Shown here piece after piece: positions 1 through 64,000 of a stretch of DNA of 64,000 nt. Source of the DNA: Amphibalanus amphitrite (lineage: Eukaryota; Arthropoda; Thecostraca; Balanomorpha; Balanidae); NCBI RefSeq assembly GCF_019059575.1, contig NW_024881865.1:124001-188000 (forward strand), read 5' to 3'. The stretch's first letter is position 1; every line of letters starts with the position of its first letter. The notes below the pieces were generated by a model that worked only from the letters and a program-made list of their open reading frames with translations, was not told the DNA's origin and searched no databases. Made by a program: the position numbers and the translations under genes.

Positions 1-177
1 ATGGGCAATGACTTCATTAATTTTATTTATTCCATTAGAGGAACCATTACTTTTCTCCATAACTAAAGCATGAAGGGTTTAATGTAAATTTTAAGTAAAC
101 ATGAATCAAACGTTAAATGGATGATCTACGTCGCGTGCTCGGAAACCGACTTTACTATTGCTAACAATAAACGTTTT

Positions 178-3100
178 CTACGTTTTTCTCACAAATATCA
201 ATCGCTTTCCCCGACGAACACGTCTGTGGGACGCAATTACCGTCTGTCGTTGGCTGTCGGGCTGTGTTTGTTCGGACGGCGGTACTTCACAGGTCGGGGT
301 GTCAGGGTCGGTCGCCTCGATCCGCCACTCCTTCATCAGAGTAAGGATGTCCTGAGACGCACTGGCCTGCATACATTTATCCTGCAAAATGTACGTCAAT
401 GCGTAAACTAATGCGCTACATCAAAAGTATACAACTAAACAATAGTAAAGACAAGATTATGCGTTTGCTAAAACAATTCACAATTCACAGAAAAAAATAA
501 AATCGTACAGCGTCTACTAAACGGCGACATTTAAAAGGCACCTCAGAGTGCTCATCCCAGAGGTGCGCCAAAAAAGGCCGCGAGCCGGGATGTAGCCTAG
601 GGTATGTGATACAAACTGACCGTGACCCAGGGGTGCGCCACCACCTCTGCGGCCGTGATGCGGTAGGCCGGGTCGAGGTGCAGCATCCTGGAGAGCAGGT
701 CCCTGGCACCATCCGTCACCGTGGCCAGAGCCGGGTCATCCTGTAGAAAACAGCGAGAGAACAGGCGTTCACTAAATATACAACGAGCACATAAAACGCC
801 CACAGATAAGGCGAACAGAACCCACATACAGCCAGGACTCGTTAGTCGCACAGACCTGCGACAGATGATAAAGGTCACATACACGACTACCCAGCACCCA
901 TTATCTTGATACGGCATTGGATGCACCGAGACAGAGCCACTGCCTGCATGATACGTACAAGCACCCCTTACCTGTGCGGTGCAGGTGCCCTTTAGGGTCA
1001 AGGTCTTTACCTTCAGGCTCCAGCACAATAAACCTGCAGTCCCGACTCCGAGCACCCCTCACCTGCAGGTGCGGGTGCCGGTGGATGCTGTAGAGCACGT
1101 CCCTCTCGCTGCCGCCCATGTAGGGGCTGCTGCCGGCGATCAGGGTGTAGAGGATGACGCCCATCGACCACACGTCGCACTGCTGGCTGTAGGCGCGCTC
1201 ACTGAGAATCTCAGGAGCTGCAGAAGGCGGAGGTCGGGGAAAACGTCAATTAATTCAGAGCCAGCAGTGGCCGAACTGCGGACCGATGGGGATCTCCGGA
1301 GCTGTGGACGGCGGAGGTCGGGGAAAAGTCGGGATGGCGGCATTCTGGGAGCGAGATCAATGACAATTCAGGCCGTAAATATAAAGATGAATAAGGCATG
1401 AATATCAATTTGAAAACACAGAGGCGGATCCAGCTCAGAGTTTTTTCTTTGGGGGGGGGGGGGGCAAACCATAACAATTTGTCGATTCTTTCCATGCCTC
1501 GTCCATAGGCGTAATGTTAAAATTACGCCGTTTGGGGGGGGGGGCAAATGCCCATTTTGCCCCCCCCCCTGGATCCGCCACTGTGAAAACATTTGCAAAC
1601 CCATTTGCAATATAACTGCTTCCGACTACTAAGATTTTAACTATACCTACGTTAAACGTATATGCTTATATAGCAGCGTTGCATTTATTTTCATCGACCT
1701 TTTTCTTACTTTAATGCAAGCACTTTAAAAACCGTTTTGGTAAATAGAATTTAGACGTTTTATGACGTTACCCATGCAGTAGGGGGTGCCGCAGAAGAGC
1801 TCCATCATGTGGTCGTGGTCCCGTTTGTCCTTAACCTCTGCCAGACCAAAGTCGGAGAGTTTGGCACACGGCTGGCTCGGAGAGGAACTGGGGTGGGTAG
1901 AGTCGGGCCCCGGAGACGCCAGAAGCACGTTCTCCAACTTCAGATCCCGATGAACGATTCCTGAAGACAGGAAGTGGTATTGATCAGACCGCAAAGCTGC
2001 TGTAGGTAGCTATAATACACGATTTCCTTTATATGTAACAAGATGTTGCATATTATACCTCTTCTGTCGTAGGTATTTGTTTAATCATCATATATCATCC
2101 TATCGTCTGAGTTCTGACCGTGTTTGTGAAGATACTGAATGGCACTGGTGATTCCCGTGATGATGGTTCGGGCATCCGTCTCGCTGATTTTTCCTTTATG
2201 TCGGCAGAAAGTGGCCAGCTCTCCGTGTTCACACAGCTCCAGAATCAGGTATACGTTCTGAGGGCGGATATATGAAAAAAGCACGGTAATTGTGACTTGC
2301 CTGTCCCTTCAACCGTATGATAGATCAATGAGGCATGCGAACGACAAGACAATCAGCGTTTAAAGGTAGTGTGCCACCTTTGAAAGATTTCCCATTTTAT
2401 TTTTCCTAGGATAAGAAGCTTCTGTTTTTACCTAATATCGCAAAAAAAATCAAAAATGGGCCTGGAATAGTGCCTTTTTCGCCTAAAAGTTTATCGGTTT
2501 TTAGATATGTATAACAACTGTAGTGGGCTCACCTGCAAACAGGCGTCGGGCAACAATCGCGAATGCGGCGCACTTGTGACAATAAGCAAAGGTCATTTTA
2601 GTGTTACGACCATACGACGTACAGGGTGGGGCAGCATAATCGGGAATAAATATCAAACGGGATTATTTGGTCATGAATTTAAAAATATAGCTCCAAGCAC
2701 TATTTTAACAACATCCCATCAATCGGTCACCTTTTACCTATCCCTCATCCTATTTGACCGCCCTTCGCGTCGATGACCTTCTCAAGGCGGGTCCAAAAGC
2801 ACGCGCATGCACGTGCAGCCTCCTGCTTGTCCATGATCGCCCATCAGCTTCGTACCTTGCACTGAAGACCGTTTTTACTGATGATAAGTTGTTCATTAAA
2901 CTTCTACCAAAAAACGCTCCATATAAAGAATTTGGTCGGATTTAAATCGGCGGAGTTGAAGGACCAGAAGTTTTTGGTTCATCTCAGGTGGAGGTGCCCT
3001 ACACAATAACATGTCGTCCTCACTGCAGTACCAGCACGGACAGAGTCCTCGTAAGACGTGATCTGGACCGTCAGTGATCCTCTCTTCCGACGACTCCACG

Positions 3101-6100
3101 TGAGTCTGCCAGAGTGTGGATGTATTTACCAGAGGTGCTCGTTTTATCCGGGCTCGATGAAGTAGGGTGCACCACGTGCACCTCCCTTGAAGACCACCCA
3201 TAGGTCCATCACCTCAACAGGATGTTTACTTTGCATGACCGCTGCAATATTCTCGATACAATCCCCTATATGGCATGCCATTCTTTTTTATCGTATTCCA
3301 GTCGGTGATAAGATTTTTGGTCGCTGAAGTTTTGAACATTGTTTCTTTTTAATATGCTCAAGAGCTTCTTCCTTATATTCAAGTGAGTCATCTTGTATGT
3401 CCTCTGCTAAGAGTTATTTTACGACGATTACGTTAACTTTTTGTCCTAAGTATCCCCACACAATCCTTATCGTCCGTGATAACACGTTGACCTGTCCAGC
3501 AACCTTTACGTGGAATGGCATTGTTTTAAACAAAATGTTCTTGTTTTACTCGTTTAACATTAGTGTCTATGGGCGCGCGCAAAGCACTTGGAGCACCGTC
3601 GAACTATTTTGCTGCTCTTTTCCAGGAAGTTGCATGCTCATGGATGTAGTCATGTCAGATGATGCACAACTTTTGGGCGTTTCATTGCCATGATATAATT
3701 TATCAAAATAATGCCATGCCTACTCATGACCAGAGCCCAAAAAGCATTCCCGATTATGCTGCCCCACCCTGTACGGGAATGAGTTATCAGCTGTCTAATC
3801 GTAGACAACACAATGTCGAGCCTTAAACTGTAAGCCCGTATTGGTATTGTTTCTTTTATTTGGCTGTCGCACATTATTTATGGTTTGAAATATGATTTTA
3901 TGTAAAATAATTGATATGAAAAAGCCGTCTTATAAGTTATGACCCCATTTCACCACACGCAAGTGGCAGAAATGACAATGATCAGCTGACGCATTTTTCT
4001 TGGCCGAAGTCAGAGCGCGCAGCCTAACGCACCACCACCGCACCACAAAGTATGAGCAGAAGCCGCGCCCAAAGCCAGGGCCCCGGTAACGTGAGGTAGC
4101 CGAGTCGGGGCAGCGTGCGCTGACCCAAGCCGGGGCCGCAGCTTTGGGCGCGGTCTACCGCATCCCCGCGGGCAGCCCCGGGCTATCACATGACACCGGG
4201 AGGACGCGCGGCTCCGGCTTGGGTCAGTACACGCTGCCCTGACTCGGCTACCTCACGTTACCGGGGCCCTGGCTTTGGGCGTGGTCTACCGCACCACCTA
4301 ACAGGCGTGTTCGAAACCGCAGGAGCTGATGATGAACGGGTTTATCGAAACTTGATTGGATGAGCATATCGGTAATAGCGATTTCAGTGTGTGCATTTAT
4401 TGTTCATAGTGGTGTGAAATGTGGTTGGGGTACGACCGACAACCCGTCGGGGCGAATTTCGCACTGGGGTACTCAAAATTTGAAGAATTTAAGACGTTTC
4501 CATGAGTTTTGAAGGTATGGATAAGTTCTAAAAATCCGGTTCTCCTTATCTGGGCCATTAACTCCATACGGTCCAAGAAAGCTGGCACACTACCTTTAAC
4601 CAAATATCTAAAACGCATTATTACCTCTGGAGTCTCGAATATTTCCCTGAGGTAAACAATGTTTGGATGCTCGACCATTTTCAACACTTGAATCTCTCGA
4701 GAAAGCAGGAGCATCTTCAGCTTGTTCTGGAAAGAAAATATTGATTCAGTGGAGCACAAAAAAAGAAACCTACTTATCTCCGGTCGTCTTAGTGCAGCTG
4801 CAAACAAGATCTACGGAGCCAAGCTATTTAACAAATAGGTATTAAACAAATAGTATAGTAGATTATCGTAATGGATTGTGATAGTCTGAAGTCTGAACAA
4901 GATCGGTAACTCGATATAGATAGACAAATTGAATTATAAGTGGAAAACAATGGGAACGTTTTTGGTTATATTACTTTAAGTTGGCTACACATGTGTTTCG
5001 ATATAAATCTTTTTCAAGCCATAAAGACAAAATAAAATGTAAATAATTCGCCTAAACATCAACTTTGATGTTTAGGCGAATTATTTACATTTTATTTTGT
5101 CTTTATGGCTTGAAAAAGATTTATATCGAAACACATGTGTAGCCAACTTAAAGTAATATAACCAAAAACGTTCCCATTGTTTTCCACTTATAATTCAATC
5201 GGTAACTCGGTTTCGGCTGCATTGAGCGAATAATGTGTATTGTGTAGGTGAGGCAGCTGTAACGCATTACATCCGTGAATTGCGGAACAGCATCAAGCTA
5301 CTGTGCCGCATTACAGCCGTGCATTGCGGCACAGCATCTGCTCTTTGCCCGTTACGAGCAGAATTAGCGAATCTGCGAGCCATGACGATTAGAACGGCCT
5401 AACTGATAACAATAAACATTTTAGATGTGCTCTAATCCAAGCATAGATTCCAAGCTTTAACCCTCGCCGGCCGAGGGGGGGGGCGGGTGCCGCCCCCCCA
5501 TATGGTTTTTTCGCGATAGCTCCGAACACGCTGGCGATAGAGAGCTGAAACTTGGCATACCTGACCTTTGATCCAAGCCGCATCTTTTGACACCAACCGC
5601 ATTTTTGGGTCAGGTCAGGTCACTGACCTATGGCGTCATAAGTGAACCTCTGCACGGTCTTCAGATGTCGCAACTTCGCAACGCCCTCACTGCCAGAGGA
5701 GATGTCACAGGGAAATGAAACTTGCAGGATCTAGTATCCATTATGAGTCTCACAACTTGTATATCTCGGATTTTTCCTAAAGGTCATATGAGGTCAGGTC
5801 ATTTTCGTGACCTCACCATTATAAGTCAATGGGGAAAAATGAAAACTGCTATTCTGGCGCCGGGAACGATCTCCAACTATCTCAAGCGCACAGAATCGTG
5901 ATTTGATGCACTCCTTGCAAGGTTAGATGCGTCACTTTTGCAATGTTGACCTTCCGTGACGTCATTTATGACGTCATCAAGGTCATATTAGTTTTTCGTC
6001 AATAACTCCCGACCAAATTGAGCTAGCGAGTCGAGAAAGCCACCAATGGACTCAGGAAGACCTGCCGAATCGAATGATATGCGACATGACCTCTTTCGAC

Positions 6101-6975
6101 CAACTTCGTGAACTGGGGGTGCTGACCTGACCTTGACCTGAGGTCAACATCCTAAGTTGACCTGACCCGAACAAAAAGTATATCATTCGACGCGCCTGAG
6201 CGAGGCGAACACGATGCTGCCAAAATCGCGGCTCTGCGGCCGTTTTTTGCGAAGTTATTCACCAAAAACTGAACCGTACCCTGGGGCACTTGACCTGACC
6301 TCAGAGGTCACCGGTTGACCTAGGACCTTAAAATCGGGTACCAATCTCTGCGTCTCGTAACGGCGCACACGCTCGTTTTTTCCGCGACGCGCTAGCTCCA
6401 CCAGGGGCGAAACGGCGAGGGGGGTCGTACCCGCCCCCCCCCCCCTCGGCCGGCGCGTATGTAGAAAACCAATAGGTCCGGCGAGGGTTAACAATACATT
6501 TGCTGAGCTGCCGATACCTACTCTGCTTTATTGAAAGTAGCCTGGGGCTGTTTTTATAGGTATTGTTTTCTTTAAAAGGTAAATTTAGGACCGACGCAGA
6601 TAACCGATCCCAGGCTCTGTCCCGTCACAGGCAACGCCCCGTCCAGGCAATCCGCATCAACGAGGGTCAATAAGGGCCTGGCACGGTACTCACGCTGCTT
6701 TTGGCCACCACCTTAGCCGCCCAGGTGCGGCCGGTGGCTCGCTCCCGCGCCTCCCACACGGTGCCGAAGTTGCCGCGGCCCAGCTGCGTACCGAGCTCGT
6801 ACTTGTGCAGGAAGGCGGCAGCCGTCGGCAGGCGACAGTGCGGCGCCGCCTGCAGCCGTAGGCCGCGCCTCCGCCACGGTGCCGGCGAGCCCCGACCCTC
6901 CGAGCAGCGGGGCGAGACGGCGCCGGAGGTCCTCCACATTGGCGGAGTGGCAGGCGACGGGGACCAGCGAGACAC
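178..6975 (-). CDS. STK33-like serine/threonine protein kinase, seven exons
   Basis: Exons read on the minus strand: 6975-6694, 4726-4625, 2257-2119, 1960-1772, 1217-1063, 740-621, 366-178. All junction phases agree and give about 391 residues. The kinase domain is complete: glycine loop GRGNFG (66-71), VAIK-type lysine K88, alpha-C glutamate near 105, HRDLKLEN (178-185), DFG (211-213), CGTPYCM then APE split across a junction (238-240), and a WSMGV helix F. The tail segment DILTLMKEWR matches the NVLEMMKEW segment that I recall following the kinase domain in STK33, which supports both the family call and the last exon. Every catalytic residue is present, so it should be active. The start at 6975 is simply the first in-frame Met of exon 1; an upstream exon is possible. 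The last exon is less certain, because without it the frame stops at 597. A minus-strand AATAAA lies near 22-31. Alternative: another CAMK-group kinase. Confidence 0.82.
1063..1340 (-). repeat. Duplicated exon edge (APE-motif exon of the kinase)
   Basis: The polypyrimidine tract, acceptor AG and first codons of the kinase exon at 1217 recur about 85 bp upstream in the intron (around 1290-1325). The copy has an intact acceptor (ccacag) followed by CTCCGGAGATC, which again reads A-P-E-I if spliced in the same phase, then runs to a stop. It looks like a decayed tandem duplication of the exon edge. Confidence 0.6.
1419..1583. mobile_element. hAT-type MITE with 8-bp target duplication
   Basis: The 165-bp element has inverted termini cagaggcggatccag / ctggatccgccactg, bounded by a perfect 8-bp direct repeat tgaaaaca (1411-1418 and 1584-1591). 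It contains long G and C tracts and no coding sequence. The element at 22100-22247 has related termini and shares its central ttctttccatgc...taatgttaaaa segment. The 8-bp duplication fits the hAT superfamily; no transposase is present. Confidence 0.85.
2622..3771 (-). mobile_element. Degenerate mariner transposon
   Basis: Perfect 25-bp terminal inverted repeats begin CAGGGTGGGGCAGCATAATC (2622-2646 and 3747-3771) and are flanked by TA on both sides. The length of 1150 bp suits mariner. The minus-strand interior encodes scattered fragments of a mariner transposase: an FIEPG-like segment near 3150, SADLNP near 2945 (the SPDLNP region around the third catalytic Asp), and a C-terminal EKVIDAKGGQIG near 2765. 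These lie in different frames with stops, so the copy is inactive. Confidence 0.85.
4065..4283. repeat. GC-rich foldback repeat
   Basis: Two arms of about 70 bp (4065-4133 and 4213-4283), with only a few mismatches, are inverted around an 80-bp GC-rich loop. The motif gctttgggcgYggtctaccgc also occurs as a direct repeat at 4141 and 4272. It sits inside the TTAA-flanked element. No target duplication was found. Confidence 0.7.
4928..5199. repeat. Perfect palindrome, 135-bp arms with 2-base centre
   Basis: Bases 4928-5062 are the exact reverse complement of 5065-5199, with only ct between them. A 12-bp direct repeat atcggtaactcg lies at 4902-4913 and again at 5198-5209, overlapping the right end. 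The arms are AT-rich and noncoding. It lies in the first kinase intron. Either a young inverted duplication or a sequencing/assembly foldback artefact. Confidence 0.9.
5258..5340. repeat. Two-copy tandem repeat
   Basis: The segment gcattacatccgtgaattgcgg...cagcatc is repeated in direct orientation with small changes about 44 bp later. Noncoding, in the kinase first intron. Confidence 0.6.
5461..6487. mobile_element. TTAA-flanked TIR element dense in AGGTCA motifs
   Basis: Inverted ends CCCTCGCCGG (5461-5470) and CCGGCGAGGG (6478-6487) are flanked by TTAA (5457-5460, 6488-6491). Poly-G and poly-C tracts lie just inside each end. No coding sequence. By eye the 1027 bp contain about 20 exact AGGTCA or TGACCT hexamers, for example overlapping copies at 5612-5622 and 6123-6133, plus two TGACGTCA sites near 5956 and 5969. 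The element at 45199-46075 has related ends and content. TTAA specificity suggests a piggyBac- or Kolobok-like mobiliser, not shown here. Confidence 0.75.
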
Positions 6976-9786
6976 GGAGCTGGCTCACCGACACTCGTCA
7001 CTGGGAGTGGATAACTAGAAACGACCGTTTCGGAAAGATATACTGGAGTACCTACTTTTGGACATACGATCGGTGGTAAACATAAAATGACCGTTTAAAT
7101 TGCACAATGCACAGCCGTGTGAAGAGAGATGAGTTTACGTTACCTGATTCCTGTGTCTAGCCCTTGGTCTAGCCTTTGACAGCAAATGCCTGGCGCATGG
7201 TGAGTTTTGAAAGCATTGCAAAATGCAAAAGACATTTACGTTTGCGATGCTTGCGTTGCGCCGATAATGAAAATGGTGACTTTGAAAAATGTGAAAATGC
7301 AGGTAAATAAGGATAGGAGAGGCTTGATAACCAAACGAGTTAAACGTTCTAAAGCAGCCGAGACGCGAATAACATTAGACTACAAGATAAATGATGTTTG
7401 ATACGGCCTCAGTATGAAAATACTTGTTGCAATATACCTATCGTTGTAAGCAATCGCAGTTATCTTGAGTTCTCCAAAACGATGCGAACGCGACGAGCTG
7501 ACAAGATCCTCAAATCTCTTGTTGGTTCGTGACATTATTATGATTCAAACTTCCACGAAGAAACGTCTACATACGCTCGGAAATTGATAACAACACAGCT
7601 CACATTTTAAATTGGACCAATCGAGTCTAATGCCGGTGAGAATCGTGACTACTGTGGGAGCCTGGAGGGAGCCCAACCGACTATACCCGCGCTCCCACAC
7701 AGCCATGACCCTAACTGGTTCATTACGGTGAGTGCGTCCGTTGGCGCCCCCTTTCCCAGCCGCTCGCGCCGCCGGCTCTGGATGGGAGGGACGCCCTCCA
7801 GGACAGACAGACAGACAGACAGTTAAGTGCAGAGTCTGCACGATAGGCTCGGAGAGGGGCAGCGTCTGCCACCCCGGCGGTCTGGTCGGACAGACGGCGC
7901 CGCGGGGTCGGACGGTGGAGGGTGCCGTCTCCGGGTCGGTGCAGGCCGGGGAACAAAGGGGTTGTGTGAAGAGCATTAACGGGCTGATGGAATGAGGTGT
8001 GCATACTAAATGCGCGGCTATTTTAAGAAACGCTAAATGTTGGCAATCCTTTAGATGCCTACACTAATGTGTATTTAGACGGTTGTTGCGACGGTATTTA
8101 GACGGTTGACGATAATGACAGAAGATCAATAAAACGCTCAAAATAACACTGAAAAATTAAATGCTCGAATGGTAGTGCATAAGACCAGAGTTTTACGATT
8201 ATGTTAAGAGATGACTTCCCTTCACATAACTAGTAGAGATTAGCAGATTCAATGCCGCCAAAACGTATCGCAGCGTAAAGCTGGACAAACAACAAAGCCG
8301 CGTTACAGTTAGTTCGTGCAGCTGGAAGCGAGCCGTCCGTACAGCGCAGCAGAGTGTGACAATGTCGGTCAGTGCTGATCCATCCGGTCCGGGGTGAGGT
8401 GACACTGACCCCGACACGGTCCGTGACCCCTGCCCGGTGGGTGTCACGCCCGGTGGTCCGTCCGGCTGATCCCCTGTGATCTGACGGCAGCCGTCCGACT
8501 GGTCCTCTGTGACCTGACGGCAGCGGACTGGTCGGACAGGGATATCCTGCCGCTCCGGTCTCTGCTGCTGCTGCTGAGAGCGAGCTGCTGCACAGTGCAC
8601 ACGCCAGCCAATTTAAATACCGAGTGTGGACCAACCGTTTCAGCTTTCTAATTATCAAATTATGTACCTACAGCAGTCGCCACAATAGTACCTCTGAAAC
8701 TTCCGGCACTGTGTTCAGCGCCTGCCCAGCGGTTCCGCACCGTAAGGCGCATTAACGTATGATTAAACGTTCCTTCAAGCTTATGCCGTTGCGATATTTC
8801 CGTTTCATCGACATTTATAACGCAAATACGGTAGATGGGTCATAAGAAATCGATGTTTTAAAATACCATCGATGCCGGAGGACGTCTTCAACGACATTTT
8901 AATCTGCATTACGCCACCGGTAATCACTGAGACCGGACTACAGCCGGTCCATTGAGCCGTGCCCGGGGCTGGGACAGCCGCTCCCACTGACTCAGAGGCC
9001 TGTTTGGTCACCGGCGGCACTCCTCCGCCCGGCGAGCGGCCTCCGGTCGACCCGTGTGGCGTAACGTCCGTCCGGTGCCCGCCTCCGCCACGGAACTGCG
9101 TGCCACCTGCTACCTGCAGCGAGAGCTGCGCCTGAGTCACCGCTGGCGCACCTCAGACGCTCCCGGCGCACCCAGCGCACCGGCCGTGAACCGGCGTGAA
9201 CCGGCGAGATAACCGCACCGAATGATGCCGAGAGCTCTCCCCTCCCTAAGATGTGCCGAGGCGGGAACTGAGCAGCTGGTTTGTGGGTATAATTATCAAT
9301 TGTGTCGTAACTTGAAATGCATCGTGATTAGAATACCCCGGCACCGTCCTTATCTAAGCCCCAGTTACTAGTTAGCTTCCTGTTAGTCGTTTCCATTTAT
9401 TTGCAAGCTTATTCTTTAGCGCTTGACGGCTAGATATTTGTTATTGAACGTTTCTTGAATTGTTTAAATTGCGGTTAAATTGTATCCACGGTTAGAATGG
9501 CAGCGGCTGAAATCCGATTCATTCATAAGGTAAAACATGACATAAAACTGTTCATGAGCAGAATTAGGACGACAGGGAAGTGGCCCTTTTCATGACACAC
9601 CACTCATGAAAATTAAAAGGCCGTCGAGGTCGGCAGCGCCGGTGACGAGCGTCGCCCGACCGACCTCTGGGGGCTGAGCCGCCGAGGAAACTTCATAAGT
9701 CACAGACACCGACCGGGAAATAAGGGCAAACGTTTGCGGCCGCCACGCACGCCAGCAGCGACACTGCCAATCAACCGTCACGGTGG
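6976..9786. other. Gene-free interval between the kinase and a possible upstream exon
   Basis: I see no convincing protein gene. The interval holds a GACA microsatellite (7802-7822), a roughly 35-bp direct duplication around 8460-8530 (ctgacggcagc units) and a CTG run near 8563. It probably carries the kinase promoter, but I cannot point to a core element. Confidence 0.4.
7802..7822. repeat. GACA microsatellite
   Basis: Five consecutive GACA units in noncoding sequence. Confidence 0.9.
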
Positions 9787-9789
9787 TTG

Positions 9790-10091
9790 CGTGCCGGGAG
9801 CCTTTTTTGCGTGTGCGCCATCGCACTATACGTCCGTGCGTGCGTGTGTCTGTCGCGAGTCTTCGGTCCCCGGGCGTCTGTAGTTGCGGCTCTGGCCGGT
9901 AGGTGGCAGCAGCTGGGGGTGCCGGCCGGGCGCACACGGCAGTCGAGGCCGTTTTCTAGTGTAGGTTGGTTGTGTAAACGAGCCCGTCCGGTGGAGTTCG
10001 TGACGAAATATCAACAAGTGGTGAGCGAAGGAGCGTCTGGGAGCTGTGCGAAGTTCTAGTGGAGGCGCAGACCTGATCGGATCAAGCGAAG
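9790..10091 (+). other. Possible noncoding first exon
   Basis: A GC-rich plus-strand stretch ends at a strong 5' splice site, AAG|GTGAGT, with the junction at 10091/10092. The open frame in it is unremarkable. It could be a distant 5'-UTR exon of the WH1-CRIB gene 11 kb downstream or of an unrecognised transcript. No transcript evidence is available here; the exon start is a guess. Confidence 0.25.
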
Positions 10092-12658
10092 GTGAGTGAC
10101 CGTTTTACGATGATAAAACATTACCGTAATTACTTCGAATGAAGCGCCCATTGAAAGGGCAAGAAGGGATAGGGGTGCGTGTCATTTCTTTTGCTTGGCA
10201 TGCAGACCTCTGTACGCCGTGCAGAGGGCCATGCTAAGCTGGATTATTTAGGTACCTATGTACATCTTTATTTCATTATGCATTTTTAGTTACATTCAAT
10301 GTCATTAAATTAATAGTAAATTTGTCTATCTTATTTTCGTTCCTTGGTCATCAATCCGGTTTGACGGATGTCACCCATTTTTTTATGCCATGCGATGTTC
10401 CCAATGTCCTATACCTAGAGCAAAAGAGCATGATCTCATCTCCCCTACAGTAACCGGAAAATAAAAATAATTGAATCACTTGCAACTGAGCGAACTTTGC
10501 AAAATTAGGCGCAGTTCACCCAAACGCAAATCCAGACATCGATATACGCCATGCAGCTCACGCAACACTGGACATGAATTGCAATTTGCATGACGTACCG
10601 ATCGATCACTGCTGCTGTCCATATCCAGCCTGCATCGATGGGGGTGGGGGTGGGGTCGGGACCGGGGGCGTCCACCGTGACGGAGGGGCGCCCGGGGACG
10701 CCGCGGCCCCTCCCGCACCGGAAGGGGACGGGAACCCGTCAGCCGTGTCGCCGGGCCCCGCCCCGATCCGATTTAGCCGCCCAGAGGCCGGAGCTCACCC
10801 ACGGCCGCTGGAATGCCATATCGGGGTTATAGATCCCACATGCCGGTGTTTTGCCGACGGCAAGCGCCGTACCACGAGAGAAAGCTACGCGTTCCCTGCA
10901 TTCTGGGCGCCCCTCCCCGCCCCATTGACGAGAGAATCTCTCCTGGGTGCTTCGGCGACCCTCCCGTGCCGGAATTCACCATCTCAGCGGGCAAGGGTCA
11001 TAGGCGTTGTCTTGCAACGACGTCGTAAGCATTAGACCGACCTCGGATATCGTCGACTGTTGCTCTCTGAAGCGTCGTATTGCCCTGAGTGTTGACAACG
11101 AAAAGTGTTGACCGCTCAACTCACGGCATCGTATTGTGCTGTGACAGGCCCTGGCCTGACCCAGGAACGCTGACTGGCTCGTCTCCTCACCCTCCCGTGG
11201 TGCTAATGAGCCGGCTTTGTTGCGGCCGCTGGAGGGTCACCTTTTTACTCCCGGATCGTTAGGACGGGCGGCGGGATGCTGCGTCCGGGAAGACCTTTTT
11301 ATCGAGACGCCGTCTCATTCGGCAGCCTCCGGCAGGTGCACTGTTGACTGAGGCACTCCCCTGCCAGCGCTGTGTAGCGGCGGTGAGGTTTTGCAGCTCA
11401 CGATGAGGTTGGAGGGAAGGGATAGATAGCAGGGTTGTTGACTGCACCCTTTCCGTCTGAGGTTGGCTCGGCTGTCGGCGGGAGGCAGTCTGTGTACCAG
11501 GCGTGTTTGTGTCCAGAGGGACAAGTTTTCCCCGCACTCGGTGGGCGGTCCGTCCCCGTCCCCGACGCGGCGTCAGTGAAGAGGTGCCGCACCTTCTCCG
11601 TCGTATTTCCTCCTCCCGACCGCACAGGCACACGGCGCGAGCCACCATATTTCCCCATTTCGCCCCGGACACCCCCGACCGCACGAGCGAGCCGCTCCTC
11701 GTGTCCGTCCCGCCCACCACTCTGTAGTTACCGGCTAAAACACAATAGACGGAAAGGTCAGTGACGAGTGCCGGTACCCGCCCCGCTCTCCGGGCGGCGA
11801 TGGTCTTCATGGTAACAGCTAGTCAAACTGGTCAGGAACCGCAGACTCACTGTGCTGTCCTGCGGCGTGATAGTGGACGGTCAGCGAGCGGCGCAGGCCG
11901 TAAATAAAAATAGCTTGCTTGCTGGTCGTTTATACTCATATAAGGACTGGGTGTATTTACTACCGAGTTTATTTATGTTCAGACTAACAACGTTGTCGCT
12001 TTGTTGATGTGGTTTTGCCTATCAACTAGCGGAAGTTGTGAACCAAGGCGCTGCAGCATAACTTCCTCTGCACTTTGTTTCCGCACCGTACGGGTAAAAA
12101 GCTCCCTTGTAACCGCACTCCGCGCTCTGCGGAGTCTTTCATCTCCAGCTGCTCGTGTCCTTGTGAGCTGACACATTCAGGCCGGGCCGACGGACTATCA
12201 GGACCAGAGCTCGGACTACATGTCAGAAAGGCCGTCCGCCCGCCTGTCCCGGGTAGCCGGCTGCCCTTCGCGGCTGAGCGGCGCCCGAGCTGTATCCATC
12301 TCTCTTCCTGCTCCGTCCGTCTGTACCCTGCCGCGGCCGACTGCGCAGGAGGGGTCGAGGAGGCGGCGCCTTGTGACCTTCACTCGGTGAGATGGGTCCG
12401 GCGGCGGCGGACCGCCAGGTGACTGAGGTGAGCCATTCTCCCAGCCAACAATGGGCTGCCGGCGAGACTGGCCTCGACCCTCCCGGGCCACCGGCGCGGT
12501 GGCGCCCCCCCCCCCAGCGACAGTCGGGGGGGGGGAGTTTTAGACCCGCCCGGTCCGCACCTGAGAGTGTGGTCCATCGCAGGTGACCTCGGTCCAGTCA
12601 GACGCGCACCAAACATGCGCCGGTGGTGGTGCGTCCATCGGGTCACACAGCCCACCAT
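10092..12658. other. GC-rich noncoding interval
   Basis: Several long open frames on both strands (around 10570-11030 and 11260-11810) are compositional. None shows a recognisable domain, and frames overlap on both strands. I see no gene, RNA or element I can support. Confidence 0.4.
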
Positions 12659-14018
12659 CCGGCACGGTTCGTCGGAAGGTCATCTCAGGCTCAAAAGAAA
12701 CGGTATATACGATTCGAAAGCTGACGGTGAGCTGAATCCAAAAATGTATTTTTTATCAAAATCGATCGATGGCCTTTTTTGAAAATTGCGTTTTTGTAAA
12801 AACTTAATAATCTTTTATTCAACGGGCTGTCCCGGACATTCTTGAAAACATAAACACGTATTTTTTAGTTCCAGTGAAAGCTGAACGCCAAAAGAACAAT
12901 ATTTAGCGAAGCAATATTTCCGAACATGCATATGCGTCTCCCACAGCCGACAATAAGGCGCAATCACACAGCTCAGTGTCACGATGGACCAAAGTCAGCC
13001 ACACAGAAGCGTGAAATGACCCTTATCGACTCGCAGACCCGGCGCTCTCGGCCCGCCTGACCGGCCACGGAAAGAACGTTCGGCTCTCGTTCTACTAAAC
13101 AAATGTCATATTTGTCACTTTAACTGTCCACATCGCTATTAAAGATATTCAGGATACCTGTGAAGAAAATTCATTGTTCTGCTTGATTTACAACATGCTT
13201 TAATTTACATTTTTCTTATACATGTTTTGTTCCATCCAGCTGCGATCAGTGCCCGCGCAGGGGAAGTGAGCGGGGTTTCACTGTCAGAGGCTGTACTGGT
13301 GACAGCTGCTCGGCCGTGCGACCGGTCAAAGGTTACCCTGCCCCGCCGGGCGCTACCCCCACTCCACCCGAGCTGAGGCCGGTGCAACCTCTGACATTTC
13401 AGCGCGGCCAATTTTCCTTATATGGGCATGATACCAGGCTCAATTGAGCAAAGCAGACATGAACAAATGCAAATTAATGCATGATGTGAAGATGACAGAA
13501 CAATGAATTTTCTTCACAGGTATCCTGAATAACTTTAATAGCGATGTGGACAGTTAAACTGACAAATATGACATTTGTTTAGTAGAACGAGAGCCGAACG
13601 TTCTTTCCGTGGCCGGTCAGGCGGGCCGAGAGCGCCGGGTCTGCAAGTCGATAAGGGTCATTTCACGCTTCTGTGTGGCTGACTTTGGTCCATCGTGACA
13701 CTGAACTGTGTGATTGCGCCTTATTGTCGGCTGTGGGAGACGCATATCAATGTTTGGAAATATTGCTTCGCTAAATATTGTTCTTTTGGCGTTACTCTTT
13801 CACTGGAACTAAAAAATACATGTTCATGTTTTCAAGAATGTCCGGGACAGCCCGTTGAATAAAAGATTATTAAGTTTTTACAAAAACGCAATTTTCAAAA
13901 AAGGCCATCGATCGATTTTGATAAAAATTACATTTTTGGATTCAGCTCACCGTCAGCTTTCGAATGGTATATATCGTTTCTTTTGAGCCTGAGATGACCT
14001 TCCGACGAACCGTGCCGG
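12659..14018. mobile_element. Long inverted-repeat (foldback-type) element, 523-bp arms
   Basis: The left arm 12659-13181 and right arm 13496-14018 are inverted copies of equal length with only scattered mismatches, around a 314-bp spacer. The outer ends read GGCACGGTTCG / CGAACCGTGCC. Arms and spacer show no transposase. High arm identity implies a young element or arm gene conversion. No clear target duplication was found, though cccacc / ggtggg just outside may be an imperfect extension of the arms. Confidence 0.85.
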
Positions 14019-17000
14019 CCGCGGTGGGACGCTAGCCCCACCGCCATGGGGTCGCGCAGACCGCAGGGGACAGTCCCGCACGGTCTGCAGTGGGAGCTGC
14101 GGCTCCAGTCACCCTCCCCCTCCACCGCACAGTGGTCGCCGCTCGGTACCGACAGTGGTCGCTGCTCGGTACCGCACATAAATTCGGGTCAATGACGACT
14201 TCTCTCAGTCCATTAAAAATAACTCGGACAGGCCCTGAGAACAGACCCGCGAGCCCTGTCTAGCTCAGCCTGGATGTCCCGCGGTCCAGACATTTATCCA
14301 GCACCTGCACTGCCGTGCATCAAAATGCCTGCGATCCATAATCCCGTCTTCATCAGATGCCATTTCGTTTAGCAGCCGGAAAATCCACTGATACTTATCC
14401 AACTATTTGCCCCATTCCAAGTTTTATTAGACATATCGGTGCACTTTTTCACCGATGACAAGGCCAAATAAAATTCAGCCTCGACTGAGCCGACGTGCAT
14501 GTTGGTTGTTTTCGGGTAACCGTCTGCCGGACTGGCGAGCTGACGGTGCCGGCACGGTCTTCAGTTGGGTCACACGTGCTCCATGCAGGGCCGGCTGCAG
14601 CGGCCCGGCAGACAGCCGGCATTTCCTGTAGGCGGCTCAGCTCTATTACGGCGCCGCGCCGCCGCCAACAAGGCCAACTGCGGCGTGGCGTTCGCAGCTC
14701 GCTTCCTGCCAGGGACGTGCCGAGCCGTGCCGTGGGAGAGCTGCAGACCCCGGCGGGACCGTCCGGCGCACACTGCACGCCGAAGGCCAGCGCCTTTCCG
14801 AGCTGAATAAAACAGTGCCGAACCTAGCTGGGGTGAATAATGTCGAGCGGTGTCCGTAGACGGGCTCATCGAGACACAGCGCACGTCAGTGATCGCGCAG
14901 ATCAATGAGATAGCAGGCCGCGGGAGCAGATCTATCTGTTCTTGGCTCTTGCACAACTGCCGGTGTAACCGAGCGAGCGAGGCCGAGCCGTCACACTGCA
15001 ATGGGCGCCAGCTAACTATCATCTTTTACAGAGACACGCGCCTCTTCAGAGCCACTTGGACGCGTCGCCCAGTCGCCGGTGCCGGTCTGTATCTCCGTTA
15101 GATTAGCCATCATTACCTTTCATCGCCGCCGCTGCCGCTGTCGTTACAGACACCAAGCGACAGCCGCTCTGGAGAGTCGTGACCGCGGCAGCCGGCGGAG
15201 CTGGTTCCTGGTGCCACGACAGTACGATAGGTCTGTCACGTGAGCAGAGGCATATCTGCCGGCTACTCCGACAGAGCTGACAGCTATCCGACCGCTCAGG
15301 CAGTGGCGCTGACAGCAGAGGGCTAAAGGAGCGACCGTTTTAGCAACATCGGTCTGACATTGAGTGTTCTGCTTATTGCAGTGTCTGGCATCGTGGAGTA
15401 GTCCATAAGAGGATTGTCTGGTGCAGTAAAGATCGTTAATATCTTACAGTGCTAACTGCCAATTCCACGCTGTCACTAGCGTGTTATCATCATTATTATG
15501 TCCCGTTTACCATGGCACTGTTCTGGCTCGGATCGCTGCAAAACAGACAGAACGCTAATCCTACCTCGTCGCTGTAAGTACGCTTCGAGCTGCGACGGAG
15601 CGTGCCATCGTGACAGCCTGGGTGCCGCGTCGACCGACAGTTAAGTCAGCACGCTACCAACGGTTGTGGACCGTTTGTCCTGACCCGTGCAGTAAAACGA
15701 AGAGCCTTGATGGCTTTTAGGCCGACAGTTTCCTCACGTGTCGCAGCAGCGAGCCGTTCGATCGTCACTGCTGTCGCTGCCTTTTTCGGCCCACCGGACG
15801 GGATCATGAATCACGACGCATTCGGCGTGACCGCGACGCGGCGGGGCGTCCCGGGGTGACAATGTGCGCTGCGGCACACCGCTGCACCTGTCGGGCGATG
15901 TCCTGCCTCTGTCTGAACGGGAGAGTGAATATATCGTGGCTGTTCCAGGGTCCCGGGTGGCTCTTAGATGGTCCTATATGCATGCGGTCCTTCCGGGTCA
16001 GTCGTTTGTCATTGCTACACAATGGGGTGGGATCTGGAGGAACGATTCACTGTTCGATTTTGACTTTTAGAGGTCGCGGGTAAACTTCACCGCAGCAGAC
16101 GTTATGCATGACGAGCAGTAATCTTGCATGACGAGGAAGTATTTTTCTAACCGGTGACTTTACTTTTTTAGTTCTAAAACTTCTTTTGATCCTATCTGCA
16201 AAACATTCAGGTCGATCCAGAGCTTGGTTCCGGTCACCTTTGGTGACATTGAGAATGATAAGTATCCCCAGGAACTTTAATTCTACTAATCGCCATTCAC
16301 TGCGCGCAGTGGCATGCGGCGTGACACCCATTTTTATCGGCTGTTTTTGCGGTCTCCTTTAGTTCTTTCCTCTCCGCTGCGGGTGGGCGGTCCGAGCCGT
16401 ATATAAAATCGCTTCGGTGTGCCTCGGGCGGGGCGCGGCGGAATTCCGGCGTCGTTTTTAGACGTTCGGTGCCGGTCCCACTCTGACTCGGCTGCTGCCG
16501 GCTCTATAGAGACGCGTCCGTGGGGTTCAAACGGGAGTGCCAGGGAGGGAGACGGCACCGCCCACCGGCTGTGACATGTGGTGCAGTGGCACGTGTGACC
16601 CACTCGCGTGACGGTCCACTGCACGGTCCGTGAATAGCCAGCCACTCGCACGCCGGGGAGGCCCGAGCTGTCACATGGAGACGCCCAGTTAGCGATGCAT
16701 TTGTGTTCACTTAGTGGGATGGAATCAGATTACCGAACAAAATAGCAGCCCTGCAACTTTTAACTGCAGTGTGCAATATGACGTTCATACTTTTTATTAA
16801 CGGCAATGTAGTTGCGGGGACAAATGTCCGTTTAGATGCAGCTATTTGCAAACATTGTTAGTTATTTTCATGTCAAAAAGCTTTGCGAATTTCATTCAAG
16901 TCACTTATCCCGGAAGCGTTAGCACGGTCGACGGCCCTCTAGTGTGCGGTTCAGTTGACTCGTGTTATGGTTTCTTTCCCGCTATCTCTGTCACGTTTCC

Positions 17001-17132
17001 CAGGCTACCTGGTCTCGATGTGGTTATCGTGACGTTTCTGTACGTGCGCAATCGATATGTGTTTGACCTGTTTACGTGTTGAACAAAGGAGTTTGCCGTG
17101 AGCCCGTGAATGTGAAATACCTATTACTGTAT
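14019..17132. other. Interval without recognised features
   Basis: Mixed GC-rich and AT-rich sequence. Open frames are short and mostly paired across strands. A two-copy ggtcgcYgctcggtaccg repeat lies at about 14145-14176. I see no supportable gene. Confidence 0.4.
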
Positions 17133-17250
17133 AACGTCCGTGTTAACTAACAGTAATAAACGCATGAACTGAATAAGTTCAGACCGTTGCATTTGGTTAA
17201 CGTCCTTGTTAACTAACTAGAATAAACGCATTAACTGAATGAGTCAGACC
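17133..17250. repeat. Two-copy tandem repeat
   Basis: Units 17133-17185 and 17199-17250 share aacgtccNtgttaactaac and the following aataaacgcat...cagacc with a few changes. Noncoding. Confidence 0.7.
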
Positions 17251-17347
17251 ATGGCTCCAGATCCCTGGTTCATGCCTAATGCGAGAACTCTCATTTCTGT
17301 AATAAAAGGACGTCCGATGGGACAGGGATGATTGATTTTACATTTAA

Positions 17348-18355
17348 AGGGAGATAATGAGCTTTCTTTTTTCTTAAATAAAAATTACTCGACATCTATA
17401 CTATTTCTACTGTAGTTTCTATAAAATATGAAAATTTCCTAGCACATTTTCGTGTGTGAAAAAGGTTTTTATTTTTGCAAAAAAGAAGCAGTACTTGCAG
17501 TACTTGTAACACCCACCGAAATGCGTTGTCCTTCTCTATAAAAAAGTCGCAGTATATGGCGCTTTTGTTTCAAACAGCGACGCTTGGGTTTTTGTTTATG
17601 TTATCGCCTTGTCGTTGCTTGGTTGTAAGGATTCTAATTTGAATTAGAGTTAATTCGGTTTAGATTTAATTAGATTCTAATTCGGGGGTACATAGTGCCT
17701 ACTCTTCTTTGTTTCCAAGTATTATTTTGCGCCACAAATGAACGGCATGCGCCAGAAACGCAGCCAAATCTTGCGATTGCGACTACGAAATTCATTATTT
17801 TGGCCTCAGAGCCTGAAGCGAAAAATACAAGCATATTTATTTCAAAAAGACTTCAGGTTTGTCGAACGGTGTTATGAGAATTTTGATAACAGTACTGCAT
17901 AAGTTTTTCAGTGATGCCGCAAAAGTGTTGTATCTATCTTCTTTTATTGTGCAGTCGGCGGGACCGATTCAAAATTGAGTCGTTGCTACTAAAATAGCAG
18001 CATATGGCCACAGATGATGAACAGGAAAAATAGTTGCGTAAATTTAGACATAAACCACCCCCAAACCATTAATATCTTTTGAAGGCACTATAGACGACCA
18101 TTAACTAACTAGATGTGATGAAGATCAAATGTGAGGAATACGCTCATTTTACAAAATTACATGCAAGTACCAAAAAGTGATGTAAGTACTTATTCAACGG
18201 TCATTTTCAGCGCTCCCCGCTAACGTGACTTCAAGTTGAGATATTTGCGGCAAGGTACCGAATTGAGCAAAATGGTTTTAATTTACATTATAACTTGTGT
18301 TTTGTCAGAAAATGGTCCTAACTCAGATTTTGTGGAAAAAGGTCATAATCTCCCT
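17348..18355. mobile_element. AT-rich TTAA-flanked element
   Basis: The ends AGGGAGATAATG (17348) and CATAATCTCCCT (18344-18355) are inverted with one mismatch and flanked by TTAA (17344-17347, 18356-18359). The interior is AT-rich, in contrast to its neighbours, and has no transposase. The end arrangement, TTAA followed by AGG, resembles the element at 2364-4595. Confidence 0.55.
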
Positions 18356-19822
18356 TTAAAGCGAATTACTAACCTATTTACAAAGCTTTGTGTGTTTCCA
18401 CACAAGCATTTCGCTTATGGATCCGCGTTCGTTTCATACATGACAGCTTGACGATAATGCATTCATTATCAAATGAGCTTCGGGACTTTCTATGGGATTT
18501 CAGTCATGTTTATCACCTCCGGCACGGCGAAGTTTCTCTTTATGGATACGTGCTAACACCATTTAAATTGCGCTTCTCCATGGAATTACGGCCTTGACGT
18601 TTAATTACTCTCGGCTAAAAACCCGTCGGTGTTCCACGTATAGCTCGGAACGCTAACCACACTACGCCGTGCGAACTTATAGGAATGATCGGAACCGTAG
18701 GTAGCAAAACACGATCTGGTGATCTCAGCGATGGCTGCCGAGATAGTCGTCTAATCAGGCAGGCACGCCACCGCTTCTCATCATTAACGGACAGGTTTCT
18801 GGACGACCGTGGACCGAATCAAATTCTGCAAGGAGACCGGGCCCGCGCAATTTGCCGTGGAGCGGCCCGGGGTCCCGCACAGCGAACCGGACAGTGGTAG
18901 TCTGGGCCGGGGTCCCGCGCGGCGGTCTGGGTCCGGGTCCGGGTCCTCTGCTCGGACCGGTCCCAGGTCCTACTCACCGGTCCTGCTCGATCGGAGGAGC
19001 CGACCCGTCCTGTCCGGTGGCACGACAGGTCGGCGCGCGGTACGCCCGGACGCGCAGCGTGGTCGAGCAGCGCTCCGCCGGCCGCCCCCTCAGCCAAGAC
19101 CGGTTCTGCATACCTGTGGGCCTGTGGCCGTCGGACGAACCCTTCCGCGCTCGGATAGGGGTGTGTGTGTGCCGTCGGCGGCGTGAGGTGAGGTCCGCAG
19201 ATTGAGTAGTTACTCATCGTCGCACGGTGCACCGGCGGACGACTATCAAAGCGCATCCACGAATCGCTCCGACCGCCGAGACCCAACCTGGTCGTTAGTG
19301 GTTGTCTCTAGGTGATGATTACGTGTCCCGTCCAGACGAGGAAAATATCATATCCGGAATCCGATGGGCCCCAGTTGCATAATAGACCTGCTTTCTCTGT
19401 TCTGACACTTCCCAGGTAGCTAACGTGTTCCACAATTGTTTCGTCAGGGGTTTTAAGTAGCTATACGAAGGACTCTTGGACTCTCGACAGTTACGTAAAT
19501 GGGGAAATATTTACGAGACGAGAAGAAAGAACGCGTTATTGTTAGGTATTGTTTTATACCGCATTGTCTGCAAACAACGAGACAAAGAAACAGAACAATG
19601 CAGTATGAAAGGAGTGCATTAAAAACAACAGACTGAGATACCGACAAAGCTTGAATGGAAGAGATATGTTTCCTTTATCGTCTCTCAAAATCCGTATCGT
19701 GCTGTGGATAAATATTATTTGCTCGCCGAATGAATTTGCCACGTTAAGTGCACGTTTGAAACCACACTCCACAGTGCGCCGGGGCGCCGGTTGCAGCGGC
19801 CACAACAGGCCATTATTGCCGG

Positions 19823-19933
19823 GCTGACTCAGCACAATGACGTCACACCCGGACTGCAGGTGACGTCATCTGTCAGTCCGGCGGTGACGTCACCTGTCGG
19901 TTATAGCCGCCACAGGGGCTTAGGCTGACGTCA
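19823..19933. promoter_or_regulatory. CRE cluster with adjacent AP-1/Maf-type site
   Basis: Four perfect TGACGTCA octamers lie at 19838, 19861, 19885 and 19926, all within 96 bp. An almost perfect Maf-type site GCTGACTCAGCA lies at 19823-19834. The two middle CREs sit in a short tandem unit, ggtgacgtcaYctgtcRg. The cluster is 1.6 kb upstream of the WH1-CRIB start codon, on whose promoter it may act. Factor binding is inferred from motif identity only. Confidence 0.6.
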
Positions 19934-20720
19934 AAACAATTCTCATGGGCCTCTCTCACAGAGATCGTTGGTGGCCAGTGCAGTGGGTGATGTCATGCCG
20001 CGCTGCAAAATGCAAAATACCGAGGTCTGGCCCTCTGATACAGGTCTGCAGCCGCCGCCGTTCAAATCCAACTGCGAGGCAGATCACTAAAATGAACGAC
20101 GCGGTGCTTCGGATGAGGTATACCGTGAATACTCAAACTCTAGCCAACTATGAATACCGAGTAGGCATTCGTGAAACAAAATAGCACGAATACTGAGCTC
20201 TGACGAAGCTTATTTCCACGAAACACCCGAGCTGTGTATGAGTTACTGCCTGCCGATCGGCGTTACCCCCGCCGTGAGCCGTGTGTAGCGGGTACCGTGC
20301 CCTTGCGTTGACCTCGCGCCGCCGTCGACGGAAACCCATGACGCACCTGCCGTGCATGTCTGATGAGCCCTCCTCGTGAGGAGACGAGGTGTAGCACCTG
20401 TTCGTCCCGCTGTCTGCATAATCAACTGCTTTCCGATACGGTGAATCACGTGGTGTTGTTGCCCGACTGATCGGCTGAATATCTTCTAACATGTCAGCTG
20501 GTTGGCAAACAAACGATCAAACCGAACCGGTGTTCGTTTGTGTGAGTTTTTGTGCTCGTTCCTTTAGAAAATCGGCCGTGTTTGTCCTCTATGTCGGGAT
20601 GAAACTGCGGAAACGTGCCGCGCTCACGCCGGGCGTGTCATCGAGTGTGCTGGGTTTATACGGCTGACCGGGCGCGGTGGAACGGTGTGTCTGGATCGGT
20701 CCGTGACCGCCGCGCCGGCG

Positions 20721-20863
20721 AGACGAGAGCTAACATCACGGAGCGGAGCTGCGGGATGGGAGACGGGAGCTAACATCACGAGCCAGTCCGCAGCAGGGAG
20801 AGACGAAAACTAACGTCACGGAGTCGAGCTGCGGCGGGGAGGGAGACGGGACAATCACGGAGG
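20721..20863. repeat. 40-bp tandem repeat, about 3.5 copies
   Basis: Units begin at 20721, 20761, 20801 and 20844, each starting agacg and containing (a)acRtcacg. The first two units are both 40 bp. It is noncoding and upstream of the WH1-CRIB gene. Confidence 0.75.
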
Positions 20864-21465
20864 GTTTACAATAGGGAGTAATGGAACAGTAGGGGATCTA
20901 CCGCAGACGGGGACTTACGGGCAACTACAGCCGGGGAGACGGGAACGTTATGGGCATTGCAGGCTGAGAGATGGGTGCTCAATGGACGGCAATCGGCGGG
21001 GAGTTACGGCTACCAACTACCTCACCACCCCACCCTTCGTTCCGCTGAGCGGCTACAGCTGCTCGTTACGGAACAGTTTCAGTAGCTTTATGCATGACCG
21101 AAGAGAGCAGTGCACCTACATAATATTAACTGACTGTATCCTCTGCCTCTGCATCATGTCTGTGCGTGGTCTCCTGCGGTGCGATTGAGCAGCTCGCCTT
21201 GACCCACTCGCCTCTACCGCCGTCCGCCTACGTGTCATCACGCAGTGTGTTTTGTCACCAGCCAGCGCGAACCGCTCACCGCCGCTGTGACCGGCCTCTC
21301 ACCGGAACCGATTGTTTCTCTCCCTCAGGGCCCGACCTCGGCGTACCACTCCGTCCGGCCGAGCCCAGCCCGGCTCTCTGGAGACTCCGAGAGGCGCCCC
21401 AGGCGCGCGTGAAAGTGATCACCGGACAGACATTCTCTCTCGACCGGGCGCCGATCGGTGCGTGC

Positions 21466-21484
21466 TGACGTCACTCTGACGTCA
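21466..21484 (+). promoter_or_regulatory. Paired CRE sites in the WH1-CRIB proximal promoter
   Basis: TGACGTCA occurs at 21466-21473 and 21477-21484, three bases apart, 55-73 bp upstream of the ATG at 21539. This spacing suits a CREB/ATF-controlled proximal promoter with transcription starting between the sites and the ATG. No TATA box is evident. Confidence 0.6.
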
Positions 21485-21538
21485 TAGCAAACCGGCGCGT
21501 GCCGTTGGTAGCGGCAGCGGTGATCCAGGAGTCCCACG

Positions 21539-24273
21539 ATGCCGACCAGCAAGAGTCGCAGTGTGACGAACTTGGCGGCGGCTCAGGCGGCGCAGTACGC
21601 GTCCACGCCGCACCTGTTCGTCTTCCAGAGCAGTGACGACGCGCCGGCGCTGAGCAAACCGTCGCCCATCTACCAGTCGGCCACAGACGTGCGGCGACCG
21701 ACCGGTCAACAGGCGGCGCAGATAATCACGGAGAAGTACGACTCGTACCGGAACCTGGCCCGGGAGGAGGAGCAGGCGCTGGCTGTCCGAGAGGCGGATA
21801 TTGCCCAGGTGGAGTCGTTCTTCGCCGGCCATCGGACACAGGTCAGTGGTGGATCAGGTCAGGGGTCAGTCCTATGGGGATGATGCTGGGTTGGGTCACC
21901 TGCCGGACGTGGTAGAGGTCAGTGCTGAGTTAAGCCACTGCCAGTGACCAGTGTTGGGTTAAGCCACAGTTGGGTCCGGATCGGTCATGCTGGTCTCTGT
22001 CAGTGCTGGTCTGCGATCGAATGCTGGGGCGCCGCTGGGATTGGTGACCGTTGATCCAAGTCAATGGGACCGGACGGCTGCTGCCGTGGCTGCAATGGCC
22101 AGTAGCGGCGGAACACCTTCAATCAAGGGGGGCACTGCCGACTTTTGGTCCCATTCTTTCCATGCAACGCCCATAGGGCTAATGTTAAAATGCCAAAATC
22201 AAAGGGGGGCACGGTGCCCCGGTGCCCTCCCCGTTCCGCCGCCTATGGCAATGGCGATTGGCGATCGACGTTACCATTCACCACCATCTCCACTGCTGCT
22301 GCCACTGATATCTGCCTGTGTCGGTATAGTGGCGCCATGGGTGTGGGACGTGTTACGCCCCGATATGGCAGTGATTGCGGCCGCCCGTACAGACAGCCTT
22401 TCGCCGTGATTCAGTCGTCCGACTCGGCACCGGAACGGCTCCCAAGAACCCGCCGCGGTGTCGCCGGTCATCCAGGTCACACCAGGTACCGCTGGAGGTC
22501 TATCACAGGCATCGGCGCCGCAGAAAAACGACAGGACGTGGTCGCCGGGGGAAGCGATCCATAGTTTTCCAGGCCATGGACCACCCATTGCACGGGTCGT
22601 GCTGTATCGGAATCCATTCAACCTGTTTGTATGTCACGCAGAGACCGGGACAAAAACGACGCCAGTGAAAACCGAGAGCTCAAACATTTTACCACGTGCT
22701 CAACGGTTAATGTGCGGCCGTCACGAGCGTTACACCGGGCCGTCACACGGGCAGAGTGACACCGGGAAGCGTCACGCCAATCTCGGCAGCGTCACGCGGG
22801 TCGGTGACGGACAGCCGGTGGATTCCGTGACACGTCACGCCGGCTCCGTGACGGACCGCTAGCGTGCCGTCTGGGCCGCCGAGCGCGGCCTATCTGTGCC
22901 GTGACAACCGTGACGGTCGCCGCGCCGGGTAACAGCCCGTGACGTGACGCGCGCCTGGCTCGCAGCGTCATGTGACGAGTCATATCGCCCGCTGGGAGAG
23001 GCGAGATCGTGACCGCCCGGCTTCTCCCGCTGCCCGTCACGAGGTGATGCACCTCTCCCCCCTCTCTCTCTCTCCACTCAGGCCAAACACAGCATCCCTC
23101 TCCATCCCTCTCCTCCCCGCGTGCTGCCATGCCGGGGCCCCAACAGGCCACAAAGACGCTCCATAAAAAGCCAGTCCCGGGAGGAGCACGCCACGCGGCG
23201 CCGTCCGATTCTCATGGTCACAGCGTCGTCTAGTCGCGACGGCGCATCTCAGCTGCATGACAATGAGCGCCGGAGAGCTCTTGGCCCGTCCACAGCCCCT
23301 CTCGGCGTGCCCGACACACGGTAAAACGTGTACTTAGACCGGCAGAGATGGACGTGGACGGTCGGCTTTCCTCACACGCGAGGCGCCGGCGCTGGCCCGG
23401 CACGCGATACAGACGTGTTTGCGCGCCGCTGCCGATGGCGTGTGCTGTAAACTGACGGTCGCTGGTCGGAGTGGGGCGGATGGGGCTGTTATGCGGTTAG
23501 AATGGATCCGCAAACTGACTGACAGCCGCTAATTACTCGTTTGTGTATAGCTGAGGTATAATAAATGTTTGTGGACCGTTTCTGGACGGCTCTGGTGGCG
23601 TCTCGTCACGGCGGTGGTTGATACGGCCCTTAGCCACAGATACTCAAGCTAAGTGTTGTCACTTGATTAAATAACGGCTGTTTGCATTGCAATTGACTCT
23701 GAACGTCAATGACTGGTGACGCTGACCGTTCCTTTCTCCCGACAGGTGATCGTCTGCCGCGCGCTGGCCAACATGTACCTCAGCTCCGAGTCCAACTCGT
23801 GGGAGCTCAAGTACACCGGCATCCCGACCCTGGTGCTCGACTGCGGGGACACACGCAGCCGCGGACGCCGACAAATCCAACTGGTTCTCGCTGAGAAGGG
23901 CAGCGGCTTCATGCTGTGGCGAGACGTGGTCGACAACCTCTCCAGCTACTCGGCTCCCGAGCCGAGCTTCCACACCATGCACCTGTCGACCGATCACCGG
24001 CAGAGGGTCGGCTTCAGCTTCGATGATACGGCGGCGGCCAAGGCATTCCAGGCGCAGCTGGAGACGCTCTGTTCAGACCCCGAGAACATCGCGCTCTCCG
24101 GGCCGGCGCACAAGAAACGCCGCAAGAAGAAGGTGGAGCGATACGTGCGGCCCCGCAAGGAGGATATCTCACAGCCGTGCTGCTTCCAGCATGTAACGAG
24201 TGTCGGCGTCGGGGACCGGGAGCGGCTCTACACACTGCAGAGTCTGGTGGGGACCGGCGAGAAGACTGCGTGA
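21539..24273 (+). CDS. WH1 (EVH1)-CRIB domain protein, two exons
   Basis: Exons 21539-21841 and 23746-24273 join in phase 0 (donor CAG|GTCAGT, acceptor cgacag|GTG) to give 276 residues. Residues 1-100 are a Ser/Ala-rich lead-in with a predicted helical EKYDSYRNLAREEEQALAVR stretch. Residues about 100-215 look like a WH1/PH-fold domain (VIVCRALANMYLSSES, then a WELKY strand, FMLWRDVV, and a final helix AAAKAFQAQLE). A basic patch KKRRKKK follows, then a CRIB-like motif ISQPCCFQHVTSVG, where Cdc42/Rac-type GTPases bind. This is the order found in WASP, but there is no proline-rich or VCA region, so it cannot itself activate Arp2/3. It may be a regulator or decoy in that pathway. I recognise the architecture, not a named orthologue. 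The intron contains a hAT MITE. Confidence 0.75.
22100..22247. mobile_element. hAT-type MITE with 8-bp target duplication
   Basis: The 148-bp element has inverted ends cagtagcggcggaac / gttccgccgcctatg, flanked by perfect gcaatggc duplications (22092-22099, 22248-22255). The core, ttctttccatgc...taatgttaaaa, is shared with the element at 1419-1583. It lies in the WH1-CRIB intron. Confidence 0.85.
22700..22990. repeat. GTCACG-rich low-complexity region
   Basis: By eye more than a dozen GTCACG or CGTGAC hexamers occur, at irregular spacing, in the WH1-CRIB intron. There is no clean tandem unit; it looks like a decayed satellite or a biased-composition block. Confidence 0.5.
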
Positions 24274-27200
24274 GACTGTCTGTCGGCGCGCGTACGAGCA
24301 GAGCTGTGATAGTTGGACGGCGAGGGAGTGTTTGTGGCCCCCTGCTGGATGTCGGCCCGCGTGGGCTGCGGTGGCGAGTGGGAGTGGTGTGGGGTGTGCG
24401 AGCCGGGCGCGGCGGGGAGGTTTGTATCCCGGCCGGCGGCCCGGAGATGTGGGACCGCGCCGGACAGCGCCGCTCCCCAGTGAAAGCTCCGTGAAAGCCG
24501 CGGCGGCCGGGTCGGCAGGGCAGCCGCCGGCTCCCCGGCCGGTGACTCACCGGGCCGTGCGTTACAACACGGCACCAGGTGGGTGACTGGCGGCCCGTGG
24601 GACCCGTCGGCAACACTGACAGCCGGTCGACGCGGCGCCCCTGACCTCACCCGACCACGGGACCGGCGGCAGGCCGGGAGACGCCCAGCGACGGGCAGTG
24701 GCTACCACAACAGACTACTCTGAGCTAATCCAGAGCAGAGCCCACAGCTGACCCGTGAAACAGGTCACGGCCAACGGGTCATAACAGCCCGGCCGACAGC
24801 GCAGCCCGGCAACAGCCCACCGACGGGCTAGAAAAAAAACATCGACCGTCGACGCTTCTCAGCTGAACACCGACCGGCCACGAGCTCCCGTGTTGAGTGC
24901 CAGCCGAGTGCCGAATGAGCGATGCATCGAACTCGTTAAATGATAACTAGTCAGACAGGGCCTGACCATGGCAGTGAAGCGCTGACCAAGCAGGTCGCTC
25001 GCTGCAGCTTTCCGGATGGACTCGAGTGCTCATTTTTCCATGGTGTGATGAAGTACCGCTTCGTGGAACGACAGTTTGATGACCTTTGTGGCCAAGCAAC
25101 TCGCATCGAAACATACCGAACTGGGGATCCGTGAATTGGTCGCCGATTGTATTTTCTACATGACATGAGGTCGGCTGCCTCGTCCGACAAGTGTTCAGTG
25201 TTGTAACGAAAATGTATGCGCCATGTTTATTTTATGTCTATGGAGTGATGTGTTTTTGTGATTTTCAGTGCTGTTGTTTCAGTGAGATGTAGCCGAGCGA
25301 TGAAGTGAGTGGCATACTGGAAGAGTTGACTCCGGTGTATCGTGCGCTATTGCAGGAGGTCATTGCTTTTTCATCGGAGTCAACATGCTGAATAAATGTA
25401 CGATTTTTGAATGCGTCATTTCTACATCATTCTCATCAGATGTCGGGCATGTTAACGGAACAATTTATACATGCAGAAATCGATTCCGCAATAGTTACCA
25501 CGTACAATCATTTGTGGGCAGACTACCATCACGACCGATTTGGAATACGTGAGCACGGAAGAAGAAGCCACCATAGAGATCATAAGTGGAAACCACAACG
25601 TGGGGCCAATGTCCATTACTTATTTGCATTCGCAGCTTATCCCCTTTTCCACGAGGTGCTTATCAGATAGATGGTTCAAGATATTTATGCCTAGAACATT
25701 TACACTGCCAAAAGTGTTGCCTTTTGGTAAAGTGTTGCCAAGCGGAGCCGGCAAGCTTTACCTTATCAGTTTAATATCTGTGAATCTGTCATGATTTGCA
25801 CATCGTATCAAAACCACCACCAACGGTTCCACCCATTTTCTCCGGTAGATATATCACAAGATGTATGCCAAACTTAGTACGAACTAACTAGGCCAACTAA
25901 CTGGATTATTGTAGGCCAGGGATAGAACCGCTTATCCTCTCACACCACTCAGCAAGGCCCGGAACAAGCGACTCAGCAACCGTCGGCTATTATCCCTTAT
26001 CCCCACCTAGTAACCATGCGAGACCACACCGAGCTCTGAAGACGCACGCGGGACGTTGACCTATCACCTCAGCAAGGACTTGAAACTCGCCACACCTGAC
26101 ACACGCAGAAGGAAAACCCGCCGGCGGCCCGGAAATCAGCCAGCTCACAGGACAGCCCGCAACTGAGCAGCTGCAACAGCTGATTAGGCGCAGCTTGAGC
26201 ATCGGTTTTAGCTCGGATTACTTTTATGTGAAGTAGGTAAATGTAGGGTCCGCACCGACATGTATGCGAACATGCTATGATTTTAATCCAGCGAACCAAA
26301 CTACGCACATATACTAGTGATTCAAAGAAAGAAGGAGAAATTGAGGTTGCAAGGAATAAAAATGACTGCGATGTTCGAAGCTTGCGTGTATTTGAAAAGC
26401 GAGACAATAGCGACAACGACATTCTGCTGTTTTTTCTTCAATAATTCCACTTCAAGATGTGCTGCTACTCAAGCGTTACAATTTCACACACTACCGCGAG
26501 CAGCTTCAAAACCTATTTGGACTGTTCTTTAAAGCAAGCCTGACCAAAAACCACAAAGCCACCGAGATAGATTGACACTGGTGCAGTTTGAAGATATCCG
26601 CTGTTTGTTCGCAGGTGTCAGACGTCAGTTGAAAACAACAGACTGGTTGACTAGAAGGAATCTGACTCGCCAGTACACCGTTTATCGCTACTTTACCATC
26701 ATCATAGATCAGTTGTTTGCGCTGTTCGCTGTCGTATCGTTATTTAACCTACACCGAAAAGTTTACTTATGTAAAGCGGTAAATCTAGAGTTGTTCGCCT
26801 GGCAACTATAGTGCAATCGTTACAAACTTCTAGGAAACAAAAACCTTTCCAAAACAGCCATAAACAGCAAGCAGTGCTAGCATGTAACTATGCCATTTTT
26901 CGGAGCGATTCCGATCTGACGGGTGTGAAGCAATAGCGGTACCGTCCCTCCGGTACCGGGCAGCACGCGAGGACAGTGGCGACGGGTCCGGGTCCCGTCA
27001 GGCACAGCCCCTCCCCAAAGTCGTAATAACGGGGCGATAACTGGGGAACGCTTCCACTTGGGTCTAAATGGAATAGCGTGCTCATCTGGAGAAAACCAGC
27101 ATTTTTGCGCTACGATCATCGAGCATTTAGTTTTTTTTTTTTTTTTACAAAAACTAGGAATGGTATGTTCTCCAATAAGCAGCGGTTTCTTTTTTTCCGC

Positions 27201-27342
27201 TCACCCACTGAATTTTTCTCATCCCTCCTCGATCGCAATAAGTCTCGATCGAAAACCATATCATCGGCCACCCCCTCTCGACCACTCCACTCTGTCCCTG
27301 CCCAGTGCCCACCCGCCCCACACCCGTCTGACCGGCGTGTGC
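24274..27342. other. Interval between the WH1-CRIB gene and the Dicer 3' end
   Basis: This holds the presumed 3' UTRs of two convergent genes. A plus-strand AATAAA at 25391-25396 could serve the WH1-CRIB transcript. A T17-type tract lies at 27130. I see no further gene or element. Confidence 0.4.
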
Positions 27343-28554
27343 TCACGGCGCCCGGTTCGACTTGATGCGTTTCAGGGCGCGCAGGGCTCTCTTGGCGGCC
27401 GTGCACTTGGCGATGCGGTAGTTACGGCCGAGGCCCTTGAAGCAGCCCTTCCCGATCACCTCCACCGTGACTCGAACCTTGCCGTTGATCTCACGCTCTG
27501 GTTTCCTGTGGGGAGAGGGAGAAAGAGGGGTTAGACAGGGCGGGCAATAACTCGAAGAAAAGAGCATGATATAAAATCAGAATGTGGTCTAAGCAGATCT
27601 GAGCTTCTCGTGAAAGGCTTAGCGGAGAGTAAAAACGGAGAATCCTACCTAGAACGGAATTACGGCACTGGGTGTGTCTGGAATGCGATTATGGTGATTC
27701 GGGTTTTCGGGAGCGTCCTTGGATGGTGAGAGATTGGTGGTGTTTGGTTTCGTCGGTGAATGTAGCCACAGGCTCAGTTAGTGAGTGATGGTGCGGGTTG
27801 ATGAGTTTGTGACCGATGGTGAGTGGTAATAAGTGACTACATACCGGAATTTGGCCGTCTCTGGCTCCAGTTCCAGTAGCTCCCGGATGGGTGACTTAGG
27901 CACGTGTTCGCTGAATGTCTCTGTGAAAATAGGAGTCGGTACTTCAGTAACAGAATACTCAGTCAATAGCATACGATAGAGGAATGAAGCACTCGTTCAA
28001 TACTGAGTCACTGTACACAACGCAATCTTATCAATGAATATACATACACCTGCTGCGTCGCAAGTCCGTCTATGTACCGAGCTGCCAGCATAAGATATCA
28101 TAACAGCGCACAAATGAATCACAAGAGCAAAATATGCCACTGATTCACCGAGTTCACGGGGCGTGGTATCACGACTCCAACAACACCTGTCACACGAGTC
28201 AACGGCCATATCGATGACAAGTAGGAGTAAGCACTCTTAAAATAGCGTTTTTTACTGACATGGTACTCCAGACTCCAGAGTGACCGTAGTACATCAGTGA
28301 TCTGTCTGTCTGTCTGCCTGTCCACTGTCTGAGACGTGTCAGTATCCATCGTATTTACCGGCCTTTCGGTTGTACCTTTCTAGTTCCTTTCATTCTGCTC
28401 CCCTCTGCTATCTTTCTACTGTTTCCCGCTCCCTTCGTCTCCCCTCATTACCGATCTCAGACCGCATCATCCGGTAGTAGACTTGCCACACTCCCTAGCT
28501 CCTGGCCTCTCACTCCTCTCTCTCCCCCTCTCCCTCTCCCTCTCTCTCCCTCTC

Positions 28555-28608
<54 letters not shown>

Positions 28609-31600
28609 CTCCCTCTCCCTCGTCCTTACCAATCTCAGACTGCATCATCCGGTAGTAGACTCTCCACACGGTGTCCAGAGACATTCCCGAGTCCAGGTAG
28701 ATGGCGCCGGCCACCGACTCGAACACGTCACCCAGAGCCTTGGGCACCTCGATGTCCTCGGCCGTCTCACACTCGTCCTCCTGGATGTTGTACAGATACT
28801 GAAACAAGACAAGGGCGATAGCGGGGTTAGCTCAGGTAGCGAGGGTGGCGAGGGAGAGGGGTGAGTTGCGAGATGCAAGGAGGTAACAGCCTTGTCGGAA
28901 AATGCAAGCGTAAACTGCGCTGTTAACTGAGGAAGCCTTGAGTGAAATGATCTTTCGCTGAACATCTAAAGCTGACCTTGCAAAAGCAAATTCGGAAACG
29001 GAAAGTTTAACCTTTTTTTACCGGTATTAGTTGAACCGGTGTCCGATACACCGGTATTAGTTAAGAAGAAGAAAAACACAATCGACACCAAAAGAGACAC
29101 GTGCTTCCGACTGGGCTCGACACCGGCAAAGTCCTGCCTCGACCTGCACGGGTACCCAGTACCCACCTCCTCTGCAATGCTGCCGCCCTCGCCGTACGCC
29201 AGCAGGAACTTGTTGATGACCTGGTTGAGCCCTGGCGAGTAGTGTCGGAAGTACTTGTGGAAGTCGTAGCGGACGGCCAGGGTGGCGAAGATGGCGTTAT
29301 TGACGAGTGCCGAGCGCAGGTCGGTAAGCGCGCCGGGACTGTGGTTCCGCCGGTCCTCGTACAGGTGACGCGTGATCAGGTAGTCTGACGGAGGGCCAGG
29401 GAGGTCAGGTGGAGCACAGAAAAAGTCGCAGCAGCGGCAGAGCAAAAAGGTTATATGGGCAGACGGATGTAAATAAAAACAAGGATTTATTGACTCTTCT
29501 CAAGTAGTTCCAACGAGGTTATTGTTTCACAGATCGTAAAAGGCAAAACACAACCTAAGCAAAAAAGGTGAGTTTGTAGTCGCCAGAGCTGCTTTTCAAG
29601 TACCACCAGTTCAGCATCTACCCATGAATACCAATTCAATTAATGTCAGTCACGTTTGCCGTTCCAATGAAACGCCCCGACTCGCATCCTCCCACTCACC
29701 GAGCACGGCATCCCCGAGGAACTCGAGTCTCTGGTAGCAGTCGGTCAGCGTGTTCTGGTGGTAGGAGGCGTGAGTGAACGCCTGCAGCAGGTAGAACTTG
29801 TCGCGGAACTCGTACTCGATCAGACGCTCGAACTGGTCCAGGCCGCTGAGCAGCAACGGCGCCGCCGTCTGCGGGTTCGGCGCCCGAGTGTTGAGCGGAC
29901 TGGCCGGCGCCGGGAGTTGGCCGTAGATAATGCGACTGCTGATGGGCAGCGGCGGCTCGGTGGGACGGCGTCGCTGGCGCTCCAGGAGTCTGTTCCGCGG
30001 CGCCGCCTCGTCCACGCCGTCCAGACGGGGCAGCACCTGGGGAAGGTGGGGGGCGTTACAGGAGCCGCCACAGCGCGCCGTGGCGGCAAAGGGTGTCACA
30101 AGGGGACATGACGGGAAACCTACAATATCGTAACTGACTGCAAAGTCGGGATAATAACTTCATACGACTTTATCACTAAACAACGCAAGCTATCTATAAT
30201 AACGAGCATCACTCCAAGGCACCACCCGACACACCACTCTATCTTTGAGCTCTAAGTCTCACCTTAATTCCGAGCCAGCTCATGAAGACCAGCGCGCCCT
30301 GCGGCCCACACGACACCAGGTAGGCGCCAATCAGTGACTCCACGCAGTCGGCCACGCTCTTATCAGGGATGCTGTGCTGGGTAAGCAGGTTGTACGGCAG
30401 GAAGGAGGGCATGGCGCCCGCGTCCAGAGCCGCGTCCTCAGTCAGCTGCTTCATCCGCTGGCACTTGTCCCGCACCAGTCGGCGGACCTCTTCCTCGCCA
30501 GAGATCTGGGGAAAGGTATCGGGTGTGTCAAGAGAGGTGGAATAGCAAACCATAGGCGGTCACCTCGACAGGTAAGCGAACTGGAAGCATGACTGAAAGA
30601 ACTGAGAAACTAAACTTGAGAGAACCGAGCAAAAAGATACAGACGAAAGAAGCCAGGCGGATGGAATTTCAACATAACATACTAACAATTATAAATAACT
30701 GATGCCTACTGATAGACATTATTAGTTTATAAAGTACTGAAAATAGACAAAGTTTGGAGGTACGCTAAATACGCCCTGTTTGATAGTACACCCCACAATC
30801 CCTCATCCTATAAGCAGCTGACTGCACCACCCTGACGAGTCTCACCTGTGCCAGGTCGGTCATGTCAGCCAGGTTGAGGTGGCTGGCGGTGACACCGGAC
30901 TCGACAATCTCCTCCTCGAGTCCCTCTGGCACCGTGTAGCCGGGCGGCAGCCAGTTATCGTGCGGCTCAAACTTGGCCGCCACCATCAACTCTCCGAGCG
31001 CCTTGGCGCGCCCCAGCTGGTACAGGTTCAGATTGCTGACCTGCTTCGATCGTAGGTAGCTCAGTTTTCCCTCGTGGATGGTCGGGTAGGTGAGGTACAG
31101 ATGTACCGTGATGGCGAACTTGAGGAACGAGTCGCCGACCGTCTCTAGTCGCTCCAGATTGATGCCGTCGTTGGCGTTCGACATGGTGAGCGCCTGGAGG
31201 AGCAGGGCCGGACTGGGGCCCGGGTGGCGCTCCAGGTCCGGCTGCAGGTCGAACGCTGCCGGTCCGCCGTCGGCCGGCGTGGCCACGATGACGTGCCCCG
31301 CCGCGCCGCCCTCTGGTTCAGGAGCACCACTACGGGTCTCAGAGTCTGGACGCGTAGTAGCGCCAGAGGACGGCGACTGTGCGCAGCCGGCGGCCGGCGG
31401 CGGCCCCGCGGAGACAATCGAGGCAGTGGCGGCGGAGGCAGAGGCACTGGAGATGGCAGCGGAGGCAGAGGCAACTGCAGCAGCGGAGGCAGCAGCGGCG
31501 GCGGCGGTGGCGGCGGCGGTGGCGGCGGCGGACGAGCGGCGCTCCTCGGCCGCGCGCGCGGACGCTGCGCTGACCGCAGAGGCAGTGCTCGGCGTGGCCA

Positions 31601-34600
31601 CCGTACCGGTCTTGGCGGCAGCGGCGGCGAGCCTCCTCGCCATCACCAGCGGCTCCAGACTAGCTCCGGCCGGCAGCAGGCAGTTCTGCTGGATCCGCTG
31701 CCGCGCCTCCGCCACCTTCTTCTTCGTCCGCTCCCGCACCTCTTCCAGCGTGGTCGAGTCCTCCTCAAAGTCAAACACATCTTCTTCATCCTCCTCGGCG
31801 GGATCAGGCTGCGGGGCGGGCGGCGCACCTGTCGGTCGAGCCGCACTTCCTCCCGCTGCTCCGTCCTCTCCCTCTTCCTCCTCTTCCTCCTCACTGGAGT
31901 CGCTCAAATCCGACTCGGACGCCATACTGGCGTCATCACCGGCGTCACCCCATCCGCCGCCCCACCCTCCTCCTCCCAGGTAGGTGGGCGAGCCGTACCG
32001 CACCGGCGCGTTCCCGCTGCCGGCCCCACCCCAGGTGACCGTCGCCAGTTCGTTGTCCTCGGCCGGATCGGTTAGTAGTGTGATGGCCATCGGCAGGGTC
32101 AGGTCGGGACCCAGTTCCTCCAGCTCCGGGTCGTCGATTCCCGGTCCGGATGGTTCGCTCTGCAGCAGGTCGTTACTCCATGTGCCTGGGGAGCACGGAG
32201 AGGCGCGGAGTGAGGTTACACCGAGAAAGTGGGCTCAAGCTCATTTACGACACGATGCTCAAAATGTTCAGGCGTATTGGATACACTGAAAAGACTGAAG
32301 ACTACATTCGCCGGCACGCACCCGTACGATGAAGACTGCGAAGTGCGAACGCACAAGAAGGTAAGGTGACACGCGATTCATCACAACGCTGAAAGCATAT
32401 ATTCTCTGTATATATACACCACGACTCACGAGCCACAATTAAGCTCTTTATAACATACCGCCCAAGCCAATCACAAGCGCGGCTCCCCAGACATACAACT
32501 CTCACCGATATCGAACTGCTGTCCGCGCGGTCGGCGGCCGTCGGCGGCGGCCGGTTTGGCAGTGGAGGTCGGCTCACTCCCGTCCCCTCCACCCGAGGGC
32601 CGGCGGCGCTGCGGCGAGTCTGGCTCCTCGCCTTCCCCGCCGCCGGTGGTACCGCTCTGGTCGGCAGAGACGGCCCGATCCCGGCGCTCCAGAACCTCGG
32701 CCAGACTCCAGCCAAAGTCCAGCTGCGGCCACGTGCAGCCTGGAACGACAAATGATCTCGGTGTCACAAAATGATATGTAACCCAGCTTACACGCAAAAC
32801 ACAAGACTTTCAGGTCAGTGATATGTTGAACAGGAAGGGAAATCAGTTTTAGTCAGAAATTAAGTTGACGTAAAATTTGGTAGGCATCATAACGAAACCT
32901 ACTTGACGTTCTCTAATGAAGTACACATCCAATCTGACGTGCATACGGCAACCGAGGGAGCCGACCGCCTTCTCACCCACCTTCCGCGTCCCTATGCTTT
33001 TCCCTTGCCACCGTCCGTCGCTCCATCTCACCTGGCGCCAGTTGGGGCGTGCCCAGCTGTATCTCCTCCGCCACTCGCCGCCGGAGTCCGTCCGCCACCA
33101 TCACCCCGTTCAAACGATACAGCACCGACGGCAGGGTCACCACTTTGCGCCACAGGGACGCCGGGAACGGGTGCACCATGCACAGCTCCGGCACCAAAAT
33201 CTGCTTCTGTTGCAGTGACTCGCGCTTGGCCCGCTTGGTCTCCGAGCTGGCGGCCGGCAGCGCCACGCCCTTGCGGTTCACAAACCTGGCGAAGGTGGGA
33301 GAAGGGACGAGAAAAGGGTTAAACACAGAGACAAGAAGACGGGGATCCGAACAACGTAATAGTGTGACGCACTATAAATCGGAAAAGATCTCGACCAGAT
33401 TCGGTCCACTCAGACATCTCTGGGTTCTCAAACAAGTGATTATTATTCTTGTTTACGAACGCTGCCATGGGAAAGTTATAAGGCGTCCATGTTCTACTTT
33501 GAGTTTCGATTAAATATCTACCCTTGTACAGCATCAGCCATCCATTGCACCCACCCCAGTTCCCTTCCATCAGCCCTCCACCAGCCTTTCCCCTATTTCG
33601 TAAAACCGCCCCAGAAGATCCTCTCCCGCCCCAGCCGCCACGGACCTCGGCGTGAGCAGATTGAGTCGGGCCGACGTGTGGTCGACATCCAGCAGCGGCT
33701 GCGTCTGGTTCTGGATGCGGATGCCGTATTTGGACTCGTAGTACTCGGTGAACGTGCGGAAGTGGTCGTCGGGGAACTCGGAGCCCGGGTTCAGGTGGTG
33801 GCAGATCTCGGCCACGTAGAAAAACTGACGATGGAGTGGAGAGGAAGTTAGTTGAATAAAGTCGACAGCGGCATCCAACGAAAACAGTGTCTCAGTCGAT
33901 TAAGAATCTAACAGTCATTTGAGCTTATCTTGAGCTGCTTTGGTTTCGACTGATTACGACCGTTCAACGGCTTCAAGCTCATTATTTGTGAAAGTTATTG
34001 AGAAAAGGAGTTGGCAGATAGGTTTGTGAAGAACCAAAGCGAACGCATTCAGTTCAGCTCTCTTTCCTAGTCTGTCGAACTGCTCTATTTTACAGCAGCT
34101 CAATCCGCACCTGCGGCTGGTCCTGGTTGCGGTACCAGGGCATGATGACCGCGTCCAGGAACGTCTGTCGGTCGAACTGAAAGCCCTTCCTCTGCTCGTT
34201 CGACAGCGGCTGCAGCTTGTCTGCGTAGCGCGGCGCGACCGCCTCCAGAAACGGCCAGTCGACTGCCAGCCGCCCCTCGCCGCCGGCGCTGGCGGAGGGC
34301 GCTGAGGAGGGACGGACGGCAGTCAGACAAGCTAGTCTTCGAGATTTAGGAAAGACTTGCATGAAGCACGGCAGTCAGACTCATGTCTGAGATCACTGAG
34401 TTATGGGACGTCAGTGTCACAAGATCATGCTCCATCGGGTATTACATGACCCATGCAGCTTTCCTCTCAATAACAAATAGCAATACAGTTACAGTCTCCA
34501 ACACATATATGGTTCCCCTTTAACACAAAACAGGCTCCCACTCTTGATTATAATCAAAACAACCTTAGTTTATGGTAGTCTACCCGCATCAAACCACAAG

Positions 34601-37600
34601 CAAACCGTGTCAACACAGATTTAGTCCAGGGTAGCCGTAGGTAGCGTACCGTTGTTGATCGGCACCACGAGGAACCCTGTGGAGCTGTCCTCCGGCTGGA
34701 ACCTCATCGGAAACTTCTCCAGCCGAAGTACGGCGCAGAAGACGAACCGGTGAAACTGGCTAAGCAGCTGCAGCTGGCTCTCGGACAGCTGCAGCTGGTC
34801 TGACACCAGGCGCACGGATACCACCACCTCGCCCGAACGGGTGAAGATAGGGAACGCGCACACCTGAGGGGACGGGGAGAAATGGGCCAGGTCAGAGGGG
34901 AGGCGATCGAACTCGACGACTGTTGTTGAAAGAGAGAAAGTTGGAATGGACATAAAATTTCAAGCAACCAACATCATACTGACTTACTGAGCATATCCGA
35001 TCTGTCAACAAGAAATTCTCAGTGTACAGTGACAGTCACGATTCCCATCAGATGCACCGCTCGCGACCCCTATCGTCCCCGTCACTACATCTCCTCTGTT
35101 CCTCCCATCGCTCGAGCAGCCCATATCCCTCTCACTCCATCCGTACCTCCGCTTGAGTTTGTGTCCGACTCCCCTGTCCCTCTCTGTCCCTCCAACATAC
35201 CCTGCCCCTCCCCTCCCCCCGACCGGGCTCCTTACCTCTGGCAGTCGGTGTCCGGTGACCAGCCCGAGCCGCCGCGGGTCCTGCTCCGGTCGGAACAGGC
35301 GCCTCCCGCGCGTGTTCTGGTCCTCTGGGATTGGACACGTCAGCTGCATGTCGAACTGGTATAGGTAACAGCGCTGACCCGGCTTCAGGGCAGGACCCGC
35401 CAGCGGAGCAGCCACCTGCGCGGGGGCAGATAGGGTTGGATAAGTTCGGGGGGGGGGGGGGTATCGTAATTACGGTATGAATCTGTAGAAAGGCATGTGG
35501 CAGGTTCTGTGCATTTAATTCCTATATAAATGAGATAATGAATGGTGTGATCGCTCCTTCATTAATAAAATTGCCAATGTTATCCAGGTTCAGGACCAGG
35601 ATTTAACAAAAGACGTTGGTAACAAGTTCGAATTCATCACGTTGCTAAGACGCTTTCTCTTTGTGAGAAACCTCTGCTCTCACTAAGCGGATTCCGTCCA
35701 CCCCCGTGCGCGCCACTCGCCTGTTTCTTGTAGTACTGTCTGCGTTTGGTGGTTCCCGGTCGGGGTGCGCCGTCGGGCACCCACTCGCGCTGTTCGTCAG
35801 CGCCCTCCTCCAGCAGCGCCTCCTTCCCGATGGGCAGCAGGTGCTGGTCAAGCTCGTCAGCTTCGTACAGCACCTGGCACATCTTGAGCGCGGCCGACTG
35901 ACGCGCCAGCAGCTTACTGGGGAACCAGTCACTCTGTGGGAAGACGGGAGAGATAAACAGAGAGAGACAAAGGGTACCAATCATTCACTCTCACTGACGA
36001 ACCACGAGTCTTATTGCGGTCTCACTCTTAAATACATATAAAAACCTAGCTTCACAACTTGATACATTCAAACATCTGGATGCGCGGCTGCCACTTCCAT
36101 AAGCCATCCATTACCGTCCGGCACACCTCACATTTCAAAAATAAATACGATGGGATAGATGTAGCCCCAAAGCACGAAAAACTGGCATGACCTCTCAATA
36201 TTTCGTCCACACTTCCCGTCCCGAAAAATATCCGGCCGGCAGACTACACTCACAAAGACTAGGTCCTTGACGGGCGAGTTGACCGGTAGTCGCAGGGAGC
36301 AGCGGCGCATGGGCGGCCCTTCACCGCCGCCGTCCAGTTCCTCAATCTTCCACTGGGGTGTCAGGCGGGTAAACGTGTCGCTGGGGAGACGGTTACAGTA
36401 CCTATGGGGAGAGAGGGGAATGGGTGGTTAGTGTCTGTCAGAGAGGGGGAGGTTACAGTGGGGTTACAGTGGGGGATGGGGGGGGGGGCTACGATACCTA
36501 TGGGGAGAAGAGGACGGTTACAGTAGTACCTACCAGGGGAGGTAAAAGAAGACGGTTACAGTACCTATTAGAGGAGTAAACAATCACGCGGTGCCTGTTT
36601 GGGGGAGATCAGCCCCCACTCACTAACCTGTTGACGAGTGAGATGGCCGAGTTGCGCGTGACCATCGCGCCCGCTGCAGCATCTGCGGGCCGGTAGGGTG
36701 GGATGCGGCGCTCGGCCAGCTCCCGGAGCCGGTCAGTCTCCGCGGGCTCCTCACTATCCTCCAGACAGTGGGCCGTCAGCCGGCGCTCGATCACGTGGTA
36801 GTCGGCCAGCTCTCTGAGCAGCGTCTCACTCTTGTCCTTGGTCACCAGCAGGAGGTAGTGGGCGGCGGTGGCGCGCGCGCGGCCCTTGCTCTGCACGTAC
36901 GAGCGGAACTCCGCGGGCTCGTCGAATCGCACCACCAGGTTACACTGCGGAATGTCGACACCTTCCTCCACGACCGACGTGGCGACCAGAAGGTTACACT
37001 CGAACTTGCGGAACCTGGCGACACGGAACGGACGAGTCAGCGGGTGAGAGGCGAAAATGAACAGGAGGGGGTCGAGGAAAGTGAAAGCAAATAGCAATAA
37101 TGATCTCTATATTTGCTTAGTTCTTTACGAATGACAAAAAATACGCACTTGTTACTGGAAAACAGTCTAAAACTATATCGGTAAAATATGGCGCAAATAT
37201 TTAATATATGAAACGATTTTCCGACTTATTAGCCGAATTAATCCATTGGAACAATTTCTTAGTTCAAATAACAAGACGGTTTTCCTAGACCGCTATCCCT
37301 GCTAGCCCACCCAGGAGCTATGACTGTGAAGCCCACCTGCAGAGAACGTCTTCCTGCTTCTTCCGCTCAGCCTGGCCAACCTCGGCCGGCTCCAAGTAGG
37401 TGTTCTTGTTGCTGCCCACGATGTACTGCGGGTAGATGAAGGCCAGCTCGGGCGTCACATCGCGCAGCTCCTTGATGAGTCTGTACAGCACCCGGGCCGT
37501 GACGCGCTGTTTCACAAACACCAGACCGCACACAGCCGCAGGATCCTCTGGGTTGTATGAGAACCGCGGCGGTGCCTGGCGATCGCGGTCTGCCTGTGTT

Positions 37601-40600
37601 TCTCCCGCCGCTGTTGGCGGCGCTCCTGCCTGACTCGTCCCAGCGCCGGATGGTGGTGCCTCTGCTGTCTGACTATGAGCAGCCCCAGCCGTCGTCGTTC
37701 CATTCTGGACCACCCCGGAGTCCCCAGCTGCACCGGCCGTCGCCGGTGGCTCAGCGGAATCCCCAGACGCTGGCGATGTGCCGCTCCCCGCAGCCGAGTC
37801 CGTCGGGACACACTCTCCGTTCTCCAGAGGCGCAGTCGGCTCGGCGGCCGGCGGAGCGAAGGCCTGCAGAATTTCGAGCAGCCGGAGAACCTTCGGAGAA
37901 GAGTACTGCCAGATTTGTTCCCGCAGGTCCAGCTTGTCAAAGACGTGGTCACATAGAGTCCTGGAATGGCGCAGAGGCGAGAGTGCTGTAAGGAGCTAAG
38001 TAACGACAGAGAGCAGGATTGCGCAGCCTTTCAGTCCCAAGGTCTCGTTCCAATCATCGAATGCAACACATGAATCTTTTAGCGTAACGCGCCATGCGCT
38101 GGTACTCGGCCCCGCCTTCACTTTCAACTCAGCAGAATGTAAAACAATGTTGGCAAGCGATCAGCCAGCATGCGTTTGCTATTACCCAATACCAACCCGG
38201 CCTCCGTGATAGTTTCTACGGCCGTCAGTCGTCACACTGACCGTATTCGGATGAGGTCGGAGAACACCACTCCCAGCAGGAGGTAATGTCGCACGTAGCC
38301 GATCTTCCTGCGAAGCTTCTCCACCTCAACTAGCAGCTGGCTGGCCGCACGGTCGGCACACCACGGACCTAGCACGCACGCAGCAACACCCACACGGTCA
38401 GACAGAGAGGACGGTTAGGGCTGGTCATGGATATGGAAGATGGCATAGCGTCGGATGTGTAGTGAGTGCGTGGGATGAGCGATCATTGAGGTGGTTGGGA
38501 ATGACATGATGATAATCTCACGCATGGTGAGACCCCGCAACGCGCAACTGACTTGCTTTTATATATTCAAATTACACAATTACTTCCGAGAGATAGCCAA
38601 TACAATGAGGAAACACACCAGTACCAAACACGGTGGTGTGCCTTCAAATATAGTACGGGTACGATTACGAGTGTGACACTCACCAAGTTCGTTGAGTATG
38701 TAGAGGAAGTCGCAGATGATCTGCTTGGGTTCTTTGATCGGGTCCGGCTCTCCGGCCAGCAGCTCCTCGTACATGTCGCCGTAGATTTCTCTGGGCTCGT
38801 ACCGGTGCGTGGTGAGGAACTGAAGACAGCGGAGCGCCACGGCCTCCAGCCGGCGGTGCAGCTGGGTCGGGTCGTCCACCTCGCCACACTCGACAATCAC
38901 CTCCTGGGGTCGGGTCGAGTACCTGGGGGGCGGAGATAGGGGTATGACTCTTCACACTCGACAACCACTTCATGGAACCGTATCGAGTACGCTACAGAGG
39001 GGGACCGACAAGAGGTGAGAAAGACACTAGGGGATAGAAACCTGACCATGTGGTCAAATTCAATCGGTGCAAAACTGCGATAGGAGTGAGCCGTGACGGA
39101 CGAACAGATGTCAGCTCCCCGTAAAAAAACTTTCACCGAGCGATCATAAATAAAAACACGCATGCAGCCTCGGAAAATAAGCGACACGAGCTAAACATGC
39201 CATTGCCATTCGACAAACATCTCCGGGTACGATTACCGCCGCACGCCTCACAAACCTTGACTTCTCTCTACTCCAATACCAGCGCCCAACCAACCAACCC
39301 CATCAAATTCTCCTACCACCTCGCCTACTCCCCTCTCCTCGGCACCCGTGTACGCTCTCCACTCACTTGTTGACGGCATCCAGGTCGTGTACGGTGCTCA
39401 CTGCGCAGCCCATGCTGTTCTGCAGGCTCTCGATCTGGGCCTCCAGTTTCACGGGCGTCACCTTCTTGTTGATGATGGACGCCGTCAGACCGAGCACCTT
39501 GGGACGCTGGCCGGCCGGCGCCTCGTTCACCAGCTTCATGATCTGAGCGGCAGAGCGAGATGGAGAGCTAAGTTATCGAGGCAGCTAATAGACGGAGATA
39601 TGCACAGATGACACGTCATGAGAGCACTACAGCTAATGACTGGAATGGTGGCTTTGCTACTGAGCGAATCTAAATATGTTTTAAATAATCAACATTTCAG
39701 CCATCATTCCTCCTTCCCCACTTCTCCTTCAGGCTATGAGCCCAAGGATCGCGCCTTCTGCTAGAGGAGTGCTTCCTCTATCAACGAAACCATACCTGTC
39801 TCATGGGGCTGTCCTTGACAGTGTGGTGGCACTCGTCCAGGACGAGCAGGTTGACCCGCGTCACGTCCAGGAACCCGTGCAGCAGCATGTTACAGAAGAT
39901 CTGAGAGGACATGACCAGCACCTGGTGGCGAAAGAACGGGGTGAGGTGTGGTTTACATGGTAGTTGAACGACAGTACGCTGTGATCTTAAAATGTCAGTC
40001 GATTTTCGATTTATACGTGAATATGAACAAACTGGAAAAGGCAATTTATCTTAGAAATTACTCGAAGCGCCGTTTAGTGTGATTCACGACAATCGAAAAT
40101 GGCAATCAGCGATAGAGCTAAAAAGGCAGGTAAAAAGGAGGGATCTTCTAAAAAGGAGGGGTCGTGGGTCGAGACAAGGAAGGGAGAGAGACGATACGGC
40201 ATAAGGAAAAGAATTAAAGAGATAAAGAACAAAAGAGACAAGAGGAACACAGGGAGAGGGGGAAATAAGAAAAGGAAGAATGGAGAACAACAAGTGGATT
40301 TTCTATCTTCACGATTGACTACCTAATACAGAAATTTATAAAGCTCGAAATCATTTTTGCCCCTGGGTACACCCAATGTGCAGGGCGTCCAGCATCCAGC
40401 ATATTGGACGAAACTGCCAACTGCGCCGTCCCCCCTCTGACCTGATTTTCCACCAGGTGCGCCTCCCAGTCGTGTTTCTTCCAGGCGTCGAGCGTGGAGC
40501 TGCCCACGAACTGTCCTACGGTGAGGTCGGTGTGCTGCTCGATGGCGCGAGCCTGCTGCTCCACCAGAGGTACCGTGTTCACGACAAAGAACGTACGCTT

Positions 40601-41151
40601 CCCGCCCTCCGACCACGCCCTGAAACACGCGACACGACGACGTTTGGGGATGAGGGGCATGGATGGCAATCACAGTGAAGCGCTTTTCTTGTAAGATATT
40701 CGTAATTTACCAAAAATAATATGGAGAGAACTGATAACAAGCTCCACGACACAAATCGCACACATACATGCAAGTCCGAGCCGAGTAAATTATTTTCTGA
40801 TTGATATTATTTAATGCGAATACAGCTTAAATGGTTGCCCTTGATAACATCTGAACACCGCATAGAGAAATGGAAACATGCCGACGGCATTTATCGCCTT
40901 GATATCGACAACTTTCAACACAACTTACACCCGCCCAGAGCCCTCATGGCTTGTTGTCAGCCCGCTGCGTACCTGCGGACGTCGGGCGCCATCTCCTTGA
41001 TGAGCAGAATAGCGATGAACGTCTTCCCGCTGCCGGTTGCCAGGTGGGCGATGATGTTGCGCTCCTTGGCATCCTCGAGTATCTCTACTTGGTACTCGCG
41101 TGGTGTAAAGACGTTCGGCGCAATCTGGTCCACGATGCCGCGGTGGGCCAT
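27343..41151 (-). CDS. Dcr-1: Dicer-1, 23 exons, complete
   Basis: Minus-strand exons: 41151-40973, 40619-40442, 39921-39796, 39542-39367, 38922-38684, 38368-38242, 37960-37337, 37014-36628, 36401-36254, 35933-35721, 35415-35236, 34863-34650, 34301-34111, 33824-33646, 33285-33032, 32739-32506, 32185-30846, 30505-30263, 30036-29700, 29384-29167, 28798-28630, 27920-27845, 27505-27343. All phases agree, giving 2064 residues. Domains: helicase with Walker A ATGSGKT (38-44), DECH (148-151) and QSKGRAR (591-597); DUF283 ([16 protein letters not shown], about 680-760); PAZ (about 860-1140); an acidic then Ala-rich insert (about 1250-1490); RNase IIIa ([10 protein letters not shown] ... [16 protein letters not shown]); RNase IIIb ([14 protein letters not shown] ... 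[18 protein letters not shown]); C-terminal dsRBD (54 residues in the last exon). All metal-binding acidic residues of both RNase III domains are present. The sequence tracks human DICER1 closely, so it is the microRNA Dicer rather than Dcr-2. The start has a good context (GCAATGG). Exon 10 uses a GC donor. Confidence 0.95.
28447..28674 (-). repeat. Duplicated exon edge in Dicer exon 21, across a CT repeat
   Basis: The last ~45 bases of Dicer exon 21 and its donor (28626-28674) recur at 28447-28493 with a few changes. The copy still reads [14 protein letters not shown] and keeps a GTAA donor. A long CT tract separates the copies, so slippage or unequal exchange at the microsatellite is a likely cause. 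Confidence 0.75.
28507..28620. repeat. CT/CCCTCT microsatellite
   Basis: Over 100 bases of nearly pure pyrimidine (CT)n with CCCTCT interruptions, in a Dicer intron directly downstream of exon 21. Confidence 0.9.
36385..36575 (-). repeat. Minisatellite seeded from the Dicer exon 9 acceptor
   Basis: The acceptor and first codons of Dicer exon 9 (plus-strand gacggttacagtacctat) recur whole or in part at about 36446-36475, 36491-36508, 36513-36530 and 36551-36568 in the upstream intron. The copy at 36551-36568 keeps a perfect TAG acceptor followed by GTACTGTAACCGTC. Splicing there would keep phase, then reach a stop. Confidence 0.7.
38886..39000 (-). repeat. Duplicated exon edge of Dicer exon 5
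   Basis: The start of exon 5 ([14 protein letters not shown], 38922 downward) has a diverged copy in the upstream intron at about 38949-38995, readable as [14 protein letters not shown] after a TAG acceptor. The copy's acceptor is not in phase with exon 4, so it would be nonproductive. Confidence 0.65.
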
Positions 41152-41440
41152 TGCGGCGATAGCGCGGCTCCGCGTGCGGAGGACGTGCCGTTAAGAGAGA
41201 AAGCTGCTGCTAATATGGCGAGTAACTAGTTGCAATAATCTGGATGAACGGCTGCTAGTAAAGTTCACAGGCAGCTTATGGTTGTCTGGGTAAGACTGTC
41301 AGAACATATAGGTAGATGATCCTGGAACAATGGAAAACCAATCAAAATAAGTGGTAACTATTCAGTCAAGGCTTGGACTATGCATTGCAAGCACAAATGT
41401 TGGTTCTTAGTCTGTGACCCACTGAAGCTCATAGATTTTC
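41152..41440. promoter_or_regulatory. Dicer-1 upstream region
   Basis: This sequence must include the Dicer-1 5' UTR and proximal promoter unless a noncoding exon exists further upstream. It is GC-rich up to about 41190, then AT-rich. I see no TATA box or clear motif. Confidence 0.35.
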
Positions 41441-41443
41441 ATT

Positions 41444-42455
41444 CGCTGCTGGGGGATGCTTGAACCCCCCACCCCTTCTAACACTGCTACTAGGTCACAT
41501 AGTGACACAAGGTAAGCTGCGTTCGAATGAGCCTAAAACCTCAAAGAAAGTGCTTCAAGTATTATTCACTGTTCAGGTCTGGTCATGGGTCAGGTCACAT
41601 GAACCTAGATCAGGTCAAGTTTGTGACCTCACCATTTTATCCCAAAGGCAATGGGATAATATTGAAATACGCCTCTTTTGGACAAGCGTCATACTTAACA
41701 CTCAAATATCTTATTATAGGTAAATACAAAGTACTGAGTCAAATTATTCGTAACCCCTCTGTATGGCCCTGAGGTCATCTTAGGTCATGAAAGGTATTCA
41801 ACAGTTTTTTTTTTCAATTTCAATTCAACAGTTTTTCAATGAACTTTTGATAGAGGCATGCTAGAGCGATGGGAACACCTTAGATGTGTTCAGCTCGATG
41901 ATACGGATCGATTGATATGCAGCGCAGCCTTTCTTGGTCAGGTCATGACGACCTATGACCTATGACCAAATTTTGAAGTTAAACTTTCAAGGTCAAATTA
42001 TGGTTTATTCGTCGCATATCGACGAGAAGAACACGATGTCAGTGAAAGTACGCTCGCGCAATTAAGTCAAATGTTAACTATTGGAGAAAAACTGTTTCAG
42101 CAAAACAAATGTCTATTTTGACAGTTTTTACCCTCTGCACTCTGCAGGCTAAACCATATTGACCTTAGGTCAAATCTGAGGGATTGTTCAAAAGGAGCGT
42201 TAAAAGGGCTATCGAATGCGCTTTTCCGCGGCGCTGTAGCTCTATTCATTTCCGAGTTATGCGCCGGTTCATAAAAAATGTCGAACAAGGCGAAATTTGA
42301 CCTCTGATGACCCCTGGTGACCTGACTTAAACATGCCCTTAGTAGTTTCGCCATTATTTTTAACGCTCTTTCGAGCGCCACCACTGTGTACCGCTACATG
42401 ACCCAAGGGCCCAATTAGAAGGGGTGTGTTCACCCCCCCCCCCCCCCCAGCAAAG
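41444..42455. mobile_element. TIR-bounded element dense in AGGTCA motifs
   Basis: Imperfect inverted ends (gctgggggatgcttgaacc / ggtgtgttcaccc...ccagc) contain poly-C tracts and accccttct / agaaggggt. About 14 exact AGGTCA/TGACCT hexamers lie in the element and the 100 bp beyond it. A further inverted pair (42118-42185 versus 42505-42565, ttgaccttaggtcaa) overlaps the right side, so the true boundary may be nearer 42650. Similar phrases, such as gtgacctcaccatt, occur in the element at 5461-6487. Noncoding; target duplication not resolved. Confidence 0.5.
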
Positions 42456-42869
42456 GCGTGGAAATTCAGGATCCCCAGCGGGCAATGGTCAATGCTTTTT
42501 CCATAAGACTCTCTCCGATTTGACCTTAGGTCAATGGTTAAACCTTCAGAGGGTAAAAACTCAAAATAACATTTCTGTGGAAAATGTTTGTCTGCAATAA
42601 CTTTTGTCATCTGACAAAGCATATTTAACATTTGACACTCGCAATAACTTTTGAGGATAATCAGCTAACCTAATAAGTTGTAAAACTGGAAACAAAACCA
42701 ACAAAGGTTACCAAATGAGACCATCAAGCCATATGATCCCCTGATCAAAGTGCAAGGGAATAGGGGGTAAGTAAAATATGAGACCTCTCACTTTGAAGAT
42801 GTCTGAGCCTTTTCCAATGCAACCTAATGTGTGTCACTGTGAATTGCTCAATTTTGTTATGCTTGTTGG

Positions 42870-43140
42870 CAGGGCTGCGGAGTCGATGGATTTTCGGCGA
42901 CTCTGACTCCGACTCAGGCTTTCAAAAACCAGCTCCGACTCCGACTCCGGGCAGAATTGTTGACTCCGACCGACTCCAACTCCAGACTCCGACTCTGCAG
43001 ACCTAGCAGGGCTGCAGAGTTGACAGATTTTCGGTGACTCCGACTCCGGCTCGGGTTTCTAAAATCGACTCCGACTTCGACTCCGACTCTGGTCACAACT
43101 GTTGACTCCGGCCGACTCCGACTCCGACTCCGCAGCCCTG
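42870..43140. mobile_element. Dimeric GACTCC-rich MITE, copy A
   Basis: This 271-bp element begins cagggctgcggagtcg, ends cgactcc...gcagccctg, and has perfect 8-bp duplications cttgttgg (42862-42869, 43141-43148). It contains two tandem half-units, each opening with cagggctgc; the second starts near 43009. GACTCC runs fill the interior. The 8-bp duplication suggests a hAT- or P-type mobiliser. Noncoding. Confidence 0.85.
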
Positions 43141-43148
43141 CTTGTTGG

Positions 43149-44133
43149 GCATGCAAGCTTCAACCTGAAATGTTGCTTGCCAGGCTTGTTAATCTAAGAC
43201 ACAGCCAGGTTTGCATTTTAACTTGCCAAGCCTGCGCTCCCATCAAGCTGGGTGTGCCTCGGATGTGCACTTGTCCAAGTTTGCAGTCTGGGTAACAAAT
43301 ATCGACATTATGAAATCAAAATTTCATGCATGTTGTTGCCCTCAGAAACTGCTAAAAAATTTAAAGTGATTGCCCAGTTACTGTAGCTATGGCGGGCATT
43401 ATAACTTTTCCTGAAGCAAAGTCACTTGATATCCAGACTGGGAAACATTCATGCACTACACCGGACGCCCTTGAGAGCCTCTTGCGTCAAAATTCATCGC
43501 AAGATTTTTGTGCTGAAATTTCTGCATGATTTGCACCGAAAATTGGGTGCCTATTTGTGCCAAAATTAGGCCACTTTTATATAAAGCACATGTGCACATC
43601 TACCGATCAAAGCTAATATCAACCAGACAGAGCATTCAGGGGCCTTGGACACTCTCCCACGTTTGAGCGTCCGAATAAGTTTTTTATTGGGGATGTGTTC
43701 GAACAAACCTCCGAACAAGTTGTTGTTTTGGGTTATGGCGCGTAGCAGCTTGGACCCCAGAGTTGGACCCCGCCCCAGGAGACTGCGGAGTGCGGATTAT
43801 GTTAAAGCTAGGGGTTAATGTCAATTGTTTGTTGACCTCGCACCATCACCAATGAAATGCTAAGCAAAGCACCCTTCACTCAATAAACCCTGGAACACCC
43901 TGCCACCCAATTTAATATAATAACCATGGCCACATATCAATATACCATAATCAAACCATAACAGCACACACAATATATATAATTCAATACAATACAATAT
44001 AGTTCAATATTTAACGTTTTTCCGTCACTGGCCGCCGCGCATTGGCATTGCGTCATGTTGGTCGTATGCTCAACTTTCTGCTATTATTGTCAAATGTCCC
44101 AGCCTGGTCCCAGCTTGCTTTGTATGTACCCTT
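43149..44133. other. AT-rich interval without recognised gene
   Basis: No supportable gene. A simple (a)atacaatac / tatagttcaatat stretch lies near 43975-44015. Its gttcaatatttaacgttt also occurs inverted at about 51240-51260, suggesting the outermost arms of the large composite inverted repeat reach this far. Confidence 0.4.
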
Positions 44134-44157
44134 AGCTCTATTGACGGGTGAGACTAA

Positions 44158-44961
44158 GGGTCTGTTCCCGTCGCTCCTCCCAAAAAATCTCGGATGAGGT
44201 TGGATGAGCTTGGAAGTTGGAGGAGAGCCGTTTCAGAGGAGCAGGGCTGCGGAGTCGATGGATTTTCGGCGACTCCGACTCCGACTCCGGCTTTCAAAAA
44301 CCAGCTCCGACTCCGACTCCGACTCCGGGCAGAATTGTCGACTCCGACCGACTCCAACTCCCGACTCCGACTCCGCAGACCTAGCAGGGCTGCGGAGTCG
44401 ACAGATTTTCGGTGACTCCGACTCCGACTCCGGCTCGGGTTTCTAAAATCGACTCCGACTCCGACTCCGACTCCGGTCACAACTGTCGACTCCGACCGAC
44501 TCCGACTCCGACTCCGACTCCGCAGCCCTGCAGAGGAGCCACGGGAACATTTTAGCGAGGAAATCAGCTGTTTGCGGGCTGTAACGGTCGGCGATTTATG
44601 GCGCGCAAACATAAATCAAGAGATGATAATCGCTTTCTAATAAAATAACCTTAGATTAATATCAAACATTACTATTTAAAGATATCCAATCGTCATCAAT
44701 CACTAAAATCATTTCCACTTCCCTCAAATCTCATTTATAAACAATTCACATTTGTATTACGTGCGCCAAATATGTCTATGCAAGAGCCTCCTCCAAAAAA
44801 CCAACTTTCGTTTGGGATGAGGGAGGAGGCAAATAGTGGTGGTGAGATGTGAAATCAAGATGAGCTTGGAGGAGCTTGGAGGAGCGACGGGAACGATTTT
44901 TTGAAACGAGAGGAGGTTAGAGGAGCTTGGAGGAGGTTAGAGGAGCGACGGGAGCAAACCC
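44158..44961. mobile_element. PIF/Harbinger-like MITE carrying a nested MITE
   Basis: The ends gggtctgttcccgtcgctcc / ggagcgacgggagcaaaccc are inverted with two mismatches. The flanks taa (44155-44157) and aaa, with an empty site reading taa in the partner arm, fit a 3-bp TWA target duplication. A second ggagcgacgggaacg repeat lies near 44880. It contains the dimeric MITE at 44242-44530. Noncoding. Confidence 0.65.
44242..44530. mobile_element. Dimeric GACTCC-rich MITE, copy B
   Basis: This 289-bp copy has the same ends and two-unit structure as the element at 42870-43140 and is closer to a clean GACTCC repeat. Perfect 8-bp duplications cagaggag flank it (44234-44241, 44531-44538). The element sits inside a Harbinger-like MITE. 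Confidence 0.88.
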
Positions 44962-45198
44962 AAAATGCTTACTTCGAAATCTAAGCTGCTTTGCGGCATT
45001 GGCGGTTATGTGCGGCGTGTATGCCGCATGATTAGTAAGCGGCGACCACTAAATTAAAAACTCAATAGCTTTGACCTGTTTTCAATGGATAACACTGCAT
45101 ACCAAAAATGTCCATCGCTCTCGTCATAGGATATTTAGATTTAAATAACTAACTTATCTACATCATCGTTTTGAACCAAATTAATACTTTCAACTTGA

Positions 45199-46075
45199 CC
45201 CTCGCCCGTATTGGTGTTTTTCCAGCCGCGAACGGCGAACGTATAAGGTATAACCCCTTGCCGTTTCGCTCCTGCCTGATCAAGCGAGAGCTTCGCGGAA
45301 AAAAACGAGCGTGTTGCCCGTGACGAGAGGAAGCCGATGATACCCAATTTTAAGGTCCTAGGTCATCGGTTGACCTTCCAGGTCAGGCCAATGACCCAAA
45401 AGGCGGAAAATTGGGACCTGTTAGAACGTCGTAGTGTGGCTGCTATGAGGTTTTCCGGGGTGCTGATCACGAATATCATGCTAGTTTTGATGATGATGTC
45501 TTCATTCATTTAGGCCAGGTCGGGTCAGGTCAGGTCAGGTCAACCAGTAGAGGTCCTGCCGGGTATTTGTAGTAGGTGTCAACCGCCTCTGACAGCCTCG
45601 TAACATGTTACGAAGGCACCAAAACTACTTTGTAAACGTTCATGTGGTTGCTAAATTCGAATTCAGCTCGAAAAACTGGCCTAGAAACATGTCAAACTCG
45701 AAAAAGTGAACCGAGTTCACCACTGACCTGACCTTCAGGTGACTTTGACACCCACCCTAATGCATGGGGGCAACATCATATCACATGTTTGAACGCTTGA
45801 AACGGCCTTGCTTGAAACCACGAAAAGACTGCAAACGCGCTGCTAATGCGAGCCGACATACGCTGAATCGCGGTTCCGGCCAAACATGGTCTCGAAAAGT
45901 AGGTCACAGGTCAAAGGTTATTTGCGTCAGGGTCATGAAATTTTCAGGGTAGGTGTAAAATTGATCAACGCGAGGATACTAAACGTTACGTCGTGATCGG
46001 CCGCTTTTTACGCGAGTTATTCGCGAAAAACCGAGGGGAGTCCGTTCGACCCCCCCCCCCCCTAAAGGGCGAGGG
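45199..46075. mobile_element. TTAA-flanked TIR element dense in AGGTCA motifs
   Basis: The ends CCCTCGCCC (45199) and GGGCGAGGG (46067-46075) are flanked by TTGA (a one-base variant of TTAA) and TTAA. A poly-C tract lies near the right end. About ten exact AGGTCA/TGACCT hexamers occur, including three in direct overlap near 45525-45542. Ends and content relate it to 5461-6487. The intact partner arm near 50900 shows the uninterrupted target. Confidence 0.7.
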
Positions 46076-46829
46076 TTAACTCACAGTCCGAGCTCCGAAC
46101 AAGTTCGGTCTTGTTTGTGAATTTGTCGGAGCATCACCTATTGTTAACGCCAGACCCCTTGAGACCCTAATTTTTCGCGATTACTTTTAAATGCGTGAAG
46201 GAATTTCAACCAAGCTCAGGACATGGCCGTTTCAAGACAGGCCGAAACTTTTACAATTTAGGTATTTTATCGCCATTTCAATATTTCAGGCACTTGTCAT
46301 TGACTCGTAATGTTAACTGTTTTTCCATCCTGGATAGAGGCTTTCTACGTCATATGACATTAGGCTCCGCCCACGACTGCGGCATTGACCCGTGCCCATC
46401 AGCGACCTCTGTACAAACGACACCCCTGCCATCTGTGAAGGACTATGAATTTCGCTGACGCTTCACGTGCTATGAGTCAATTGCAGCAGACGGTCAAGTA
46501 AATGTTAGGCTCTTGTTGACTCTTGTATATAGGACCAAGAGGACCATCACTCCTCAACCTACTACTCAGTCGTGCTTCGAACAAACGTTAACGATTCCTA
46601 ACAAATACGATTTTCGATGTAGGGTATCTGTTTGAAATACGAGCGAGCCGTATGATGTGAAGCTCAGGCAATTAACTATTATTGCGTTGTTCGATGGTTG
46701 CACCCTAGTAGCACATCAATATTGTATCGATGTTGTATCAATGTTGACAACAATGTTGTATCGATGTAATTCTGTTAGCCACTTTCGACATTGATACAAT
46801 GTTGAATTTCGACATCGTATCAATATTGA

Positions 46830-47055
46830 CAGGACAACATTGTACAACATTGTTTCGATGTTGATACAACATTGTCTCGATGTTGATTTTTGGTTGATTC
46901 AACATTGTCTCGATGTTGATACAACATTGTCTCGATGCTGATTCTTGGTTGATTCAACATTGCCTCGATGTTGATACAACATTGTCTCGATGCTGATTCT
47001 TGGTTGATTCAACATTGTCTCGATGTTGATACAACATTGTCTCGATGTTGTTGTA
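46830..47055. repeat. 54-bp minisatellite (caacattgtctcgatg)
   Basis: About four units of roughly 54 bp, each with caacattgtctcgatgYtgat and ttggttgattcaacattg. Lies in the subterminal array of the surrounding TIR element. Confidence 0.8.
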
Positions 47056-47163
47056 GACAGACCTATACGTGTACGAAATCCCGTAGGATCCCGTAATTAC
47101 CTAAAATATTCCAGCGTCACCGTCACAGTCAATGTTCGGGGAAAATGTATTTCTATGATATAT

Positions 47164-47299
47164 GCACAGCTCTTCACTTTTTTCGAGTCACTTACACTTC
47201 ACATATCACGTCACACAACCTCGGTCGCCGGCACAGCTCTTCACTTTTTCGAGTCAGTTACACTTCACATATCACGTCACACAGCATCGGCCGCCGCTC
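47164..47299. repeat. Two-copy ~72-bp tandem repeat
   Basis: The unit cacagctcttcactttt...cacatatcacgtcacac is repeated twice with few changes. Noncoding. Confidence 0.75.
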
Positions 47300-48772
47300 A
47301 GTCTCCGCCATCTTCACATCTTGAGCGGTTGAGTCGGTTGAGTCAGGGCCGTGGGGGTTGAGTCGCCTGTCGAGCCTCGCACTCCTGTAACAAAGCGGAG
47401 ATTCCTATGTAAAAACGGTAATAAATTGGGCTTTTGAGTAAATTCAGTTCAGTCATTTTCAGCTCAGATAATAGATATTTATGTAAGTGCATTTAGCATC
47501 ACGCATGTAGGTACCTATACGTCCTACTACCATGAATCTATTCTTTTATACTTACCGGGCCCTGTTTCAAGTCATGACGCTACATGACGCCACCGGCAGC
47601 ACTTTTTCTCTTTGCCGCAGGCAAGTGAGTGACGACGGTGATCGCCACCATTTTGAAGAGAACGTTTCAGCGCCAGTTTTTTTTAACTTATCACTGCAAT
47701 AACTAGGATAAATGCACTGATTGTCACACAGCAGAAACTGGCGGAAACCTACATGGTCGGATCGAAAGAGGAGACGCCAGACGACACTGGACACAACGCA
47801 CTCAACACACCCGTCCGCACTCTGCGAGCCGGCACAACGGGACGGGGACGCGCGGTCCCCTGTCGCGGTCTCCCCCTCTCTAGCCGGAGGCGAGGATGGG
47901 ACCGCCCGCTGCCGGCCGCGTACAGTCTTCAAAACGGTCAACGGTCGCTAAATTCCAGTCGGTACGGTCTCTGAAAGAGCACAGCGCACGACTGGTGGGA
48001 GGGGACCAAGGCACTAACTACCGTGATACTTGAATGGCACCGGTGCAGTGGCACCCGAATACAATAATGCCGATACAATAATGCTGCTTAATTCAACGTA
48101 GGTTGAGGATGTTATAAAAGGATTTTATGAAGTGGAGCTATCTTTATTTAAGGATCCATTCACTTTATAACTCTCTATATATCATATTCAAGACGTATAT
48201 GCCTAATAAGACACCAATAGGTCTGTTTTTTTTTTCATATAGGTCTGTGAGAGCATCAACCGATTTTAAAAGAATGTAGCGATTGATCCGAATGTTTAAA
48301 CGATGTAACGACTTGTGAATTTTGAACTACGATTTTTTGTATTAACTTTGTTTTGTCATGTATCATGAATGTAACATGTATGCCCACTGATGATGGTACT
48401 TAAACGTGCCGAAACCGGTCTGGAATATAATACCAATAGGTACTATTTCTATACGATACGACCATATTCGTCTATTTGGAACCTCAGTGATCTCACCCTT
48501 AAAGTCCGATAGACGCCTTAGGACCTGTCGAGCCAGCCCATGGGACCCCTTACACCCGAGGGGGCATTTGCCTCCTTTAATGCTGTCAAGTGTCAACACA
48601 GCTGCGGGGCAATATAGTAATTAAATCACAATGTTGGAACTCTACTTTTATCAATATTGTGAAATCAACATCGTGACAATGTTGTATCAATGTTGAATCA
48701 CAACGTTGAAATTCTACCTCTGTCGATATTGTGAACTCAACATTGGGACAATGTTGTATCGATGTTGAACTA

Positions 48773-49794
48773 GGGGAGAGCGGGGCCAGTTGAAACACGG
48801 GGTCAGATGAAACATGGCTTTATTTTCAACAATATGCAACATATGGCGTTGCCGACACCACTGCGCATCCGCGCTCGACCACTTCCTTTGTCAACGGCGT
48901 TTGGGCGGCAAACGGACGGTAATTTTGATTTGACACTTGTTTTTGTGTTTTTGAGGGGCGTTTGGGAGAAATCGTTTTTATGAATATTTTGTGATATCTC
49001 ATATACCTTTGTTTGCTGAAAGAAGAACTCCTGGCTTCGGAATAACACCTGATTTGGCCCTTCATTCAGCATGATGCCGTCCCTCCAGCTCGTTTGACTT
49101 GTGCTTTACGGCGCGTGCGAGATGGCGGGAGCGGATGGGGTCAATTGAAACGCTTCTCTGAGGGTCAGTTGAAACAGGGCCACAGGCCGTTTCAATGGAC
49201 CCCGGTGACCTTTGCAATGGTTATTGTTCAGGGGCTGTAGACATTAAAGAAAATAGTCCACATTTGAAATGAGCTTTTATACTGAAATAGTAGTTTAATA
49301 GAGCTCAATTTTTGACCCACTTTTCTCCAGCCTTTTGCTTGAAAGCACACTATAGCCTGAGATATTTCTCATTTTTCTCATCCGCCCATTTTACCATAGT
49401 CTATATACTTTATGTCACCTATTATGAGGAACTTTGCACTTTTAGCTTTCCAACGACCTATTGAATGTAGCATTTGGAAAAGTAAACCGGACAAAATATC
49501 TCCTTAAGAAAGTGGCCTTAAAGAGGAAAACATCCCATTGTTAAGGATAGGTGCAATTGACCCCATCGGCTGGTTCAATTGACCCTCGCATCGGGGTCAT
49601 TTGAAACGGGCGTAGAGCTGTTTTATAAGCATGCGTTTGGCAGCAAAATATGTTTGAAACATAATTTTACATATCTTAAAATAAAGCCAAAAGAGCATAT
49701 TTTTTCATGGCATTGTGCATTTTTCGATATGACAACTAGATCTCGCTGTGCATGTCAATATATAAAAAGTGGTTCAACTGGCCCCGCTCTCCCC
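48773..49794. mobile_element. TA-flanked TIR element (Tc1/mariner-like MITE), nested
   Basis: The 22-bp inverted ends beginning GGGGAGAGCGGGGCCAGTTG (48773, 49794) are perfect and flanked by TA on both sides. The interior repeats gggtcaRttgaaac-like motifs several times in both orientations (about 49138, 49163, 49187, 49550-49605), which look like subterminal transposase-binding sites. No transposase frame is evident at 1022 bp. It interrupts the minisatellite of the host element. Confidence 0.75.
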
Positions 49795-51326
49795 TACAAT
49801 GTTGAACTTCAACCAAGATTCGACAAAGCACAACCAAATATCAACGTGATATCAACGTTGAATCAATGTTGAATTCGTGTTGAAGCACCAATATTGACAA
49901 TCAACCTGATTTCAACATATCTCAATGTTGTATCAATGTTGTGTGCTACTAGGGCATAGCGATGTACAAATCGGTAGCTACTTGGTGACATCCGACATCT
50001 CATTATCGCATTATCTGCAACGCCATAGGCTTTAAATACAGGTGAATATTTCCTAACCTTATGTCAGTTATATGCCATCTGCCCGTCATATGCAGCTTAT
50101 ATAAATAAATAAAAAAATATCAGCGAACATATCAGCATTGTAGAAGCAATGCGCATTGAGCATTTATGACTCCTTAGTCATCATGTCGCTCTCTGGGCAC
50201 TGTCAGCCAAGACGCTACGCACAACTCCGCCGGCTTTCGGCACCGCTCGACCGTCGCCCGTCCCCGCTCCCCGCCACAGCGAGAGTGACCGCGCGCCGGC
50301 CCGAAACCGCCGCAGGCCAAGACCACAGAGGCGGGGCTTAGCTGTGACGTCATAACGTATCACAGACTGACTGGTGATAGCCTCTACACACCGGATGAAA
50401 ATCTTGCTCGAAATTTAACATTACGAGTCAATGACAAGTGCCTGAAATATTGAAATGGCGATAAAATATCTAAATTGTAAAAGTTTCGGCCTGTCTTGAA
50501 ACGGCCATGTCCTGAGCTTGATTGAAATTCCTTCACGCATTTAAAAGTAATCGCGAAAAATTAGGGTCTCAAGGGGTCTGGCGTTAACAGTAAATCTAGT
50601 AGAGATGATGGTGGGAAACTAGGCTTTTAAGGAGGGAAGGGAGTCGGTGACGGTCAGGGGCACTACAAGTAGAGCAGTCATAAGCTGGTGACAGGGCTGA
50701 CATACCATGTTTTGATAGCATGACTGAAACAGACTTTTTGGGTAGCCAGGAAATCGCATGCGAGAGCCTATTGAAATTCTTACATCGGCCTTTATATGCA
50801 CCAGTCGTATACAGGTGCGGGATTTGGCATACGATTTCCAGACAATCGAAAGACTGTTTGGAGCCAACGAAGGAAGGAATGAGTGAGTACCTACTAAGTT
50901 GAAGGCATTAATTTGGTTCAAAATGATGATGCAGATAACTTAGTTATTTAAATCTAAATATCTTATGACGAGAGTGATTGGCATTTTTGGTATGCAGTGT
51001 TATTCATTGAAAACAGGTTGGAGCGTTTAAGTCTTTAATTTAGTGGTCGCCGCTTACTAATCATGCGGCATACACGCCGCACATAACCGCCAATGCCGCA
51101 ACACAGCTTAGATTTCGAAGTAAGCATTTAGTCTCACCCCTATTGACCAATGAAAATCTAGAATATATCTGCTAGAAACAAAGGTACACTTACCATTGGT
51201 CGTAGTTTGAGAATCAATGACATCAAATAAAGCTGAAACGTTAAATATTGAACAATTGGTGCGCCACAATTCGCAGCATTATTGGCATTATGAAAAAAGA
51301 GTCATTTTTAGTGAGAAAGGGCGAGG

Positions 51327-51863
51327 CTTATATCTCAGCAACCACTTGACCGATTTGCACGCGGTAATTTTTGTAGGGTAGCTTCATTCCTTCTACCAAG
51401 TATTGGACTATTCCCGATGCATGTGGGTGACCCCTTATGCACGTGCCACGTGCAAAACGAAGAGGTGTCAGTTTTGTAATTGTTGCAATATCTCGGTAAC
51501 TACTTGGCCGATTGCGCTGAAAGTTGGCATGTAGGTAGGCACCCACTAGGCACTGCATATACATGTGCCAGAGTTGGGGTGCTGCTGCACGTGCGCACGT
51601 GCAGGGGTCGTTTCCAGATCTCGGGAACGGCTGGACCGATTGCGCTCAAATTTGGTACACGGTTAGGGACCGGTTAGTAGGGTGCCGTGCACAAGTCAGT
51701 TGGGACCCATTTTGCACGTGCGCACGTGCAGGGTGCCGCTTCCAGATCTCGAGAACGGCCGGGCCAATTGTGCCCAAATTTGGCACATCGCTAGAGACCA
51801 GTTAGTAGGGTGCCGTGCACAAGTCAGTTGGAGGTACCCCCTCGCAATTTCGCACGTGCAAGG
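51327..51863. repeat. ~125-bp tandem repeat with CACGTG cores, four units
   Basis: Four diverged units start near 51327, 51485, 51607 and 51734. Each holds a conserved atctcRgNaacNRcttgRccgattgcg-like block and ends in gcacgtgcgcacgtgc or a variant. Units 2-4 are closest. The palindromic CACGTG E-box therefore recurs in pairs. No open frame of note. Confidence 0.75.
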
Positions 51864-51889
51864 CCCACCCTCTCGCTCGCTCCGTTAGT

Positions 51890-52939
51890 CGCCCCAAAAG
51901 GCGTTATACTGGTCTGCATACCAGTATGTTTATGTCGTTTATGTCTGGGTGCTTTCCTCCTTTTGCACAATGCATCCTCTAACAACTGAAGAAATTCCTA
52001 AAACATTCACCTATGCCTGTCATATTTAGTGCACGCAAATTTGTTATTATCACTTACTCAAGCAGGTAGCATAGGTAGGTAGGCTATGCCAGATTTGTGA
52101 TTTTTGCTATAATGCAACATATTTTATTGAATTACCTATGCTAGAACGAGAACCCGATCTTAGATTGCCTGCTTCCAGAGAGATGTTACACACTTATGAG
52201 CCCATCAAGGTTATGCTTTGTATTTTGGAATGCAGGAATTACCTACTCAGAAAGTTGCACAATACCTATTACTAGGTACCCTGCCTTCTGGGTTGGGATA
52301 CTTGGTACCTACACTGCAGCTAACAGTGCACACCTTAAGCACTCTGTGCAGTGGGTCAGGGTGGCCGGTGGGATCAGGATTGGAGTCTGAAAATCAATAT
52401 GTGCATGATATGCCTCCAGCTTACACATTCCACTTCCAGTCTCCACATGTTTTGCTATCTTTCTCGTACCACCACAGGGAGGGCAAGCTGTATTCTGTAA
52501 CAGTACCTACATTCAGAAGACTCATTGCTGAGTACCTACTTCAGGAGATTATTTGAACCCATAGAAATGTTACCTCACCTTTTCTTGGAAGCTGTGGTCA
52601 TGTCACTGCTGCTGTGCTGGTGTTTGAAGTGGGACATATTAAAATTTATCACATCACATACCCCTACTAACTAGTATGCACCCAAGTATATGTTTTGCCA
52701 ATCCTTTGTAGTAAATAGGTATTGATATTTTCAACATACACTTTCCCTCAGGTTTTTCAATTTAAATATTTTTGCAGACTGTCTACTTACAGTACATTCA
52801 ACTAGTGAGTACTGATAATCACAAGCAGTGAGCATCCAGCAAGCCACTCACAGCAGTGATCAGAACATCAGCAGCAGCCAGCACTGGTCGGAAGTCGCTC
52901 AGCAGTCAGCACAGCAATAGCCAGCTCCGCAGGACAGTC
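51890..52939. promoter_or_regulatory. MED7 upstream region
   Basis: AT-rich noncoding sequence holding the MED7 promoter and 5' UTR. The last 90 bases are CAG-rich (cagcagccagcac, gtcagcacagcaa). TATA and Inr elements cannot be placed with confidence. Confidence 0.35.
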
Positions 52940-54321
52940 ATGTCGGGCGCGGGACCGCCGATGGCAGGCGGGGAGGCGGCCGTGGCTAGCTCACTGCCGC
53001 TGCCCTCCGCCAAAACGTACGGCCTCTATACGGACGAGAATGTGCGCCGAGGCCTGGCGCCGCCGCCGCCGCCCGTGCCGCCCACCAGCGACACCTACTC
53101 CATGTTCGGCAACGCCTTCTGCATGGACGACCCCATCATCCAGCCCCTGGAGGCACAGGTGAGTGGCCGAACGGCACCTCAGCAGTGACAACGTACTTTG
53201 ATGCCACTCGTGAACTTCATTATGCTTGATTATCGTTATTTAGATATCTCTCGATCTTCGTAATCCAGTTCGTCAACTTCTTGGCATCAGCGTAGCAAGT
53301 GATTTTCTAGGAATAATTTAAGCTCAGTTTACTGGGGATACATCCGTCTAGTTTCGTGGCGTAATGTTATGTGGGTTTGGCTAGTTTTGCGCATTGAAAC
53401 TTCGTTGTATTTCAGGGCATCAAGCGATTGTATCCGATCAACTTTGACCACCGAAAGGAGTTGAAGAAGCTGAACCACTCGGTTCTCGCCAACTTCCTGG
53501 ACCTGCTGGAGATCCTGATCCGGTGCCCCGACTCCAGCAAACGTATCGAGAAGATTGACGACATCAAGCTACTGTTCATCCACATGCACCACTTGATCAA
53601 CGAGTTCCGACCACATCAGGCGCGGGAGGCACTGCGAGTCACCATGGAGCTGCAAAAACGGAATAGGCTGGAGATCGCTGACCGCTTCGAGGTGAGATGA
53701 TCGACGTATTAGTAGCGGTGTACTTCTAAATGAATAAGTAGAATAGGTAGTAAAATAAGTTTTATACCAGCCGTGAAATTAGTCAAATTGTTGCTTTTGC
53801 TAAGAACTGCTTTGAAATTACGGGCTGGGCAACTTCTTGAGCTTGGTTGAGCCAGTGCCAAGACCATACTATTACTTAGGTAAGCGACTGAGGCAACGGA
53901 GGCAGCTGCGGGACTTTGTACGACAGATATAATTTTTTCAATTGTTAGTTCAGTGTTCTGGGTTTCCTTTTCTACCTAGCCTTTCAAGCATCGGTGTTGC
54001 TTTGCTGTACCGACTACCGAGACCTCGCGGTGATGGCTGGCAGTCGTTTCATCACGGTCTATTTATACTCCGTTTATAACACCAGCCCTGTTCATGACCT
54101 GTCTTCCCTTCTATTCCATTCTCTTCCAGCTGCACCTGGAGAAGGTGATGGAGACGGTGAACGGCGCGCTGTCGGCTCTATCCTCCCGGGAGGAGTTCGA
54201 CTCGAAACTCCTAGTACCGACCGAGGTAACCCCGCGGCCGGCCGACGATCCCGAACAGCCCCCGACCGACCGGCTCACCGAGCTGGACGCCCTCATGTGT
54301 CATGTGATGGATACGAGCTGA
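52940..54321 (+). CDS. MED7: Mediator complex subunit 7
   Basis: Exons 52940-53158, 53416-53691 and 54130-54321 join in phase 0 to give 228 residues, the usual MED7 length. MED7 is a subunit of the Mediator middle module, pairing with MED21 and MED31 and linking transcription factors to RNA polymerase II in the nucleus. The N-terminal block has [19 protein letters not shown] and [19 protein letters not shown], the hallmark segment of the family. The second exon carries [21 protein letters not shown] and [14 protein letters not shown], the helical part. The start at 52940 is chosen because MSGAGPP precedes the conserved block; an in-frame ATG at 52856 would add 28 unconserved residues. Neighbour MFAP1 is convergent. 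Intact. Confidence 0.96.
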
Positions 54322-56098
54322 GGGCCGTGGAGGGGTGAGGGTGGAGGTGAGGGGCCGCCCGCGGACACTCAGTGCTGTGCGTACGGGGTGGACACAGACT
54401 GTCAGGAAATGGATGATTGTCGGGACGATGTCACGGCGGATTGTATCGTCATGGGAAGGATGGCATGAATCGGGGACGGTCTGACGCCTTCAACACGCGA
54501 TGGACCTGTGAGTGAAGTGAGAAAAGTAAGCATGATTATGCCTATGGGCTCTCCGCGTTCCGAGGTACAGGCGAGTGTTTACGGAGGTCATTATTGTTTA
54601 TGGCCGGTAGCACTGCACGACAGCTGTGCGATTCACCTACCGCTTCTATTGTAAAATGTGCGATGGATGTTGAGCGATTGCCAGCACCGCAAAGAGCTGC
54701 GGAGGCAATGTAGGCGCTGTGCAGACGGTGGACGCATGAGTGAACAGCAGAGATTTAGTGCTTCTCATCAGAATATCTGCTGCACGGTCGGAGATACTTG
54801 TGTGCGAGTGGCGTATCTGTTTGTGTACGCTTGTTTTGTTTCATTGAATCTTGAGTTAGAAATGTGTAGATCAGTGAAGATGTAGAATATAGCGGTACAA
54901 TCCGTGAGAACATTTCATAGCTGTTCCCGTGCTCCGCCCGCGTTGCGTCTTGCGATAGTACAATTGCGCGAAACGCAAAATGCAATGACATCTGCAAATA
55001 AAACTCAGTAAATGCTGTACACTTATGATCAAACCATGGGAATGCACGTAATACAGAATCGCCATTAACGTCCGAGACCGTGAAGGAATACTACTGGATG
55101 CCATGTCTCGCAAAGAGCTACATACATAGTGTCGGGATTTGGCGTTGTGTCGAATGTCGATGAAATTACAGTTAAGCCCATTGCCCAATCTGGCAGCGAC
55201 ACTGTGGACTAACCGAAGTTATCGTTATCGCTTCATCGATGATCGTTTCCGTATTTATGCGCTGAAGGACATTCAAGTTGGTCGGTGACCAAACTTTTCG
55301 AACTCGTTCTGACAGAAGTAGAATCAAAAGCACTCTTCTGACAGAAGTAGAATCAAAAGCACTCTTCAGTCCTGTTATGTTTTGTTGGTTTTGTTGCACA
55401 ATGGCATAGCACAGTCACAGTCCACGACACAAGCCGTCCTCATTGAGGAAAACACACATCGCAGTCAACAAATGGCATGAAGTGAGCTGGGTGAGAGATG
55501 ACGTTCGTCTAACACCTAGATTGTTTCACTTGTTTACAGAGTCTGAAATACACAACAGGCATACGCACATGCGCAGACAAGCGCAAAAACGGTGACACCC
55601 TCCCTTTCACACTAAAAACACCGCATTTCACTCAGTTCACTAATTCGAACATCACCCATTCAGTGCACGACATTCGTATCGACCGGTCTCGAATTTCCAG
55701 CTAAAGAATTCCCGTGTTCATCATCCTTCACGGTGCCAACGCAGGTGTCTCCGCCGCGAGCCAGCTCCTATTTTCAAACCGTCCTCGCGTTACTGACACC
55801 TGCACGGACACTTATGATGCCAAGGAGGTTTAATGTGTCACGAATCACTGACTCGACAGCATCGTGGCAATATTCACTCGAGCTTTGTACCGTGATCGTA
55901 GTCACGGTGCAATCGATGCGGAGTTCATGGCCATGCCTCCAATTCAGCCCCGTTTGGCGGCCGCCAGACGACAGGACTCCTTGGCCGCGCGGGCCGTCGT
56001 CTGCGGCCTGAGATCAGCCGCTCCGCCCTGAACGCACCACTGACACCGCCATCGACCGGACGCTGTCCTCAGCTACCCTCTCCTCCGGCGCGCGACCC
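54322..56098. other. Convergent intergenic region MED7/MFAP1
   Basis: Presumed 3' UTRs of two convergent genes. A plus-strand AATAAA at 54997-55002 suits MED7. A 24-base direct duplication (ctgacagaagtagaatcaaaagca) lies at about 55307-55360. I see no additional gene. Confidence 0.5.
54997..55002 (+). terminator. Candidate MED7 polyadenylation signal
   Basis: A canonical AATAAA about 680 bp after the MED7 stop codon, in the expected direction. No earlier plus-strand AATAAA was seen in that stretch. Confidence 0.45.
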
Positions 56099-59000
56099 TC
56101 AGGGCTTCCTCTTCTTCTTGAGGGTGGGCTTCTCGAAGACCTGTTTGACGCCGCCGGCCTGGACGTTGAAGAACTTTGCGTTCTGCGCCGTCTCCATGGC
56201 CCAGGCCGAGTCGAACGATGTCGTGTCCTGCTCCACCAGATGTGTGTACTTGGTCCGGCCGCTGCGGCCGAAATTCTTGACCTGCGGGGTAGAGTGTGGT
56301 GTCAATGACAGTTTTAACGTAACTGCCACACAAACGGGTTCTCCGTTTAACTTACGCTTCAAACAATTACGCTTATGCATGATACAATGTGAACATCTGA
56401 GCATCAGCATGTCTTTAGTAGGACGGTACGGCAGATACATGCAATCTTTCTATGCTACGAAAAAAAAATATTTGAATTGCTTGCCTCAAACATTGACAGC
56501 TCCTACCGCCCCCGACCTGCACCAGCTCTTTCCTCTCACCTGCATGACTTTGGGGAGCACCGTCTTGTCGAAGCGGTCTTCCAGCGTCGATCCGGAGAAG
56601 TCCCGACGGTACACGCCCTCCTCCTTGTCCATGAAGAAGGCGCCGCGGTGATAGTACTTTTGGAGGAACTTGTACTTGCCCTTGGCCGCCTTGTTGGTGA
56701 TTTGTTTGGGGTTGTTGCGCAGCTCGGCTCGCCGCTCCTCCTCGGTCATATTCCGCAGCCGCTCCAGTTCCAGACGATCCTTCTCCAGTCTGCCGGGAAG
56801 GTAAAATACGTCCGTTCAGAACATACAGGCTTCCGTTCTTGGTCTACTCTATGACCTAGTTCAAGCAACGGAAAGGTAAGAAATGAATGTAGTGACAAAT
56901 GCTCATATCATTGGCAAAAAGTACCGCAAGAAAATGCAAGTTAACTCGTTGAGTAACGCGATTAATGTAACTGTATAGTGTAAGCACTACTTAAAAGCGC
57001 AAACAGCACCCAGAGAGTGTTCACCACCCACCGTGAACCCCACCACCCGGCTCCCTCCCGTTTGATATAATACTGACGCCTCTCGCTCCTCCTTGTCTCG
57101 TTTGATGCGCTTCAGCTCTCGGAGCTTCCACAGCTCGTAGTCGGCCTCGTCGTTGCCGTCGTCGGTGTCGATGGCGTTCGACGGGTCCTCCTCCGTGGCA
57201 ACCTGTTGCGACTTGCGGATGTCTGACTCCACCATCTGGGGAGCAGATAGCGGATGTTACCGCGACAGTCGATGGGAATTGCCCGAAACCCGTGATCGCC
57301 TCGGAAAAGTAACCCAAATAGATGCTAACTGCCATTACAGTATCGTCTTTCGAGAGTCATACCAAGTACGTAACAAAACACATGTAAAGCAATAGGACGC
57401 ATGGAAGTAAATACCTGACTTGTTTATAAATCAGTTCAATGTGTGCCATCACGTTACACGCCGAAATGCAACACTGAACACAAGTTACGACTTCGGATCG
57501 TGGAACTTCAATGCTGGACCACTGTTAATTCAAACCACGGTCGTTATCGACAAAGAAGTATTGCCAGAGTCGGAGCCACCTAATTAATCGTCTCTGTGAA
57601 AGTCTGACCTTCAGCGTGTCTCGGCGCCGCTCCTCCGCCATTTTCCGGGCCTCAATCTCTGCCTGTTTCTGCTTCAGCGCCTGTTTCTCCTTCTCCTGTA
57701 CTGTGATCCGGTCCTGAGAGCGCAGGGTAAAACGTCAGATGCGCTGCCACAAGATAGAAACCTTTTTATATGACTCAGCATCCCACGCAATGGGGGACAT
57801 CGATAACTTACCACCAGGTGCAACGGTAAACAAGCAAGTATTTAATACAATAGTCAAAATCCCGATAGATTTACTCAAAAACTACTGAATGTATATGTAA
57901 CTGCAGAGCAGCGATAGCTTGGGATCAACATATTCCGCAGTTTTATCAAACCCGGGTCATGACTGATCGTCGATCTCACGCACCTGTTTCCGAACGAAGA
58001 CGGGTTTGAGCCGCGGTCCCGTCTCCTCCTCTGAGTCCGTGTATTCCTCGTACTCGGAGCTGTCCTCTTCCTCCTCCTGTTCGTCCTCGGATTTCTTCTC
58101 CTCCTCCACTTCCATCAGCTCCTGCCGCAGGTAGCGAGCAACGTGGTTACGGTACGAGTAGACAGTGTAGCGGCCGGTTGCGATGAGTTTGGTGGTGCAA
58201 CAATCACAGTTGACTTATCGACACTTTTTTTAAACCCCACATTTGTTCTCCCGTGGAGTTCAGACAAGCTGTTTAGAAACCTTCAAAAAAGGTACAGTCA
58301 CTCAATTTTTCTCAAGTTTGTCTGTCTTGGCAGATCAAGCAATGCCAGAGCAAGCTTACGAACACACAAATTTGATCAGGATCGGACGATTGGACACTTC
58401 TTAAAAGAGATCTTTCGTGCTTCCCTGAAATTCACCGGAGAACAGATGTGGGGTTTAAAAAAAGGTGTCGTTATTATCTAGCTAGAGTGAGAGTGATAAC
58501 CAAGCAGAACACAAATTGCCCACTTATAATCTAGGAACGGGAAAACTTAGTAACAAATACAATAAACGAGCTAAATCATATTTCATTTACCTATCTCATG
58601 ACGACAAATAATTAGCGGCTTTATACAAAGAAATGTTACATTTTGCATTGACAAAGAAAAAATAGGTAGGTGTTTAGCATGGAGGCAGATTTAAATTTGA
58701 TTCCTTGAAAAGTACGACGCAACAAACGTAAACAATATGACGTAAATAAATATACAAACCTCTTCCTTCTTGGCTTTGGCCAGGGCCTTTTGCCGGAGCA
58801 TCTCTCGCTTTCTGACGATCTCGTCGTCGTCGAGGTCCTCTTCCTCATCTGAGTCGGACTCCTCGTCCGAGGACACGCGCCGTCGCTGCTGCTCCTCCTC
58901 CATGTCCTCGTCCTCATCGCTCTCCTCCACCAGCTCCGGCGCGTGCACGCTGACAGAAACATAAACGAATGGTAGCTGGGTGCAAAACGCGGCATGGACG

Positions 59001-59669
59001 CAATAGGTGGGAGAATGCCGCCAGAGCGACATATTGATCGTGAATGCGATCATATCGCTTGGATTCGAGTCATTTCCATTGGTGGCACTACAATATGGAA
59101 ACAAGTTAATAGAGAGAAACTACTTATGGTACGTCATTCGACGATGGTAGAGTTGAGGAACGCGTTTTACGCGAGGCCACGTCATCGCGCCATTTACCGA
59201 CGGAAATATTAGTCCTTTATGCACAAAAAAAAAACACATCGACACACTGCCCAGCCTCAGTTCAGGGGTGATGGCCTCAGTTCAGGCCAAAACGACTCTG
59301 GTGTACTACATCCACTCAGCTTTGACTCCCCATCCCGACCGCCCGTTGGGCCCTGACGCGGTACGTACCGTCTGCGCGGCGCCGAGTCACTGGCGTCCGA
59401 CTCTGCCGCGGCATCATCCCCCTCCTCTCGCTCCTTATCCTCCTCCTCCTCCTCTTGCTGCTGTCGCTGCTGCTGGAGCCGCTGCAGTCGGCGCAGACGC
59501 GGGTCCTCTCGCTCCTGTTCGGTGAGCTCCACCTCGTCCGTGGCCGGCGCCTGCTGCTGGGCCACGAACTCGTCCTCAGAGGCATACTCCTCGTCCGAGG
59601 AGGGAGCATAGTCGGGACGCTTTCCGGTGACATAGCGCTGCACCTTCACCTTCTGCATGTACACCTGAC
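56099..59669 (-). CDS. MFAP1: Microfibrillar-associated protein 1 (spliceosomal), 5' end missing
   Basis: Minus-strand exons 59669-59369, 58949-58760, 58121-57984, 57713-57609, 57235-57078, 56789-56540, 56281-56099 join in phase to give 440 residues and a stop. MFAP1 is a nuclear protein of the spliceosomal B complex, needed for pre-mRNA splicing. Visible hallmarks are [20 protein letters not shown] at the start, acidic E/D runs, [59 protein letters not shown] and, at the C-terminus, [20 protein letters not shown]. By comparison with human MFAP1 (439 residues as I recall), about 20-25 N-terminal residues are missing. That exon was not found between 59670 and the LINEs, so it is probably very short or lies beyond them. 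The exon starting 59669 enters in phase 1. Confidence 0.93.
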
Positions 59670-60449
59670 CTGTGAGAGAGAAGGGCCACAGAGCATGCAA
59701 GAGTTAGGTGGATATGGACATGGTGGAATATACAACTTTTACAATAGATAAAAGTGCTGCTTGAGCCCATGAAAGAAGAGTTTGTTGAACACATGTCTGA
59801 GTATTGCCTGTTGAGAATCAAACACTTTGTGAAATAATTTGAAAACAGAAGAACACAAATGCCACCAATGTCATCTTGTTCATTCAATAACTTAGCAGGA
59901 GACATGTTAGTATCTGGATTATGAAATGAGGACAGGTAGATTCTTTAAGGCAAATAAGGCTTTTATGAGCAATGGGAGCACCTTACCAAACACAACAACA
60001 TCTTTATAAAGAAAACAGGCATCCATATCAAAGGCAATAAGCAGGATCACTTTAATATCAGAGTATAGTAAGGGTAGAAGCCTGCTAGATAAGTTCCCCT
60101 GCCCCCTCCCATCAAATTTTTCAATACATCCATTCAAAACAATTTGGCCTTATTTATAAAAAATACAAGTTATCCATAAGTAATGCTATTAGTAAAATAT
60201 TTCATTTGGCTCTGTCTCAAAACAAAAATTCATGACACAAATAACATGATGCATGTGTTTTAATGTTTTCATCACAGCACAATCATTACCTATCTAATTG
60301 CCATTATCTAATTCATGAACCCTCCTAGTTTATTTGACAGATGCTCGTAACCATCTGTTACCACTTTTCCTTCCAGTATAAATGCTAAGTAACACTTGGG
60401 CCATCAAGAAATGAGGATTATAACTCACAAATTAGCTCACGAATAACTC
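59670..60449. other. MFAP1 5' intron, presumed
   Basis: AT-rich sequence with no open frame worth naming. The gene's first exon should lie upstream on the minus strand, but no MFAP1 N-terminal peptide is visible here. Confidence 0.4.
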
Positions 60450-62400
60450 CTTACCTTACCTTACCTTGAAGGTCATCGGGATAGAAAAGGCCACTTGGCC
60501 TATAGGTCCCGTTCTCACCGAGTTACTTGCAGAGACATTCAGGACTCGTAAGGTTGTGGCATGACATACATTAGGTGGGTCCAGTGATGGTCGAGTCGTG
60601 CCTTGAATGTCGAGAGTGTTTCGGCTGATACGACCTCAGCAGGTAGAGCGTTCCAGTCGTTGATGATGCGGACGCTAAAGCTGCTTCGTCGGGCGAGAGT
60701 CACAGCTCGGGGTTTGAGCAGCTTCCACCCGTGTCCTCTCGTCAGCTCGGTCTCGTTCTTGGTGAAGAAGGTCGTTGCCGGCACATCGATGCCACCGTGG
60801 AACAGCTGGTAGACCGTCAGCATGTCTCCCCTGCGGCGGCGGTAGAACAACGACGGCAGTCGGAGACGCTCCAGACGCTCGGGGTAGGGAAGGTGCTTGA
60901 TGGATTCCACCATACGCGTGGCGCGTCTCTGGACCTTTTCTAAGCGTTTCTGGTCTCCTTTGCTGAACGGTCCCCAGACGGCGTTCCCAAACTCCAGAAA
61001 GGGGCGGACGAGAGCCTTGTAGAGCAAGGGTAGGGTCGTCTCATCGATGTGAGCGAAGGATCGCTTGATGACCGCGAGCAGCTGTGAGGCTTTTGAAACG
61101 GCCGCGGCCGTTTGCGTATGAAACTTCAGCTCAGAGTCGATTATGATCCCCAGATCCCTTTCTTCGTCTACCACAGCGATGGGCGTCCCGTTCAGCCTAT
61201 ATTCGTGTGCAGGGTTTCTTGAGCCCATGTGCATCACCTTACACTTTCCTGCGTTGAACGGCAGCAGCCACCTTGAGGACCATCGTGCCAGAGCGTCCAG
61301 ATCACCCTGCAGGCCAGCACCACGATCGGATGGATTTGTCAGTGGCTTGTATAGCTTCGTGTCATCCGCGAACATCTTCATATTGCTTGAGACCTCTAGT
61401 GGCATGTCGTTGACGTATATTGTGAACAGCGTCGGCCCCAATACTGAACCTTGGGGGATACCGCTGGAGACAGGTGCCCACTCCGAGTTGCAGCCCTGAA
61501 TCAGCACCCGTTGACGACGGCCAACTAGGAAGGTCTGTATCCAGGTGAGAAGTTTACCTCCGACACCATACGACCTCAGCTTCTCGAGAAGACGTTTGTG
61601 CGGCACCGAGTCAAATGCTTTGGCGAAATCTAGGTAGACCACATCCACCGGGGTTCGGTCTTCCAAGGCAGCGGTCCAGTCTTCCAGTACCTCAAGCAAT
61701 TGGGAGCTACACGAACGCTTTGCCAGGAAACCATGCTGAGCTCTGTGAAGCAGGCCGTTTGCTGACATATGGTGCAGGAGCTCATCCCTTATGACAGATT
61801 CGAGGACCTTACAACAGACGGATGTCAGGCTCACCGGTCTGTAGCTGGATGGTAGGCGGCGATCTCCTTTCTTGAATATCGGAGTCACGTTGCCGATCTT
61901 CCACTCTGGGGGGACATCCCCGGAGTCCAGCGATTTCCTGAAGATCCAGCTCAGTGGGTGGGAGAGGACGGCTGCATTCTCCTTTAGTACGCGAGGGTGA
62001 AGGCCATCGGGTCCTGGCGAGCTGTGTGCCCGCAGCGCTGCCAGCTTAGTGTGTACCCGTAGCGGGGAGATTTCGACGTCCTCCAGAAGCGGTCCGTGAT
62101 GGGGGCGCTCCAGGACAGGGATGGTGTCTGACGCTTCTTCGACGAAGACGCTACTGAAGTATCTGTTCATGGCGTTAGCTTTTGCCTTATCAGAAGACAC
62201 CGTTTCTCCATTCTCGTCTTCTAGGTCGCCGATGCCATTTTTGGTCTTGAGGCGTGAATTTGCATACCGCCAGAAGCACTTCGGGTTATCTTTGATTGAC
62301 AGTACCAGCTTTTGCTCATGTTGTCTCCGGAAAAAGGGACTGGGACCGCCTTGAAGCGACCACGAGCTTTTATTCTGCAAATTCAAGTCGGATAAGCACG
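60450..62400 (-). mobile_element. 5'-truncated CR1/jockey-type LINE
   Basis: This minus-strand element holds the reverse transcriptase and C-terminal part of ORF2, a short 3' UTR, and ends in three to four copies of the pentamer AAGGT (60450-60467), as CR1- and L2-like LINEs end in short tandem repeats rather than poly-A. No endonuclease domain is present upstream, where the sequence changes to the 5' part of another LINE. The exact 5' junction (about 62340-62440) is not resolved, and no target duplication was identified. Confidence 0.8.
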
Positions 62401-62443
62401 TGACTGGACTGCAACTTGGACTGCACGGCCTGGCAACCTGCAT
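60539..62443 (-). CDS. LINE ORF2 fragment: reverse transcriptase
   Basis: An uninterrupted 634-residue frame. Fingers motif GPDGLHPRVLK (144-154), RT motifs YLDFAKAFDSVPH (270-282), QGSVLGP (331-337) and catalytic FADDTKLY (358-365) are all present, followed by the thumb segment with MHMGSRNP and a C-terminal RRRGDMLTVYQLFHG typical of CR1/jockey-lineage ORF2. Endonuclease is absent, so it is a 5'-truncated copy that could not retrotranspose alone. Absence of any stop over 1.9 kb shows recent insertion. The first residues (1 to about 30) may derive from flanking sequence, since a stop codon lies only 10 bases above the first Met. Confidence 0.9.
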   Translation of the reverse strand: MQVARPCSPSCSPVTCLSDLNLQNKSSWSLQGGPSPFFRRQHEQKLVLSIKDNPKCFWRYANSRLKTKNGIGDLEDENGETVSSDKAKANAMNRYFSSVFVEEASDTIPVLERPHHGPLLEDVEISPLRVHTKLAALRAHSSPGPDGLHPRVLKENAAVLSHPLSWIFRKSLDSGDVPPEWKIGNVTPIFKKGDRRLPSSYRPVSLTSVCCKVLESVIRDELLHHMSANGLLHRAQHGFLAKRSCSSQLLEVLEDWTAALEDRTPVDVVYLDFAKAFDSVPHKRLLEKLRSYGVGGKLLTWIQTFLVGRRQRVLIQGCNSEWAPVSSGIPQGSVLGPTLFTIYVNDMPLEVSSNMKMFADDTKLYKPLTNPSDRGAGLQGDLDALARWSSRWLLPFNAGKCKVMHMGSRNPAHEYRLNGTPIAVVDEERDLGIIIDSELKFHTQTAAAVSKASQLLAVIKRSFAHIDETTLPLLYKALVRPFLEFGNAVWGPFSKGDQKRLEKVQRRATRMVESIKHLPYPERLERLRLPSLFYRRRRGDMLTVYQLFHGGIDVPATTFFTKNETELTRGHGWKLLKPRAVTLARRSSFSVRIINDWNALPAEVVSAETLSTFKARLDHHWTHLMYVMPQPYES

Positions 62444-62593
62444 GCGCCTGCTTCATCTGCACTGCACATCAACTCACCGGTGGGGCATACCGAGACCGAG
62501 CAGCCTCCTTGTCCCTACCTTCTGCATGCCTCTGCTTCTCTTCCGCATTGCCTGCCATTGCCCGGGTCCTTTTATACGCACCGTGTCTGAGTC

Positions 62594-63886
62594 ATGGCTC
62601 GGGGTCGTGTTCGTGGTGGTCGTGGTGGGCGAGGCAGGGGTGGAGCAACTGCAGGTGACGGCCAAAGCATTGCTGGCCCGTCTCAGGGGACTGATGGCAC
62701 TCAACCCGTGAATGCTGAGGTGGCCCGGAGCGAGGGACCTGGTGCTGCCGAACCTCTTCAAAATGCATGTACACCAGCGGGGGAGGCTTCCAAGGATGCC
62801 AGTTCGAGTGTCTGTGGCATGTGTGATAGGGTGGTTGGTGATTCTGCTATAGGATGTGACAGATGCAGTGACTGGTTCTGTCCGTCTGAAATGTGCACAG
62901 GTCTGCCTGAAAATGCCATCGCTTTGATCTCCTCCCTGCGGGAGGAGAACTCTGTGTTGTTTGTCTGCACTGGGTGTCGTGTGAACCCTGGACCAGGCAC
63001 ATGGACTGAGGCAGCTGCTCGCAAAAAAAGGGGAGGTGAAAATGAAAGTATTAAACAGCTTTACATGACTGTCAAAGGCCTTACTGCTGAGATGGCCAAA
63101 CTCACGGCAAAGCTGGAGGGTGCTATCTCTCAGGGTTCACTCAGCTATGCTGGGGTTGTCTCACAGCCCGGGTCTCGGCCTCAGCAGGGTGAGCAGCAGC
63201 ATGGGGGCTCAGACGGGGAGGGCTCAAGTGCACAGAGGCGCACACAGGACACGGACATTCATCCAGAGTATAGAACTGTGGTAAGACAAGAAATCAGGGA
63301 GTTGCGGGAAAGAGAAAAACGTCGACTTTCACTGGTCATCAGGAGCCTAGAGTCCAACTCCCCAGCTGGGGTGATAGCTGAGTTTGGAGATGTGACATCT
63401 ACCATGATGGGCACCAGAGTAACTCTATCTGAAGTGGTCAAGATCCCAAATAATGCAGGGCTATGGCGGGCAAAGGTCCTAAATGTAGAGCATAGGGAGC
63501 TAGTTCTGGAGAAATCCAAGAATCTCAAGGGGTCTCAATATGACCACATCTTCATCAGAAAGGATCTGACATTCACACAGAGAATGGAGCTAAAACAAAG
63601 GCGGGAGGGCCAGGGTCGGAGAGATGCCACAAGGGTGTTCAGGCCTTCTCACAACACCACAGTGCCTTCAGCACCTTCAGCCCCCCCACCTGCTCCGAAC
63701 CAATCACTTGGAGCTAGTACTGATGTGGCTGCTGACACAGTGGCTGAGGTTTCAACTCCTGCTGCTCCCTCTCAGGCCCTTGATGCCCCAACTGCAGTGC
63801 TTAGTGGTGGTGAGGGTGACTCACACCACAGAGCACCAGCCCCTGCCACTCCCACATCCCCATCAGGGAATGCTCAGGTAAACTGA
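62594..63886 (+). CDS. LINE ORF1: PHD finger and RRM-like nucleic-acid-binding protein
   Basis: 430 residues. It opens with an RG-rich tract ([14 protein letters not shown]). A PHD-type zinc finger follows: C74-x2-C77, C88-x2-C91, W94, C96, C101, C125-x2-C128. Residues about 155-185 form a likely coiled coil for trimerisation. Residues about 235-340 (LSLVIRSLESNSPAGV ... YDHIFIRKDLTFTQRMELKQR) resemble the RRM-like core and C-terminal domain of LINE ORF1 proteins. The tail is Ala/Pro-rich. PHD-bearing ORF1 proteins are known in the CR1 clade. The protein should bind element RNA and act as chaperone. No stop or frameshift is seen, so the copy may be recent. Confidence 0.85.
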   Translation: MARGRVRGGRGGRGRGGATAGDGQSIAGPSQGTDGTQPVNAEVARSEGPGAAEPLQNACTPAGEASKDASSSVCGMCDRVVGDSAIGCDRCSDWFCPSEMCTGLPENAIALISSLREENSVLFVCTGCRVNPGPGTWTEAAARKKRGGENESIKQLYMTVKGLTAEMAKLTAKLEGAISQGSLSYAGVVSQPGSRPQQGEQQHGGSDGEGSSAQRRTQDTDIHPEYRTVVRQEIRELREREKRRLSLVIRSLESNSPAGVIAEFGDVTSTMMGTRVTLSEVVKIPNNAGLWRAKVLNVEHRELVLEKSKNLKGSQYDHIFIRKDLTFTQRMELKQRREGQGRRDATRVFRPSHNTTVPSAPSAPPPAPNQSLGASTDVAADTVAEVSTPAAPSQALDAPTAVLSGGEGDSHHRAPAPATPTSPSGNAQVN

Positions 63887-64000
63887 GTGGCCTGACACCT
63901 GTGTCACGACACTTTGTTTTGAAATGCTGCACAGTAAATGTTAAAGGTTTGAGCACTAAAATGGACTCTGTAATGAACTTTATTGAGAAAAACAATATTA
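63871..64000 (+). CDS. Start of LINE ORF2 (endonuclease), partial
   Basis: In another frame overlapping the end of ORF1, the sequence reads SRHFVLKCCTVNVKGLSTKM followed by DSVMNFIEKNNI up to the window end. The TVNVKGLSTK segment is the typical first strand of the LINE apurinic endonuclease domain. The initiation codon is not clear; ORF2 may use reinitiation near the ORF1 stop. Confidence 0.7.

Follow-up and report, generated by a model that had tools for sequence, protein, structure and literature searches.

Three non-coding elements in the 64-kb window (by which we mean the whole stretch of DNA analysed) are strongly enriched in the hexamer AGGTCA, whose copies face inward from both ends in mirrored arms and, in each element, gather into clusters spaced at about 175 bp, a regularity noticed post hoc that goes beyond an earlier reading of these letters without database searches (hereafter, the sequence-only reading). 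Two of these, E1 and E3, are one non-autonomous element family with CCCTCGCC termini and TTAA-type sites, as in piggyBac. Here, we tentatively propose that AGGTCA serves as the recognition word for a protein mobilising these TTAA/CCCT elements, either the transposase of an autonomous partner or a needed host factor, a proposal that we rate at somewhat below an even chance.

Enrichment of AGGTCA in three elements

All results come from a sample of three elements in one 64-kb window, whose positions, essentially as the sequence-only reading had placed them, are as follows.

5457-6491 (+ strand): E1, 1035 bp including both TTAA, with 20 exact AGGTCA
5457-5470 (+ strand): left TTAA and terminal inverted repeat of E1, CCCTCGCCGG, matching 6478-6491 in 14 of 14 bases
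6478-6491 (- strand): right terminal inverted repeat and TTAA of E1
41440-42460 (+ strand): E2, about 1021 bp with approximate boundaries, 13 exact AGGTCA and degenerate long inverted arms
45195-46079 (- strand): E3, 885 bp including TTGA and TTAA, with 10 exact AGGTCA, in the opposite orientation to E1

Exact AGGTCA/TGACCT words number 20 in E1, 13 in E2, and 10 in E3, against means of 0.4-0.5 and maxima of 4, 4, and 6, respectively, in 1000 dinucleotide shuffles per element. Counts made earlier by eye (about 20, 14, and 10) were therefore exact for the first and third elements and one too high for the second, and the accompanying chance estimate of about 0.5 was essentially right. Within the bounds 5457-6491, 41440-42460, and 45195-46079, the density of the word is 14.6/kb (43 in 2941 bp), as opposed to 0.69/kb in the remaining window (42 in the other 61,059 bp). 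Taken as a whole, the window holds 85 copies versus 30.8 ± 6.1 from shuffles, and since the 42 outside the elements compare with 30.4 ± 5.9 expected, this excess lies mainly within the elements. Moreover, AGGTCA is the most enriched hexamer in the elements, and AGGTC and GGTCA are the most enriched pentamers.

Termini, family membership, and coding content

E1 is bounded by TTAA and CCCTCGCCGG on the left and by CCGGCGAGGG and TTAA on the right, a perfect 14-base inverted match in which the terminal inverted repeat proper is a perfect 10 bp with TTAA on both sides. In fact, among the window's TTAACC...GGTTAA pairs lying 80 to 4000 bp apart, E1 is the only one with at least 11 of 16 matching bases. 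The same CCCTCGCC termini are found in E3, where the perfect terminal repeat, read from the ends, is 9 bp long and the flanks are TTGA (left) and TTAA. A TTAA target site duplication is accordingly present in E1, one base off in E3, and not seen in E2. Because the right end of E1 (6282-6422) matches E3 (45398-45254) at 76.7% (E about 1e-23), these two belong to one family in opposite orientations. The piggyBac hallmark, in the available text of PMC2872659, is TTAA with CC[C/T]T termini and a terminal inverted repeat of 12-19 bp; both E1 and E3 start with CCCT, and their perfect repeats of 10 and 9 bp fall short of the 12-19 bp of that definition.

As regards MITEs, which are short, non-coding, and found in many copies of uniform size, the elements are about 0.9-1.0 kb long and are present as two related copies and one looser copy in 64 kb. 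Their description as non-coding is borne out, as the five stop-to-stop open reading frames (ORFs) of at least 90 aa that overlap E1 or E2 gave no Pfam match and E3 has no ORF above 77 aa; E2 also contains an 88-aa ORF, below the 90 aa of the ORFs scanned. No piggyBac-type transposase was found among the 22 of 200 listed window ORFs that were scanned, and a 27-base pattern common to the E1 and E3 ends had 0 matches in viral contigs. A second repeat copy resembles the flanks of E3 (44963-45196 against 51129-50896, 91.9%; 46139-46316 against 50592-50415, 98.3%), with the left-flank match ending at the E3 edge. We rejected this copy as an empty site of E3, as about 300 different bases lie in between and no clean empty site is seen.

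For E2, the edges show no recognisable TTAA and no CCCT, the termini are G-rich, and G/C runs lie just within the ends. Its resemblance to E1 is one 33-bp match around a cluster (41607-41639 versus 5791-5823, 85%). With the AGGTCA words masked, the inverted arms of E2 score a clear 389 versus 249.8 ± 20.4 (200 shuffles, largest 311); the arms of E1 (269 versus 225.9 ± 20.5, largest of 200 shuffles 283) and E3 (229 versus 202.9 ± 20.9, largest of 200 shuffles 266) are not clear by this measure, and with the words unmasked all three elements exceed 100 of 100 shuffles. An Rfam search over 40500-46500, a span taking in E2 and E3 with E1 outside, gave no family. We regard E2 as a probable mobile element that shares its architecture with E1 and E3. 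The name of transposon given by the sequence-only reading thus holds well for E1 and E3 and is only probable for E2.

Clusters of sites at a regular spacing

Within the elements, the words are grouped into the following clusters, which are listed without strand.

5612-5629: E1 cluster 1, with the window's only perfect IR1, AGGTCA-C-TGACCT, at 5617-5629
5781-5813: E1 cluster 2, part of which (5791-5823) resembles E2 41607-41639 (33 bp, 85%)
5947-5985: E1 cluster 3, near the E1 centre, with TGACCT and AGGTCA flanking two TGACGTCA words
6087-6163: E1 cluster 4
6291-6321: E1 cluster 5, homologous to 45360-45385 in E3
41592-41629: E2 cluster 1
41772-41787: E2 cluster 2
41940-41995: E2 cluster 3, near the E2 centre
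42160-42172: E2 cluster 4, TGACCT-T-AGGTCA, the same 13 bp occurring again at 42521-42533
42298-42323: E2 cluster 5
45360-45385: E3 cluster, element coordinates 695-720
45527-45542: E3 cluster, element coordinates 538-553, three AGGTCA overlapping in 5-bp register
45724-45734: E3 cluster, element coordinates 346-356
45901-45913: E3 cluster, element coordinates 167-179

In element coordinates, clusters of at least two sites are centred at 162, 338, 508, 672, and 846 in E1, at 170, 338, 523, 724, and 869 in E2, and at 170, 348, 543, and 705 in E3, with lone sites outside clusters at position 106 in E1 and 53 in E2. The best common period is 175 bp, which 0 of 2000 random placements reach, in a test that is post hoc, whose 120-240 bp range was picked around the regularity already seen, and whose p values are a guide. 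Singly, the elements give p = 0.002 (E1), 0.03 (E2), and 0.03 (E3), E1 and E3 being relatives. Across 12 settings of cluster definition and minimum separation, p runs from 0.001 (the floor) to 0.097, with two settings above 0.05; under the strictest separation it is 0.06-0.10 in two of three cluster definitions, and for cluster centres alone at 80-bp separation it is 0.0002 (the floor). The outermost clusters lie 137-170 bp from each element end and the clusters run through the whole element. In the outer ~140-170 bp, the exact sites are limited to two single ones, at 5562 and 41492. E3, which is 150 bp shorter than E1, has one cluster fewer.

Mirrored orientation and possible retention of the words

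Pooled over the three elements, the exact sites divide into 13 plus and 7 minus in the left halves and 6 plus and 17 minus in the right halves (Fisher p = 0.015), and adding one-mismatch sites gives 27/15 versus 13/34 (p = 0.0007). Single-strand folds are more stable on average than 12 shuffles each (z of -7.1, -9.9, and -2.8), as would be expected from mirrored arrays, and we read no RNA function into them. Central palindromes were considered and set aside: the best within 60 bp of the centre match in 11 of 20 bases (E1) and 12 of 20 (E3), and that of E2 (14 of 20, which 0.01% of window centres attain) lies 35 bp off centre.

Where copies can be aligned, bases within the words are more alike than those around them, in counts too small to be decisive and in alignments attracted to the sites themselves. 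In the homologous end of E1 and E3, hexamer bases are 96% identical (22/23) versus 82% outside (94/115), and three of four exact E1 sites and all three of E3 are kept, where 0.30 would be expected from the outside identity. Between E1 cluster 2 and E2 cluster 1, the hexamer bases agree in 16/17 (94%) versus 47/66 (71%) outside, with two of three and two of two exact sites kept (0.13 expected). The two arms of E2 give 48/53 (91%) versus 270/348 (78%), with two of seven and two of six exact sites kept (0.22 expected), which is no clear excess.

A proposed recognition word for a mobilising protein

DNA transposons are well known to carry repeated motifs within their ends, and the piggyBat transposase binds such motifs at both ends, with an inner repeated motif restraining activity (available text of PMC11707139). 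By the explanation that we favour, E1, E3, and probably E2 are non-autonomous DNA transposons of the TTAA/CCCT type, piggyBac-like, and AGGTCA would be bound by their mobilising transposase, from an autonomous partner outside our view, or by a required host factor. The inward-facing clusters along both arms would let the two ends offer mirrored arrays, which could raise avidity and help with synapsis, and selection on transposition would maintain the word. Such binding, and the upkeep of the word by selection, is what we infer from the sequence features. Speaking for this are the TTAA and 10-bp repeat of E1 along with the same CCCTCGCC termini in E3, an enrichment confined mainly to the elements with a strand bias mirrored between their halves, and words kept in the E1/E3 end and between E1 cluster 2 and E2 cluster 1. 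Speaking against it are the arms of E2, which lack a clear exact-site excess, the want of a recognisable TTAA in that element, arrays that cross the element middle while the outer ~140-170 bp hold two lone sites, and a set of 22 scanned ORFs (of 200 listed) with no piggyBac-type transposase. The sequence-only reading had offered a subterminal transposase-binding repeat as its plainer alternative; this fits better than nuclear receptors, though "subterminal" is inexact for clusters that run throughout.

If these are transposase sites, we would have a TTAA element whose binding sites recur at even steps along its full length, whereas the arrays described for piggyBat keep to the ends, and with it a natural test of why spacing would matter. 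Whether a transposase or a host receptor binds, regular spacing is a simple property that can be measured in any genome with the family.

A possible passive origin by slippage and duplication

A serious rival, though we judge it unlikely, is that the arrays are passive, such that an expanded GGTCA pentamer, captured by an ancestral element, was multiplied by slippage and by segmental duplication of ~175-bp pieces, leaving a word without a role. Runs in 5-bp register, including seven exact AGGTCAGGTCA, speak for this, as do the match of E1 cluster 2 to E2 cluster 1, which amounts to a one-unit shift, and the 150 bp and one cluster by which E3 falls short of E1. The spacers, too, appear related to one another more often than under a shuffle null (of 272 comparisons, 26 exceed the 95% level, with 13.6 expected, and 11 exceed 99%, with 2.7 expected). 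However, when real window segments serve as the null, the general excess is removed (13 of 272 above the 95% level, again with 13.6 expected) and a tail is left, with 7 above 99% (2.7 expected) and 3 above 99.9% (0.27 expected), one of these three being the known E1/E3 end. A common monomer is thus not demonstrated. Tandem Repeats Finder (minimum score 50) reported no array in E1, E2, or E3, and we rejected a diverged tandem or satellite monomer, the shuffle excess not being generally upheld against window segments. Also rejected as a common unit was a TTTTTCG..AATAACT box, with 25 window matches (at least 14/22) versus 13-19 in six shuffles; only those at 5991 (E1) and 46031 (E3) reach 20, for a query built from such pieces. 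Further against passive origin, two of the three comparisons retain more exact words than expected, on very small counts, and the words are mirrored between halves.

Possible nuclear-receptor half-sites and the neighbouring genes

The sequence-only reading had also proposed nuclear-receptor half-sites. Put in full, AGGTCA would be a working half-site through which the element recruits EcR or orphan receptors for germ-line activity and incidentally spreads response elements, and this we find improbable. A census of exact AGGTCA pairs with a spacer of at most 12 bp gave 30, the commonest being the 5-bp overlap AGGTCAGGTCA, with 7 of 30, in keeping with the overlaps pointed out earlier; the other classes have 1 to 3 each. 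IR1, the ecdysone-receptor type, occurs once, as do DR1 and DR5, DR4 occurs three times, and DR2 and DR3 are absent from the 30 close pairs, so neither IR1 nor DR1-DR5 is the prevailing arrangement and the seven overlaps outnumber them. Two receptor monomers should not sit together on a 5-bp overlap, which is not a receptor spacing. Because the commonest pair is this overlap and receptor spacings are rare, the nuclear-receptor reading is not favoured. Moreover, monomer-binding receptors need a 5' extension of the half-site, and a consistent one is absent among the 43 sites: the preceding base is C in 17, A in 9, G in 9, and T in 8, with C coming partly from the overlaps, and the following base (n = 43) is A in 14, G in 12, T in 9, and C in 8, none being clearly preferred.

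What stands of the receptor reading is the exact hexamer, the single perfect IR1 at 5617-5629, and, speaking somewhat for receptors, two free-standing DR4 at 5781/5791 (E1) and 41772/41782 (E2), the third DR4 lying within the pentamer run of E3; the spacing repertoire and the 5' bases do not go with it. YCAAGGYCR, a monomer-type receptor consensus, has three of its four matches in the window within E1 and E2 (5977, 6128, and 41987). With expectations taken from the remaining window, GGGTCA (9 versus 2.1) and AGGTCC (5 versus 1.0) are the most in excess of the 18 one-base variants, and GGGTCA fits the receptor consensus RGKTCA (available text of PMC1785376). A precedent is given in the same text by Alu repeats, which have dispersed DR2 sites to which retinoic acid receptors bind. 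If a host receptor does bind, this would be a DNA transposon that brings arrays of half-sites to genes, much as Alu does in primates.

Both gene neighbourhoods given by the sequence-only reading were confirmed in outline. E1 lies within an intron of a - strand protein-kinase gene, between exons encoding kinase profile positions 1-38 (6667-6984, -) and 45-92 (4397-4810, -), two matches that are each below the Pfam cut-off and yet consecutive in the profile; segments 115-164 and 164-212 follow downstream, above the cut-off. The edge of E2 is 289 bp upstream of the ATG (41151, -) of a putative Dicer-1, which may have an additional 5' non-coding exon. The 60-aa exon with this ATG matches Dicers in the PDB, with Dcr-1 in register (query 10-60, chain 10-60), the ORF after it matches the N-terminal helicase regions of Dicers, and an RNase III exon has Dcr-1 as its best match. 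The case that these elements rewire hormone response is weak.

Possible phased nucleosomes

Slightly less probable again than working half-sites is a chromatin device, in which AGGTCA clusters would sit in accessible linkers with one nucleosome per spacer, about five or six phased nucleosomes in all. With this go the ~175 bp cluster spacing of all three elements, lengths (1035, 1021, and 885 bp) that we take to be close to 6, 6, and 5 steps, the 11 gaps between clusters (101-181 bp), and a WW rhythm at 9.5-10.5 bp in the 17 cluster-free stretches, which at T = 10.2 is 2.51, compared with 1.46 ± 0.34 for shuffles and 1.33 ± 0.31 for segments of the window. Against it, the spectrum is mixed: WW is also prominent at T = 17, as is SS at T = 14, whereas around 10 bp SS shows no rise (T = 10, 0.95; T = 10.5, 2.16 with p 0.055-0.07). 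The gaps scatter widely around 147 bp, and the spacing test is post hoc, its p reaching 0.06-0.10 for two of the three cluster definitions when separation is strictest. Least probable of all is a ~1-kb element built to the nucleosome repeat, with five or six nucleosome-sized spacers that carry a 10-bp rotational signal and, in every linker, an AGGTCA cluster recognised by a zinc-finger or nuclear-receptor protein of the host. If true, such an element would bring open, phased chromatin wherever it lands, which would aid its excision and could make hormone-receptor sites accessible at genes, in this case 0.3 kb upstream of the putative Dicer-1 ATG.

Comparison with known systems

No title matching an AGGTCA-rich DNA transposon was found in the open-access literature, among the matches listed. 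With piggyBac and piggyBat (available text of PMC11707139 and PMC8151067), the likeness lies in transposase-binding repeats inside the termini, the sites here being putative. The piggyBat motif, as described there, is GCGGGA and falls within the outer 150-210 bp, in contrast with the up to 20 words of the present elements, nearly all deeper than 137 bp and including the centre. The CMITEs of Acropora, in the available text of PMC2872659, are likewise non-coding, with TTAA target sites and CCC-type terminal repeats, and form families with different termini and a common internal region; they are, however, cnidarian and about 100 bp long, with one conserved 75-bp internal block rather than spaced AGGTCA clusters. 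Daphnia Pokey and mPok, of the piggyBac superfamily, similarly have TTAA targets, large MITEs (~750 bp), non-coding short repeats at 5' and 3' common to the MITEs, and 200-bp repeats in the full-length element, though these last originate in the rDNA spacer and are placed upstream of the transposase, and AGGTCA is not mentioned in the available text (PMC3849761). As for the retinoic-acid response elements of Alu (available text of PMC1785376), these are the counterpart for a mobile element spreading AGGTCA-type half-sites near genes, but Alu is a retroposon whose DR2 pair is accompanied by receptor ChIP, whereas the case here is that of a DNA transposon whose many words fall mostly outside receptor spacings. 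Set beside these systems, the present elements are unusual in how many sites they have, in the reach of these sites across the entire body, and in the ~175-bp step, and they probably represent a variant TTAA element whose internal binding arrays are unusually extensive.

Repeats around the AGGTCA-rich elements

The element E3, which belongs to the family of the AGGTCA-rich, TTAA-type element E1 and lies in the opposite orientation, is hosted by a repeat at 44963-46316, of which a second, inverted copy occurs in the window at 50415-51129. Within the window, the flanks of these two copies share 91.9% and 98.3% identity, and their middle parts differ. At the similarly built element E2, an inner piece (42079-42183) is duplicated in inverted orientation (42510-42599; 73%) a short way beyond the right edge, and TTGACCTTAGGTCAA is present both in the interior piece and in this outside copy. 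Between E2 and E3, we observed two related CGACTC-type repeat arrays (42869-43141 and 44241-44531; 90% identity). A tandem repeat at 46845-47047 has a 55-bp unit with nested 22-bp units (96% matches).

Other repetitive features

Long palindromes (fold-back elements) were found as follows.

4063-4284
4928-5199, 272 bp, 99.3%
12659-14018, 1.36 kb, 88.7%
19838-19892
58216-58473

At each tip of the palindrome at 12659-14018, an AGGTCA is situated ~20 bp inward or outward of the end. Elsewhere, a 637-aa stop-to-stop ORF (60539-62452, minus strand) contains a reverse-transcriptase domain (RVT_1, E 5e-32) and is probably a non-LTR retroelement.

The 8-base palindrome TGACGTCA appears nine times in the 64-kb window (5957, 5969, 19838, 19861, 19885, 19926, 21466, 21477, and 50345), where composition would predict about one by chance. 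Two of the nine copies fall inside the central cluster of E1. TGACGTCA is CRE-like.
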